Source: Prostheceraeus crozeri
Taxonomy: Eukaryota; Platyhelminthes; Polycladida; Euryleptidae
Length of the DNA: 64,000 bases
Direction of reading: 5' to 3'
Assembly: GCA_907163375.1 (NCBI GenBank)
Contig: CAJQUW010001458.1
Coordinates: forward strand, 62,001-126,000
Both the position numbers and the translations under genes were made by a program. Positions 1 through 64,000 of this stretch are shown piece by piece. The first letter of the stretch is position 1. Each line of letters opens with the position of its first letter. The notes beneath the pieces were generated by a model. The model ran no database searches, was not told the origin of the DNA, and worked only from the letters and a program-made list of their open reading frames with translations.

Positions 1-929
1 ACGTAATGAATATACACCACTAAAATAAGCCTAAAATTCATGAATGAATCTGGAGGCGATCGATGACGTTCCATTTACTGCAGGATGTGTATTGGAAACA
101 ATAAGATTCATGAAAATCAACATAAACGGTTGTTGATTTCAAAATGGGTGATAAAGATCGAAAGATCGTCGCTGGTTCTCAAGATGGGTAGCATAAATTT
201 CTCGATGGCAGTCCATTGGCCACAATTGTAAGAGAGAATAAACTGTAGCTAAAGAAGCGTTTTAAGGAACATAAACAAAAACGGTTGTTGATTTCAAAAT
301 GGTGATAAAGATCGATGCACACCAAGTATGCTGACCGCCATTTGACTATCGACCGTAAGAAGGCGCTGGACGCCGAAGGCCCGTCACGCTGTTTCAACGT
401 CAATTTTACCTTTACTTTTGAACAATAAACTTGTAACTTCGAGTCAGAACCTCTTTTTAACTTGCTCCTGGTATGCATCGCCTGATTCGCAAACTGGTCA
501 ACTATGTCTAGTGTTCGCAAGATAATAAAAGAATGCCATTTTATAGCAAAGTAATTCGCATTGCTACGCTATGCGACGCTATGACGGTAACGACCGGTCC
601 ATTTTCAGGCTTACAATGACATCAAAATGATTGCGAATGAGATTTACATGAAAATCTCTGATACAGATATGTACAGTGATGCAATAATGATATGTGACAA
701 AGATCATGCTCATCTTAACAAGTCAAAACTCTAACATAATGTAAATGGAAAATAGGACATTAAGATGTCTCTTGCCTTCCTTGATTATAGCACATTAAGG
801 TGCCGAGTCAGTCCTTTGTCTCTGATATTTAGAGAAGGGCTTTTTTCTTTTATGAGAATTGCCTCGGCAGACAATTTGTGTCTGGGAATCGTGTCAGTAT
901 TTCCATTAGATCAATTATTCCTTTTGGTT
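1..929. other. No gene recognised; short direct repeat
   Basis: I see no coding frame with family resemblance here. The only structure is a near-identical direct repeat of about 37 bases at 124-161 and 279-316 (both contain GGTTGTTGATTTCAAAATGG; the second copy lacks one G). The two copies lie about 155 bases apart, as from a local duplication. Confidence 0.4.
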
Positions 930-2160
930 TGATGCTGTGTTGCTCATTTGCCAAAATGAGCAAATACTGGCCAAGTTGAGACAAGTTGAGCCCGGTGAAT
1001 GTAGCTCCTGATTACTGAAATCTTGCATCTATGAGCAGTAAAGGAAGTAAAGTCCAAGCAATAGTTTGCAGCCGTCGGTTTACGATAAATAGAGAAACTT
1101 AGCGAGGTGTTGCTTGTGATTAAGACATCAAGAAAGGCAATTGAGTTATTTTCTTCAAACTCATAAGTAAAGTCCAAAACAGAGTTTGACAGATTATTTC
1201 TCAATAATCTAAATCAAATGAGTCTTACCCTTAACAATGACAAATATGTCATCAACATACCGATAATAAGCAATAGGTTGTTCTTCTTCTTTCACTGGAA
1301 GACCTCATTTTCTAAGTTAGACATGTAGAAGCTTACACACTTAGGACCAAGAGGTGATCCCATGGAAACACCATAAACCTGACGATAAAAGTTTCCCATC
1401 CAAGTGAAAGGTGTCTGGGCTTTTCTAATGTATTTCTTGGTATTTGTGGAGGAGGAATATTTGGATTATTATAAACGTTCTCCAAAATGATTTGTGTGGT
1501 CTCACAAACTGGAACATTGGTGAATAAGCTTACCACATCGATAGAAACCATCAAATGATTCCCTACAGTGTCATGCGAGTTTGCTTTCATTACAAAATCA
1601 TAAGAAGAGTCTGTGACATCTGCGTTATTGCAATATGGCTTAATAATGTTGTCAACAGATTGGCTAACTTCATGTGCTACCGAGCCTACCATTGAGATAA
1701 TTGGTCTTAAAGGCGGATTAGTCACACTTTTATGAACTTTTGGAGGTCCATATAAAAATCCAGGTCGAAAGTAAACAGTAAGTATGTTGATTTTTATCTT
1801 ATTATTCTGAACTCCAATCAAGGAGTTTAATTCTCTTTTAATTGCGGCCGTAGTATCTTTGATTAACTTCGTAAATTTTGAAGTATCTTGAACAATGGAA
1901 TTGAGCTTTTTGTCATAGTCTTCACGATCCATAACTACAGTTTTTTATCTCCTTTGTTTGCTTTTTTAATGACAATCTTTGTGTTCTTCTTCAGGTTTTT
2001 CAATGCTTCTTGCTCACCTTAGCTTAAAGGATTTTTACTTCGATCGACTGTATTTGTGTGCGCGAAGCTTTTGAGATCAGCTTTTAATTCTTCAGAATTC
2101 GTTATTGTGATTTTATTCTCGAACTCTGATCGTTTTAAAGAAGAGAACAGTTTTTCTTTT
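930..2160 (-). mobile_element. Penelope-like retroelement, reverse transcriptase remnant
   Basis: Decayed coding region of a Penelope-like element (PLE). Read from high to low coordinates, it shows V-I-K-K-A-N-K-G near 1960, M-D-R-E-D-Y near 1930, L-Y-G-P-P-K-V-H-K and P-L-R-P-I-I-S near 1700-1750, and S-I-D-V-V-S-L-F-T-N-V-P near 1520. Further on come a M-G-S-P-L-G-P-like block near 1350, the catalytic box Y-V-D-D at 1248-1259, and the Y-R-K-P-T block near 1080. That order and wording are typical of PLE reverse transcriptases, not of LTR or LINE enzymes. At least two frameshifts and several stops (for example after the YVDD block) separate the pieces, so it is a pseudogene. No GIY-YIG endonuclease half is visible downstream. 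Confidence 0.8.
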
Positions 2161-2204
2161 AATTGGCATTAATTCAGAAAGAATTGACTATTTCTCTTAT
2201 AGCA

Positions 2205-3535
2205 AGATATACAATTTGTTTTGTGGCTTGAATGCGAGAAAGGCTTGTGGCAGTGATGCTATGCCTCCATTTGTATTAAAAATTGCTGCTAATGCCATAT
2301 GTCTCCCTCTCAGTCATCTTCAACTGTCTTTTCCCCTAAACCATGGAAAATTGCAGACATCTGTCCTCTGCCAAAAGCTGCTCATGTTCATGAAGGTGCA
2401 CTACGCCCAATATCGCTGCTGCCTATAATGGGTAGGATCTGTGAAAAAGTAATTTTGAATAAGCTTCGTGAGTCTCTTTTACGCTATCATGATGAATTCC
2501 AATTCGCATATAGGCCAGGCTCCTTAACTTGTGTGCTTTGATGACTGTACATGACATCATTTTAAAGATTTTCTGCACAATGTTAGCAGTTCGCATCATT
2601 GCTTTCTGTTGAGTTATCAATCCTTGTTTAGTTTGTTTTATTTCATGTTCATGCCGAGAGATGCATTTGACAACTACAATTTAAGGTTATCTTCATGTTA
2701 CTATAATTTCATTCAAAGTAGAGTCATTTCATAGACATTCATGTACATCCATTGTTCATTTAGTTATTGTTTCATCGATTGTAATCAAGATATCAGACAC
2801 TGTCCTGTATTAATTTATTTTGTGGTCACGGTCTGTTGCGTTGTGTTGAGATGCACTCTCTCTTATAAATGCCTTCTTCATGTATGACATGTCCTAGTCT
2901 CTGGTGAAATACAGTACAACTGCGCACGCACGAGACGCCTTCTCGATGAAAACTTCAATACTTTTGATATGACTAATGAATTTGATCTGGTTCCTCATCA
3001 TCTTCTTTTGACTGAGCTGAATGTAATCTTCCTAATGCAGTTTTTGTGAACTGGCGGATTAATTATTTAATAGATCGTGAACAAAAAGTTAAACTTGGCA
3101 GTGTTAGAAGTACTCATGTGTTTTGTAGCAAATGGAGTTGCTCAGGGGACTGTGATCGGTCCAATTTTGTTTGCCTTGAAACTAGTTTTTAATTGTTATT
3201 CGAGCATTAAGGGAACATGCCTCTGCATCATTTTTGAATCCAGGTGCTGTTCTTCATTCCACAATCATGTCACTTTGGAAAATATCTTTTTCGCATCACA
3301 CATGATGAGGCTGTTCGACCTTGTGAAAATTACAACGTGTTGGATATCATCGATTGTCGACAATCATTGTCACTGAAGTTGTTTAAACAGGCACTGGCAT
3401 CTGATAATCATGTTTTGCATTATATGTTATTACTATATATGTCACAACTATCACGTGTAAAGTCATTTCGCAGCAATCGCTTCATTCTTCCATCTGTCAG
3501 AACCAAGCGAAGAATATACAGATTTATTTAGTTTC
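2205..3535 (+). mobile_element. Decayed non-LTR retrotransposon (LINE) ORF2 fragment
   Basis: Successive plus-strand frames give reverse-transcriptase blocks in the right order for a LINE ORF2. These are A-R-K-A-C-G-S-D near 2235, W-K-I-A-D-I-C-P-L-P-K at 2343-2375, R-P-I-S-L-L-P near 2405, F-Q-F-A-Y-R-P-G-S near 2500, D-x-V-P-H-H-L-L-L near 2985, G-V-A-Q-G-T-V-I-G-P near 3130, and a C-terminal R-S-N-R-F-I-L-P near 3475. The frame changes several times and about 400 bases between 2550 and 2930 show no readable protein, so the copy is dead. The exact clade (CR1, Rex1 or RTE-X) is not resolved. Confidence 0.7.
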
Positions 3536-3540
3536 TTTCT

Positions 3541-4667
3541 TGCTGTATAATCAAAATCTTTGGTGCCATTTGTATAGAATTTGTTTGTAATGTGAGACTA
3601 CACTTTGTATACTGTTCGAGATCTTCTGCGATTTTCATTTGGAGGTCTCTTTGTTGTTTATTATAGGTCTACGCTCATTGTTATAGTTCACCGAATGTTG
3701 CCACGCCAGCTATATTATTTTTGGCACACCACAACCTGCGGTAATCGCATCTCACGTTTATCTGTACATCATATAAGGAACCGAGCATTATAATGATCAA
3801 TGTGCTTCAATTAGGCTAGTGATTTCGAATTCATCTAGACTCCAAATATCCACTTATGTGCAATTTATAGCTGAGAATACTTTGTTGAAGCCAATATTGA
3901 AGTACTTAGTTAATCCTACATCAAATGTCATTTTTTCAAAATTTGTGAGAAAACAAATTGCAGATATTTTAAACATAAGTTTACTTGCATCCTTTAACTG
4001 TCACGTAGATTTTTTCCTTGAAAAGAGCAAGTAGACGCAAACCTTCTAGGCCCACCAGTTACTTTAAAAGAAGCGAAAAGCCGACATTCCATTTTGATAG
4101 ATCTCATGATCCTCTATAATACCATGAATGCTACTGAAAAATTTGAGTATGATATTCTTTGTAAAAGAATTTTTTGGACTGATAGTCCGGCAGCCTGAAC
4201 GAGTTTCTGCTGGGATTAGGCCGAAAAATGAGACTTTCACAGAATGATGTATGCCTTATTTCTACCACGAATCTGCGCGTCTGCCGAGTTCTACCTGGTT
4301 GCACTTTTTTACAGAAAGGATAAAAGAAAAACACAAATCCAACGGAACGCAGACTGCAGTATTTGGTTAAAATGAATTTCTTTGTCTTTTGTGATTTAGT
4401 GAAAATAACTTAACCATGTGCTTTAATAATCAGTGCATTAAATTTGAGGCGAGAATGCATTTGCATGCTTTTCGACAGGAGCCTTTCGCCCGACAACTGC
4501 GTTTTCGGCTGGAACACAATCTTAAGGGAGTCCGCGATGTCCTTTAAAATCCAAATAAATGATTCGCGGTAGACTATGTATTGAGAGGAGATGAGAGGTT
4601 TGGAGCAGGTTTGGGAGGTCTACAACGATAACCTACAATTATGCAAAGTCACTGAATTCTTTATACA
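3541..4667. other. Unassigned sequence with one dispersed-repeat copy
   Basis: No supported gene. A stretch near 4195-4262, read on the minus strand, resembles plus-strand sequence near 6546-6625 (both contain CATCATTCTGTGAAAGTC followed by a diverged TTCGGCCT...CAGAAA...TCAGGCTGCC pattern). The two copies are therefore in inverted orientation and lie on either side of the Tc1-like element at 4670-6461. Confidence 0.4.
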
Positions 4668-4877
4668 TACAGTCATGGAAAAAATATAGTACCCGATAAG
4701 TTGCAACATATTGTTGGCAGCAGTCGATGTTAATAACTACAAATCAACATTCGCCAGTGATCTATTATGATCTAAACGAACGAATGCAATCATGCTGATA
4801 CTGCGGACAGTCCATAAATATCTACTGATCTGAGTTAACACTACACAAAGACACCAACATGATGTTACTAAAATGTT

Positions 4878-6336
4878 TTGGAAGTGCCACTTTGTTCATT
4901 TCATTCAAGATCGCTATTAGCTGTGGCCTCGCGCGGTGCCGACTCAAGTGAGTTTATGAAAGGTCAAATTTATGCATTAAGGACTCATGCATTATTTTCA
5001 AAACCAAAAATAGCTGAGTGCTTGAGCATTTCAGAGAACACGGTCAAAAAGCATCTTCAGAGATTTTCTGTCGATGCGCAAGCTGAAGGAAGCATAGAGG
5101 TGCTTGTGGGTGGAAGAAAGTGACCGAGAAGATGAAGAGATTGTCAGGATGTCTTCAGAAAATCCTTTCATGTCTGTCAGAGAAATAAAGCATGACTCGC
5201 AACTTGAATGTGACAGAAGAACAGTTTCGAATCGGTTGCGAGATGCTGGTCTCAAATCCTCTGCACCGGCAAGGAAGACTCTAATGACTGATGACCATAA
5301 AGATTGCAGACTTGAATGGCCTCGGCAAAAATCGAATTGGAGCTCTAGGAGCTGGAAGACAGTTGTGTTTTCTGTTGAATCGCGATTCTGCTTAGGACAA
5401 TCCCGCGTGCAGTATGTTCGAAGACCCTTTCCATGCCGATATTTGAAACCCTATGTTTGCAGCATTCCCAATAGGTTTGTGGCTCATGCAATGGTATGGG
5501 GAATCTTCTGTAAACGGCTTCACGGATTTAGTCAGACTCGAAACCCACATTGCTTTGGAACAGTATACTAATATTCTTGCTGAGCTCCTCGTGCCAATTT
5601 GGCCCATGATATCTCAAGGAAACGGCATTTTCCAACAAGACAATGCGCCTATCTATACTGCCCTTCGAACGCAAACATTTCTCCAACAAAATGATATCAA
5701 CATCTTTGAGTGGCCTCCTTACAGCACTGACATGAACCCTATCGAAAATGTGTGGGGTAGAATTGAACTGAAATTGCAAAGGAAATATGAAAATCCGTCT
5801 AACAGTGACAAACTTTTTGCAACTATAGAAAATATTTGGAGAGAACTCAAAGAAGTACAATTGAGAATATTCCTTGGCTATTCATTTTATTTTTTTAGAT
5901 TGGAAAGAGCCAAGTAAATTGTTATAGTCTATCAATAGTTGCTTATTACTGCAATATATTTCTCCTACTATCCGTAGGTATCATCAGGCAGTTAATGAAT
6001 GATTTACAGAATAAAATTTGAAATTCACATCAAGAGATATATAAAAAAGATGTACAAAATATACAAACTATGGTAAGAGAAGAGAATTTCAAATTTGATG
6101 TGAATTTCAAATTTTATTCTGTAAATCATTCACTAACTGCCTGATGATACCTACGGATAGTAGGAGAAATATATTGCAGTAATAAGCAACTGTTGATAAA
6201 TTCTAACAATTTTCTTGGCTCTTTCCAATCTATAAAAATCAAAGAAGTACGAAGTCATCGGAAATACCAAATTTATTCTATGATTGATCGTGTGGAAGAA
6301 CTCATACGTGCAGACGTAGGCATCACAAGATTTTAA
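4878..6336 (+). pseudogene. Tc1-like transposase pseudogene (element A)
   Basis: An N-terminal helix-turn-helix (K-P-K-I-A-E-C-L-S-I-S-E-N-T-V at about 4995-5045) is followed after a frameshift near 5110 by the second DNA-binding half and the start of the DDE domain. The first catalytic block reads V-V-F-S-V-E-S-R-F near 5365, where the family has F-S-D-E-S-R-F, so the first aspartate is lost. After another frameshift near 5450-5500 come F-Q-Q-D-N-A-P (second Asp) at about 5630 and M-N-P-I-E-N-V-W (Glu) at about 5732. The C-terminal piece (I-D-R-V-E-E-L-I-R, then G-I-T-R-F and a stop) resumes at 6241 beyond the inserted foldback. The copy cannot make an active enzyme. Confidence 0.8.
5859..6238. 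mobile_element. Palindromic (foldback/MITE-like) insertion inside Tc1 element A
   Basis: Two arms of about 144 bases (roughly 5890-6033 and 6095-6238) are inverted copies of each other with few differences. Both contain ATATTGCAGTAATAAGCAAC in the minus-like orientation, TATCATCAGGCAGTTA and ATTTACAGAATAAAATTTGA. The inserted block is flanked by the 12-base direct repeat TCAAAGAAGTAC (5847-5858 and 6239-6250). Removing the block and one repeat rejoins the Tc1 C-terminal reading frame. About 30 bases at the left (5859-5889) lie outside the palindrome and are unexplained. Confidence 0.7.
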
Positions 6337-6545
6337 TATTGTACTTTTATCACTGTCATGATGTTCATTTATTGGAGTAATAATAGGTATGTGAAAGTGA
6401 CGCAGGAATAAGTCTTGAGTTTCCATTTTTTTCACCGGGTACTATCTTTTTTCCATGACTGCTTGATAAAACTTCAAGCCGGAGCCGTGGTACTTCCTGT
6501 CGCCCCCGCCTCCGACCTGCTACCACGACTCAGGCTCCGAAACAC

Positions 6546-6625
6546 TGGTGTGTGTACATCATTCTGTGAAAGTCTTCATTTTCGGCCTCGTTCCTTGCAG
6601 AAATTCGCTCTGGCTGCCATACCAT
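6546..6625 (+). repeat. Second copy of dispersed repeat (inverted relative to 4195-4262)
   Basis: Shares CATCATTCTGTGAAAGTC and the following diverged segment with the reverse complement of 4195-4262. The family is unknown; it could be a short interspersed element or part of a larger element split by the Tc1 insertion. Confidence 0.4.
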
Positions 6626-6961
6626 GACTTTCAACTAGACAGTAGGCCTTAGACTGTGTTGACTAATTTATCTAACTAATTCAGCAACGATCATGCACGC
6701 AGACAACAATCAATATTACTTTCGAAAACGAATTACTTCAGATATTTTACACGGAATCTGTATCAAATCCATTCACAACTCTCGTGAACCTCGAGGGATT
6801 AGAAAAATGAGTAGAGTATTTATAAGTAAACTATTTGAATATGTAAGCTAGGGCTTATTTGAATATTAAAACTAGAGAAGGATTAAAAAAATTGGCGTGT
6901 AATTTCTGAATGCTGACAATCTCCATTTGAAAATTTGATAGATAGTTTTCAAGGCAGAGGA

Positions 6962-7216
6962 TTAGTATTGAGTTTTCGGTCGTTCCTTGATCCAGTCTGC
7001 AACTGCCGGCAGTTCCTTGCAAACACTATCATAATGATCGGCAAGTTTGGGGTGCTTATCATACAACTCTGTAAATAGGATCTGCAGATAGTCGGTCATT
7101 CCCATCAGAGCAAAATCTGCCAAAGTTATTCTTCCTTTCACTACGTATCCACTTTGTTCGTCCAGATACTTGTCAAACATGCTTGTTAGCACTTCTCCTT
7201 GACCCTCCATCATTTC
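6962..7216 (-). CDS. Sigma-class glutathione S-transferase, last coding exon
   Basis: C-terminal coding exon of the GST whose first coding exon is 9672-10034. The acceptor is TTTGCAG/GAA at 7217-7218, in phase 0, matching the phase-0 donor of the upstream exon. The joined product is 205 residues, the usual length for sigma-class GSTs. The exon encodes the all-helical C-terminal domain. The G-R-I-T-L-A-D-F-A-L-M block (about residues 152-162) corresponds to the N-capping box / hydrophobic staple motif conserved across cytosolic GSTs, followed by a stretch ending E-R-P-K-T-Q-Y and a TAA stop. No clear AATAAA was found immediately downstream. Confidence 0.88.
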   Translation of the reverse strand, partial: EMMEGQGEVLTSMFDKYLDEQSGYVVKGRITLADFALMGMTDYLQILFTELYDKHPKLADHYDSVCKELPAVADWIKERPKTQY

Positions 7217-8229
7217 CTGCAAATTGAAAGGCACATTTTATCATGCACTGTTAATTCGAGCTATCATGAACTTGTGTTCAATGGGAATAGGGTCTAAAGT
7301 GCAAGCTTATGCAACCGCTATGGATCGAGTATCCTTGATAACTAGTTGAACATTTAATGTCATAGCCATGTGAATTGGATGACTTTGTCACAGACTTTGT
7401 GCGATGACAAGACTTTGTTCTAGAATAAGGGATATAAGTTTTTGGTTGGATGGGTTGATTGCAATTAACAATCGATTTTTGTGGAATTTCGGTTGATAAC
7501 GTCAGTCACTTGAATTATCAATTTAGCTATACTGTGGTCTCTATACTAAAGTATGTTCGGCAATTTACATAGAATCATTACTTTTTTAAAGTATATAATA
7601 GAGATATCCCCAGACTTCAGCAATTTAAACACCCAATTTCTTGGCAGCCGTAGACGTTGCGAAGGGTTATGCCCGAAGGGTTATTGTCATTTCAGCTCGA
7701 AATGGTCAAGCTAGCTTAAAACATCTAGAATTGCTGAACAAGCTGTAGGACTGCATCAACAGGCTGCTCTGCAGTTCTTTATCATGGCTTTGATGTGTGG
7801 CTTATATTCGTAAATATTGCATAGCACCAGTTCGACAAGACATAAATTGCTCATGAACTCAGACTTGAACAATTTATGCACAAAGTTCCTTGGCAGTCGC
7901 AAATATTGCGTTTCACTTTACAGTGCTCGTCAGTTCCGATATGTCATTATACAGAATTGATCATAAAAAACGGACCACCTAAATTATGTGCTGAAATTGA
8001 ATCAATTCTCATGCCTTCCAGCCAACGTGTATATACAAGCACATCATTCGAGAGTCCACATTCTCAGGTTTCAAATAATGATACCCGGTAAACTTGCATC
8101 CTTTATTTTGCTTGCTGGACAGTCGTCAAAATATAATAATCGCTAAATATACAAATCGCAGTTTTTCAATAAATACCATGGAATGAATCAGGCACGAGGA
8201 GAATGAGCATTTTCTGAACTTAATTTGAT

Positions 8230-8785
8230 ACATTGCTCATCGAAATGGGTGAACTAGAAAGGAAAATGTTTTATCGTAAAGTTTTCACAAGTTCGTTACT
8301 CTATGGCCTGGAAGTGTCATCTGTCACTTTTTCATCAGAGATGCTAGTGATCTTTAGTATCCTTGCGACGTAATTGTAATGACGTTATCATGCAAGCATT
8401 CTTCGGCATCGTTTTTGTCATATTGTACACTGTTGGCCTATTATGTGCCATTTAAATAGGAAGGACTTCAAGAAACTGGAGATACTGTACAAAACGGCTT
8501 GTCGGTGGTGCTGTGTGAAGATCATTAAAAGTATTTGTATACATAAAGAGTGTCATCCGTTGTCTCAATTTTTTGTTTTGCGTGACTCTAAGCATGATAT
8601 CAGACATTCCCGTGCCCTTCTTCCTTTACGTCGGAACTCATCCCTGTATTACAACTCATTTGTTCGATTTTCGTCACGTTCGTAACTTTGACACGTTGAT
8701 TTTGTCAGCACCAAACAATTCTTGTATTAGTCATACCGCTTTTGTATGATGAATAAAGCATTCTATTATCATTATTATTATTGCG
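8230..8785 (+). mobile_element. 3' end of a non-LTR retrotransposon in the GST intron
   Basis: The plus-strand frame 8443-8685 gives a typical LINE ORF2 C-terminus: a W-C-C block, then H-P-L-S-Q-F-F-V, R-H-S-R-A-L-L-P and N-S-F-V-R-F, and a stop. About 60 bases later comes GATGAATAAAGCATTCTATT and a short (ATT)n run near 8765-8782, the microsatellite-type tail of CR1/L2-like elements. Only the 3' end is present, as expected from 5' truncation at insertion. Confidence 0.65.
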
Positions 8786-9671
8786 ATGTAAATAGTAAGA
8801 ACACGTAGGCTTAATTCAAATAAGGTCAGTAGCTCCTCCCAAACTTCTCTCAACATTTTTCTCAATAACTCTAAAACACATGCAAGGTCATCGAAGATAC
8901 AAAACTGAAGGCGAGTTGAGTCTACACTGCACTGTACACAAAAAAAACAAGCGAAGGAGGATCGCTGTTCTCTCACCTCATCGACTGCAGTTGTTCATTA
9001 TATGTGTATGTTCTTCCAATAATTGAATAGAATTAAGAAAAAAATAATGTTGAAAGAAGTTTGAAGATCTTTGAACAGTCCACTTACAAATGTATATTTT
9101 AATGAATTATTAAAAATGTCAATGATACTTAAAATTGCATCGATTTTGACGGTTGTATCACACTAATTCGTAACACTATTTACACAATTGCATGTATCAT
9201 GAACCGTTCCATTTACTTGGCAGCACAATCAGCCGGACAGCTCATTCAAATGCGGTAAGGCAAACGTGATTCAATTGAGCGGTTTCTACTGTGTTCTCGA
9301 TGTATGCTCACTTGTTCACATGCACATGTAGAACAATTTATCTCGTAGAAAAGTCTGTTGATTAAAGGAGAAATGCATCCAATGAGAGGATAGTTGAAGA
9401 TATATCCAAAAACATGCACTTTGGTATCCATTGTTGCCCAGTCCAAGATAATATGACAATAGTGCACTGTGTGAATAATGTAAAGTACTGAATAATGTAA
9501 AGTAATGTGTTTGAATAATGCAATGCCACTTGCCAACTCAAGTGTTTTTGATTGACAGGTTTCGACTTTCTTACAAATCAGATGTCATTTACAGTGCCAC
9601 GAATTTAGCGTAGGTGCTTAGTTACAATAGCCTAGATCTATTGTAATCGAAACTTGACACAATTCCCTCAC

Positions 9672-10034
9672 CTTTTTCATCATCTCTTTCTCTTCTTCGG
9701 GCTTTAAACTGAAGAATAATTTCGTCATTTCCTTTTCCAACTCATTGATTTGGTCGAGCATGCGTTCAATAAGGTAAGTTTCGTGACTATTCTTGCCCAT
9801 CATCCCATGATCCTGAGCAATCATTTTCGCAATAGCCAAACTATGAGCTAGAATTTTGCCATCTGGAGTTTCAACATATGGGCACTGACCAGTCGGGGAC
9901 TTGTGTTTGTATTCTGGCCATTCTTCTCGAGTAAAGCGAATGTCTTCAAATTCCTGTTTATTTGCAACAAGGATAAGTCGGATTATTTCAGCTCGTCCGC
10001 GCGCTTCATAGTAATATACCTTGTATTTCCCCAT
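9672..10034 (-). CDS. Sigma-class glutathione S-transferase, first coding exon
   Basis: Encodes residues 1-121 of a cytosolic GST, which conjugates glutathione to electrophiles; some sigma-class members also isomerise prostaglandin H2. The N-terminal thioredoxin-like fold starts M-G-K-Y-K-V-Y-Y-Y-E-A-R-G-R-A-E, where the tyrosine of the Y-Y-Y-E-A-R-G-R-A-E block (residues 7-9) is the expected catalytic Tyr. The glutathione-binding segment (about residues 50-72) reads Q-C-P-Y-V-E-T-P-D-G-K, then H-S-L-A-I-A. The family usually has Q-V-P-V-L and Q-S-x-A-I, so Cys in place of Val and His in place of Gln are small departures. The donor is AAG/GTGAGG at 9671. An acceptor-like TTACAG at 10047-10048 lies 12 bases before the ATG, so the 5' UTR is probably spliced. 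A 2.4-kb intron follows. Confidence 0.9.
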
Positions 10035-10121
10035 GGTCGAATAGATCTGTAATGATAAAGTGATTGTCTTACCAAGAAAGATTAGTATGTAGATTCCTGT
10101 TGAATTTTTGCTAGATTATTG

Positions 10122-10129
10122 GTAAATAC
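10122..10129. repeat. Left target-site duplication of the hAT element
   Basis: GTAAATAC, repeated exactly at 14090-14097. An 8-bp duplication is diagnostic of hAT insertion. Confidence 0.9.
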
Positions 10130-10705
10130 TAGGGTGCGGCGATTTAAATCGATCGGAATTGAAAAATCGAAAATCGATCGGTAATCACAAGAGATCGCGA
10201 TTTTCAGTTCGATTTTTTCGTTTTGATAAATAAATGCTACATTTCCCAATTCAGGTCAATACAGGTATGGGAAGTGGTCAAACCCAATTCATTTCATGTA
10301 CAATACACGAGAACGATTTCTTAATTGAAATTATCTGTGATTCCTCCCAGCTAGCTACATGTAGGATGGTTACTTGATCATCAAACAAGTTGCTGTGCTA
10401 GACTGCTACTGCTATCAGCCAGAATCGGCTCAGGCAGTCTATTGTGTGTCTAAGCTGTGATGTCAGTTGAAGCCAATTCTGTGGTTGAAGCTATGAGTCA
10501 GCGGCGTTGGCATTGTCCTTGACTCCGTGCACTATTTCTTAGGGAAGCTAAAAATAGTTGATTTAGGGTGAGCAGCAGGTGACGAAACTCGTTGGAATTT
10601 GGACACTGATTGGTTTAAAGTTAGACATTGTTATCATGATCGCCTTCGATCGAGAGGGCTATGCTGTAGTCAATTTCGGCATTCTACGCTCCCCCTACCG
10701 TCGTT

Positions 10706-12598
10706 ATGTCCACGAAACAGAAATCACAAATACATCGTTATTTTACTTTAGACAATTGCAAGACGTCAGCGAAATGTCTCACAGGTGGCTGTAGGAATCC
10801 GAGTGTAAAGGTGAAGGATGGATCGACTACCAATATGTTCAGACATTTGAAAGACAATCATCCGAAAATCTACTCCGATCTTCAGCAGGAGATCTCAGAG
10901 GAGAAAGCAAAGAAGGCGGTGAAAAGAAAGCCATCTCCATCTCGTCAATCAACCATCGAAACTTCCTTTGGGGTTCCTCACAAGTATCCACATGGCAGTG
11001 CCAAAGCTCTAAAGCTCGATCGTCTACTTGCTCAAACTATCGCTGAGGGATATCTATCTATTCGTTTCGTCGAAAATGATCATTGTCGCAAATTTGTCGA
11101 ATGCTTGAACGACAGATATGACATTCCTAGTGAGACCAAAATGCGGCGCACTGTGCTTCCGACGTTGGAACGAGAAATCGATGTGAAAATGCAGAACTTT
11201 TTCCAAGAGAATGATTTCCCGTCATACGCAATAACTCTCGATTTCTACGACGCTAAGAATCATGAGAGTTTCTTAGAAGTGACTGCATCTTCTATTGACG
11301 CCCACTACCGGCTACATTCCTATTGCATCGGAGTTGAACCTTTCAATTCGTCGGATAGAGACCATACTGGAGAAACGATATCACAGTGTCTGCGTGGATT
11401 AATGGAAGAAATGTCCATCGATGTTAATGATCAGATATTCGAAGCTGGAGTGACCGACAACGCTGGCAATGTTCGACGAGGTATTGAATTGACTGGAATT
11501 CCTTGGATGCCTTGCATGGCTCACACACTACAATTGTGTATTGAAGACTCCTTCAAAGCCTGTGAGGCAGCTAATGATCTTCGGAAATCTTGTCGAGCGA
11601 TAGCTGGCTTCTTCCATCGTAGCAATCCTGGAGTTCGACTTCTAAATAATCTGCAGCAAGAATCTGGAAAATCGGTTCAGAAAATTTGGCAAGATGTTCC
11701 AACACGATGTAACTCATCTTTCTATACTTGGTCAGTGATGATAAAAAATCGTCAAGAAATCAATCGCTCATTGCTCGAAATTCGGAATTCACGCAATCCT
11801 CCACCGATTCTCCAAAACAGTGAGTGGGAATTACTCGAAACCTTGACATCATTGTTGGCACCATTCGAGGAAGTTACTCGTGACTTGTGTTGTGAACTGT
11901 CTCCTTCGATCAATCTTATCCTGCCTCTACTGTCAACCCTGACTGAACTCATTGGATCTATCGACGTCCCCACCGCCTTGACTTCATTCAAAGTCACAAT
12001 TTTGAACTCGATGAAATCCAGAATTGAACAAGTGACACCTGGTAATGAACAACCAATTCTGTTGGTCGCTTCTGCGATCGATCCACGATTTCTACGTATT
12101 CTCTCTTCCACACAAGTTGATGTTGCGAAGAACATTATCGTCGCGCGTATTGTCGACTTCATGCAAAAAGAATCTCACACAGAAGAGAAGGTGATTACTG
12201 CAAGAGTGAGCCAAGAAAATTCTGATGAGAAACGACAACGTGTTTCCTTGTGGTCGCAGATGAAAATTAGATCTCCGGTGGAATCAGATAGCAAAAACAT
12301 CAAAGACCGAGCTATGATGGAGTGGCAGCGATATGTCGAATTGGTGGAGCAAACAAATCCTGCCCCCGACCACAAGAAATTTGACGTTCTTGCCTTCTGG
12401 AAGAATCAACTGCAGAATCTTCCAAATTTGGCCAGGATTGCCCGACAATTCTTGTGTATTCCAGCAACAAACACGGCTTCGGAAAGACTAGGAAGTGTAA
12501 CGGGCAATACCATAACGCCCAGTCGTGCAAATTTGAGTGGCTTGCGCGCACGGCAACTGATCAAAATCAGACGCAACAGTAAACTTTTGAATGAGTAG
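10706..12598 (+). CDS. hAT transposase, full-length open frame
   Basis: 630-residue transposase that would excise and integrate the surrounding element. An N-terminal BED-like zinc finger (about residues 18-53) shows the C-x4-C and H-x4-H pattern of a DNA-binding BED finger (K-C-L-T-G-G-C ... R-H-L-K-D-N-H). The RNase-H-like core carries the first aspartate in A-I-T-L-D-F-Y-D-A (about 175) and the second in V-T-D-N-A-G-N (about 250). The M-P-C-M-A-H-T-L-Q-L hAT motif follows (about 270), and the glutamate is in L-L-A-P-F-E-E-V-T-R-D-L (about 390). The C-terminal dimerisation region has F-L-C-I-P-A-T-N-T-A-S-E-R. I chose the ATG at 10706 because it precedes the zinc finger directly. No stop or frameshift interrupts it, unlike every other transposase in the window, which suggests recent activity. 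Confidence 0.92.
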   Translation: MSTKQKSQIHRYFTLDNCKTSAKCLTGGCRNPSVKVKDGSTTNMFRHLKDNHPKIYSDLQQEISEEKAKKAVKRKPSPSRQSTIETSFGVPHKYPHGSAKALKLDRLLAQTIAEGYLSIRFVENDHCRKFVECLNDRYDIPSETKMRRTVLPTLEREIDVKMQNFFQENDFPSYAITLDFYDAKNHESFLEVTASSIDAHYRLHSYCIGVEPFNSSDRDHTGETISQCLRGLMEEMSIDVNDQIFEAGVTDNAGNVRRGIELTGIPWMPCMAHTLQLCIEDSFKACEAANDLRKSCRAIAGFFHRSNPGVRLLNNLQQESGKSVQKIWQDVPTRCNSSFYTWSVMIKNRQEINRSLLEIRNSRNPPPILQNSEWELLETLTSLLAPFEEVTRDLCCELSPSINLILPLLSTLTELIGSIDVPTALTSFKVTILNSMKSRIEQVTPGNEQPILLVASAIDPRFLRILSSTQVDVAKNIIVARIVDFMQKESHTEEKVITARVSQENSDEKRQRVSLWSQMKIRSPVESDSKNIKDRAMMEWQRYVELVEQTNPAPDHKKFDVLAFWKNQLQNLPNLARIARQFLCIPATNTASERLGSVTGNTITPSRANLSGLRARQLIKIRRNSKLLNE

Positions 12599-12609
12599 GG
12601 GGTAATGCG

Positions 12610-13842
12610 CAGGGCTAGGATCGGTTAACCGGTTAACCGGTTACACTCTCTCTTAACCGGTTACACTTTCTCTTAACCGGTTAAAATCGGTTACGACGTT
12701 TCATTAGATTTAACGTGTACTACACTACGTGTATGATGAAATCCGATTGAACTAAAGATTTTACACTGGTTTCATGGAGTAGTGGTTGCTCATTCATCCT
12801 CATCCACAATCCATTCAAACTCATTCATTACAATTCGCAATCCTTTAGTCGTGCTGCTACGTACACATGGTCAGTATATTTCAACAATTTTATTAGGTTG
12901 ATGTACAATAAGATTATGTTGACATTTATATTTTCAATTTGATGTAATCTAAGTAACATCAGTCCATTTAATACTTATAGTGGGCCTATGCATAGAGTGA
13001 CCTATTTAACTGCGGAAAGTCTTACACCATTTGTAGTTTTAACCTAAAAAGTGGTGAATAGGATAAGTTAGCAATAATAACACACAGACGACATCGCATA
13101 GGCTATATATGCCAATAAAAACTAACTCACTTTGAATTGAGTTGGCAAAGAATATAGGGCCTACATGTAGCCGTAGGTGTCACTTGCAAAATCGGTTTCT
13201 ATTGAAACAACCACTTTGGAAATAACATTCGTAAATTTGGAGATGTAAGCTTACTTATCAAGTGGACAATAGGATAGATAGGTTTATTAAGCAGGATTCA
13301 TACAGAAGCACTGACTATTATACTACTAGAAATAGTAGAAACCAAAACTAGTACGCTAACGATTGAAACATAGCGAGTAATAAAAATGAAATAATAATAG
13401 GCGTTTTTTGGAAGGAATGACAACCGTCCTTTACAGCTACAATCATCGTTCATACAATGAATTGCAAGCGATCCCTGAAATTATTGATGATCCAGTTGAC
13501 GTATCCAGTGGATTATCCAAATCAGCCAGACTGTTAATGATATGGTTAAACTTCAGAGTATCGAAGACTTTTGAATAGTCGTAGGCAGCAACCACAACAT
13601 TATCAATTGAACTATCATCTAAACGTGAAGTTCTGTATTCATGCAATGAAATCACAGCACTGCAAATGGAAGAATTAGGTCAAAACCCAAAGTGGCAAGG
13701 TCCGTAGTTTTTGATATACCTTGGCAACTAAATAAATACCGGGAATCCTCCTCTAACCGATTTTAACCGATTAACCGATTTTAACCGGTTAAAAATATAA
13801 TCGGTTAACCGGTTACAAAAAAATTAACCGGTCCTAGCCCTG
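12610..13842. mobile_element. Non-autonomous hAT-like element nested in the 3' part of the hAT
   Basis: Its termini are CAGGGCTAGGA (12610) and TCCTAGCCCTG (ending 13842). The flanking 8-bp duplication is GTAATGCG (12602-12609 and 13843-13850). Both subterminal regions are packed with the palindromic word TTAACCGGTTAA and its variants (12622-12695 and 13756-13832). No transposase is present. The interior holds a minus-strand reverse-transcriptase fragment (13443-13660). It is a different hAT family from its host, given the different terminal repeats. Confidence 0.88.
13443..13660 (-). pseudogene. LINE reverse-transcriptase fragment inside the nested element
   Basis: The frame contains A-A-Y-D-Y-S-K-V-F-D-T-L, which matches motif A of LINE-type reverse transcriptases (D-Y-S-K-A-F-D-T), preceded by a plausible S-L-H-E-Y-R block and followed by H-I-I-N-S-L. 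It is a short fragment without the catalytic DD motif. It was either captured by the nested hAT or inserted into it. Confidence 0.55.
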
Positions 13843-14089
13843 GTAATGCGTTTTTCTAATTAGACTTCACAATATGCTTTCATATGATTCAGTATTGGCC
13901 GATATTTTGAGACGTTTGTCATACATGTATCGCCCACTTACACGTAATTAGAAAATAAAGCTCAGACTGTTTTGAAATTATTTCTTTCTTGGTTTACAAA
14001 AAAATCGAAATCGGAAAAAAAATCGAAATTTTTCTGAAAAATCGAAATTAAATCGATCGTTGGGGAAAATAAAACATCGCCGCACCCTA

Positions 14090-14097
14090 GTAAATAC
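14090..14097. repeat. Right target-site duplication of the hAT element
   Basis: GTAAATAC, identical to 10122-10129. Confidence 0.9.
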
Positions 14098-17000
14098 AGT
14101 ATGTGATATTGATGTCTTCGCAGGGATGGAAATCAGCAGAGATTTTCAAGCCAGCACACAGTGCTACAACTAATGACAATTCCTACAGTCATTCCTTACC
14201 CCAGTAAAAGAACACTTCTAGGACTCGCCACAATCATATACAAGCAGCTTAATACATTTGGCTTATACCCCATGACTGTGCAAGTATGTTCTAATCAGCT
14301 TCAGGAATTTAGTAGAAATTCTGTGATTTAAGAAATACCGGTATACACGAAATATATATTATCCCAAAACTGTGTTTTGCCTTTTCAATTACTTTCCTAT
14401 GTTAGTGTGACATCGTCATAAAATTGCCAATTGAACCCTCAGACACGTCAGTGGTTGAGGCCAGGCCCGTGACAATTTGGAATTCTCAGGCCCTGGCCCG
14501 AACCAAGACCGTCGGCATTCAGTTTCAGACCCGTTATAATAAGGTTATTAAATATATGCACTGTATAATTTACAGTACATATATAGTACATATTGTATAG
14601 TTATCATGCTTGAGGCTTTGCTTTGTATATATTTGGTAATATGAAAAGATATTGACATACTTGATGTATCCTAAGCACATTTTCAGACAGCTTTGATTAT
14701 TGATTCTGAAGTTTTGAAATGTTTTGTGTTTCTGTAAAAAGATTCTAATCATTATGGAGATGATTCATTAATCATGACTCACTGTCCACTGATCAGAAAT
14801 AAGGCATGAGAGGCGACATTTAAAAATTAACTTCGATATTCTCATGCTTCGGCTTTTTTCTAACAATTTTTCCCAGTAGTCTCTTCTTATAATTCTATTC
14901 TGCGTTCTTCAACTCTCTACTTTCATCCAATTGAACAGATTATACGAAGCTATTATTGTGTTTTACATGTCATTGCCAGTTTTGTAATAGAGAGTTACAT
15001 ATGAACTTCGGATATACTGCTAATACATTAACAAAAATATGTTTTAGATTTGTGACAATCTAGAAGTCATCTATATCATGATATTTTCGAAAACTTCGAA
15101 ATTTTTAAGGTCAAGTTTATGAAGCATCACAAACAAAAGTCATGGCCTAATATAGATAGATATAAGTCTGATGTAGAAATGAATGGCTGGTGGAGATAGA
15201 GATCAAAGATAGGCTATTTCATTCATACTCGTAAAGCTCTCTTCGGCACTCGATAAATACTTGTATAGCAAATAACGACCTCAAATCTGTACACTATCTA
15301 CTGTGCTATACTGTTCCTATCATGTTACTGGTGCACTGGATTAACGCATGCCAAATGAATCTATCACATATTAGGACATTTCGTCAAAATCTCCTGAAGG
15401 GATGGTTTGCAAATAGCAGTGTCAAGTTTGAATTTACAGCGTGTTCATGTAGCTATCTCAGACATCAGTTTTAATTTGATTCCACGAATTCGGGATTGTC
15501 AGCATTTTTGAGATATTGTGTTTAACGAGTAATTTTAGATAAAGGTTACATGTTCAATTCACATGCACAGGATATGCGATGTGATAGATGCCTATTCGAT
15601 CTTTCTTGCTCTGTAATTTATTTTCTTTCGGCATTTTTTTTAAGTGCATTTAAGCTCTTGAACATCTAGAAAAAGAGTGATATACAGTATAGTGGATTTG
15701 TTGAGGTGGTGATTTCCTATGTGTTGTATGCATTCAGTGATTGATGATACCTATAGCATGATAAATCATTCCTGTATTTGAATGTGAAATTGATTTTCAA
15801 CAAATGTTTGAGTCCTATATAGGCTAACTATCACAATATTCGTATTTGATTACACACCTCAAGACAGTTTGATGTCATGATTTGTGTTTCTAATACAATG
15901 CAGAAATATATTAAAGGCACTCACAATACAGGATCGAAGTAGCTGGTTGAGATCAGAGATACTAAAAGTCAGTATTTATTCATATTACGGACGATTTTAT
16001 ACGGTTGTATACACAGGTTGCTCGCCACTCAGTGATGCCATCAGCGTTGTATGTTATGCAATACCTATGTAGGACATCGCAATTCACAAAGTCAATACCG
16101 TAGTCATAACATCACTGCAGCGTCAATGCTCGAATCAATTTAGGGCTCAGCAATTTATGGTTTAGAAATCAAATATGAATAAGTCATTGACAACTTAGAT
16201 TTACATTTTCCATGAAAAGCTCATACCGGCTTCATAATTGAGATTGGATTTAGAAATGTAAAACGTATCTTCGGTAACAAATTTCAATTTGCAAATTTGC
16301 ATTTATGCGATAACAGATATATGCAGAGTTTTCAGAAAAGTAGGAATTGCATCCCAAATACAGAAACTGAGGATCTCATGAGTGAAATACATTAGATGCC
16401 GAAAAATTAATTAAATTACACTGAAGTGCAGAAATTGATTGTTGCGCATAATTTGAACATGTACATTTTGCAGAAATCCACTTAATATACAACGCAATAA
16501 ATAGCGAAAAATAGATAATTAATAACACAAGAAGAAATAATCAATTTTAGCGTTAAATGGAATGCCAGATTTAAACTGTGTTTGACTAGAATTCCTATGA
16601 TATCTTCCTTATAGAAATATGTTGACTGAAGGAAATTATTGATATCAAATTATCACTTAAAGCAATTCTTTATTTCTTTTGCTCAATGCTTTTTTTTAAT
16701 ACTGACGTAATGATTCTCAATTTTCTCAATGTTTTTGTTGATTATGGATGTCTTTTATATTTCTCAGACTGCAGGAATTTTTAAAGATATTTGCATTGCA
16801 ATTAATTGATTGGTGAAGTAGAATAACTGCTATTGATTAATTGTTTGATTTATAGTGCAATTACTGAATGATGGCATGCGGTATATCTGGTAAAAATGAT
16901 GCGAAGATGCGGTGAAGAAACGAAATGAGCTAAAATTTATTTAAATGTCAGCATTAAACATCACTACAAGTCTCAAATAGAGAATTTATGAATGCGATTA

Positions 17001-18444
17001 ATCAAAATTTGGCATATCCATTTCACCGTTGTCCTTCTGTGTAGATGTCAAATGTGTTTGATGGAGCATTTAGTATCATTGTCTTAGGAAGAAGGTTGTT
17101 TTTAATAAATGTATGAATGTCTGTGAAAATGACATGATACTTAAGCCGAATTATAGTATAGTTACATGACTGTATTTAATAAGGTACTCATTGTTCATTT
17201 CTACATACAGGATGCAAGTACAGTTAAATTGCATAAAACAAAAATCAAAAATGCAACATTGACAATTACTTGATGTAATACTCGTGCAATCAATATTTAT
17301 AATCAATTGACATAGAGCAATTGCAATTAATTGACTGGTTTTGGTAAGCCCTTATTGACAGATATGGAAAATGTCAGAAGATGATTGCAATAGAAGACGC
17401 TGGAAGTTATATGCAAAGAATATTAACCTCAAATGTAGATCTGACGAAGGGAACTTACTTTTCCTGTAATCAGTTGGCCAGCATCGCATGATCGCATTTC
17501 GATTGCAAACGCTTATATATATGCGAACGTCATGTGACGTAATCTGCGTCATCAGAATTGGCTTATCTGTTGATTCAAAATCTAAATTTATACAAATTAC
17601 GAATCTAGCTATGAGCAATCAGGAAGAGTAATACGCATGATGTCATCTCTATTGTCAATAATGTGATGCAAGGGGAATCTACAGAGCAGCATGAATTATC
17701 TTCTGAAAGTCATTGATGATAAGTGCAATTTAAAAGCTAAGGATCGGAGAATCATTCAAACGATCTTGAGAAACATTTTGCAACCATCGTCAGCAACAAG
17801 GAAGTAGAATGCAGGGAAGCATACACAATCAAATATAGAAGTTGAATTGACATGAAATTCCTAATCTTCCCAAAACATTATTTCTTCATAGGAGCGAGAT
17901 CTGACTGATGCTAAAAATTCAAATAGTAACTATCGTTATAGAAGACTGGCTGATGTAATGTCATGCTTGGTAGAAGGGTGGACCAGGAGCCTTTGATGTA
18001 GGAATGTAGCGGACTTCCATAAATCTCTCGCTGCCGCGGTGAATCCTGAAATTTCCGACCGCCTGCGCGATACGAGGGTTAAGATATACCATTACCAGCA
18101 TGCAAATCATCATATTTTGACAATTATGGATGAGATGCTAATTCCAATTTGACTGATTCCAGTTCACTTAAGTCACTGCTCTTGGGAAAACATGATATGA
18201 TAGTCATTGCATTTCCTCTTTGGACTACCATGATTTAATTTATGGCAAATTATCAACTTATGGCATTATGATTCAATGTTGCAAATTAAACTTTCATTTG
18301 AACACAAAAAAGTTAATCGATACTGATCTAAGAAAGAGTCTCTCTGGGATGTCACTTTAAGATGTGAATGATAATTGTTGCAAATGTGTATGCGGATGTA
18401 CATAACGGCCATTTTATCAAGTACAAATAACATATCCAAAATAT
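14098..18444. other. Intergenic, no gene recognised
   Basis: AT-rich sequence with only short chance open frames. There is a weak direct repeat of the word CAATTAATTGA[CT]TGGT near 16800 and near 17325, and a CCCG-rich patch near 14455-14530 (AGGCCCGTG...GGCCCTGGCCCG) that resembles patches near 34105 and 34970. Nothing else could be supported. Confidence 0.4.
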
Positions 18445-18588
18445 TCAAAAATTCATCATGTCTTCTTGGTAGCATGGACTTTCATCTAAATGAGTGTCAA
18501 ACAGTCCTTTCATTAACGGCCACACGTTCCCCGTGTCGTGCTCGCCTGTCTGGGAGAGAAGCTTCACCAGTTTATGGTAGTCCGCCAT
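18445..18588 (-). CDS. Small open frame, unidentified (47 residues)
   Basis: An ATG at 18588 opens a 47-codon frame ending in TGA at 18445. The translation begins M-A-D-Y-H-K-L-V-K-L-L-S-Q-T-G-E-H-D and contains N-V-W-P-L-M-K-G-L-F. It has a mixed, globular-looking composition, and the DNA is clearly less AT-rich than its surroundings, unusual for a chance frame here. I do not recognise the family. It could be a real micropeptide, a first coding exon whose donor I cannot see, or a fragment of a processed pseudogene. Confidence 0.35.
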   Translation of the reverse strand: MADYHKLVKLLSQTGEHDTGNVWPLMKGLFDTHLDESPCYQEDMMNF

Positions 18589-19026
18589 CGTGTGTAATTC
18601 CTATATCAATGCCTGCAGCCCCCTAGACATTTTTGAAGCTGCTCTAAAAGTTGACTAAAAATCCTTTAATTACTTTAATTTTGATAATAGCTTTATTATC
18701 TTCAGCGATTCTCGAGGGAAGAGCATGTTAGCCAAAGATCTAGAAGTTCTCCAGAAAATGAAGATAACTACAAGTAGAAATATATTGCCTATGAACGAAT
18801 AGGAAATGACACTGATGAATGTTCAACTTTGGAAATTAATAACACATTATGTTACTTAGCCTTGTTTGTTCATTCACAAATCATGCACATTATATTATGG
18901 ATGTGTTATTGCAAAATGGATTGTACGTTGCAAGGATTATGGATATTAATATTTCCTTTTAAATGTGCTATCATATTGATTCAATAGCACAACACATCAT
19001 CTGACAGGAAGAATTATGGCCGGTCT

Positions 19027-19165
19027 CAGTAATTTGATTGTTAAGATCTAGCGACATTGACGCTGCGTGACCGAGCAGCTGAAATTATCATCAACAATCA
19101 ACTATTGTCCTTCGAGTCCTAACAACTTAAACAAAGCAGAGAGTCGGATTTCTGTTTATGGCAAA
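19027..19165 (+). repeat. Dispersed repeat, copy 1
   Basis: Shares TTGATT...TTAAGATCTAGC[GA]ACAT, the word CAGCTGAAAT[TG]A, and an ATCAACA...AAACAAAG / GTCGGATTTCT-like tail with 43445-43590 and, from its middle onward, with 32694-32822. The family is unknown; the ~140-base length and dispersed copies are SINE- or MITE-like. Confidence 0.55.
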
Positions 19166-20656
19166 ATTCAAAAACTCGCTTTAAATAAATCACGGTTTCT
19201 TAACCCTACACTGTATCTTAGCCGGAGGAGGGCTCCTGAAGCCCGATGACATTTTTTATGTTGCTAAAAAACTGTAATAGCTGCGAATTGTTTTTTTTTG
19301 ACATTTGGTTTCTACCCATTTCTGATAAGCAACTTACATTTTCTCAAATTTGGCATATGGAAACTCAGAAAATTTGACTTTTAAAAACGAACTTTTTGAA
19401 AATAGAAAATTTTTGACTATTTCTTGCAAAATAAAGTATCTTGATCAATTCAAATGACTTATATGCCATTGACAAAATACAAATGAAGTAATAATTGGCA
19501 TGTTCATTCATTCATGAGCGAATCCATGCAATTGCAATATGAATAATAGCAATATACTTTAAGCACTACTCATAATAGCTTTTTGAGTAATAGTAAGCGA
19601 ACGTGCTACAAATCGTGGATCCCATGTTTCAAAATGGACAGATGTTGTGCCTCACAATATATTTGGTGCATGCATTCATTTGGATGCACCTGCTGCGATG
19701 TTTCTCCATGCACGATGAACATCTAAAATAGCAGCAGACAATATGGCAGTTACATCGTCTTTCATGAAATGAATTCATGCGCTTGCATTCATTAAATGCA
19801 CATGTGAATTTACATCTAAAAGCAACTCTTCCTTTCATAAGTTATTGCAGCAAAACCCCTTCGGATTTCGGCGCCCACCCTGAATGAATAAAAACGAAAT
19901 GCGTCACAAATGCAGTTTATTGTCTTAAAGTTTATCGACATTTTGAAAGAGTTTGACTTGAAAGTTCACTTGCCAATTATTTATCAATGTTTTCATCAAA
20001 AGCTGATCTTGCTACAGGTTTTGAATTTCCAATGATCTAAAATGGAATAGAGAAAATCATAGTAAACATCAATAGGTGATACATAAGCACAACATTTTGT
20101 TCATCTGACTTCAACTTTGAAACTCAAAAGCGCATCGACTATTTCAAAATATAAGGTAGCAGGAGCATGATCAATAAATCGGAAGAATTATCCGAAGATT
20201 CATTTCATCAGAGCGAACTGTTAGCGTGTTTCTCTCACTTTCGTAAATTTCCAGTAGAATAGTTGTTTTGAAATTCACTTGGTAACAAATGATTTATCAA
20301 AGAGCAAGATAATTCAAAGTAGATAATCAAGTAAGTACAATAATTCAAAGCAAGTAATTCAAAAACTAGATAACTCAAAATCAACAAATTAAGTTTTCTG
20401 CTGATTGGATTATTTGCATTAAAAATTTGCTAACTACGTGCTGGGCAAATTGCTTATCGATTGAAGATGTCTTAAGCAGTCATTTATTTTACTTTTAATA
20501 GTTGAGAAAGAGGCAAGGTTTTACTGGTATGACAATTTAATTAAAGATACAATTAATTTCGGTTGCTATTCGGCAGCCATCATCAGATAAAAGGAATTAA
20601 ACATAGACACAAAAGTCATGAATTCAAATTTCACATTAACATAGAGAATAAGGAAG

Positions 20657-20720
20657 TAGATAAGAAATCTAGTAATGAGTATATTTATACCTTTATACAT
20701 ATTACTAGATTTCTTATCTA
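20657..20720. repeat. Near-perfect hairpin
   Basis: TAGATAAGAAATCTAGTAAT (20657 on) is repeated inverted as ATTACTAGATTTCTTATCTA (ending 20720), separated by about 20 AT-rich bases. Function is unknown; possibly the core of a foldback element. Confidence 0.6.
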
Positions 20721-23029
20721 GTTTCGCAAATTTTCAGTCGAATCGCTGAGGCCACAAAACTCGCCATAAGCCACAAAACTTGGAAGACCAACGTGAGCTG
20801 GCACACAGAACAAGTCATGCCATAAGCCACAAGCCGCGCGACATGCATGGACATTTGGTCAAATGGCTTACAGCTTACTTTGTGTGCCTCCGTCCTAAAA
20901 CCAAATTTGATTACAATGTATGTACACCAGAAGCAATATTGAGGACTGTTGCAGATTTGATTAGTGCAAGATGTAATTAATTTTTGTTGTCTGCATATTT
21001 TTCAACGCTTTTTTGAAAAATTAGCCAGCTGAAGACTGACAATATCTGTTCAACTAAAGATGGTTGAACAATAAATCATCTGTCATGAATTTTCGCTGTA
21101 AGTGATCCTCTGAGAGAAGCATAGAAAGATGCTTACAAATTAGAATAATTTGCTTTGCAACCGTAAATCCAGTGTATCGTCCTACAATAACTCAGTAGTG
21201 CGGCTCGGAATGGCACAAACTAGCCCATTTTATCTAGAATGTATGATCAAGCATGGAGTGAACAACACATTGTTCTGCTTTTATTCATCTTGACTAGGGA
21301 TTGCAATTCCGGGATTTCGAAATAAATTCCTCTGCAGCAAATTTACATACAGATGAAAATTTTTGGTTTTTTAATTGTCCCCATGTAGTAGAATTTGCTA
21401 CCTCACTTAAGTCTATCGTCAGTAGCGAACTAGCATGGATTGCTTGACTATATGAGCCGTTTACTCATGTAGTAAGCTGCATTCAAGCTTATCATCTTCA
21501 GTGCATTTGCCACCACTATTTTACATCATTTTTGGTTAACGGAGAGCTGAATTGTATTTCCACAAATGATAATCGAAATAAAAAAGGCTACCTTTCCAAA
21601 CATGGGACAGAATTTTGCAGCAAAACATCAATGCTTCCTATGAATTGACATCAGTAGGCCATTTTTCAGAGGAGGCCTTTTTTAGATAGTCACATGCCGA
21701 TTATCATGCCTACGACATGAAAAATTGAAAAGACATTTGAACAGAGGGAGACTTCTCTTAAGTCGTGATCACTCTCGAAAATATAAAAGGAGAAGAAATT
21801 GTTCGAAAGAGCAAAATGCTAGTAGCCAACATAACAACACCACATGCATCGCACCAAGCAGTTGATAGACTACTCGCTGATGTCCTTCCGAGTGAGCTAT
21901 TGTTGTTATCAAATTGCTACCGGTATTCAAAAATCAATAAACATTCGCTAAATAGACAATTGCAGACAAATCGACAATTACAATCACTAATCTTGTACGA
22001 GTAGCGTGGCACATCACTAAAGTATTGCAGAGTGACAGCTGCAGATGAGATAGAAGGATGTCCTCCGACTTAAACAGAATTTGGGTTACTAGCGGTTTTT
22101 AGTAGTAAACACACAATATGCACATTCATTGCTATATTGATTGGTATGCTTCATGCCTTACACCGGAATCTATGCCCCTTGCAATGATCAGTCTATCTTT
22201 CTTGGCATTTAATGTTCACATTCATTTTGTCCTTGATGTACATGTTTTTCTGGATTTTGAGACCTAAAAATTCTATAACTTTGTGCTATCCCCTTTGACT
22301 TTTGTCGAGCATTCCAGAAAGCACTTCAGCCAGGAGGCTAGAATTCTAGATGACGGTGTAGTCTCTAAAGTAAATGCAACCATCTGACGTAATTGGGGAT
22401 CAACTTTAAAGGTTCCCGTAAAAGATGAATGTTCTTTTGAAAAGCATTTTTGGAGTGATCAATTCTCCCGATATTGCATCCTAGTCAAATATAGTGTTCA
22501 AGGCATCAATAAGCACTTAAAAACTGCGCAAGTGAAGGCTGAAAGTCAGCCACAGGATGATGAGAAAGAACAACAATACAGCGCATGAGATCTGTTTCAG
22601 ACAAAGAATATTCAAAAAATCAAAATGTCATTTATTAAAAAGATGTCTAGGCATTTTGATTTTGTGATTTTGATATACAAACTGATACAAAATACACCAT
22701 TTGATATCAAAGTCAGTCATATGCATTTTGCATTTTATTGGAAAAGAGGAGAGATACTACATGCTGTATATACAACAACTTGGCAGTGAATCACATATTC
22801 TATTTACTGATTCATTCGAATGCAGCATCAAATCTGATTTACCAACTAGTTAAAATAGATTGTACGTCTTCTTGTATCGCACTAATGGTTTTTTAGTTTC
22901 ACGTTGTAGGCTACTCTTCTGGCCATTCTTGCCACTCCAACGACCTCCAATACAAGCGAGCACGTGTAATTTCAGCAACGGGATTTGTAATAAGCCTGAA
23001 AAGGTTTCTCTAAGTCCAGAGTAGCTTGA

Positions 23030-23280
23030 TTAATAGCTCAGATCGGCTACAGATTTACAACTTTTGACAGTGATCACTGAAGCTTCAATCCTATTCAAAT
23101 TACTTTTGATTTTTTTAATCTGTTGAGCCTCCTCCACTGAACTATTGCTTTGTATTGATTCGAATGCTTTAAATGAAATTTCGAGTTGCTTTCGTGCTTG
23201 ACCTAGACAGTTGGTTTTCGTGTTCATTCGTGCTTTGATTGGAAAACTTCGTGAAGTGTTGAAAGAAATTTTCCGACGAC
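23030..23280 (-). CDS. Candidate last exon of the modular gene
   Basis: The acceptor CTAAAG/GT at 23281-23282 puts the exon in phase 1, exactly what the donor of module d15 (24562) needs. The frame then runs 82 codons to TAA. The peptide is basic at first (R-R-K, then R-S-F-P-I-K-A-R). It then becomes helix-like: Q-A-R-K-Q-L-E-I-S-F-K-A-F, then E-E-A-Q-Q-I-K-K-I-K-S-N-L, with two cysteines. It has no membrane segment. The acceptor's polypyrimidine tract is weak (TTAATTCTCACTAAAG). A minus-strand AATAAA is at 22631-22636. This could be the C-terminal tail, but the link is inferred from phase and position only. Confidence 0.45.
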
Positions 23281-24561
23281 CTTTAGTGAGAATTAACAAC
23301 GATTAAGATGAGCTATCCCAACCTTAATTTTTCCAAATCACTTAGCTTTCATCTGATTTACTGCATTGCACTTGCATTGCTACTTATTTGAAAATGATTG
23401 CAATTATATTTCAGTAGAGCTTGTATGTCCGTTATTTGCACTTGATACGCTACATATGGTCCCATGAAATATTGGTGAAATTTGATTTCTGCAAAATTTT
23501 CGACTAGATTGATTGCAGAAGCAGATATGTGCAGGTCGGAAAATGTGAACAATAAATTCATCGCTAAATTGCATGCATGACACAAAAAGCATGTCAAATA
23601 GGAAATAATAGCAATAATAAAGGCGTTTGTTTGTTGAAATCCCCAATACCGTGAAATGTGAGACGTGAAGTAATCAGACCGACATGGGAAGTAACAAGAA
23701 AGCAAAAAAAAATTGTCACGATTCCTGATTTGCTAAATATTTCGGATATACTTACAGCAATGAGATCCAATCGATCATCTGGGTACTCTAGCCGCGTATA
23801 CTAGAGTAATACACTGAAATGATGAAAATGATCATGAAAACTGAATCATACTATCTAAGGAAATTATTAACAGCTTCTCTATGGCTCCCTAAAATATCGA
23901 TCCACTGCTGATAAACAAGAATGGCACCCTTGATATGCACATTTTATGTACAAGTTGCTCGGATAGGACAGTAAACGAGATAAAAGTGGCCGGAGAATAA
24001 TTTGACGTACAAGTTAATTAATATTAAAATCAAACATGAACTGGCAAATTGATATCAAATTGAATACATGTCACTAGTTAAATTCTTATTTGCTTTACCA
24101 TTTTTTTCTCATATAACGATTGCATGATCGAATATATTTCTTTACTTTCGCATAATTGCTCATATTATTAGGGAATGAAAACCCGAGCCAACATTTCTTT
24201 TTGTAATCAGTGAGTTACTTCAACGAAATAATCTTCATTAAGAAAAATCAAGATATAGCAAAAGCATCACGATCCTATTCCCTACCGTTGGCTATTGTCA
24301 TCAAACTAGATGATGACAGATCGCAATTTGATATTCGGTTGAAGTGCTTGAATCATTCGATGAAGTTGCTAATTAGATGCGATAACGATAACCTCAGACC
24401 CTCATTTACGTGGCACCATTTACGACATGTTGTTATTTAAATCTCGTGACTAACATCAAGTATATCAATAGCATTCCGCCCGAGCTGACCACTTATGTGA
24501 TAATATTCAATGCCCTCAGGCTTCCCCAAATTTTCGATTTCTCTTGCTTGGATGAACTCAC

Positions 24562-24849
24562 CTTTACTGACGTAATTGACATTTCTTATGAACACAAACT
24601 TCGTTCTTTTATAAAAAGCTACAATTCGTATCGTGAACATTTCATCGCCATTACTGTTTTGCCTTGGAGGAACATTGGATTTGTATATCTTAGCTCCAGA
24701 TCCCTGCAGGGAATTCCGGTTATTAATCTTCCATGTTATCTTTGAATGTTTTGTGACATCCTCATTTGATACAGCGTTTCTCAACAAAATATTTGCATCA
24801 ATAATGTTTTTCCTGATTTTCTCTGATTTGAGTCCAAATTCAAGATTCA
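24562..24849 (-). CDS. Module d15 of the tandem array (last copy seen)
   Basis: The exon runs from acceptor TTTCAG/TG (24850) to donor AAAG/GTGAGT and covers 96 codons. The core reads I-T-W-K-I-N-N-R-N-S-L-Q-G-S-G-A-K-I. It lacks the usual N-terminal proline (N-L-E-F-G-L-K-S-E-K-I-R-K-N-I-I instead of P-x-V-x-I-x-F-N), and its last strand reads F-I-R-N-V-N-Y-V-S-K-G. It is among the more diverged copies but still unmistakable around the W and the G-x-G. The frame stays open past the donor, but that sequence has no module resemblance. Confidence 0.85.
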
Positions 24850-24951
24850 CTGAAATTTAGAAGATTACCGGTATGCATGTAAACAGTATAAAAATACTAC
24901 CTATGTCTTGACTATATTAAAGTGCATCAATATGTCAGTGTGTGGACCCAC

Positions 24952-25131
24952 GCCAATAGTCTAGTGCATTTTTATTGGTCATATACAAAATTCCTAAAGC
25001 TGTTAAGGAAAAGACCATGAATAGAGCCGGACAGAGATTGAAAAGAGGAAACAGAGTGGAAACAGCATCAACAAAAATCCATGGCTTCCCTTCTGATCGA
25101 TACTTCATGAAACATGAAATCACGTAAACCA
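24952..25131 (-). CDS. Candidate exon with transmembrane segments, gene unknown
   Basis: A 72-codon open stretch encodes two hydrophobic segments around a charged loop: V-V-Y-V-I-S-C-F-M-K-Y-R-S-E-G-K, then L-F-P-L-F-N-L-C-P-A-L-F-M and V-F-S-L-T-A-L-G-I-L-Y-M. Plausible splice sites (TTTACAAG/TG and TGGC/GTGGGT) would make it a phase 1-1 exon of 60 codons. It lies between modules d14 and d15, yet a membrane segment inside a tandem extracellular array would be strange. It may therefore belong to a different, intron-nested or displaced gene. I do not recognise the family. Confidence 0.35.
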
Positions 25132-27355
25132 CTTGTAAACTAACTATTAACATTTGTTATCTGCTAAGTATTCATTGTTACCGAAAGGGTCTGAAGGGGT
25201 CGCAGCGGGTCTACATGCACTGTACATGCAATGCAAGTAATATTGTGATATCTACAGGTTTTCCTGATAGAAAATGTTTTTTATCAAATGAAGCTATGAA
25301 CTGGTTTATGAAATTTCTGAGACTGAAGCTTTTGAAAAATGCTCTCACCGCCATGTTTTGAATCTGTCAATTTGCTTTAGGGCATATACTATATACTATA
25401 ACCAAGGCCCAGATTTTATGTAAACATGAATCTAAAAATGCACTTAATTTTTTTACATTTAAATCACACAAGAAGAAAAGAGAGTTTAACAATAGGCCTA
25501 CGCTATCGTAGCTAAATTCAACTTCGATTTCATTTGATAGGACTGCCAAATAGATGCACATTATATACTGTATATGTTATAGAAGTTTATTATTGGCATA
25601 ATGAAAAGTTACTTTAAAATGGAAGCCTTGCATTGATTTCATGTAAAAATTCTATCGCAGATTAAGCTGCAGTATTACTCAATATTAGTATGTATAAAAA
25701 TACATTACTCCATAATACTGTGATTAGCGCTATAGTTATAGGTTCCAATATGTCCATAAAAATGTCTTACTGGCGAAATTAGCAGAGCTTTAAGTGCTTT
25801 TTACGATGTGCTCAATCAGCAAAATTATCTTCACTACCTCCCGCATTGTACCACCTTGAAATAGATCGGCGCTGTAGCCTTGGTGGTGGAATGTCTGCTC
25901 TGAGTCCGGGAGACCATGGTTCAAACCATTGTTGAGTCAAACTGAAGACTTTAAAATGGCTACACTCTGCATTCTTGCAAAGTACTCAACGCAAAAAGAA
26001 TGAGAGTGGGATAAATAGCAACTCGACCGCATGGGAGAAAGGCTCTGTACGTACATGTATGTGCTCCCGAGCATAAACAAAACAGGACTTGTAAATAGAA
26101 CAATTAAATATTGAGTTGCATCCTCAGTTGAAAAATGGGAACAGACTTGAGCAGCTGCTATTTCATCCAATATCAGGAATCATCAGCAGGCCTAGTTCAC
26201 ATCTCTCAACATCGACATAACTCCTTGTTTTAAAGTTGTACCCATGGCCGTCTAAATTTGCGATTTGCAATTACTAAGTTAGTAAATTTTGACGGGCATT
26301 CATTAAATATCATTTCAAACACACTACTGACAAATCGCCTCAGTTAACGCGTCTGCAATAATAAACAGGCTCTATAAAACATGGCTTATCTACTTTATTT
26401 CATTTATTTTCATCTATCGTCAGAGCTCATCGGTGAGATTTATATGTGATGATTTATACATGAGATTTATATATTCATTATATTTCAAAATTCATCGACA
26501 GGTCATTATCAATGTCTAAGATTGTCTAGAATGTCTAGCTTGGTGTCAGTGAATTAGTGAGTTAATGTATATCTTTAACTATCGATGGATGCATCATACT
26601 CTTGAGCGAATATCATCCACCCTGTCGATGAAATGACTCTGTCAATAAAAAGATCTGACAATGAAATGTGCCTGTCGATGACGTGAACCACTATAGTGTA
26701 CGTATGTGCAATACATGGTACACTATTGAATATATATTGCATATATAAATTGCTTTTAAAATCTCTTATTTGCTTTTAGAGCTATTTCAGCTTCCTTCAC
26801 TTTGCATCTTATTTTTAATAAAAAATGTGTCTACCGGCTTCCTTACTGTCTAGTTTCTTTCTATTGCAATTACGTATGTTATCAACGCGTTCACGCGACA
26901 CTACTGCGGTACTTTGCCATTTTCATTATCAATAAAGACACTATCATTATCACTAAAAAGATGAAGTATTCTAAAAGTGAATGTTGCTTTACATAATTCA
27001 GCAATATCGATAGTAAAAATTGCAAACTATCGCTTTCAATTCTAAACATTTATTATAGCATTTTAGTGACCACATTGACTATTTCTGTGTGATATTTTTA
27101 GCGAAATCAAAAAAAGCCTATCTTCGAATGGAGGTGTCGAAGAATTAATTGCGGGGATTCTCAACTGCGTGAGTGCTTAACATTTTAGCTCCTTTTGCCT
27201 TTCGGTTAATGGTAAGGTAGTGACAAGCACGGACTTCACCCTTCTCTCTTGATCTTAATATATTGATTTTTTGTGTATATTTCGTAATGATTTATTATGA
27301 TTGATGGTGACAGCGCAAATACATTTTTTTCAAAAACTTTTATAGATATTTAGAT

Positions 27356-27416
27356 GGAGCGAGAGTGAGAGCGAGGCTGAGAGTGAGAGTGAGAGCGAGT
27401 CTGAGAGTGAGAGGAC
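27356..27416. repeat. Imperfect GAGAGT / GAGCGAGA simple repeat
   Basis: Purine-rich on the plus strand (GAGAGTGAGAGCGAG units). On the coding strand of the modular gene it is a CT-rich tract 80-140 bases downstream of the d14 donor, inside the intron. Confidence 0.8.
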
Positions 27417-27499
27417 ACTGTAAAGCATAATTACAACATCAGTGAGGCTATCCACATCAATGCCGATCGATGAATATCGACACTTGACACTTGACTCAC

Positions 27500-27799
27500 C
27501 TTGAATAATTTTGATCCGTGCCATGATTGTATAGGTTTGACCTTTGTATATCACAGTGAAAGTTATTGGTACGAATTTGTAGTCAGAACGTTTTAAGGGA
27601 ACAATACCTTCCTGAACGATGTGACATCCTTTTCCAGTAAATTTACTCTGAGACGTTAGGACTATAGTCCATGAAATTTTTGCTTCGTTTGTGATTTCTT
27701 TCATCGTGGTGGGATCATAGAATTTGATACTTGCATCAAGTTTATTATCCTTCGTCAGTAATTGACTGTTGAAACTTATGGTTACTTTTGGGTCACGAA
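27500..27799 (-). CDS. Module d14 of the tandem array
   Basis: 100 codons, with donor CAAG/GTGAGT. Two in-frame acceptors six bases apart are possible (TTTTTAG at 27806 or TTGCAG at 27800), a NAGNAG-like choice adding Val-Ala or a similar pair. The start reads D-P-K-V-T-I-S-F-N-S-Q-L-L, very close to the consensus. The W block is unusual: I-S-W-T-I-V-L-T-S-Q-S-K-F-T-G-K-G, where the asparagine pair is replaced and the loop to G-K-G is longer than in any other copy. A partial copy of this exon's beginning plus flanking intron lies at 29640-29920. Confidence 0.88.
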
Positions 27800-29015
27800 C
27801 TGCAACTAAAAAGAAACAGTCTTGAAAAAATTGCTAAAAGTACTCATGCTTGCTGGATTACCTAGCTGACCGCTTTAGCCATGTGTACAACAAGATGAAA
27901 ATAAAAAAAATAATGTATGCAGTATTATTGAATGGCATATTTTGAATGAGGTGCATGAAGAGAAATGGTGAAAACCTGTTTGGGTCGTCTACTATTATGA
28001 CTTCTTTCGAAATGTGGCCATTGCAATTTCTGAAATGTTATTCAATAAGTTCAAATATAGTTATATGTGGAATTAACCTTACTCTGCCCAAGGAAGTTAA
28101 ATTTATTTTAAATGACAATTTTTTTCTATCATATTATTCATTTAGCATTAGTAATTGTATTTAGATTGGTTAAAACTTTTGCATTGACATAGCTATCGAA
28201 CAGGCAGTTTGCACACTATAGTGTCGGTTGGGCAGTTTGGGACTATGCACACTACAGTGCGCATACTAGATAAAGAGTACTTTTAAAATGGTAACAGCAT
28301 TTGAGTGCTAAGAATTCATAAGTAAAATGAAGACATCAAACATCCAAGCAAATCATGCACAGTTTATTACATTACATGGATATTTTATGCTTATCGTATA
28401 CAATCAAAGTGACAGTCATGTTATGAATGTCTATATTGCGGAATGAAAAAATTTGAAGCAATTCTTGCCTTTCGTCACGCAAAGATGGGAAATGCACTAA
28501 TTTTTTTGTTTCAAAATATTTTAGGTACTATTAACAGACAACGATTTGAAAATCCTTATCTATGGTAATCCTTATAATACGTATTTTCAAATTTTGAAAG
28601 ATTTTCTGTCAATCTTATGCCAGTCTTTTGAATTTAAAGTTTGAACACGAGTTTAAGAAATAAATGAAAGTAATGTTTCCGATTTCTGCATGCGATTAAT
28701 TGCATGAATTTGTGCTTTATTCTTTAATATCATAATTTGAACACTACAGTGAGCAATGGGCAGAGTAAGGTTAATATTGACGATTTCAAGCAATCTGAAG
28801 TTTTCAAATGAAAGCGAAAAGGTACACAAATTACTGCTAAAGTTTCCTTCTATATAGGCTAATTATTCAATACGTGAACATTTTAGCTGCCGGTACGTAG
28901 TTTTACATTTTATATTCTCAAAGAATTATATGAGCAAATTGTCAAGAAACTGAATGAATTAAGGAGAAATGATGAATATTCTCTAGGGGTCGAAAAATGC
29001 TCTTTATTTAGGGGA
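27740..29015. repeat. Duplicated segment, copy 1 (d14 start plus intron)
   Basis: 27740-27985 aligns by eye with 29640-29920 (shared words such as CTCATGC...ATTACC, CTGACCGCTT, TTTGAATGAGGT[GA]CATGAA, GGTGAAAACCTG). 28960-29005 aligns with 30155-30215 (GAATATTCTCTAGG, GTCG[CA]). The spacing differs by about 700 bases, accounted for by the insertion at 28073-28774 in this copy. Confidence 0.65.
28073..28774. mobile_element. Inverted-repeat-bounded insertion (~700 bp), no ORF
   Basis: The ends are TTAACCTTACTCTGCCCA (28073-28090) and its exact reverse complement (28757-28774). Three subterminal copies of CACTA[CT]AGTG-like words lie near 28217, 28249 and 28741. It is missing from the related duplicated segment at 29.7-30.2 kb, which supports a discrete mobile insertion. 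The superfamily is not determined; I could not fix a target-site duplication with confidence. Confidence 0.6.
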
Positions 29016-29639
29016 TCATTAGATGTAGCTACTGCTTTGTACATGACTCTGCATAATATAACCGTTCATACAAAGGGTGACTACAACTTTTTGAGAATGT
29101 TTCAGCAAACCCATTTATTTGACGACTTTGCTATTCTCGATCATAATTATGAGACATACATGACTAAAGCTTATTATTTATCAAGACTGTGATGAAAATG
29201 ATTAATTGTTCCTTTCTTGAGCACATTCTGAAAGATCTACCAATTTAAGTTCAATCAGATAGCAAAATTAGTGTATTTCATGTAGGTTCAATAGGAAATA
29301 ATTTCTGTTAATCACACTTGTTTAATAGCCATTGACGTGAAGAAATGAGAGAAAGTGGCCTACTTTAATTGGAGATATGATTTATCCAAGGCATTTCAAA
29401 TGAAAATTTGATAAGTTCATCAGCACTGTTTGCATAATAGGATGAAAGTGGTATTTATTATATACCGGTAAAGCTGGACATAATTAAGGAATCGGCCAAT
29501 TCTGAGATGATCGACCCTAAGTCCTAGAGAATTACGGTGCGTACAAAATTCGAGAAGCTACAGTATCTGGAATTTCAGCTCATGTTGAAGGTTTCTGTTT
29601 GTTATTAATCAATCTGCAATCTGCATGTAACTGTAGATG

Positions 29640-29710
29640 AAATGAACTGATTTACGATCGTATTTTATCGAATGTTGAAACTTGTAGTGACTTTTAGGTT
29701 GCGAGCTACA
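29640..29710 (-). pseudogene. Relic of a module exon (partial copy of d14)
   Basis: On the minus strand the sequence reads V-A-R-N-L-K-V-T-T-S-F-N before running into stops. This matches the first residues of d14 (V-R-D-P-K-V-T-I-S-F-N). Upstream, the intron also matches. The rest of the exon is absent or unrecognisable, so this is a dead copy left by a partial duplication. Confidence 0.6.
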
Positions 29711-30220
29711 ACAAAAATAAACGGTCTTGCAAGATTTGCTATAGTCACTCATGCGTTCAAAATTACCAAACTGACCGCTTAATCAATGTGCCTAATACGG
29801 ATATAAAAAAATGATGACAAATTTCAGCATTTTAATTTAATTGCATCATTTGAATGAGGTACATGAAAAAATGATATTAATGGTGAAAACCTGCTTGGTT
29901 CGTTTAGTTATATGTGGTATTTATATGTACAGAAAAAATACGACTTTAAGCTACTTTAATAAGTTAAAAAAGACACAAAAATTTCCTACATAGGTATTTT
30001 TGCTTTAATTTGCTATGTATCCTAAAAAACTGTAATACGTAGCATTCATTAATCACTCAAACTTAAAGGCTGTATAGAAAGTGAATGTTTTAGTAGATGG
30101 TAATGGCGTGGCTCATAGAAGGGGCATGTTATTAAATTAGTGAAAAAGTGGATAATTCAAATAGAAATGAAGAATATTCTCTAGGATTCATATTCTCTAG
30201 AAGTCGCTGAAAAAATAATG
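29640..30220. repeat. Duplicated segment, copy 2
   Basis: Counterpart of 27740-29015 without the 700-base insertion. It ends about 45 bases before the donor side of the Kunitz exon. Confidence 0.6.
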
Positions 30221-30264
30221 CACATTTATATAAGAACTAACTGTTTATTTTTTTCCAAACGTAC

Positions 30265-30432
30265 CTTTGCCCATGCAGCGTGATTGACATGCCGACAAGG
30301 ACTCAAAATTATTTGCATTTCCACCGCAACCGCCATAGTAAAACATGCTGCATTTTTTTGTTAAGAAGTTGTAATAATATCGTGCTTTATGTCCTCTGCA
30401 TCCTCCAATAGCTCGAGTTAGATAGCATTGAC
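30265..30432 (-). CDS. Kunitz/BPTI serine protease inhibitor domain exon
   Basis: 56 codons between acceptor ATTTCAG/GT (30433) and donor AAAG/GTACG, phase 1-1 like the module exons on both sides. The cysteine spacing is C-8-C-15-C-7-C-12-C-3-C, exactly the Kunitz pattern. It contains the conserved R-Y-Y-Y-N, the F-Y-Y-G-G-C-G-G-N core and N-N-F. The residue after the second cysteine (P1 site) is Arg, followed by Gly, which in characterised Kunitz domains predicts inhibition of trypsin-like serine proteases. Within the array it sits between modules d13 and d14. It is the only Kunitz exon I found and contains no in-frame defect. Confidence 0.92.
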
Positions 30433-31189
30433 CTGAAATATGTAAAACTTCATCCTCATCATTGGCAAATGACAGTTGTAATGCATTTGGTAGTTTTCAT
30501 AAAAACCCGACCTTAGTTCAATGGCTCAACTCTCATAATTGTTGTGGAATATCTGAAACGCATCTATATCCCGGGGAGGGAGATTCGTCCTGCCCTCCCA
30601 TATCTTTTAAACAACTGCTCCGAATGCCATGGAATTCATGTACCAACAATTTCATAGTGTGAGCTTTCTAATGGTGTTATTCATTTGCTCTTGCTTGTTC
30701 ATCCTTGTGACAAAAACAGCACGTTGAAGCTTAAAATTGTTGATTTTGACCGATAATTGACATTTTCTGCAATTTTGCGAAATTTTTTGGGTAGACTGAT
30801 GTTTATGATTAACTGAACTAAGAATTAAAACTGATGCGTTTAGTCAGAAGTCAAAGTACAAAATGTCAGAAAGAATTGGCAAAATTCAGAACTTCAAAAT
30901 GTACTTTTCAAAAATTTGACCTTCTGAAATCTGACGATTTTCACAAAAAGCTTGGAAATACGCTAAAACTGAAAGTTTTTTTGAAGAATTGTGTCCCATT
31001 TGTAACCTTGTATTTGAAAAATGCCACAAATAATGATGAGCTTATTATATTGCATCGCGAAGCCTTTCGTCCGGTTCTCGGCTGTCGATGCCACCGGAAA
31101 ATCTGATTGTGAAATGATCAGCTGAAAGTGACATGGAATGATGACATCTCATGGTCACAACCCAAATGCATTGTACACAGAACATAGAT

Positions 31190-31580
31190 ATCAAAGTCAG
31201 AACAATAATGAAATCGAATACTTTACCACGGTAGAGACAAGGGTCAGTTTTTTTAATTACAAGGGCTTCTAAAATGCGTAATTTACAACTAAAACGGCTA
31301 TGATATAGAACTCTGAAATCGTCACGAGCGCAGGACGGATCAAAAGAGCATACTTGTAAATATCTAGTAACAGCAGTGACGGAATGCGAGTGGAGCGTGG
31401 TGGAAATCTTCTCTGATTGAAAATCCAACGCGGAACATGCTCAACTACTTTCTCTTGCAAACTCCTTCTAGGTCTCCCAATGCACTTGCATCCACAAGCA
31501 CATTGAAAAGTGTAGATGACATTAGAGGTGGAGAGTTCTGGATGTCTGTCCGTTAGAGAACTGAGCTGAACACGACGAAT
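31190..31580 (-). mobile_element. Penelope-like element C-terminal (GIY-YIG-like) remnant
   Basis: Two frames give N-V-I-Y-T-F-Q-C-A-C-G-C-K-C-I-G-R, then E-H-V-P-R-W, and in the next frame S-A/V-T-A-V-T-R-Y-L, F-R-V-L-Y, L-R-I-L-E-A-L-V-I-K-K. This is the linker and GIY-YIG endonuclease pattern of Penelope-like ORFs (Y-x-I-G). It contains a frameshift and lies in the intron between d13 and the Kunitz exon. Confidence 0.65.
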
Positions 31581-31940
31581 TGAAACTAACACACGAATTT
31601 TCATGAACAAAAAGTTACTTAGCGTCACTTTAAAAGCTCGAACAAATTGAGTGGCAGCTCGGTCACCGATGAAAGGCTAAGTAAAAAACACAGTCTTCCT
31701 TTCAGGACCAAACAATGGAAGTTCAGGTGAACGAAGTGGACGAAAATACCTCATACCGCATCACTATGGTGGTACCGGCATGGCATTAGTATTCTACTCA
31801 CATAATTAACTATCAGTCATATCTACTGCGCACAAAAAATTGTGTGAAGAATTTTCTGACTAACTCTCCAAAGACGCTTCATTCCTTCTCTTTGTTGCCT
31901 CAGCCGGCTTCACAAATATAACTTTCACTCAAAAGCTTAC

Positions 31941-32249
31941 CCAATGTGTACATCAGCCGATACACATATGTGTATCGTTGTCCATTGTAGACGATCGTAA
32001 ACTTGATCGTCAGTGAAAATCTGCGAGTCTTTTCATTTCCGACTGGCTTCAGAATTCGTTGCCAATTGATTACACGTCCTTTTCCGCTCATTTTGTGATC
32101 ATTGTTAATTACCCATGAGATTTGGCATGATTTAGTTAGGTCCTCTCCATTTTGCTGATTTTTTATTTGAAGGGTTGCATCAACCTTGCTCATCTTTAGC
32201 AGCTTGTCCTTGTCGAGGTGGATAGAGTATAGCAAAGACACTTTTTTAA
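31941..32249 (-). CDS. Module d13 of the tandem array
   Basis: 103 codons, the longest copy. Acceptor TTTTCAG/TT (32250), donor TTGG/GTAAGC. The core reads I-S-W-V-I-N-N-D-H-K-M-S-G-K-G-R-V-I. It shares with d12 the blocks C-Q-I-S-W, K-M-S-G and the strand I-V-Y-[NQ]-G-Q-R-x-T-Y, more than with any other module. The two are adjacent, so they are probably a recent tandem duplicate. The extra residues are in the N-terminal strand region (H-L-D-K-D-K-L-L-K-M). Confidence 0.9.
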
Positions 32250-32693
32250 CTGAAAATTAAACATTTGAGCAAACTTGTTATTCCTTGATAAAAAAGATTA
32301 AAATCGATGATAAAGTAACTGTAAAGCTGGTTTGGATACAATAAAACATCTATTTTCCATTCTCATCAAGACTTACAGTAGTTTGTATAGGGAAAACATA
32401 CCTTGGAAAAATTATCATGATTATCAGCTTTAAGATTTGTCATAATATACATGTCAAGTGTTGCTGTTTTCAACGCCGCCTACACTTGATTTCATGGCCC
32501 AAATACTACCAATCTACCAGCACTTCTAGTGGAAATAAATTACTTTTGTATCTTTTGACCTTGCTACAGAAATTAGATAACTGAAATTAAATTCTCTTTT
32601 CCTTATTTGATCCATTTGATAGTGGACTGGTAATGATTCTACTCTGATGACAAGAATCTGCAACTGTGGTATAGCTTCATTAATTTCCTCTAT

Positions 32694-32822
32694 ATGTAGC
32701 AACATTGACCTCAATCGATAGGCCTATCTGACCGAACAGCTGAAATGACATCAACAGACACCTGGCTTCCAGTGCAGTCCTACTGATTTAAACAGAAAAG
32801 TTGGACTTCTAAGCCATCGTTG
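32694..32822 (+). repeat. Dispersed repeat, copy 2
   Basis: Shares GTAGCAACATTGACCT, GA[CA]CGA[AG]CAGCTGAAATGAC and the downstream TTTAAACA...GGACTTCTAA-like tail with the copies at 19027 and 43445. Confidence 0.5.
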
Positions 32823-33265
32823 CTGTGCATGTAACTGTCACGTATAATATACCATCTGAAATCGATATTTCATTTACTTATTATATGATAATCGATTCTG
32901 ATCGATGATTTATTAAAAACTTTTAAATTTACGCTATAAATAGAAATTTCCATAAAAATTTGTCTGGTATTACATGGATTTGCTCGAGAATGCCGTCATC
33001 ACTTCATACTAAGTAAATGTTCTAAACTGACTTTCATGATCTGACTCAACCTTCAGTAGAAAATTGCAACATTAGAGTTTCCTATCTACAATCTATCATG
33101 CGTAATCCACGTTCAAATATGGACGTACAACATCGGAATGACATTGAAGATTCGACATATTTCCAATGCTGATGTTTTTTTCCTTCCGCTTTTGTACAAG
33201 CACAAATTAGAGATTTTACCATCCTTCCCAATTAATAAGTGACAGCACTCGTAGAAGTTGTTTTA

Positions 33266-33582
33266 GGCAGGAGGCACACGCGATAAGTCATAAGTCATAA
33301 GCAATGAGCCGTCATTCGGTTGAGAATCATCGGATGATTATCTTCAATAGAACCGAAGATGTAACATAACGGGCCATTCTCTATGCTTAAGCTTTACTAG
33401 GCTATGGTTTATGCACTTACGAAAAAGTATATGTAAAAACATGTTAAATTTTCTTCTTTTGTTAGCTTGTATTACCTGTCATGAGAAAAAATTGTCAAAA
33501 TGACTTATGACTTATGGGTTATGGAGGATCGTGACACGACGTGCGAACGATGGCTTATGGTTTATTCTGCATACCTCCTCCC
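33266..33582. mobile_element. PIF/Harbinger-type MITE
   Basis: Ends GGCAGGAGGCAC... and ...GTATGCAG-type inverse CCTCCTCCC, with imperfect inverted ends and flanking TTA on both sides (33263-33265 and 33583-33585). Near the left end ATAAGTC is tandemly repeated (ATAAGTCATAAGTCATAAG) and inverted CTTATGACTTATG copies lie near the right end. A TTA duplication is the PIF/Harbinger signature. No ORF. Confidence 0.6.
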
Positions 33583-35201
33583 TTAGTAGATTGTAATTCA
33601 AATACATAGATTTTCGTTTTGTGTAAGACAGCAGGGGTGCCGTGGAGATAATCAGATCCATTTTCATATCACACATGTGACTTTTTCTAAGCCAGGATAA
33701 GATCTGTCATAAGATCAAACAATGTCCTATTTTCCAAGTTAAGTTAATAGATTTAGAATCTAATATAAAGACGTTTGCATCCCAGACAAATAAAGCACAT
33801 TTTGGATGTGATTTGTTAAGATGCTACTATCCTCACTGCATATTATTTTGCAAGTACTTAACACGTCATGCTATATTAACACCACAATGCATACCAAGAG
33901 TGCATGAATAGGCATGCATCCTGCACCACCATGCACAATATCTCACACTATTTTCCGTGGAGGCGCATTCAAGTCATAAAATGCTCAAAAACAGAACTTA
34001 TCGGAATAATTCTTTTCGAATGCATCTTTTTAAAGGTCTGATGCAGCCGCAGCGGAACCTGATGCATCATTATCAATTATACCTCTCAGACCAGCTCCAG
34101 AGTTGTAAGTGGGCCCGGTCCTTTGGTGGGCCGGGCTTCAGCTTGAAAAATTTTGTGAGTACCGTCATATTTATTATGTCTAATTTAATCATAATAACAT
34201 TTTTCTAATTTAGTCATTTAAATTCTCTGAATCAATTCATTTGAAGGCTTATCGACATGATTCTTAAGCAGATGAAATAATGAAAGAAAAGAAGATGAAA
34301 TAAATGCCGGCAAAGGGTCATAAATGTGCTTTCTCGACCAAATCCTTTGCAAGGAGTTTCATGCCTTTATCTGAGTTAAGGCATCTATTGAATAAATTAA
34401 GTCTAGTCAAGCAACACATTGTCGCATTCGACTTTATATGCTGCAAATATGTTTTTTTGTGAAGTGTGTCAACTATTTCATGTGGTGATGATGTTCAACA
34501 ACAATTGATCGACGATAGAACAGTTGCAGTTTGGTCAAAACAGTCGATTGAATCTTTAGTTTAACTTTTGAGTTAATGACTTAACTTTTTCAAATAGGCT
34601 ACAGTGTACATGTCTTCAATGCTTTCGTTTTCCCTGTTTTTATAAACTAAAATGCAACTTACGAGAATAGGCATCAATTGGTCCATCAAATAAGATCCAG
34701 TTTATTTATGATGGACAGATGCGTTATTACATGTACTACAATATTCAAAATAATTCACAATGTATTCGAAGTATAAAAATTCACTTTACTGCTCAACAAT
34801 TATCAATTTAGTTACAGATGGTACATACATGTAGGCTCTACAACATGCGACATTGTAATCAGTAATTAGCTTTCTAGAATGATTTTTATGGTGATTACAC
34901 TCAACTAACGTAACTGATATGTTCATTAAAGATGGTAAAGTGCGCAAAACGATAAACTTTGTCACCCGGGCCCAAATGCAGAACTCATACGTGCCGGCCA
35001 GGTCCGGGACAAATGTTTTGTAGTCACTGTGGGCTCGGGCCGAAATAGCAGGCCTCTGATCAGCTCAATGCAAAGATAAGAAAAGTCATGAAAAGAAAAT
35101 ATCTGTCGATTTTCAAGCAAAAATCCGACGAGGGGCAAATCCTGAGGCAAATTTGGGTTAAAGCTATGAAATAAGCGCGTTCCGACAGAAAATATACTTA
35201 C

Positions 35202-35498
35202 ACAATGTATACCGTTTTAGATACGTATATGTAGTTCTTTGTCCCTGGTAGACAATTGAAAAGCTGATTTTCAGGAAGTAAACACTTCTGCTTTTGACTG
35301 GGTGTATTTTATTCCATGTGATATTTGAGCCAGTTCCTGACATTTTAGGATTATCGTTGATAGTCCATGAAATTTGACATTGCTTAGTTACGGCATTTCC
35401 ATTTCTCCGATTTTTAACTTCTACGATGGCGTTAACTTCATTCATTTTCAATTTGTCCTCGTCCAAACGTATATTGTATTTGAAAGACAATTTTGGTG
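35202..35498 (-). CDS. Module d12 of the tandem array
   Basis: 99 codons. Acceptor ATTTTAG/CA (35499), donor TTGT/GTAAGT. The core reads I-S-W-T-I-N-D-N-P-K-M-S-G-T-G-S-N-I. It carries one cysteine just before the core (Q-C-Q-I-S-W), as d13 does. The N-terminal strand Y-N-I-R-L-D-E-D-K-L-K-M again matches d13. The last strand ends L-K-R-Y-T-L. Upstream the intron to d11 is the shortest in the array (about 740 bases). Confidence 0.9.
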
Positions 35499-36241
35499 CT
35501 AAAATCAAGCATAATTATATTTCATAAAAGTTTCAATTTATGCATTCGTATAAAGCCGATGTTTGATATCTTAGTATAACTAAACTATCTTAAGATACCG
35601 GTAGTTTAAACTTTGACTTCGACTTTAATATAATTCATTGTTAGAAGGATTCAGACAGTATAGCAACATTACAGTGAATCTTGAAACAATAATCGATTAT
35701 TATCTTTGGAAAAGTCTTTGCTTAGGCTGCATTGAAGCTATACTTCGCAAGATAGCCCGATAGCTGGCAGCTATACTATAATAGTATTTAACAATTATTT
35801 TTCTGCTGTAATTTATACATAACTCAATCTGTATAACTTAAACTTAAGCAAAATTGTTTTACAGTTTACCACTTAAACAAGTATACGGTTAAAGTATGCA
35901 TCGTGTGGACGAGTCTATGATCATCATGTTGCCATGCTGCTGGTCTTGATTCTTGTGGTCATGAATCAGCATTCTGATGGGCTAATATATCAAGCATATA
36001 ATCCAATTATCAAATCACTGATTGAACGGCTTCCGACTGAGTATCACAGAAAATCCTCTGAACGTCTTTGACGCACGGTGTACTTTCCTAATTTAATGAA
36101 GTGGGACATATGTATATAACCCCACCGCGGGAAAGATGTAGATGACCAGTCGGACAAATGTTTCTTTGACCCCCAGTCGGACCGGTGTCTTATGAACTTA
36201 CAAATAAGAAATGACAGTCAATTACAACAAAATTGACTTAC

Positions 36242-36523
36242 GTATTGGAAACGTGTACTCGATAACCTTGACGAACGTTCTGCCACCATATGTAACTGTC
36301 AATTTGACACTGACAACGTATTTTCCGCCTCGCTTTATTGGATGTAGTTTCCTGATGTCAATACCCGTGCCGCATCCACTATGTTTATTATCATTGTTGA
36401 CAATCCAACAAACTTTTATCTTACTTGAAACGTCCTTTGTTCCAGTTGTAGCAATCACTGAAGCACTCACTATGAATTGTTTGAGCAATTTCTCGTTGAA
36501 TTTGATAGTTATTTTTGGTTTTG
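36242..36523 (-). CDS. Module d11 of the tandem array
   Basis: 94 codons. Acceptor ATTCCAG/CA (36524), donor ATAC/GTAAGT. It opens A-K-P-K-I-T-I-K-F-N-E-K-L-L, a near-consensus start. The core is V-C-W-I-V-N-N-D-N-K-H-S-G-C-G-T-G-I, with two cysteines not shared by other modules (before the Trp and between the glycines) that could pair or be free. The downstream strand K-Y-V-V-S-V-K-L-T-V-T-Y-G-G-R-T-F is close to d8. Confidence 0.9.
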
Positions 36524-37237
36524 CTGGAATATTCAGGAATTTGATGTTACAGTGAGCCTGCACACTAAAACTGGTGACAAATGTTTGTCTTAATGTATAA
36601 AAATATTATCAGATCAATGGAGAAAAAGTTGAACAGCTAGAAATATGTGGAATGTATGAGACAATCTTTAATTCAACCATATAAAAGGCAGATATAGTAG
36701 GTAGAGTGTCGACACAAAAAATGTCATCTGTCATCATACTGTGAAAATTCTTACATCGAAAATTCAGCTTTCGCGGAGATCATGTTTCTGCGGTCTAAAA
36801 AATATTTGATAACTTTTTAGGAAGCTGCATTTTGCATATTATTCCAGTGTTTATACGAGGGATTTGGCACCTCTGTATGAGTAGCATGAAACTTATTAGA
36901 TATCAAAAGGAATGAACATTTACTAAATGTCATCATAACTAAGCGGAAATTGAGCTGATTATCAAAGAAGCTTCATGAGCTGCATTATAATGCAGGTCTT
37001 CATGGAAAAGTTTAGTTCTTATTGCGCCTCTTGGCTGAAATTTCAAGTTTTTAATTCAACCTATAGCTTCATAATTTAATGATTCACTACAATTATGTTT
37101 CATTTCTTGAATCTGAATAGTAATGCTGACTTATCTACATCTTTTAAAGTTAGTTATGATAATTGTCCTTGATTATGATATTTTGCAGTTTCAGTGGCAG
37201 GTTTTCTGATATGACAGCGCTTGAAAAAATACTCTTA

Positions 37238-37436
37238 GACCTCAGCCACACAGCGAGTTTTTCCAAGTGTTTTCGAGCAAAGCGTTTTGCAGCAAATATA
37301 AAGTCATCATTACTGCAGTTGTAGACTGCCACACGGCGAGCAAAGCAAACCAGAGCGATTAAAACCTTACTTACATACGTTTGCTCGAGACGCTCGGGAC
37401 GCTCGTGCTTGCTTTGGTTTCAGTGTGGCTGAGGCC
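37238..37436. mobile_element. Short MITE with TTA duplication
   Basis: The ends GACCTCAGCCACAC and GTGTGGCTGAGGCC are inverted copies, flanked by TTA at 37235-37237 and 37437-37439, again the PIF/Harbinger signature. It is 199 bases long with no ORF and lies in the intron between d10 and d11. Confidence 0.6.
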
Positions 37437-37748
37437 TTATTCGCTGGGCATCAAAGTAATTATAACCCATCGAATTTCTAATTTAACAAACATTACCTCT
37501 CCAAGGTTGTCATGATACGGAGGATTTGTAAAATACTATTATTTCTTCTGTATTGCCATCATGATCAGTCCATTCCGTGACAATTTATTCAAAACTGCGA
37601 AAAATTTGCATATCTCACAATTGGTACTCGGTCTAAACTCGAATTCATTTCATAAATTCGAAGCTGCGTACACATTGGGGAGTTAATTAATGCTGAGTTG
37701 CTAGGCCTACTCTACCTATAATAAACTTACTCCATGAATTCTACTCAC

Positions 37749-38042
37749 CAATGCTATATCTGATTGTGAAAATCCTCTTTGGGAAGGTTACGCCATTGTA
37801 AGTCACTTTGTAGGATATGTGGAGTATATAGCTACTGCCTCTTTTTATTGATTTGATTTTCCTTGGACCGATAGTAAGACTGGTTCCACTTAAACTGTTT
37901 TCATTATTAATCTTCCAAAACACCTTGATATGTTTGGTGATGTCAACTTTTGAATGAGGTCCAGCAGTGGCCGTTATCACTGCACTTATTATGCTTTGGT
38001 GAATTAAACTGTTCTTGAATCGAATTCTGACACTTGGTTCGC
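37749..38042 (-). CDS. Module d10 of the tandem array
   Basis: 98 codons. Acceptor TTGCAG/GC (38043), donor ATTG/GTGAGT. It opens E-P-S-V-R-I-R-F-K-N-S-L-I. The core reads V-F-W-K-I-N-N-E-N-S-L-S-G-T-S-L-T-I, where the second glycine of G-x-G is serine, as in d8. No cysteines. It ends F-T-I-R-Y-S-I-G. The intron upstream contains direct-repeat-like CACATGTCCG / GACATGTCCG patches near 38250 and 38835. Confidence 0.9.
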
Positions 38043-39653
38043 CTGCAACAATCAATATATTCAATCAATGATTAACTTCAAGCACAATGACGGACATGTA
38101 GCTCAATGAAAAAGTTTATCTAAAACTGAAAGGAAAAGTAAGCGTACACTAACAAAATCTTAACAACAGCACCTAAATTATTAATTAAATATTGATGGTT
38201 AATTTCCACGTTCAAAATAATCCAAATATGCCCGGACCCTAACGGACATGTCCGCAAGCTTGCTCGTACCCGCAGTTTAGTTATTTCTTAGTAACTTCTG
38301 TCAAGTTTCTAGCAAATTGGTTTTGTTTCGAGAAGCGTGAAAGCTGGTAATGCAAGATGCTCTCCCATCTGACATCGTGAAATAATACAAGCGGAAAATT
38401 CGTTGTCGGTATTGTCCTGCGATGACAATGCGAAACATAGGTTGACGTCAGACACTACACGTCACATACGCCTTTGGTATCAAACCCAATCAAACTAGGG
38501 AGCATCGAAATCCATAGAAGAAGTTAAAATCCTTATGTCGTGATGATTGGTCTATAACACACTTTAGCAGCATCACGCTGCACGAAGTTGCGAGGTGACA
38601 ATGTTCACCATCTGACGTTTCGCTTTTTACAAAGCTTGGAAGTTGCCAGCCATGACACTAGCTTCAGAAACAGTGATTAAAGAATACGATGTGCTAAATT
38701 CAACTGTGACTACGGGTAGATTCAATTATATGATAATCTTAGCCTACATTAGGCCTACGTCATGAATGCCGACATGAATCCCTACCTGCATATCCACTGA
38801 CCGGGTATGAATTCCCTGATTTAGCCATTATTGCACATGTCCGAGCTTGCTGCCCACAAAAATCGAGATGCCCGTATTGGGCCCCGCCCCAACAAAACCT
38901 TGAACTCATTGGGCGAATTATCACGAATACCATGTTGATGAGTGAAGAACATACCAGTCGTGATATCATGTAATGTTTGAATAATAAATGTCTCTCTAAT
39001 GAAAAACGTTTAAAGTGAAACATCTCAAAACAAAAATTATGATATCTCAAACTCGTTAAGTTATCTATCGTATACCATACTTACGAGTAGCACTAGCAAA
39101 TACGTACGTAGTACGTAAGTTTTGTTAAGTTAAGCAATTTCATTAGTTAAGTAAGAATCAGACTAAAGAATGATGTGTAAAGAACGAGGCCAGGATAGAC
39201 GCTTGATGCTGAAATCGTAAGAAATTTATAGCAAAATCAATTCATGATGCATGAAAATATGTTTTCTTTTCTACACCAGGCCTTCAACCACTGCACTCCG
39301 TCTCATCAGATGTACTAAAAGAGCTATCCTGACCTCCATTAATACTGGAAGCATATCATTCAATGAAATGCACATTACTGTGTGTCACTCCTAACATTCA
39401 AGCACTGCATTAAAATCAAATGGATAGGAAAGAATGCGCTCCGCTACTGAAGGTGTCAGGCCTTTATGTTGAGTTTAATCGAATTTGACTTGATTTGCAA
39501 TATTACTGAAGCGACACGCTTTTGATAAATTACCTAAGATGACTTCATTTTGACGGCCGACAGTCCTGGTCATTAATCTAACATTATGTACTTTTGAAAA
39601 ACTTGCTGCGCTATTTCTATGTTCAAGAGGCAAAAAAAACACAAACTGCTTAC

Positions 39654-39935
39654 GTATTGAATATGTTTTCCGTATGGTTTTTGTGAAAGTCTTGCCAAAG
39701 CCGGCTACTCTGATTGTCGCAATGACAACGAAATGATTGCCACTTGGAATAGGCTTGAACGATGAAGATTTGATAGTTAAGCCGCTGCCCCTGATATGAT
39801 TGTTTATCACCCAAGTAACTGATTTAGCTCTTGTCGTCACGTCCTTTCCCCGAGCTGAGAGGAGTTTGATTGCTCCGTTGATTATATTCTGATTCAATAG
39901 AGCCTGATTAAACGATATGAAAACCTTTGGAAGAT
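39654..39935 (-). CDS. Module d9 of the tandem array
   Basis: 94 codons. Acceptor ATTTCAG/AT (39936), donor ATAC/GTAAGC. It opens L-P-K-V-F-I-S-F-N-Q-A-L-L-N-Q-N-I-I-N-G and has the core V-T-W-V-I-N-N-H-I-R-G-S-G-L-T-I with a loop two residues shorter than in most copies. That short R-G-[ST]-G-L-x-I loop, the K-S-F-K-P-[IV]-P block and G-F/A-F-G-K are shared with d5, four modules away, more than with its neighbours. No cysteines. Confidence 0.9.
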
Positions 39936-40710
39936 CTGAAATTAGAAACACAATTATTTTATATTTCAGATAAGTATTGTACTACAAATATAAACTCCAA
40001 TTTGTAGCTCTACGATTTCTACTAAAGCTACAATTTTGTGCTTAAAAGTTCCTAAAACATTTGTAGCGATCGCTTCATCATAGCTTTTTACATGAAACTA
40101 GATGTAACATTTATAAAAAGGAAAATCCATTATTTCGAGTGTTTGCAGGAGGCTTTTCCAACTGATTTTCTAGCATTAATCCAATATTTCACAACTAAGC
40201 CTAATGACGCACACTTTCCTCTGTAATTAAAGGCCCAACAAATTAAGTAATCAAGGCGCTACAACAAATTGATATGCCACGAAATTCAAAATACTTGCAA
40301 GCATTAAGATTGAAATTGGAATTGATCAAATTTTGATAAATTGATAATAATCATATAATAATAATTATATATTAATTATACTATAATTCATATAAATTGT
40401 AATAATTATCAATAATAATTAATAAAAGTATTGATACTCTATGGTGTAGCAGCATAAATGGACAGGGGATCTAAATAATTTTACTCGGCTTTATTGATAC
40501 ATTTTCTGTTTCGGTGTAGATTGACTCTAAAATGCGATCTTGAGTTGCACCTAGTTGCAACGACCTGTACATATGTATAAATTGTACTCTTAAACTAGCT
40601 TTTGTAAAAGCAGCATTTGCAGCAATGACCAATCGCTCAAATCTAATTAAATTTTGGCATTACATGCACATTTTGAAATGATTTCCTTTTACTTTGCTTT
40701 TGAATAAATA

Positions 40711-40821
40711 CCAAATCCATTTTGATCAAATCAAAAACTAACATCTTGCATAGTCTTGCAAGTAGATTGAACAAAATATTGTGCAAAAAATTAGTTTTTG
40801 ATTTTATCAAAATGAATTTGG
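40711..40821. repeat. Inverted repeat (AT-rich foldback)
   Basis: CCAAATCCATTTTGATCAAA... (40711-40741) is repeated inverted as ...TATCAAAATGAATTTGG (40790-40821) with one or two mismatches and a ~48-base loop. Probably a small foldback element; no ORF. Confidence 0.55.
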
Positions 40822-41213
40822 TGGCCTCATTTAGGAATGAACTAAATACTGACAAATCTTGCCAACTAAAAAAATATCAAAAACTATCTTCCTCTAAGCA
40901 AAAGGTTCTATTTATTTATTGATAGGCATTGTGCTTGTTTGAAAGCTAATACGATAAATATAGAAAAATTATTGTTGGTAAAAATTAACACCAAAAATCA
41001 TATCATGAACATTTTTTAATGAGAAACCAGTTGATTGAAATAACTCGTTCATGCACAACTTTAACTGGCGACTCTTACACGATCAAACTTGATCATGCTT
41101 CTGTAGTCTGAGAAAACCTCTGTAGATTGACTGGCTCTTTTGATCTGTAGCTCACTAAATAACTTAATAATTTGTGGCAATTGCTTCATTTTTGATAGAA
41201 ATAAGAGGACAAA

Positions 41214-41824
41214 CTTAATATTTTGACCATCTGAAGCGGACCTTGTCAGAAATATGTTTACTCTCTAATTACTGCATGAAAATCAAATTACAAAAACATT
41301 AACACGATAATAGGGTATAGAACGCATATGATCATAACTGAACAAATACTACGGTAAAGAAAATCAGTAGATATCTTGAGACTCAATAAACAAGGCAAAT
41401 AGAAATTGCGACTAAGGAAAATGAGACAGACAGTTGTTGTTGTCGATGCTTTCCATCGATGACTGTCTATGCTCCTCTTATTATCATAAGGATAATAATA
41501 TTAATCTGTCACGATTTAAGATCTTAAGGCGATGCTACAGTAAATATGATCTCTTGCTGTCAATAAAACTCAAAAGTCTTCACTCAATAGACAGAGTGAC
41601 TCAGTGAGACTGAGACTTCTTGAATAACTTTCTTTCTTCTCATTTTCATTGAATCTTAATAAGATATCTACTGATTTTCTCTGCCGCAGTATTTGTTCAT
41701 TTAGAAATGTATACGTTCTATAACATACTATCGTTTTCATGTTTTTGTAATTTGAATCACATGCAGAAATTATAGAGTAAATATATTTCTGGCAAGGTCC
41801 GCTTCAAATGGTCGAAATATTAAG
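41214..41824. mobile_element. Foldback element with ~180-base inverted arms
   Basis: The left end CTTAATATTTTGACCATCTG (41214) and right end ...CAAATGGTCGAAATATTAAG (41824) are inverted. The similarity extends inward through GAAGCGGACCTTG, GTATAGAACG...ATGAT-type words and AAAATCAGTAGATATCTT (left) / AAGATATCTACTGATTTT (right). The arms are imperfect, the central ~240 bases are unique, and there is no ORF. It lies in the intron between d8 and d9. Confidence 0.65.
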
Positions 41825-41944
41825 TCTTTATTCTTATTTTATCAAAAATTATAGCAAGGAAATCATTCATCAAATTGCTTAATTGGAACCTATGATTCAT
41901 AAAATGGGCCTGATTTTCAGCACAAACATAACATATCAACTTAC

Positions 41945-42229
41945 TCATCGGGTATTTGTATTCGATGGTTTTGGTGAATGTTATACCGGCGAACGTCACT
42001 CTAATAAAAACACTAACTACATATTTGCCGTTCTTTATGAATGGAGTTATTTTCCTATTATTGATAGACAAACTGTGTCCCGTCAGGCGTGGATTATTGT
42101 TGATCTTCCATTCCACTTTCACTTTTCTTGAAATATCCACATTTGATCCGCCCTTTGTCAGGATTGTTGCCTTGATTATGTTTCGCTTGAGGAGATCTTT
42201 GTTAAATCTGATGCTTATCTGAGGTCTTC
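41945..42229 (-). CDS. Module d8 of the tandem array
   Basis: 95 codons. Acceptor TTTTCAG/GA (42230), donor ATGA/GTAAGT. It opens R-P-Q-I-S-I-R-F-N-K-D-L-L-K-R-N-I-I-K-A and has the core V-E-W-K-I-N-N-N-P-R-L-T-G-H-S-L-S-I. The strand R-V-T-F-A-G-I-T-F is shared with d7 (R-V-T-F-A-G-I-N-F), its upstream neighbour. No cysteines. It is close to the consensus throughout and a good query for fold prediction. Confidence 0.9.
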
Positions 42230-43314
42230 CTGAAAAGAGGAGGCTGCTGTATCAAGCATTGAATCAGTAGTCAATGTAATGTACACAGTCTTGATTGATT
42301 ATGAAAGAACTCAGGTTTCTAAAAGATAATTAATTAGTTAAAACCACACTGAGTCCGCATGCAAGCAAGCATTTTCTTCACGACGCCCTCGGCCATCAGC
42401 TGGGACCATTATAAAGTGATGCAAGTTGGGTGAGGTGGCAAAGCGAATCGTGAACGGCAATGGTTTTCCGTGCAAAAATTGTCCTAAGGCTTACATAGGA
42501 GAAGCCGAGAGAAGTTTCGAGGTCCATTATTCATTTTTTATTATTGTTATTACTTTATTAAGGTCCTTCCGTTCACTGTTCTAGTAATAATTTCACATTG
42601 ATATTGAAATATTGTATAGGTGTCTGTCTACGGTGTACGTAGGGCATGTGAATCGGTCTTCATTAGCTCTGATCCGAAATGATTCAAATTCGAGGTTTTG
42701 ATCAATTCTGGCTTTTCCTTTACCTCGCTCAGAGTGCTATGTTCCTTCAAGCATTCATTATTTTTAGCACTCTTTTACGACTGGTCACATTACACCACAT
42801 CACGACATCACCTAGAAGCCATGCTTGGCTTTGCCATTGTTTCCTTCAAATGTATTCATGTTTGACTTTAATTTTAGAATTTTCGCTGCATTCCCTCGTA
42901 TTCCCTCCTTGAGCACTGTTAATGCTCCCATTTCTTCCGTCAGCTATCAATTTGACTTTTGGTTCTACATGTCTGCTTGTCAGCATCATGTCACCCTTTT
43001 GACGCTTGTGTTGAACACCGTTTAGGAACGTGTACCAACTCTTCTGCATTGCATTACCTGTTGATGGTCGCAATTGATGAAGAAAACGCGTCATGAAAAT
43101 ATGCTTACCGTTATTCTAACCATAGCTTTTTGATACCCTATGATTATAAACGACTAGAACGGACACGGACAGTGAGAAAACTGTGGGATGTGGACTAGCG
43201 CTGTCATGACAACGGTATCTAGACGATAGTGGCTTCCAGGGTTCCGCAGCTTATCAGTGTACTTTGAAAATATTCACGGTTATTACCATTATTCTTCAAA
43301 TATAAAGTCATTTT

Positions 43315-43441
43315 GAAAACATAACTTTCAATACATTGCCTTGCGGCAGGATTCTACTACAGTTGCATGTTGCTAACTACTTGTTGCATGTTGAAAACAT
43401 AACTTATTGCCTTGCGGCAGGATTATACTACTGTTGCATGT
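43315..43441. repeat. Local tandem duplication
   Basis: GAAAACATAACTT and ATTGCCTTGCGGCAGGATT...TACTAC[AT]GTTGCATGTT occur twice (43315-43371 and 43392-43441) in direct orientation, about 70 bases apart. Confidence 0.7.
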
Positions 43442-43444
43442 TTC

Positions 43445-43590
43445 AGCAATTTGATTCTTCTTAAGATCTAGCAACATAGACCTAGATCGGTACCTAAATG
43501 ATCGGCTGAAATGACCACCAACAAACCGCTATTGTTCATTCTAGTGCTGCTAACTTAGACAAAGTGAGAAGTCAGATTTCTAACTGTCTG
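43445..43590 (+). repeat. Dispersed repeat, copy 3
   Basis: Matches 19027-19165 from TTGATT through TTAAGATCTAGCAACATA to the GTCAGATTTCT tail, and 32694-32822 in its second half. Confidence 0.55.
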
Positions 43591-43723
43591 TACCTATGCA
43601 GTGTTAACATATTACGATAGCTAGCAGTGCTAGATTGTTCAAGTATCTTTTGATAACTCTCTTTTTAACACGTGGCATTAGTATACTTTTACACATGAGG
43701 TAATTGATAGAAATTTGACTTAC

Positions 43724-44014
43724 TGATGATGTAGAAATGTTTTATGGTCCTGTAGAAATTGATTCCGGCAAAAGTCACTCTCACAGAGACCTTGATGTAA
43801 TATGTGTCCCTTTTTCCTGCTGCTTTAATTGGACGGAATTTTCCGAGATTGATAGCAGAAGTGTACCCGATGCATGTGTGGTCGTCGTTGATGATCCATC
43901 TGTATCTCACATTTCTGACATGCTTCACATTATTGCCGATAATCCTTATCACAGCTTTAATCCGGTTATTTTGCAATAAGTTGCCGACGAAAGAAATAGA
44001 AACTCGTGGTTTAA
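43724..44014 (-). CDS. Module d7 of the tandem array
   Basis: 97 codons. Acceptor TTTGCAG/TT (44015), donor ATCA/GTAAGT. It opens K-P-R-V-S-I-S-F-V-G-N-L-L. The core reads Y-R-W-I-I-N-D-D-H-T-C-I-G-Y-T-S-A-I. The usual [ST]-G before the strand is I-G, and a lone cysteine sits in the loop. It ends H-F-Y-I-I-S. The second half is very close to d8. Confidence 0.88.
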
Positions 44015-45419
44015 CTGCAAAAAATGTGCAAAGTTTTCATGTCCTATTATGTACAGTCCGTTCCCTTAATCGTTGTACAAACCAAAAAAAATCCATCTTT
44101 TGAATAGGCCTATTCTACATTTTTAATTCAATAAGCAGCGCAAAATCAGGGGCGATCGGTAAAAATGCGCACCCATCTAGCTTTCATTAAAATATTGTAA
44201 TATACATGTACATCGCTTGTGCACCGACTAATGTTAGCTGTTGTCTTAATTAACCCCGACCAATGCCTGATAGGCAATTGAACCAATAAGTCAGCAAAAG
44301 TTGGAATTTTCTGCTGGTGATTCAGTTTCCCTCTCTCAACCGCCAATCAAATTCCAGCTATGGTTTGACAGCAGCTTTCTCGAGGAGACAGCAATGCAAT
44401 AACAGATTACACGACGCTAGTTAGAGCTTCTCATTCTCATAGCCGACAGTTGACGGATAACTTTGAAGACGTGACGTTGACTTGGGCTGTGTTTTGAATG
44501 TTTGAACTTACGGCGAGTATTTATTACGGTAATACATCTCAAAGCGAAAATTTTCAACTAACTTCACAACAATGCATTTCATTTCAAGTACATTGACACC
44601 ATTTAAACATTTCCTAAAAGAATTAAGAACTATGCATTAATTTCTATGTATCTTTTGAATCGATGCAAAGATGGTCTACAATACGAGACAGGATGCTTCA
44701 AAATTGCACCTCAGATAAAATTGCTGAATACCAACTTGCAAACCCACCGCACACCCCTGCACAAAATGAGGTAAAAGTGTTGATTGAAATTGTACCAAAT
44801 AGTGCTGAAAGTGAATCATTTTTTTTATTGCGTAGATTCCTCAGTAGTTCTGGGAGAATGAATTGACTAAAATTCACATTGTTTTAGTCTGCTAAACACA
44901 ACTGATCACACACAACCTAAAACATTTTCGGTAAAACTTAGTAGACTTTTCAACTCTCTGTCTCGGGTAGCGGTCTATTTTTCAATATCTCTGAGTCTAG
45001 AAGTATCAAAAAATACCGTTTCAATAACGCTTGCATTGACTAGCATGTTCCTTCCATAAAACTGTCAAATAACTTAATGCTTAATAAATGTCCGATTTAC
45101 TTGCATTTCAGCTTATTGGCTTTGTTGTCTTAAAATATAAATTTGATATTTTGCTAAATGCATATCCTGCTGATGACAATGTTCGATAAGTTGATCTAGA
45201 TGTATAAGTATTATTGACAAACATTGTGGCCTAATTCACCCGTATACGTAAATATAGTTTCAACACTTAACAAGATGGCATATCAGCATGTATGTCTATT
45301 TAGTTATGTAATGTACGCAAGATTACTACCTACAAAACAAGACAAAAAAGGGAAGATGGTGAACTCGACACAATCAATTCCCAGTACGGTAAAGTATCAG
45401 ACAACCTCCTTCAACTTAC

Positions 45420-45713
45420 TGACAGTATAAGTGTAACTGATTGTCTTTGTCGGGTAAGTAATTCCTCTATATTTCAATATTACGGAAATTGAGATAGTAT
45501 ATCTGTTGACTCCTTGCTTTCTAGGAGCAAATCCTGCAGCATTGATGTTGAAGCCTGTTCCTGTCAATTTTGGATTATTGTTTACAAACCATCGTATTGT
45601 TGCTCCACACGTCTTTGAAATTCTAATTCCACCTATGGTAGACACTATTGCAACTCTTATGATGTTACTTTGTAATAATCCTTTATTGACTTGCAGTCTA
45701 AATACAGGTGCAC
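45420..45713 (-). CDS. Module d6 of the tandem array
   Basis: 98 codons. Acceptor GTTTCAG/GT (45714), donor GTCA/GTAAGT. It opens A-P-V-F-R-L-Q-V-N-K-G-L-L-Q-S-N-I-I. The core is I-R-W-F-V-N-N-N-P-K-L-T-G-T-G-F-N-I, among the most typical in the set. A single cysteine lies in the loop before the core (K-T-C-G-A-T). The last strand is Y-T-Y-T-V-S. Confidence 0.9.
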
Positions 45714-47951
45714 CTGAAACGAAATATATTTGGATTAGTAAACATTGCAATATCAGGCACACATCAAAATTAGAGTTCGTTCAAAATGCTAAAGAAAAAT
45801 ATTGAAATAAATAAAAAACATGACTGCTAAACGCGATAAACGCCAAATATGAAAACGTCGTCCTCAGATTACACAAATTCTTTAACTCAGGACTTATATC
45901 ATAGTGTCAGTTGGCAGAGCCTTTACCTAGACTGCCAGAGGTAGGGAGTTCAAATTCACCAAGTCGCGCAGTCATTTTCCGTTTGTTAAAATCAGAATAG
46001 TCTTTATGGGTAGATGAATGTTTTGACTATATCATTCATTAAAAAGCAATTTTGATTTTTAGGATTTTAGGAATTTTAGGATTCTTCTCTTTAGATGCGT
46101 GAAAATCACTTCCTATCAGGATCTTATCTTCTATGTGATGCAAATTTATCTTTGTGCTGAGCCGACTAAAATACCTCACTGCTTCAAGTATTGAACGTAT
46201 CCCAGGGTATCCAGGTATCTCCTGTATCGACCCAGGGAGGATTGCGGTGAAATTCAAAACGACAAGAATTTCGCAGTTGCACAATTACGAGTACCTAAAC
46301 AAGGAGTCTGACAGGTTAAATTGCTCGCTAAGATATCTAGCATACTTTCATGTCATCAGTGAAGTGCTTCGCGTGTAATCTGTCAATTCTCATTGAAGAA
46401 GCACTTCTACTATGATTGAAATAAATTACCACTGACCAGACATAGGACAATCAAATTGCACATCAAGATACTCAACACACTGTCTTGTCCTTTTTCGAGT
46501 GATTCTGTCGGAGATGTATTAGATTCTCTTGATAATGCAAGCACACTTTTAGATAAGGCATCATATTAATTGAATGACACGTTTTGCTATACTCTGTTTA
46601 GCAAATTACAGATTCATTATCAAAACTTGCCATTTCTGAGAGAAAAGGCTTTCATAAAACTTAAAATCATCTTATCCACATTCATGCTGTTCATTTACTG
46701 ATTCATTTCATACTGTAGCACTGCAGCAGCTCTAAACTTGCTGGTTTGAAAAGAAAGTATATACCTTCAGAAAGATAGCCTCCGACGAAATCTAAAATCA
46801 TTTGCGTCCTTTTCGATTGATTGAAATGGCAGATTTATCACTGATGACCCTAGATGACATTGCCAGCATTGTTGCTATAAGTATTATGCGACGAGGAAAA
46901 TGAAGATGATGAAATCTCCGAAGAAGTGGAGGTTATTGAATTTCCTCTTGCTGTCCAATCAAGCACACTTCCCTGACAGTACGGTCGTCTTCAATGTCGA
47001 CCCAACACATTATAAGCAGCATTTTATCAGCGCTAGCAACCATTTCCTTATTCTAACAATTTGTAAGCAACCAAGAAGATGTGACCTTTCATAGGAAACA
47101 TTCTCGTCGGGAAGGTACTGATTGTAGCGCTGACATGCATTTAGAGCATTTTTTGACTTATCACAAGCAATAGATTCCAATGATTGGCATTCCTTTATAT
47201 TTTTAGTCGTGTGTCAATTTTAACGTGGACCTACCTTGGTCAACTATAGTCGAAAGGCTTGAATTTTGAATAAATTGAATAATATTGTACAAAATCGGAT
47301 TTCTACACGTTCTTCAAAGATAGAGAAAGCTATTTGATGAAGAAAAATTACGACAATAAATGAACAAAGGATTTGGGAAGTAACGGGTAACGAACATTGC
47401 CCAGAAATGGGTTAGGCGGCAGCCGCATGCAATAAAAAAAAGAAAATTGCAAACTTTGGCTACACTTTGGATACGTTAATAACTCTAAACATGCTTGTTT
47501 CTCCGATTGAACAGGAGACGTACTCGATTTGCGGAAAATATCCCCCGGCAGTGACACTCAAAAGCATACTAGTGCTGCAACTGATAAAAAGTTGTTGAAG
47601 TATCACTTTTTCTCTAAATGGAATTTTCATTAATTCGGTGTTCACTAAATAAAGGAAGAATTCACGAATTCCTTAGTGGACTATCCTGTAGGTGTAGGGC
47701 AATCTTAGTCTTCAACATTAATTCTAATATTTGAGTTGCATTCCTTGCATAAAATCCAAATTATCAATCTGTTTTTGTATTCACAAGTTCTTCATAGTAC
47801 ATTCGCTTCACAGTCCTGTGGTATGGAGAAGGTGTATGTTTGAAAGCATCAGAAGCAGTCCACTGTTATCACGTCTCGTATCCCAGCATGTTTTGTACAA
47901 TATCATAATTCAAGAGGTATCAAATCACTTTCTCATGGAATAAACATTCAC

Positions 47952-48147
47952 TAACTGTCCAATAAAAATAACCGAAGAGATACTTATGTATGCTACGCTG
48001 AGAGCAACATACGCTAGCTTTTGCCGGACGTGACAAAAGTTTTCACTGTCAAATATCGCATTTTGATGCTCCGCGGCTTCAGTGGTTATATTACCTTTTG
48101 AGTGAACTGACCACAGAATTAGACAGGTCGTCTCTTCTTTTGTTTGA
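47952..48147 (-). CDS. Candidate exon with a membrane segment, gene unknown
   Basis: Open for 65 codons between a good acceptor (ATTTCTAG/T at 48148) and a possible donor (TTA/GTGAAT). It has a polar start with cysteines (E-E-T-T-C-L-I-L-W-S-V), then F-C-H-V-R-Q-K-L and a hydrophobic stretch A-Y-V-A-L-S-V-A-Y-I-S-I-S-S-V-I-F-I-G that could be a transmembrane helix. The splice phases (2 to 0) do not fit the phase-1 modular gene. I therefore treat it as part of another minus-strand gene or a remnant. Family not recognised. Confidence 0.35.
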
Positions 48148-48637
48148 CTAGAAATGAAGCATTGGAACATGTAACGCTAATGAAATGGCACAATCTCCTG
48201 ACATAATGCGTGCATCATAGCAGTCGAACAATGAGCATCCTGTTCAACATTAAAACGCCAAATTGTGCGAAGATTCAATGACTATTATCAAACGGATCAC
48301 ACAGCAAAGAGACACAGACGATGTAAAGTTCCATAGAGAAGTTTGTGGATGTTTTTTTATGCTCCTGCTATCTTTTTAAATAATGATCGGAAGGATCAAC
48401 ATTATCGAGAAAACTTTCGCGCAATTATCTGTGTTCTTCGAATCTAAAGGAATCGTGACGATCGGAGGATTTTGAACGAATTCACAGCAATGCCCAAGCG
48501 ACGCACGACTATTTTTCCTATCTGTGCAAGGTATTAAAAATTTCTTTTTGCACACTTAGTAAGTTCCTGCATGTACCATCGTTTTATATCAGTTTGTACT
48601 TTAGGAAAGTGATACGATTAAACAATCTAATGTGTAG

Positions 48638-48885
48638 AGCTGAACAAAAAGGATATACCGGAAGAGAAATCTAGTGAAAGTGGTGAGCGCACAGAAGTAG
48701 AGCATTCCACATGTTGTCGAAGCTGTTGTGGATTAGTTATCATTTCGGTCATGCTATTGTTGAAGAGCTTGGCATCGCAAGCTGCCATTACGTTTCACAC
48801 CGAAATTCATCTCGCCTTAATTGAAGAGCAGGATTCAGGTGGCGTAGTCGACTTTGGATCTGAGCAGCTCTCTTATCAAGGATGA
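48638..48885 (+). CDS. Candidate plus-strand exon A (single-pass membrane protein?)
   Basis: After an acceptor-like ATGTGTAG the frame stays open for 82 codons. It gives a charged stretch (K-K-D-I-P-E-E-K-S-S-E-S-G-E-R), a C-C-R-S-C-C cluster directly before a hydrophobic segment (G-L-V-I-I-S-V-M-L-L-L), then an acidic region ending at TGA. Cys clusters flanking a membrane helix are often palmitoylated (inference). Exon end and partner exons are uncertain; no clear donor in a phase that fits exon B. Family unknown. Confidence 0.35.
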
Positions 48886-48914
48886 AAATTTTTTTACTTG
48901 AATCTACCTTACAG

Positions 48915-49036
48915 TAAACGTAATCCTCAGAATGACGAAAAGCAGGCGAGTTTCCTCAACTTGTCGATCATTGAACATATGGTACGACTCGGGATGCAGG
49001 TGGCTGCTTTTGTCGACAGAGCAGATCAAATCAACA
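48915..49036 (+). CDS. Candidate plus-strand exon B
   Basis: 122 bases between strong sites: CTTACAG/T (48914) and ACA/GTGAGT (49037). The 40 intact codons read K-R-N-P-Q-N-D-E-K-Q-A-S-F-L-N, then E-H-M-V-R-L-G-M-Q-V-A-A-F-V-D-R-A-D-Q-I, amphipathic and helix-like. The good splice sites and protein-like composition argue for a real exon on the strand opposite the modular gene. Family unknown. Confidence 0.4.
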
Positions 49037-49721
49037 GTGAGTATTCTTAAAGATGTCTGAAGTGAGGAAGATCTGAATCGAATCATAAATATTAACATAG
49101 GCTAACTTTAGCCTTTTTCTGATGCGCGGTATACTTAGACAACCAAAACGGAAATTGGCCTACCAAATAGGAACCTAGTAATTATGTGTTTTACAGGTGT
49201 ATTGAAAGATACAGTGACATCTGAGTACTCAAAGAAATAAGTAGTCAATTCAAAGCGTCTTTATTTTACTGAGATAATTAAAGTCTATTGCACTTAATCA
49301 CTACCATGGCACATGTACTAGCGCTTTCAGTCAGTAGTCGAGACCCGATGGTGTCACTGGAAGTCGGTAGAGTATCGGGGAAAGATCACAACGCTCCAGA
49401 TGAAAGTCAGACAATGTCATCACCGTCCAAACCCTTAGTGTGGGCTACGTTATATCACTACAGCCTATTTCGAATGGACGTTAGGTTTTGAGTCATATTG
49501 CTGATTTTGTTTCAACATGTGACTTCCCATTGTTCGTGTTTTGCTTAGCTTGATGGTAGGGACTAGGTTTGTGGCATCATGCTTGTAGAAAAAGTCCTTC
49601 GAATCTCACGCGGGACATGAAATTGAGCATCCATCAATCGTGCCTGTATACTTAAATGCCAAGTCCGGGAAAGTTGAAGAATTAAACATTGGTGTCATAA
49701 AAATCATTTTTAAAATTTCAG

Positions 49722-49916
49722 AGAGCCATGAAACAATTTTTGCATGTGAATGATTTCTATACCCTCATCTTCTCTATCCGTAATGACTACCCGGAGTATC
49801 TTAATCATTCAGACCGTCTTCAAACCTCTATGTCAAATAAACTACATGTGTGTCACTCAAGGTCACACATGTACATGAAATTGAAGGATGACAAAGAAAA
49901 AATTTGGGCTGTGTAA
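49722..49916 (+). CDS. Candidate plus-strand exon C
   Basis: Acceptor AAAATTTCAG/AGA (49721), then an open frame of 64 codons containing M-K-Q-F-L-H-V-N-D-F-Y-T-L-I-F-S-I-R and M-Y-M-K-L-K-D-D-K-E-K-I-W to a TAA. An internal donor-like AAG/GTCACA near 49860 would be in phase with exon D. Family unknown; grouped with exons A, B and D only by strand and proximity. Confidence 0.35.
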   Translation, partial: RAMKQFLHVNDFYTLIFSIRNDYPEYLNHSDRLQTSMSNKLHVCHSRSHMYMKLKDDKEKIWAV

Positions 49917-50013
49917 TGTATGACTAATCATTGCAAAAGCTTGACCTAGCCCCTGTTTGAAAATGGAAGATCCTAAAATCGCCGGATTATGATCCTGCAT
50001 GAAGCATTTTCAG

Positions 50014-50206
50014 GATCATGGATAGATTGATTGATGACTTACTATCCGCGTTATATAGTACGTGGACTAGCAACCGATGTTTTCAAGAGATACGTGACTA
50101 CATGTACAAGCTGATTGCATTGTCATATTCAAGTGGTAACAAATGGGAAGTGGCTATAAATAAAAGAAAGCAATGGAAGTCATTTTTTGCCAGTCGGACC
50201 GATTAA
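50014..50206 (+). CDS. Candidate plus-strand exon D with stop codon
   Basis: Acceptor GCATTTTCAG/G (50013), then 63 codons and TAA. The peptide is helix-rich: I-M-D-R-L-I-D-D-L-L-S-A-L-Y-S-T-W, then F-Q-E-I-R-D-Y-M-Y-K-L-I-A-L, and a basic end K-R-K-Q-W-K-S-F-F. It ends 37 bases before the donor side of module d5 on the other strand. It could be the 3' end of a small gene nested in the d5-d6 intron. Confidence 0.4.
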
Positions 50207-50242
50207 TATCACATCTTCCAGTGGTTCATTCATACCACTTAC

Positions 50243-50527
50243 TTATGGTGTATGTTCGCCTCTTGAATACTTCAATCCTTTTTCCAAAAGCTCTTCCTTG
50301 AATGCGTATGGTAATTTGATAAAGGTTTCTTCCAATAGGGACAGGTTTAAATGATTTTGGTTTGATAACTAAACCAGTACCTCTAGTGCGACCATTAATT
50401 GTCCATCTAATTGAGGTAAGTTTAGAACTGATGTCCTGTCCGGAAGCAGTAAGAACTCTGACAGTAGCACTGATAATGTTTTGACGCAATAGGCCCATGT
50501 TGAATGCGACAAAAATCCTGGGAGGTG
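50243..50527 (-). CDS. Module d5 of the tandem array
   Basis: 95 codons. Acceptor ATTTCAG/CA (50528), donor ATAA/GTAAGT. It opens P-P-R-I-F-V-A-F-N-M-G-L-L-R-Q-N-I-I-S-A. The core is I-R-W-T-I-N-G-R-T-R-G-T-G-L-V-I, with the short loop seen otherwise only in d9 and d2. No cysteines. The following 4.5-kb intron is the longest in the array and contains the candidate plus-strand exons. Confidence 0.9.
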
Positions 50528-50841
50528 CTGAAATACAATGAAGATGATTTATATAATACATTTGTAATTGCCAAATGCCTTGAAGCTAATGAAATCTGAA
50601 CCATTTATGATTAGATGCTGTATCCGGTCCTATAAGAAAGACGCCCAAGAAGCTATGAGTGAATTGATTTAGTAAAACGTTCTCCAATAAAATTCCATAT
50701 CTTGAATTGAAATTACAAATCGGGAATAAGTAGTAAAGCTTTCTTTATTGTTTTATCTTATGTAATCTGTACGTATTTCTTAATTTAGTAATCATTTCTC
50801 AAATTAATAAAGCTTTCTGATCGCAGTTTAGAAATGCTAAC

Positions 50842-50969
50842 CGGCATTTCTATGGGATTGCGCGGATATGAAATCCTTTGTAGTAGTAGGCTAATTTTCC
50901 GAGGCTATCTGCACGGACAATTAGCTTACGACATCGGATTTCAAATCAACGAATCCCATAGAAATGGCG
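50842..50969. repeat. Imperfect palindrome (foldback)
   Basis: GGCATTTCTATGGGATT...GAAATCC...GGCTAAT on the left is mirrored by ATTAGC...GGATTTC...AATCCCATAGAAATGGC on the right, each about 50 bases, around a ~25-base centre. Small non-coding foldback element. Confidence 0.6.
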
Positions 50970-51418
50970 CTACAGCTCCATATAACCATTCCATATTGCT
51001 TCAAAAGATGTCTTGTAGCGAATTAGGGATTGCAATCCTTGGTACTTCTTCAAATACCGGGATTCCAAAACAGATTGCTCCATAGCATGCGTGTTACAGG
51101 AAGAAAATTGCTTTTTTGTGGTGATCTCCTGTTTTCCACTTCACATAATCTGAGAAATGCAACGTAATTTGATGTTCCCTTGCATAATATGCCTACATAA
51201 TAGATAGTACCTAGAATTCACTCTTACTACTATTTCATATATTTTTGTTATCGGAGAATCAAGAATTTCTATCTTCCCTGTAGTACATAGTGATCCATCT
51301 CGAGACATATTCACTCAGAAGGCCCACGGAGGAGAGTCAATCAGAATCACAAAGGTTAACACCACACACAAATAAATGGCAGACTCAATGATACCGCTCA
51401 TTGTTGAATGCTACTATA

Positions 51419-52843
51419 CAGTAGTGGCCAATTTAAAGGGCCCACATCACTTTTCATGCATTTTCCCACTTATACTTCATTAAATTTACTGTTATTCAAC
51501 TTCTTATTGCCAAAATATTTAGAAATTAATTCCATATGATGAAAGACAAAGCAAATATGATATCCAGTCATAATTGGTATTGAAGACAACAATGCATGTC
51601 AATACTTAACGGGGAAACCTTTTCTTGATGACACTTTGTAGTCTACGTGGCATGCTCCGCACCAGAGTCTTGCAGTACTCTTCTGTGATCTCCTGCGTCC
51701 AGACACGCTTGATTATCTCGCGCAGTTCCTTTTCTGAAGATGGTTGATGTGCGGCGACCTTCTGCTTCATGAGAACCCAACAATTTTCGATGACATTGAG
51801 GTCCGGTGAGTTGGGAGGCCAGTTGGGCAGCAGAGCGACATCGTGTTCATTAAACTCTGCTTGACAACTTTCGCGGTATGACAAGGCGCTGAATCCTGCT
51901 GAAATATTGTTGTTTCACTGATCTCCATATGAAGGAGCACCTTCTCTTCGAGGATTTGGAGGTAGCGACTTGCGTTGACTTTCTCTCCTTTACAGAACAG
52001 CTCCAAGCCGCATCGTCCACGGGAAGTGATCTCCATATCATCACTGATGGCGGATGCTTCACCGTCTTCTGTGTGAAATGCGGGTTGAAGCGCTGACCAA
52101 TCCTACGGCGGACGTAACCCAAGCCACCACAGCGGACTTGCTGAAAGGTGCTCTCGTCTGAGAACATGACACGATCCCACCACTCGGCATCCTTATCCAG
52201 ACGATCGCGACAGAATTTCAGGCGCAATCTTCGCTGCTCCTCAGTAATCAAGGGTACTTTCGCAGGCCTACGAGCCACAAGTCCAAAATCATTTTTAAGC
52301 CTTCTGTGGATTTTCCTCGCACTTAGCTCCACTCCAGCAATATCATTGATTTCTTTGGATAGTTTTAGTGATGAAGATCGATGGTTCCGGGTGATGAGGA
52401 CTTTAAGAACTCGGTCCTGTCGTTTAGTACTTTTTCGGAGTCTTCCGCATGCGGAACGCTCGGAGTCTGGAGATGAGATTGCTTTTCTAACTGCTTTCCT
52501 GGAAACCTTGAGACGTTCAGCAATTGCTCTTTGAGAATATCCCTCATTGTACAGCGCAATCATCTGACCACGCATCAGCTGCGAGGTGTCACTCGATCTT
52601 CGAACCAATGCCATAGGTACTCGATGGATGACCTGAAAGCTATTGTTTTCCTTCGTAATTGTCCGTGCCGCAACGAAGTCAGCTAGATAACTTTCACCCG
52701 GAACAACATCACACGCTAAAAGCATCAAACTATCAAGTTTTTCATCATTAAATCATTCATTTAAGATCTGACAGGCGACATAAAGCAAATAGTATAAATT
52801 ATCTATATCCGCGTGAGTGGGCCCTTTAAATTGGCCACTACTG
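51419..52843 (-). mobile_element. Tc1/mariner-like element B, complete ends
   Basis: 27-base perfect inverted terminal repeats (start CAGTAGTGGCCAATTTAAAG, 51419-51445 and 52817-52843) flanked by TA on both sides (51417-51418, 52844-52845). Length is 1425 bases, typical of the group. The single transposase gene runs on the minus strand and is frameshifted. The identical ends against a broken gene suggest a young insertion of an already defective copy, mobilised in trans. Confidence 0.92.
51603..52615 (-). pseudogene. Tc1-like transposase with frameshifts (element B)
   Basis: Starting at M-A-L-V-R-R (52615), the N-terminal helix-turn-helix (Y-S-Q-R-A-I-A-E-R-L-K-V-S) and second DNA-binding half (S-A-R-K-I-H-R-R-L) are intact. 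The first catalytic block M-F-S-D-E-S-T-F is present near 52160. The frame shifts near 52030, after S-V-M-I-W, and again near 51860. The remaining blocks F-Q-Q-D-S-A-P-C-H-T-A-K and S-P-D-L-N-V-I-E-N-C-W are intact in their own frames, so all three catalytic acids survive. The last residues end K-K-R-F-P-R. Only the frameshifts prevent function. Confidence 0.85.
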
Positions 52844-53175
52844 TAGGTGATCTTCAGGTTCACAAGAATCGAAGTTGTAGGCCTTCTTGGAAGTATCAGA
52901 AAGCCTAATTCTTGTAGAAGCTTCTGTAATAATTTCCAATATCCATTGTACGACAAGAATAAGTTAGCATGTATGTCAGAAATATATAGCCAATCACATC
53001 TGCACTGACTATGCTGTAATATACAGACGCTCGATAATAAGGTGTGCTGAACTGATTGAGGCAAATAGGTTATAAACGCTTGCAGTTCCCAATTCATTTA
53101 AATCTAATGTTCTCTTGAAAATGATAATATGCGCAGATGCATAGGCTACTTATGCATGTCAGAAGACAAACTCAC

Positions 53176-53469
53176 GCATCGCATATTTGTATTCAAATGG
53201 CAGATTATAGAAAATTGATTGATACGTAAATGCAATATGTCCGTGTATAAGGAGCATATTTCCTTGACGAATAGCCGTCACTTTTCTGATGGAGATTTTC
53301 GACCCTCGACCATTGTAGATACGTCTAGCGTTTACTGACCATCGAAGATTACGTAATTGATGTCCTTCAATATATCTCCCGGTATTGGGATTCATAATTC
53401 TTATGGTTGCAGAGCAAGTACCAGACATCAGCAGGGCTTTGTTAAAAGCAACACGGACAAGCGGTTTTG
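53176..53469 (-). CDS. Module d4 of the tandem array
   Basis: 98 codons. Acceptor TTTTTCAG/CA (53470), donor ATGC/GTGAGT. It opens K-P-L-V-R-V-A-F-N-K-A-L-L. The core reads L-R-W-S-V-N-A-R-R-I-Y-N-G-R-G-S-K-I, with N-A in place of N-N and N-G before the strand. A polar insert (N-P-N-T-G-R-Y-I-E-G-H) precedes the core. It ends Y-K-Y-A-M. One cysteine sits near the start. Three perfect palindromes lie 90-260 bases upstream in the intron. Confidence 0.88.
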
Positions 53470-53560
53470 CTGAAAAAGATAAATAGTCATAATTACACAA
53501 GATACATCATCAACAGAAGAATAAAGACGTTCAGACTTTCGACTGACCTTTTCACCGCTA

Positions 53561-53730
53561 ATGACGGAAGCTTCCGTCATAATTCTGTCACTTGCCATGC
53601 TGATGCATTTTCTCTAATAAGCGATTGACGGAAGCTTCCGTCATTCAATATGATCTTTTGCTTGCGAAGGAAACATCATATTTTGAATTGGTCACTGTGA
53701 GTGACGCGCAATGACGGAAGCTTCCGTCAT
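53561..53730. repeat. Three spaced copies of a perfect palindrome
   Basis: ATGACGGAAGCTTCCGTCAT occurs in full at 53561-53580 and 53711-53730, and its inner 18 bases at 53626-53643. Spacing between starts is about 64 and 86 bases and the intervening sequences are unrelated. Each contains a TGACG half-site and a GGAAGCTTCC centre (back-to-back GGAA cores, also GAANNTTC). It is in the intron just upstream of d4. A binding array, a hairpin set or an element remnant are all possible. Confidence 0.8.
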
Positions 53731-53949
53731 GATATGAGAAGATTCCTACATACTTTTTTTGAAACCCGCGTATGAAGCCATCGACTGTGTGTGATGCAAA
53801 TGATATCATATGCATCGCATACATCAGGTTCTCCGCTTTCTAACGATATAAGTTTTCTGCAAATCGATGAGAGAATTTAAACTGTAGATATCATAAAGAG
53901 CTTGTCACATTTCACATGGAATTGCATTATTCGATAAACTATAGATATA

Positions 53950-54745
53950 CGTGCGTATGTACACAGGTTCGTCATTACAATTGCTTCTAACGAATTTGAT
54001 GATGACTGACACTGATAATTCCTCCACTGATCTGCAGTACGATGAAAATGCTGATCTCTTAGAAGAAGTAAACTTTGAAAATCTCCCATGGACGGAGGTC
54101 ACCTCCAACGACTCATTCAGACAAATCGACCAAACATTTTATGGCATACACGGCGTTCATCCTTGTTATCAGACTATTGAAATGAATGATGAAATTTCAT
54201 TTTTCAACATCATGTTCCCGGACGATTTATTCGAAGACTTGGCGAAATTCACAAACATTCGGGCCCGCATTTCCATCGAAACTAATGAGAACGTGGCTCC
54301 ACATTCCCGAATCAAAAATTGGAAAGATGTAACTCCAGATGAGATGCGAAAGTTTCTTGGTTGTGTATTTCTAATGGGAACTATTAAGAAACCGTTTATT
54401 GAGTCATACTGGTCGACGGAGGAAATGATTGCGACACCTTTCTTTTTTAATAAAGTCTGTCTTTCTCGAGATCGTTTCCAAATAATTCTTCGATTTCTTC
54501 GGTTCACCGATTATGACCGACTTGACACAAATGATCCGCTTCATAAGTCATCGGATTTTATTGCAAAGACAAAATGCATCATTCAAAATAGCTACATACC
54601 AACCGAAAATGTTGCTATTGACGAAGTGCTTCTCCTTTTCAAAGGTCGCTTATAGTTTCGGAATTTTATACAATGAACTAGCTCAGAGCTTCAAATTTTT
54701 AAAACTTCGAAGTTTCCTGGATGGACTGTAAGTCTCATTTCAGCG
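53950..54745 (+). pseudogene. piggyBac-type transposase, N-terminal half
   Basis: The open frame to 54655 shows the DDE_Tnp_1_7 (piggyBac/PGBD) pattern: an acidic start, then F-G-like segments, W-K-D-V-T-P-D-E-M-R-K-F-L-G, S-Y-W-S-T, L-S-R-D-R-F-Q-I-I-L-R-F-L-R-F and N-V-A-I-D-E-V-L-L-L-F-K-G-R. That last block holds the first catalytic aspartate. After the stop, another frame continues with F-R-N-F-I-Q and about 25 more residues of the expected downstream motif. The catalytic second and third Asp and the Cys-rich tail are missing. Likely start is M-M-T-D-T-D (53999). Confidence 0.8.
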
Positions 54746-54989
54746 TACTATGCAGCTGTTTATCAGAAGTGATGTTTATCTTTGTCCAGAAACTGATGAT
54801 TTCTATAAAGATAGCGCTCTGAGTATATATTCTGATAGTAAGGAATGGGCTAAAATATAATTTTAGAAAGCAAAAATTGAAAAGAAGTCTTTTGAAAATA
54901 ATTGAATTTCGATTCAACAGCATGTCACTGCTTAGCAATAAAAAAAGCCGATAAGATGTGATATTTTATTAAACCTAAATATTTACCTT

Positions 54990-55480
54990 CACAGGCCGTG
55001 TCAGGGGATAAAAAAAGATGATGGAATTACCATTCATTTCTGATCGAACAAGCCTACCTATTAAACGAATATTCCAAAGAGAGCAATTGAATGTAGGACT
55101 AGTACATATGCTTAAAGATCTACGAAATGTGCTTCAAAAGAAGAAAAGGACAAACATAATTAGTCAACTAACCAATTGTCCTATCAAAAGCACAGATATC
55201 TGATTCAGAGAAAATGTAGTCTACAAAATAACTTGCTTAAAATGCAACAGAAGTGATACGTTTCTTTTAAGATGCTTTAATACAATTTTTTAAGATTCTT
55301 CATCTGTTTACAAACATTTACAACAATGCAATAATCACAATATTCTAACAGAACTTCTGACACAAGAAAATGATCATACCATCATACTGCTTCGCGAAGC
55401 GATGTGGATTGCTAACTTAGAACCCAAACTAATCTCCGGAGAAAAACGTGAACAGCACAAAGAATTCCTATTTTTATAAA
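54990..55480 (+). mobile_element. Penelope-like element, linker and endonuclease remnant
   Basis: Reads L-P-F-I-S-D-R-T-S, I-K-R-I-F-Q-R, L-R-N-V-L-Q-K-K-K-R, N-C-P-I-K, then after a frameshift F-R-E-N-V-V-Y-K-I-T-C-L-K-C-N and, near 55395, L-R-E-A-M-W-I-A-N-L. That is the conserved path from the RT thumb to the GIY-YIG region of Penelope-like elements. Several stops; a dead fragment directly after the piggyBac remnant. Confidence 0.65.
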
Positions 55481-55860
55481 ATTTGCCTACCTGTTTGTGC
55501 ATCAAAAATTATGACTATAAATCTAAACTTTTTAAACTTCCATGTATTCTATATCTTTCCCCTTTCATTCTGACTTGCTATAAATTTGAAATTTGTTGAT
55601 ATTAGTACGTATGATCATCCTTCTATCTTCTGAAGCGGCTTATCCAGGCGAAAGTTTGGGCATAATTTAATTACACAATAGCATCGACTTTTTTGTCACT
55701 AGATTGAAAAGAAATCCTTTGACTTTAACGGTTTTAGTGACCTCATCAATAACATGCCAGAAAAGGAATGATAAAATACGTACTTTAATAGAAAAATGTC
55801 GACATCAACTACAGGTGAGATCGGTTCAAGTTTTGTAATGAAATGTCTTCTCTTTGCTGT

Positions 55861-55894
<34 letters not shown>

Positions 55895-55895
55895 C
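55861..55895. repeat. (CA)n microsatellite
   Basis: About 17 CA units with one G interruption. Confidence 0.97.
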
Positions 55896-56902
55896 TGAAT
55901 ATAGATATTGATATGCCGAATATATACGAGTATTTTGAAGATCGCAATTAAATCAAACAGACATTGAATGTTTATTTGACCGGTTTCGAATAGAAGTGGA
56001 GCAGTCGCTTGCATTCTTCACCAGGAAGAGAATGACATAGAAAAATAAATAAAATTCTAATGGTGCAAGCATCAAAAAACTTCATAAGATGTCAGGATTA
56101 CGAGGGGATAGAATGAGCCATAGAATCTTTACGTCAATTAGCATCCATGCTGGTGACAGAGGTAGGAGATTTAGGATTAAATATAGGTGACCGTTGTAAA
56201 ACGTGCTGCATATTCAAGGCAAAGGGATAATCGGTCATCACTGACTTATGAATTTAATTTCTTTTCTTTTCGTTCATTTTCATTTCCTTCAATTTTATCC
56301 AATACAGAGACTTTCTCACTATGTTCCTGATGACCATGCTCTAAACGTTGAAATGACATTACTATATTTTCATCATTATGTCTGATGTCAAAGCGATGTC
56401 AAAGCGATGTCCAGTTATTCTCTTCCTGACCTTCGTATTTTCCAAATATATGGAAAAGAGGATTTTCAAGTTGGTCTAGCTACATGCAGTTTTTGTCGCT
56501 TTGATAGCACACCATGATAGAGACCTATGACTGATGATATCATTGTTGTTTGATTAGAAATACTTTAGCATGTCTTGCAACGCGCTGAGGTACGGTACAA
56601 CAGGGTGCAACACTTCCGGTCTGTTTAGTAGCTAAATTTTGTTTTCGTGGTATATTATGCAGTTGCGAGGAAACAAGAAATTGCTTCATCTTATAGATGG
56701 CGGTTTCCTCCAAAGTTACACCATCTAAATAATACCATTTCAATTATGGGTGATTCTCCAAATCCAATTTTCTAGGCTGTATTCCAAATATGGCTATCAA
56801 CGATATGGGGATAAACGAGAACGCGGGGGATTTCTGTGGGACTGATAATGAATTCAGTAGCATTCATTCACTTGATGTATTCATTTAAATATATCCACTT
56901 AC

Positions 56903-57196
56903 CAATCACAAATGTTTTTGAAATAGTTGTTTTGTAGAAGATGTTGTTATAACGGTACTGAACTTCCACACTGAATGAACATCGAGTCCCTACACAACGA
57001 GGTGCAAAACTAGCGACATTTATGGCACATCCATAGCCGCTGAGAGTGCGAGCACCTATAATTCTCCAATGAAGTCCAGCTATACTTCTGGAAGCAATAA
57101 TTTGTTGTGTGATCTGATTTTTGAAATATATGATAGCTGAAATTCTTCTGCGCAACAACATTGATCGGTTGAAGACGATCCAGACATACGGAGGTT
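56903..57196 (-). CDS. Module d3 of the tandem array
   Basis: 98 codons. Acceptor TGTTTCAG/AA (57197), donor ATTG/GTAAGT. It opens P-P-Y-V-W-I-V-F-N-R-S-M-L. The core is L-H-W-R-I-I-G-A-R-T-L-S-G-Y-G-C-A-I, without the N-N. It carries three cysteines (after the second Gly and in P-R-C-V-G-T-R-C), the most of any copy, so a private disulfide is possible. The last strands read Y-R-Y-N-N-I-F-Y-K-T-T and T-F-V-I-G. Confidence 0.87.
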
Positions 57197-57369
57197 CTGA
57201 AACAATGAATTAAGAAATTATTTTTCATGCATCAGAATGTTAGAGAATATGAAGAGGCTGTTAATTAACTTGACTTTTGGTGAATTCAACAATATCAAAA
57301 TTCCCTAAAATAATTTTAATGCGTGGTAAATTCTAACGGTCCATTACATAATGTAGTTCATCTTGACCA

Positions 57370-57640
57370 CCTTGACGGGGTTTTAATCGCTCCATTGGCG
57401 GAGGAATCCCTCCCTAAGTGTCGTTCACCGGTTGATCACGTGTTCTCGCCAGTGCTGGCTGCAGTATTGGACTAACTCATGGTCCCGTCGTCTTGGAGGT
57501 CTGACACGTTGTTTGGAACCAATTCTTGGATACTATACTACTACTCCGTTATTCTCCTGGTACATCTTTCGTCTGTCCTGCGCATTATGTGACCAACCCA
57601 TTGCCATTTACTTTTCATGATGGCTAATGTGATGTCCTTC
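57370..57640 (-). mobile_element. RTE-like LINE, C-terminal fragment
   Basis: The minus strand reads K-W-Q-W-V-G-H-I-M-R-R-T-D-E-R-C-T-R-R and, in the adjacent frame, Q-H-W-R-E-H-V-I-N-R then E-G-F-L-R-Q-W. These match the end of RTE-clade ORF2 (W-x-W-x-G-H-x-x-R-R-x-D-x-R-W-T; W-x-x-L-x-E-A-F). Fragment only, with stops. Confidence 0.65.
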
Positions 57641-58128
57641 AGCTTCGTTCAACGTGTACTCTTCAAATGACCTTCAACATACTGCAGTATCTCTTATATA
57701 ATTGCATGCATTCAATATTTCGCGAGATATAGTCATTAGTCATAAAATCTGCCAAAAGTGAGATCTAGAATTTCTTTCAAAATGCTATTTATGATAACAA
57801 AGCCAATTAAAACTGCAAAATTGTGGCCGATAATCCTAAGGGGCAGAATATCAGTCGAATTTCAAAAATTTGCTAATTTCATTATCAGACACTGATGTTG
57901 AGATGCAAAATGAAGTAAAATGATAGGTTCAAGATCCTTATTAAATTATGGATTGGCAACGACCTTGCAATCTCACGCTTAGGTATTTTTCGAGTCGGTT
58001 GTTTTCATTTAATTAATGACTAATGTTCACTGTGCTGGTGTCCACATGTAATGCATCTACTGTATACCAATGATAATTAGCAACCAGTCAGATAATTTCA
58101 TTGATTCTAGGAGGAACTTGTTGTTATA

Positions 58129-59461
58129 CAGTCCGTTTCATAAAAAGTGGATCATCCTAAAATTTGACTAAATAAAACATAAGTATGATACAGAAAGCAT
58201 TTTTCATGTTATTTCATGTCCCTAATATATTTAAATGTCCTAACATAATTTGATAAGCTATGATACAGTAATATTTTGTGGCCCTACCCTTATTGTCAAT
58301 GACATTACCAATTCATCTAGGCATTGATTCGATGATATCGTTGATTTTTGACTGATCTAACTTTCTCCACTCTCTTTTTAACAGTGACGTAAGTTTGTGA
58401 TACGCCATCTGTAGGTAGCAGTGAACGACGAACGTTACGTTTTAGAATACTCCAACATTTTCTATGGGATTCAGATCAGGAGAACGAGCTGGCCAATATA
58501 ATGTCCTAAGCCCTAATTGAGACTTGCATAAGTTGACTCTACTACTCCTGTGACACGTAGCATTATCATCCATAAATAACCAAGTCGATGGATCACCAAG
58601 TTGATGTGTCATTTGGCCAATGTTTATTCGTAAAACATTCACATAGCGTTCAGAATTCATGGTTCCTTGCTGTATGTGAAGTCTTCTACGAATAGTGGAC
58701 TTAGAAATAGACGAGTATAGTGCAGCCATCTCAGTTAACGAGAGACTTGGATCAACTTTAACAAATCTCAAAATTAGGCGGTCTATACGTTTGGATGTTT
58801 TGCGTGGACGGCCAGAGCCCTCTTTACGACAGAGTCGAAAATCATCATTATGCCATCGATGCACATTTGTGTAAGGGACATTTAGTCGCTTGCTTGTAGC
58901 TCGCAAAGAAAACCCTGACACTTTGCCTTTTGTGAATGCGATCTCGTTATTGTTCATTTGTGCTTTGTATTGTTTTCAACCGGTAAGAGATAGATTTCAA
59001 GCTGAAAGCAAACAGGAGTGCTGCCAACACCACCGCAACGAAGTCAGGAAGCTATGGAACATGAAGTCCAGTTAATCACATGTAGCAGTTACATTATTGT
59101 TGATGCATAATAGTGCTATACTGGCTCTGATCGACCGATTTTCTTTATTTTTGTTTTGCTTGATAGCTTTTGGCTTGTAGAACAACATATTACATAACAA
59201 AGGAAACAAATGTAATTTTATAAGAGTGAGGTATGATTTTGTGTAACATTGCTAAATGAAGATCAAATTATCTACTACTTTTTTTATCTATAACAGGAAA
59301 ACAACTCAATATTCATGCTTGAAATTTCCAACAATGATATAAATAAGCACAACTAACATATCTTCCAAATTTCAGAGAAATTCGTTCAAGTTTGGCGGAG
59401 TTAGACAAAATTGAAGTTAAGGCGATGTTTAAGGGTGATCCATTTTTTATGAAACAATCGT
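58129..59461 (-). mobile_element. Tc1/mariner-like element C, internally deleted
   Basis: The inverted ends share GTTTCATAAAAA[GA]TGGATCA[TC]CCT (left 58129-58158, right about 59431-59461; the outermost six bases differ). TA flanks both ends (58127-58128 and 59462-59463). The interior is a shortened transposase gene on the minus strand. Confidence 0.8.
58270..58957 (-). pseudogene. Tc1-like transposase with in-frame central deletion (element C)
   Basis: The open frame 58957-58442 (171 residues) has the N-terminal helix-turn-helix (F-S-L-R-A-T-S-K-R-L-N-V) and G-R-P-R-K-T hinge, then jumps from R-R-R-L-H straight to G-T-M-N-S-E-R-Y. About 130-150 residues present in full-length relatives are missing, including the first catalytic Asp block, without loss of frame. 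It continues with M-D-D-N-A-T-C-H and S-P-D-L-N-P-I-E-N-V. A further frame below 58442 carries the C-terminal E-W-R-K-L-D-Q and I-I-E-S-M-P-R. It would bind DNA but could not catalyse transposition. Confidence 0.8.
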
Positions 59462-59739
59462 TACTTAGCTATTAAAGTTTTGTTCTTCGCTCTTCGCTTG
59501 TCATGCTGACGCTTCTTCAATCTTTCACTACTGTCCGCCGCTGACGAAGATCGGTGACCGAGAGAAAGCTTCGGAAACATGTATTTTAAAGTTAAAAAAA
59601 CGAGGTTTTTTATTAGCTCTTCTTACCTTGAGACGATTTTTTTTACAATGACAAATCTTGTTCATTCTTACAGTGACTACGAAATAGATACGGTTCAGGC
59701 GAGCGCAGTGGAGCTATGTAAATCAAATGATAAACTTAC

Positions 59740-60018
59740 TCATGATATACGTCTTGGTGTATGTCCGCGTAAATGTCTGACCGTGGTAGAATATTGTTGC
59801 TACGATTGAAAAGCGATATGAGCTGCCTCCAGTATGCTTCAATGCACTGTTTTTGATATTGATCACAGCTCCCTTTCCACGCAGTTTGTCGTTTATCATC
59901 CATCTTATTCTTGATTTACCTGTCACGATGCTTCTGCCACTTTTTACTAAAATCCTCAAACTTATGAAATTTTTTATCAATAGGGCTTCATTCAGAAAGA
60001 ACAATATCCGTACTGGTC
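59740..60018 (-). CDS. Module d2 of the tandem array
   Basis: 93 codons, with donor ATGA/GTAAGT. The acceptor is TTGCAG/GA (60019); an alternative in-frame acceptor nine bases upstream (CCACAG/GT, start 60027) would add three residues. It opens P-V-R-I-L-F-F-L-N-E-A-L-L and has the core I-R-W-M-I-N-D-K-L-R-G-K-G-A-V-I. The strand F-Y-H-G-Q-T-F-T-R-T-Y is typical. No cysteines. Confidence 0.9.
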
Positions 60019-60700
60019 CTGCAAAACCTGTGGAATACAAGGCTAGTTCAATTTTAAGCTTTTAAAAGTTATCATTATGAGTTTAAGTCTTCATGATAAG
60101 AAATGTGTTAAGTAGACAATGGTTTTGGAATCGGAATGTGTACTCTGACCTAGTAATGTATTCTAGTTAGTTTTGGCCTTCACGAAGTCGAATAGATATT
60201 TCAATGTACCTAGCTGCCAGCAGCACCATGAAAAATGGCTTGCCAGCTGCAGGGAATCGATCTTAGTCCTATAAATGCTTGTGCGACACGAATATCACCA
60301 ATGCCAGCGAAGCAAGCTCCTAGCGATCGCACCAGGAACATCACAGCTTTGCGCACGCACTGTTAAACAATCTTCCTTGTTTTTTGCTATTGCTTAAAAG
60401 AAGCAACTTGATGATATGCAACTGCTCCGATTTCAGTGAGTGGCTAAATTTCATTTCTATTGACTGCCATTGATTTAGAATACCCAGTCGGAACACGGAT
60501 GAAAACCTGCGAAGTTTGGTTTAAATAAACATAATCGCTCTGTCGCTCGGTCGCACTACCGTCAATTGCGTTTCACTTGTCGCGGTCACAATGTCGGCGG
60601 TCACAATTGTGACGAGTCATTTATTCATTGATTATACACTGTAATTGCTATGATGTGTGGTGGTGAGGGTTTAATCCTGTCAATTGACACAGTCGCATAA

Positions 60701-60774
60701 GTGGCTCGTAGCTCAGTTGGTACAACACAGGCCTAGTTAACCTTGGTCGTAGGTTCGAATCCTGTCAGCCGCAC
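60701..60774 (+). tRNA. tRNA-like sequence / tRNA pseudogene (possible SINE head)
   Basis: 74 bases with a good internal A box (TAGCTCAGTTGG) and B box (GGTTCGAATCC), a perfect T-arm (GTAGG-TTCGAAT-CCTGT) and an acceptor stem with six of seven pairs. The D stem is broken and the anticodon stem is short and shifted, so I cannot assign an anticodon. Six T residues (60776-60781) follow directly, a pol III terminator. A degenerate tRNA or tRNA-derived element is more likely than a working tRNA. Confidence 0.6.
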
Positions 60775-61649
60775 ATTTTTTGCATGGCAATTTGATCTAT
60801 CGTTTATTTAATTTAATTCTGTTGTTAATTGCTGTATTTCTTCCCCACCGTCACTACAAGGTAAAGCAGCCGTGAAGAGCTTTTCTGTAATTTCCATAAG
60901 ATCACTGCATAGCTTCTTCTTGGGTACCAGAGAGAAACCAAATAGCATTGTATAGGGTGCCAGACAATGATAATCCTCCCTTCCAGAAAAGCTTAATTCA
61001 GAAAAAAGGACACATTTTCTTTAGCATCGAAAGAATGAAAATTGCTGAGAATTGAAACAAGCCATTGAGTTCACGGAAAAGATCATAATCCAAACCAATT
61101 CCCTTCTTCGCAGCTTAGTAGTATACTTCAACAGTGCTTTTATTGGCATCACGAACTGTTTGACTTTAAGTTTTCCCAAGTCGCCTTTGGACTTTTTTGC
61201 TGTGAGCAGTTTTTCTTTCTGCGGCATGATCCGTGCATGGGAATGTTCTTTAGCGCCATTCACACTAACATTCATAGATATCAAAAATTCAAATCTTCGA
61301 AAGAGTTCCCAGTCTTGCTAATACCGGCACTCTAACACTCGTCTGACTCGAACGAGGTAAATTATTGACGCATGCAGCTCAAGCACTACGTGAGTTTTTA
61401 ATTGACGGTTAAGTTAATCCGTTAGATAGACAAAAAACGAAGAATACTTCAAAATCATGTCACTTTTTGTAAATGTATGTGGCACATCATTTGCATGGGA
61501 ATGGGCAATCAACCACTATTTTGCTAGCACCCTTTAGAATGCACTGATTGAAATAAAGAGCTGTTATTAGCATGTTTTATTCCATTTTGGGGAACCGCCT
61601 ATAATTTCAGGGCCATTAACGTCAACGACATGATTCTACAACTCCACAA

Positions 61650-61755
61650 GCTGTGCCACCTCAGACCGTAGCATGCCCCGTCTTTTACCGCGTCAGCATG
61701 TTCCTTGTGCCGTTCCTCCCTAAGACGACTGGTTTCGCCAACATACATGTAGTTT
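61650..61755 (-). mobile_element. GIY-YIG endonuclease scrap of a Penelope-like element
   Basis: Minus-strand frame reads M-Y-V-G-E-T-S-R-L-R-E-E-R-H-K-E-H-A-D-A-V-K-D, the second half of a GIY-YIG motif (Y-x-G-E-T-x-R, then K-E-H). Only about 35 residues are recognisable. Confidence 0.55.
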
Positions 61756-62241
61756 CAATCGTACCCTTCCTCACTGCATCATATCTGCCACACCGATCCG
61801 AGGACTGTTGCTGGCTCAGATCTTCTTCTCACAAAAAGAAAAATTATTGATGCAGGGGTCGCATTGACACAGTGACATCCATCTCTCCAAGTACGGGAGA
61901 GTGAAGCACATTGAACATGTTTTTCAACTCTTCTCGACAGCTTGAACCTACTAAATCAAATGAACCAAATTCAAACTCGGATGAAAGGTTGAGGGCATGC
62001 TAAGTAATCTCTAAGTTGTTAGACGTTCCTGTGACATTTCATCTCCTTGAATTTCAAAATTTTTACAAAAGTGGTTTAATGTGTCCTATTCGTGAGTCAC
62101 ATTGAACCACCTTTTTGTATATTGATTTCTTGTTGAACTTTAATAGACTTAATGTATCAGATCTACAGCTTCAGTTAATAAATTGTCAAAATCAAAGAGC
62201 TTAATTCAGTTTGAGATTTTTATTGGCAAAAATGATGGTAT

Positions 62242-62580
62242 ATGCTTGATATGAATAAATACATGCAAACTTCTGTAAGAAAATGTTCGTTAACTATCAG
62301 AGTTCTCAGATTAGCACTATTCATGATAGAGAGCCTTGGTAAAAGTATTAATGCTAAATTGATACACAATGTTAATTACATGTATCATTGTGATCATCAA
62401 TTAAAGCGTGCCTGTATGCATTGCGCATTACATGTAGATGTGCAAGACACGAGTAGGCCTAAGAAAAAAGCTCTTGAGAACTTTATGAAAGTGTTTCCGC
62501 ATACTTATCCGGGATTACATCTGCTGAATTGTCCTTGGTCACTCCGAATGTGCAGGGTGTGCCCCAGTGAGTACATATAA
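62242..62580 (+). CDS. Unassigned open frame (112 residues)
   Basis: Uninterrupted for 113 codons on the strand opposite the modular gene, in the d1-d2 intron. The C-terminal third (K-K-A-L-E-N-F-M-K-V-F-P-H-T-Y-P-G, then four cysteines) looks more protein-like than the rest. No family recognised, no splice or promoter support. It may be a transposon scrap. Confidence 0.2.
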   Translation: MLDMNKYMQTSVRKCSLTIRVLRLALFMIESLGKSINAKLIHNVNYMYHCDHQLKRACMHCALHVDVQDTSRPKKKALENFMKVFPHTYPGLHLLNCPWSLRMCRVCPSEYI

Positions 62581-63662
62581 CTGGCCTAACTTTTTAAGCC
62601 TTTCAGTATGCAATAATAAACAAACAAAATCCGTATCTAATACTATCTAAATCTGTAATAAAAAATCATTTGTCACTGTCATGATGGCCATCACTGAGCT
62701 GAAAAGTCCATCTGCGATGATGACAACAGCAACATGCACTATAAAGCAAATACGACGCCTATTTCGGGAGGAAGAGACGTGGTTCACTCAGTAAAAACAC
62801 TTTTTCCAGAAATCGGACATCGCGATAGATAATTGGTGACACTTTAAACCGGTTGACCAATCAGGGAAATGGATTGAGGAAAATATCACGACGGAGCGAC
62901 GAAGCGATGTCATTGGAAATCAGACGTAGTGCGATCTTCGCGCTACAGATGGTGACAAAATGGATTTTGTATTTATGATGACATAATCCGAATTCTTAGT
63001 TACGTTATTGCAAGCGTGCAGCAGTTATCAAGGGATAAAAAAGGGATGGTAATAAGGCTTCGAGATAATGAATCACCTAGATTAATTAACAACACTGTCA
63101 AACAAAGACTTTGTTAATCTGGATTTTTCATATGATTTTATGCAATTTAAATGTCCTGATGTCGAATGTAATGCTGATTTTCTCATTCCAGCGATTTTAA
63201 CAATTATATGGAATTGCAAACATTTTTACATTATAAAGGATGACTGAGTTTGTAATAACTGATACGGCCATTAGAACGAGCATGCGTCAATTGTGTTTTA
63301 TAATTGGGAGCTTCTGCCGATTTAATCAGAGAAACATCAAAATCAGAAGGCGAGCTCCTGCGGGTTTTCGGAGCTCAATATTGCTAGGGTAAACCAGAGT
63401 TAAAGTTGACAATAATGAATTAATAAACTAATTTTACAAATAAAATAGAAATAATGAATATTGAGAGATTTTAAAACAAATTAATTTCGATATAATTTCC
63501 TCATAATAAACTAATTTTAAGGGATGTTTGAGTCGCCTAAACTTTTAATTAGTGCAATGACAGCAGCGTAAAGGTATTTGAGCCAAATGACATAACAGTC
63601 TTTAACGTTTTGGGTGTGCGTACCTGTAAAGCAACCCTAGTATAGATGCAGTTTACACTTAC

Positions 63663-63941
63663 AAGTGAATCCTTTCTGATATATATTTGTGATGGTTTTG
63701 AAGCCATTCGTTGCAGTAACACGTAGTCGTATCACACGTTTACCATTAACCGTAATAGGACTGACATTGTTCAGTCTTATATAAGCGCCTTTTCCTTGTC
63801 TTTGTCCTCCATTAAACTTCCAAAAGTAGAGCCACATCCCTGGCACGTGTCTGATGTTAACAATAGAGAGAGTCGCATAGAATTTTCGCTGCGCGAAGAG
63901 TTTTGTCGCAACTGCTATTTTGAGGATTGGATTGGGTTGAG
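63663..63941 (-). CDS. Module d1 of the tandem array (first copy in the window)
   Basis: 93 codons. Acceptor ATTTTCAG/CT (63942), donor ACTT/GTAAGT. It opens Q-P-N-P-I-L-K-I-A-V-A-T-K-L. The core is L-Y-F-W-K-F-N-G-G-Q-R-Q-G-K-G-A-Y-I, a variant with F-N-G-G in place of I-N-N. It ends Y-Q-K-G-F-T. The acceptor is phase 1, so at least one more exon lies beyond 64000. It is the most diverged module, consistent with an edge position or another subfamily. Confidence 0.82.
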
Positions 63942-64000
63942 CTGAAAATATAACCCATGAATGTGTTTGTTTTGCACATATGCATTTTGAAGGTCTCACA

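Follow-up and report, generated by a model that had tools for sequence, protein, structure and literature searches.

The window analysed here is a stretch of 64,000 nucleotides from the genome of a polyclad flatworm. Its minus strand carries fifteen exons that each encode one copy of the same module of about 95 residues, together with a Kunitz/BPTI exon and a terminal exon. With sequence upstream of the window, these form a gene model of 20 exons encoding 1743 amino acids (199 kDa), which runs on contig C1178 from 138393 down to 85030 (window position 23030), a span of about 53 kb. The order from 5' to 3' is a signal-peptide-like exon, a C-type lectin domain on two exons, modules d1-d13, the Kunitz domain, modules d14-d15, and a cysteine-containing tail that ends in a stop codon. 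The first three exons lie upstream of the window and the last lies inside it. The features in window coordinates are listed below. Modules were placed by profile and splice sites, but the boundaries of d10 were taken from the sequence by reading.

63663..63941, minus strand: module d1, exon 4 of the gene model, with an in-frame join to the upstream lectin exon
59740..60027, minus strand: module d2
56903..57196, minus strand: module d3
53176..53469, minus strand: module d4
50243..50527, minus strand: module d5
45420..45713, minus strand: module d6
43724..44014, minus strand: module d7
41945..42229, minus strand: module d8
39654..39935, minus strand: module d9
37749..38042, minus strand: module d10 (profile; boundaries by reading)
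36242..36523, minus strand: module d11
35202..35498, minus strand: module d12
31941..32249, minus strand: module d13
30265..30432, minus strand: Kunitz/BPTI domain exon with six Cys (PF00014, E 2.1e-17; splice sites)
27500..27799, minus strand: module d14
24562..24849, minus strand: module d15
23030..23280, minus strand: terminal exon, a basic 82-residue tail with two Cys and the stop (phase-1 acceptor by eye; open to the stop)
22734..22739, minus strand: AATAAA, a likely poly(A) signal by consensus match only (AATAAA matches at 22739 and 22636)

The original prediction had read fifteen minus-strand exons between 24562 and 63941 as copies of one module, and all 15 were found at those coordinates. 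Using profiles built from the 14 other modules, the held-out module was recovered in every trial with an E-value of 4.2e-7 or better. The weakest was d1 (E 4.2e-7), the best among the values listed was d12 (E 2.3e-26), and the held-out d8 outranked a match of E 6e-27. Across all trials, no non-module frame of the window scored better than E 0.37. There was no 16th module in the window, where the module profile gave no further frame below E 1.1, nor was one found in the adjoining 50 kb upstream, where the best E-value was 0.81. Each module is a single exon whose length is a multiple of three; both ends are in phase 1, and AG precedes and GT follows the exon. When d1 through the terminal exon are joined, they give 1592 codons followed by a single stop, and none of the split codons creates a stop, as expected from the claim of one module per exon with GT-AG sites and a conserved frame.

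The modules are 92-102 whole residues long, or 93-103 when the split codon is counted. Mean pairwise identity is 25% (105 pairs) and the residues shared by all 15 are a W, a G and an I, which agrees with the low similarity outside the core that had been described. In an alignment of 29 module rows, the W is present in 28 and an N three places on in 25. The alternating hydrophobic pattern that had been noticed was also borne out as a beta-type alternation, since its observed power was reached by only 21 of 2000 column shuffles. Cysteines number zero to three per module and are absent from seven of the 15. The window's modules are old and divergent. Identity at codon positions 1, 2 and 3 is 0.45, 0.48 and 0.32, so that position 3 is the freest. 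Because of this third-position freedom and the intact frames, it is likely that selection keeps the exons, as proposed. Purifying selection is not demonstrated by three close-copy pairs, all from other loci, which show 8 synonymous differences at 183 sites and 18 nonsynonymous differences at 663.

The full model has an open frame from Met to stop across 20 phase-matched exons, and we consider this predicted anatomy of a secreted-type lectin, module and Kunitz protein very probable. As a gene model it also supports the claim of a large protein with a Kunitz domain, here in a single frame with a secreted-type start. The gene, described as giant, spans about 53 kb, but the predicted protein has 1743 residues. 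Introns in the window average 2.3 kb; the mean for P. crozieri given in PMC9469890 is 5.3 kb. The introns contain frames that look transposon-like by eye, and a relic of the d14 intron-exon junction is found as a second copy at 29667-29914. These features would fit a locus that is decaying or split into at least two transcripts, but the single frame from Met to stop, the 15 intact modules and the lowest conservation at codon position 3 make this highly improbable. When the upstream sequence was scanned blindly for splice sites, 13 candidates for phase 1-1 exons emerged; none of the four non-overlapping ones listed could be placed in the gene. The window gave no match to Rfam and no tRNA.

The predicted protein begins with a putative signal peptide, MKLLLLFVCILEIQNLVDGFLFFRRR, judged by hydropathy and encoded by an exon with a phase-1 donor. 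When about 40 kb of upstream sequence were scanned with filters, it was the sole peptide to emerge, and its two matches are copies of one duplicated exon. The lectin domain that follows spans two exons with an in-frame join to d1, and matches PF00059 with an E-value of 1.1e-13 (52.2 bits against a cut-off of 22.6, positions 2-106 of 107). EPN and WND are the sugar and Ca2+ motifs of C-type lectin domains, and by eye both are present in the joined sequence, as REPND and GGWNDYRC. The Kunitz exon has six Cys and scores 63.5 bits against PF00014 (cut-off 21; E 2.1e-17), with 121 PDB sequences at E<=0.001. An Arg stands at what we take to be the P1 place, by an alignment made by eye. The terminal exon had no Pfam match above cut-off, and separate Pfam scans of the module, Kunitz, tail and lectin exons found no vWD, C8, EGF, TSP-1 or TIL domain. 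In a hydropathy scan of the full protein, no 19-residue window with a mean of at least 1.6 started beyond residue 30. The lectin domain, the signal-peptide-like exon and the other module loci described below were outside the view on which the original prediction was based.

The module had been said to belong to none of the common families, and a comparison of its sequences and profiles with domain libraries had been proposed. This comparison gave no significant match in Pfam, NCBIfam, PHROGs or PDB sequences. Scanned singly, modules had nothing at the curated cut-off in Pfam (best E 0.0051) and nothing significant in NCBIfam (best E 0.029). The best E-value in PHROGs, which has no curated cut-offs, was 0.0071. 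Module profiles found nothing significant among PDB sequences (best E 0.31), and no relative was found in viral contigs with d8 as the query or in plasmids with the consensus. I-set, FN3 and PKD profiles do not separate the window's modules from decoys. For the I-set profile (11 domains) the hhalign P-value was 0.15, and for the FN3 profile (10 domains) it was 0.26. The conserved cysteine pair of Ig domains (strands B and F) is absent. Ig I-set and FN3 proteins resemble the array in their tandem beta-type modules of about 95 residues on phase 1-1 exons, by the usual phase rule, but they differ in that cysteine pair and in profile score.

Kinship with PKD domains was weighed as well. Their core motif is of the type W-x-F-G-D-G, followed by a G-x-Y-x-V-x-[LV] strand, and they share with the module its length, a Trp with a small polar turn after it, and beta alternation. 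A paralogous module, C1178:194694, matches PKD_4 with an E-value of 0.0051 (17.3 bits against a cut-off of 27), PKD at 0.025 and the polycystin entry TIGR00864 at 0.039, and d8 matches PKD_5 at 0.17. A PKD profile of 82 sequences ranks C1178:194694 first, above all decoys (E 8.7e-4; best decoy 0.055). With hhalign, a module subfamily aligns to PKD at P 0.012, with W-E-L-N-D-G on W-D-F-G-D-G. The module may therefore belong, as a highly diverged member, to the known PKD (polycystin-type) family, in which case the domain would not be new. Nevertheless, all of these matches fall below the curated cut-offs. None of 28 module sequences or their consensus, scanned singly, reached the cut-off of PF00801, PF18911 or PF19406, and the PKD profile places the window's own modules among the decoys. 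The hhalign value weakens to P 0.047 with 29 modules and to 0.16 with 33 or with the window's 15. Control comparisons gave P 0.018 for PKD against I-set and P 8.4e-4 for FN3 against I-set, so that a value of 0.012 cannot tell such folds apart. Polycystin-1 arrays are also coupled to a C-type lectin domain in the familiar architecture, and the family has a transmembrane region and GPS/PLAT domains. Here no such transmembrane region was seen by hydropathy, the frame stops after a short tail, and there is one phase 1-1 exon per module. We regard PKD membership as possible but on balance rather improbable. The sub-threshold similarity of one relative makes it likely, short of proof, that the module is a distant PKD/Ig-like beta-sandwich. 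The claim of an undescribed domain stands with respect to curated families, but a new fold is not shown, since the paralogue's best, sub-threshold matches are PKD-type.

A search of the genome (2,048,925,868 bases in 14,165 contigs) found module relatives in at least five other places. They include two tandem arrays with exact periods of 3740 and 1235 bp and equal-scoring exons. One candidate, C12408:176812, was rejected because its match was weak (E 0.0035, then 0.0099) and its frame was transposon-type by eye. The conserved core of COX1 from the same genome is readable when AAA is translated as Asn, as in the flatworm/echinoderm code, judged by the residues generally expected there.

All 15 window modules are strongly basic, with net charges of +7 to +16, a property that had gone unremarked. 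The whole protein has a net charge of about +225 and a pI of 10.67, with 159 K and 138 R against 36 D and 36 E. The net charge of 18 module sequences from other loci ranges from -2 to +12: +1 to +8 on C10973, +4 in the second gene of C1178, -2 to +11 on C10228, 0 for a fragment on C6494 and +12 on C8050. Most relatives are less basic, which makes the strongly polycationic character a feature of the window's gene and not of the family.

Each module is probably a small beta-sandwich without disulphides, broadly Ig-like or PKD-like, which would make the array a semi-rigid rod. Because every module is strongly basic, this rod would bind polyanions such as acidic mucopolysaccharides, the glycocalyx or charged surfaces. 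Sugars would be bound in a Ca2+-dependent manner by the lectin head, which carries EPN and WND motifs, and the Kunitz domain would shield the secretion from trypsin-like proteases. Such a design resembles the flatworm adhesion proteins (Theama mediterranea ap1-ap3; Macrostomum and Minona ap1/ap2), which PMC9229212 describes as large, secreted and free of transmembrane domains; secretion of the present protein is predicted. According to that paper, Tmed-ap1 contains a lectin domain, Tmed-ap2 is basic, repetitive and Lys-rich (22.5% Lys, pI 10.47) with a trypsin-inhibitor-like domain, ap3 has a pI of 13.24, and heparin reportedly abolishes attachment (PMC9229212). The ap proteins carry vWD, C8, EGF, TSP-1 or TIL domains, and their repeats are of another kind, with stretches of 330 or 230 residues or low-complexity GRK(HS) (PMC9229212), whereas here there are folded-looking 95-residue modules, one per exon. 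The inhibitor is TIL there and Kunitz here, and the likeness is one of described features. Other multidomain secreted Kunitz/BPTI proteins share the canonical six-Cys domain but differ from this single one between modules 13 and 14.

Composition and analogy tentatively suggest a secreted adhesive or mucus/matrix protein of a polyclad flatworm, somewhat short of an even chance. Taken as a whole, the best explanation, which we hold with evenly balanced confidence, is a polycationic, sugar-binding lectin-Kunitz module protein of an adhesive or mucus matrix. Among the matches listed, titles and abstract openings on Kunitz/tandem or novel domains and on polyclad or flatworm lectin/adhesive proteins had none on this protein or module, and neither "lectin" nor "Kunitz" occurs in the main text of the cell atlas for P. 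crozieri larvae (PMC10396302).

Two other roles were weighed. The top PDB matches of the lectin domain are the yolk-sac IgY receptor, a mosquito C-type lectin and mannose receptors, and the signal-plus-lectin query found 31 genomic places at E<=0.01, of which four belong to this gene or to the duplicate of its first exon. Along with the positive charge, this is consistent with humoral or mucosal defence, in which the lectin head and polycationic array bind and agglutinate microbes and the Kunitz domain blocks microbial proteases; since the array is far longer than in typical invertebrate immune lectins, we find such a role quite unlikely. Equally unlikely is a structural role in extracellular matrix, egg capsule or reproduction, in which the modules would serve as spacers while cross-contacts are made by the Kunitz and lectin domains. 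It would suit the modular secreted-type architecture, the Cys-containing tail and the family's arrays, which lengthen by exact tandem duplication as structural proteins do. However, the Pfam scans of the exons listed no collagen, EGF, laminin or vWF-type domain, and so high a charge would be unusual in a passive spacer.

An extension of the adhesive or mucus-matrix reading is more doubtful than that reading itself. The modules may be an undescribed beta-sandwich family confined to polyclads or flatworms, exon-duplicated into dozens of copies in several genes and tuned in charge. With lectin and Kunitz domains they would make up a hitherto unknown class of animal adhesive or mucus proteins, of which the polycationic gene of the window would be the surface-binding or cohesive member. 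If confirmed, the finding would add a recurrent extracellular module that is missing from curated libraries, and would offer a test case for array growth, in which relatives with exact periods can be set against the old, divergent modules of the window.

As the original prediction had stated, the same module was found in 15 minus-strand exons at 24562-63941 of the window (d1 to d15, numbered in gene order). Leave-one-out profiles built from 14 modules recovered the held-out fifteenth in 15/15 cases at E 4.2e-7 or better, and none of the other open frames of the window fell below E 0.37 with these profiles. Every module exon has a length that is a multiple of 3, is in phase 1 at both ends, and has AG before it and GT after it (the boundaries of the d10 exon were read by eye from the sequence), which bears out the earlier description of intact exons with GT-AG sites and a constant frame. 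The low pairwise similarity was also borne out: mean identity is 25% over 105 pairs, and the only invariant columns are W, G, and I. The third codon position is the least conserved (0.32 compared to 0.45 and 0.48 for the other two). All 15 modules are strongly basic, with a net charge of +7 to +16 each. The module array in the window is real and intact.

Window 27761-27999, which spans the end of an intron and the first ~39 nt of d14, has a degenerate counterpart at 29667-29914 on the minus strand (71% identity across 252 nt), a relic of partial exon duplication. By eye, a stretch of 180 bases just upstream of d4 (window ~53560-53735) contains three copies of the palindrome TGACGGAAGCTTCCGTCA.

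The window corresponds to C1178:62001-126000, and a further 50 kb of this contig was read upstream of it. The following features complete a gene model, made from DNA alone, that starts upstream of the window and ends within it:

C1178:135013-135247, minus strand: C-type lectin domain, first exon (PF00059, both exons, E 1.1e-13)
C1178:129692-129828, minus strand: C-type lectin domain, second exon, ending in phase 1, in frame with d1
Between d13 and d14, minus strand: Kunitz domain (E 2.1e-17)
Window 23030-23280, minus strand: terminal exon with a basic tail, two cysteines, and a stop
Window 22739, minus strand: AATAAA, after the terminal exon

The Kunitz inhibitor predicted for the same gene is therefore placed between modules 13 and 14 of the model. 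About 40 kb was scanned for exons in which a start codon precedes a hydrophobic stretch and then a phase-1 donor; the sole peptide obtained was MKLLLLFVCILEIQNLVDGFLFFRRR, at C1178:138393 and 141450. The copy at 141450 sits in a 3058-bp tandem duplicate that is 99.97% identical. The duplicated region (C1178:137091-143205) carries TATAAAA and the signal-peptide-like exon, and the duplication is either very recent or an assembly artifact. The 20 exons form one frame of 1743 residues from Met to stop. The predicted protein is 199 kDa, with a pI of 10.67 and 297 K+R compared to 72 D+E, and no internal hydrophobic stretch that would seem able to span a membrane was seen across its length. Introns in the window average 2.3 kb; for P. 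crozieri, the mean given in the literature is longer, at 5.3 kb (PMC9469890). Judged from sequence, this anatomy of lectin, module array, and Kunitz domain is very probably correct.

The module had been called unassignable to common families, and this held: the best Pfam match (E 0.0051) was under the curated cut-off, and searches of NCBIfam, PHROGs, and PDB sequences (the last by profile search) gave no significant match. The predicted alternating hydrophobic pattern of beta type was also recovered, its observed power being reached by 21 of 2000 column shuffles with the 15 modules and 47 of 2000 with 33 module sequences. For a relative at C1178:194694, three PKD-related models were the best library matches, all sub-threshold. 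With a PKD profile, this relative scored above all decoys (E 8.7e-4), but the window modules scored among the decoys. In profile-profile comparisons, the window modules gave P 0.16 with PKD, 0.14 with I-set, and 0.39 with FN3. All 33 modules gave P 0.16 with PKD, and an earlier 29-module set gave 0.047. The subfamily on C1178 and another contig, C10973, gave P 0.012 with PKD, 0.11 with FN3, and 0.17 with I-set; as controls, PKD against I-set gave 0.018 and FN3 against I-set gave 8.4e-4. None of these results proves that the module belongs to PKD. Its fold is likely an Ig-like or PKD-like sandwich.

Relatives were sought in the 2.05-Gb assembly. Because the genome search scores the best candidates alone, match numbers are given as minima. 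The d8 query found at least 13 places at E<=1, 12 in the window gene and 1 on C8050. A consensus query found at least 23 places at E<=10, comprising all 15 window-gene modules and 8 others, 7 of which were supported by the window-module profile at E 8.9e-8 or better (best frame per locus). The eighth, on C12408, was dropped as a module relative (E 0.0035, transposon-type frame). A module of a second C1178 gene found at least 36 places at E<=1: 6 on C1178 (d1 included), 19 on C10973, 7 on C10859, 3 on C11161, and 1 on C987. Profile support was obtained for 14/14 places checked besides d1, with C987 and 20 others outside this check. Modules on C10859 and C11161 show few differences from the C10973 set, of which they may be alternative copies. 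Because of this, the other loci are counted as at least five: the second C1178 gene, C10973, C8050, C6494 (a fragment of ~50 residues), and C10228. An hhalign-type comparison of the window modules with the C10973/C1178 subfamily gave E 1.3e-16; therefore, the family link is sound. Outside the window gene and C10228, a simple best-site scan gave phase 1-1 boundaries at 14 of 17 module places read. Of the three exceptions, one is the C6494 fragment, and for the other two the scan chose an acceptor internal to the exon. Judged by these matches, the module family is expanded within this genome.

Four module exons at C1178:183474 to 194694 (stretch to 194963) have an exact 3740-bp spacing and are 94-100% identical to the query module from the second C1178 gene. 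Eight module places at C10973:51385 to 60030 (stretch to 60233), one of which was read, have an exact 1235-bp spacing and equal scores. Both arrays look recent and are either growing or being homogenized now.

Lectin sequence was found near modules at other loci:

C10228:266001-276000, positions 5350-10000, plus strand: relative with at least five modules and a lectin
C1178:157383-167605, plus strand: lectin-like exons, three at E 6e-8 or better and one at 0.029
C1178:183474-198564, plus strand: modules of the second C1178 gene, downstream of the lectin-like exons

On C10228, five modules are encoded by a single open frame of 571 residues, which has a signal-like peptide close to its beginning. 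After it, a second frame that overlaps the first encodes additional module sequence as well as a lectin domain (PF00059, E 5e-12). Downstream of the C8050 module, and on its strand, tblastn marked weakly lectin-like stretches (E 0.068 and 0.011), the first of which had no lectin match in Pfam. The plus-strand lectin-like exons and modules of C1178 may together make up another gene built to the same plan as the window gene, the two standing head to head. Since lectins lie near modules on C10228, C8050, and the C1178 plus strand, the module-lectin pairing appears to be recurrent. The lectin-like exons and modules of these loci may lie in common transcripts.

The window also holds other coding sequence:

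Window 6962-7237 and 9618-10115, minus strand: sigma-type glutathione S-transferase, two exons (GST_N E 2.3e-9, GST_C_3 E 2.1e-12)
Window 10670-12598, 53945-54655, and 4872-5917, plus strand: transposon-like open frames, by eye
Window 51606-52752, 58442-58975, and 944-1944, minus strand: transposon-like open frames, by eye

The best PDB matches of the transferase exons are Na-GST-2, GST-3, and sigma/28 kDa GSTs. The transposon-like frames, some within introns of the window gene, presumably resemble hAT, piggyBac, Tc1/mariner-like, and Penelope-like elements. A piggyBac-like frame is present by eye, and window GC is 34-40% in 4-kb steps. For P. crozieri, piggyBac is described as abundant and genome GC is given as 37.64% (PMC9469890). 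On C6227, a 100,701-bp contig, COX1 (15936-17282, minus strand) has 8 TGA codons, and its conserved core was read under the flatworm/echinoderm code, in which AAA stands for Asn. Here mitochondrial sequence has either been joined to a longer contig during assembly or become inserted in it.

The polycationic module rod would bind acidic polymers or surfaces, the lectin, with its EPN and WND motifs, could act as a sugar-binding head, and the Kunitz domain may give built-in protease protection. By analogy, we tentatively propose that the protein may have an adhesive or mucus role. The adhesion proteins of the polyclad Theama mediterranea are described as secreted and partly very basic: ap2 has 22.5% Lys and a pI of 10.47, and ap3 and ap1 have pIs of 13.24 and 6.28, respectively (PMC9229212). 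That account also gives a lectin domain in ap1, an inhibitor-like domain in ap2, and attachment reportedly stopped by heparin (PMC9229212). The likeness is one of composition, and the 95-residue modules and Kunitz domain of the window gene differ from the T. mediterranea proteins as described there. The module, absent from the libraries searched, is possibly a new domain family, and the product of the window gene would be a modular secreted animal protein, which is a known kind.
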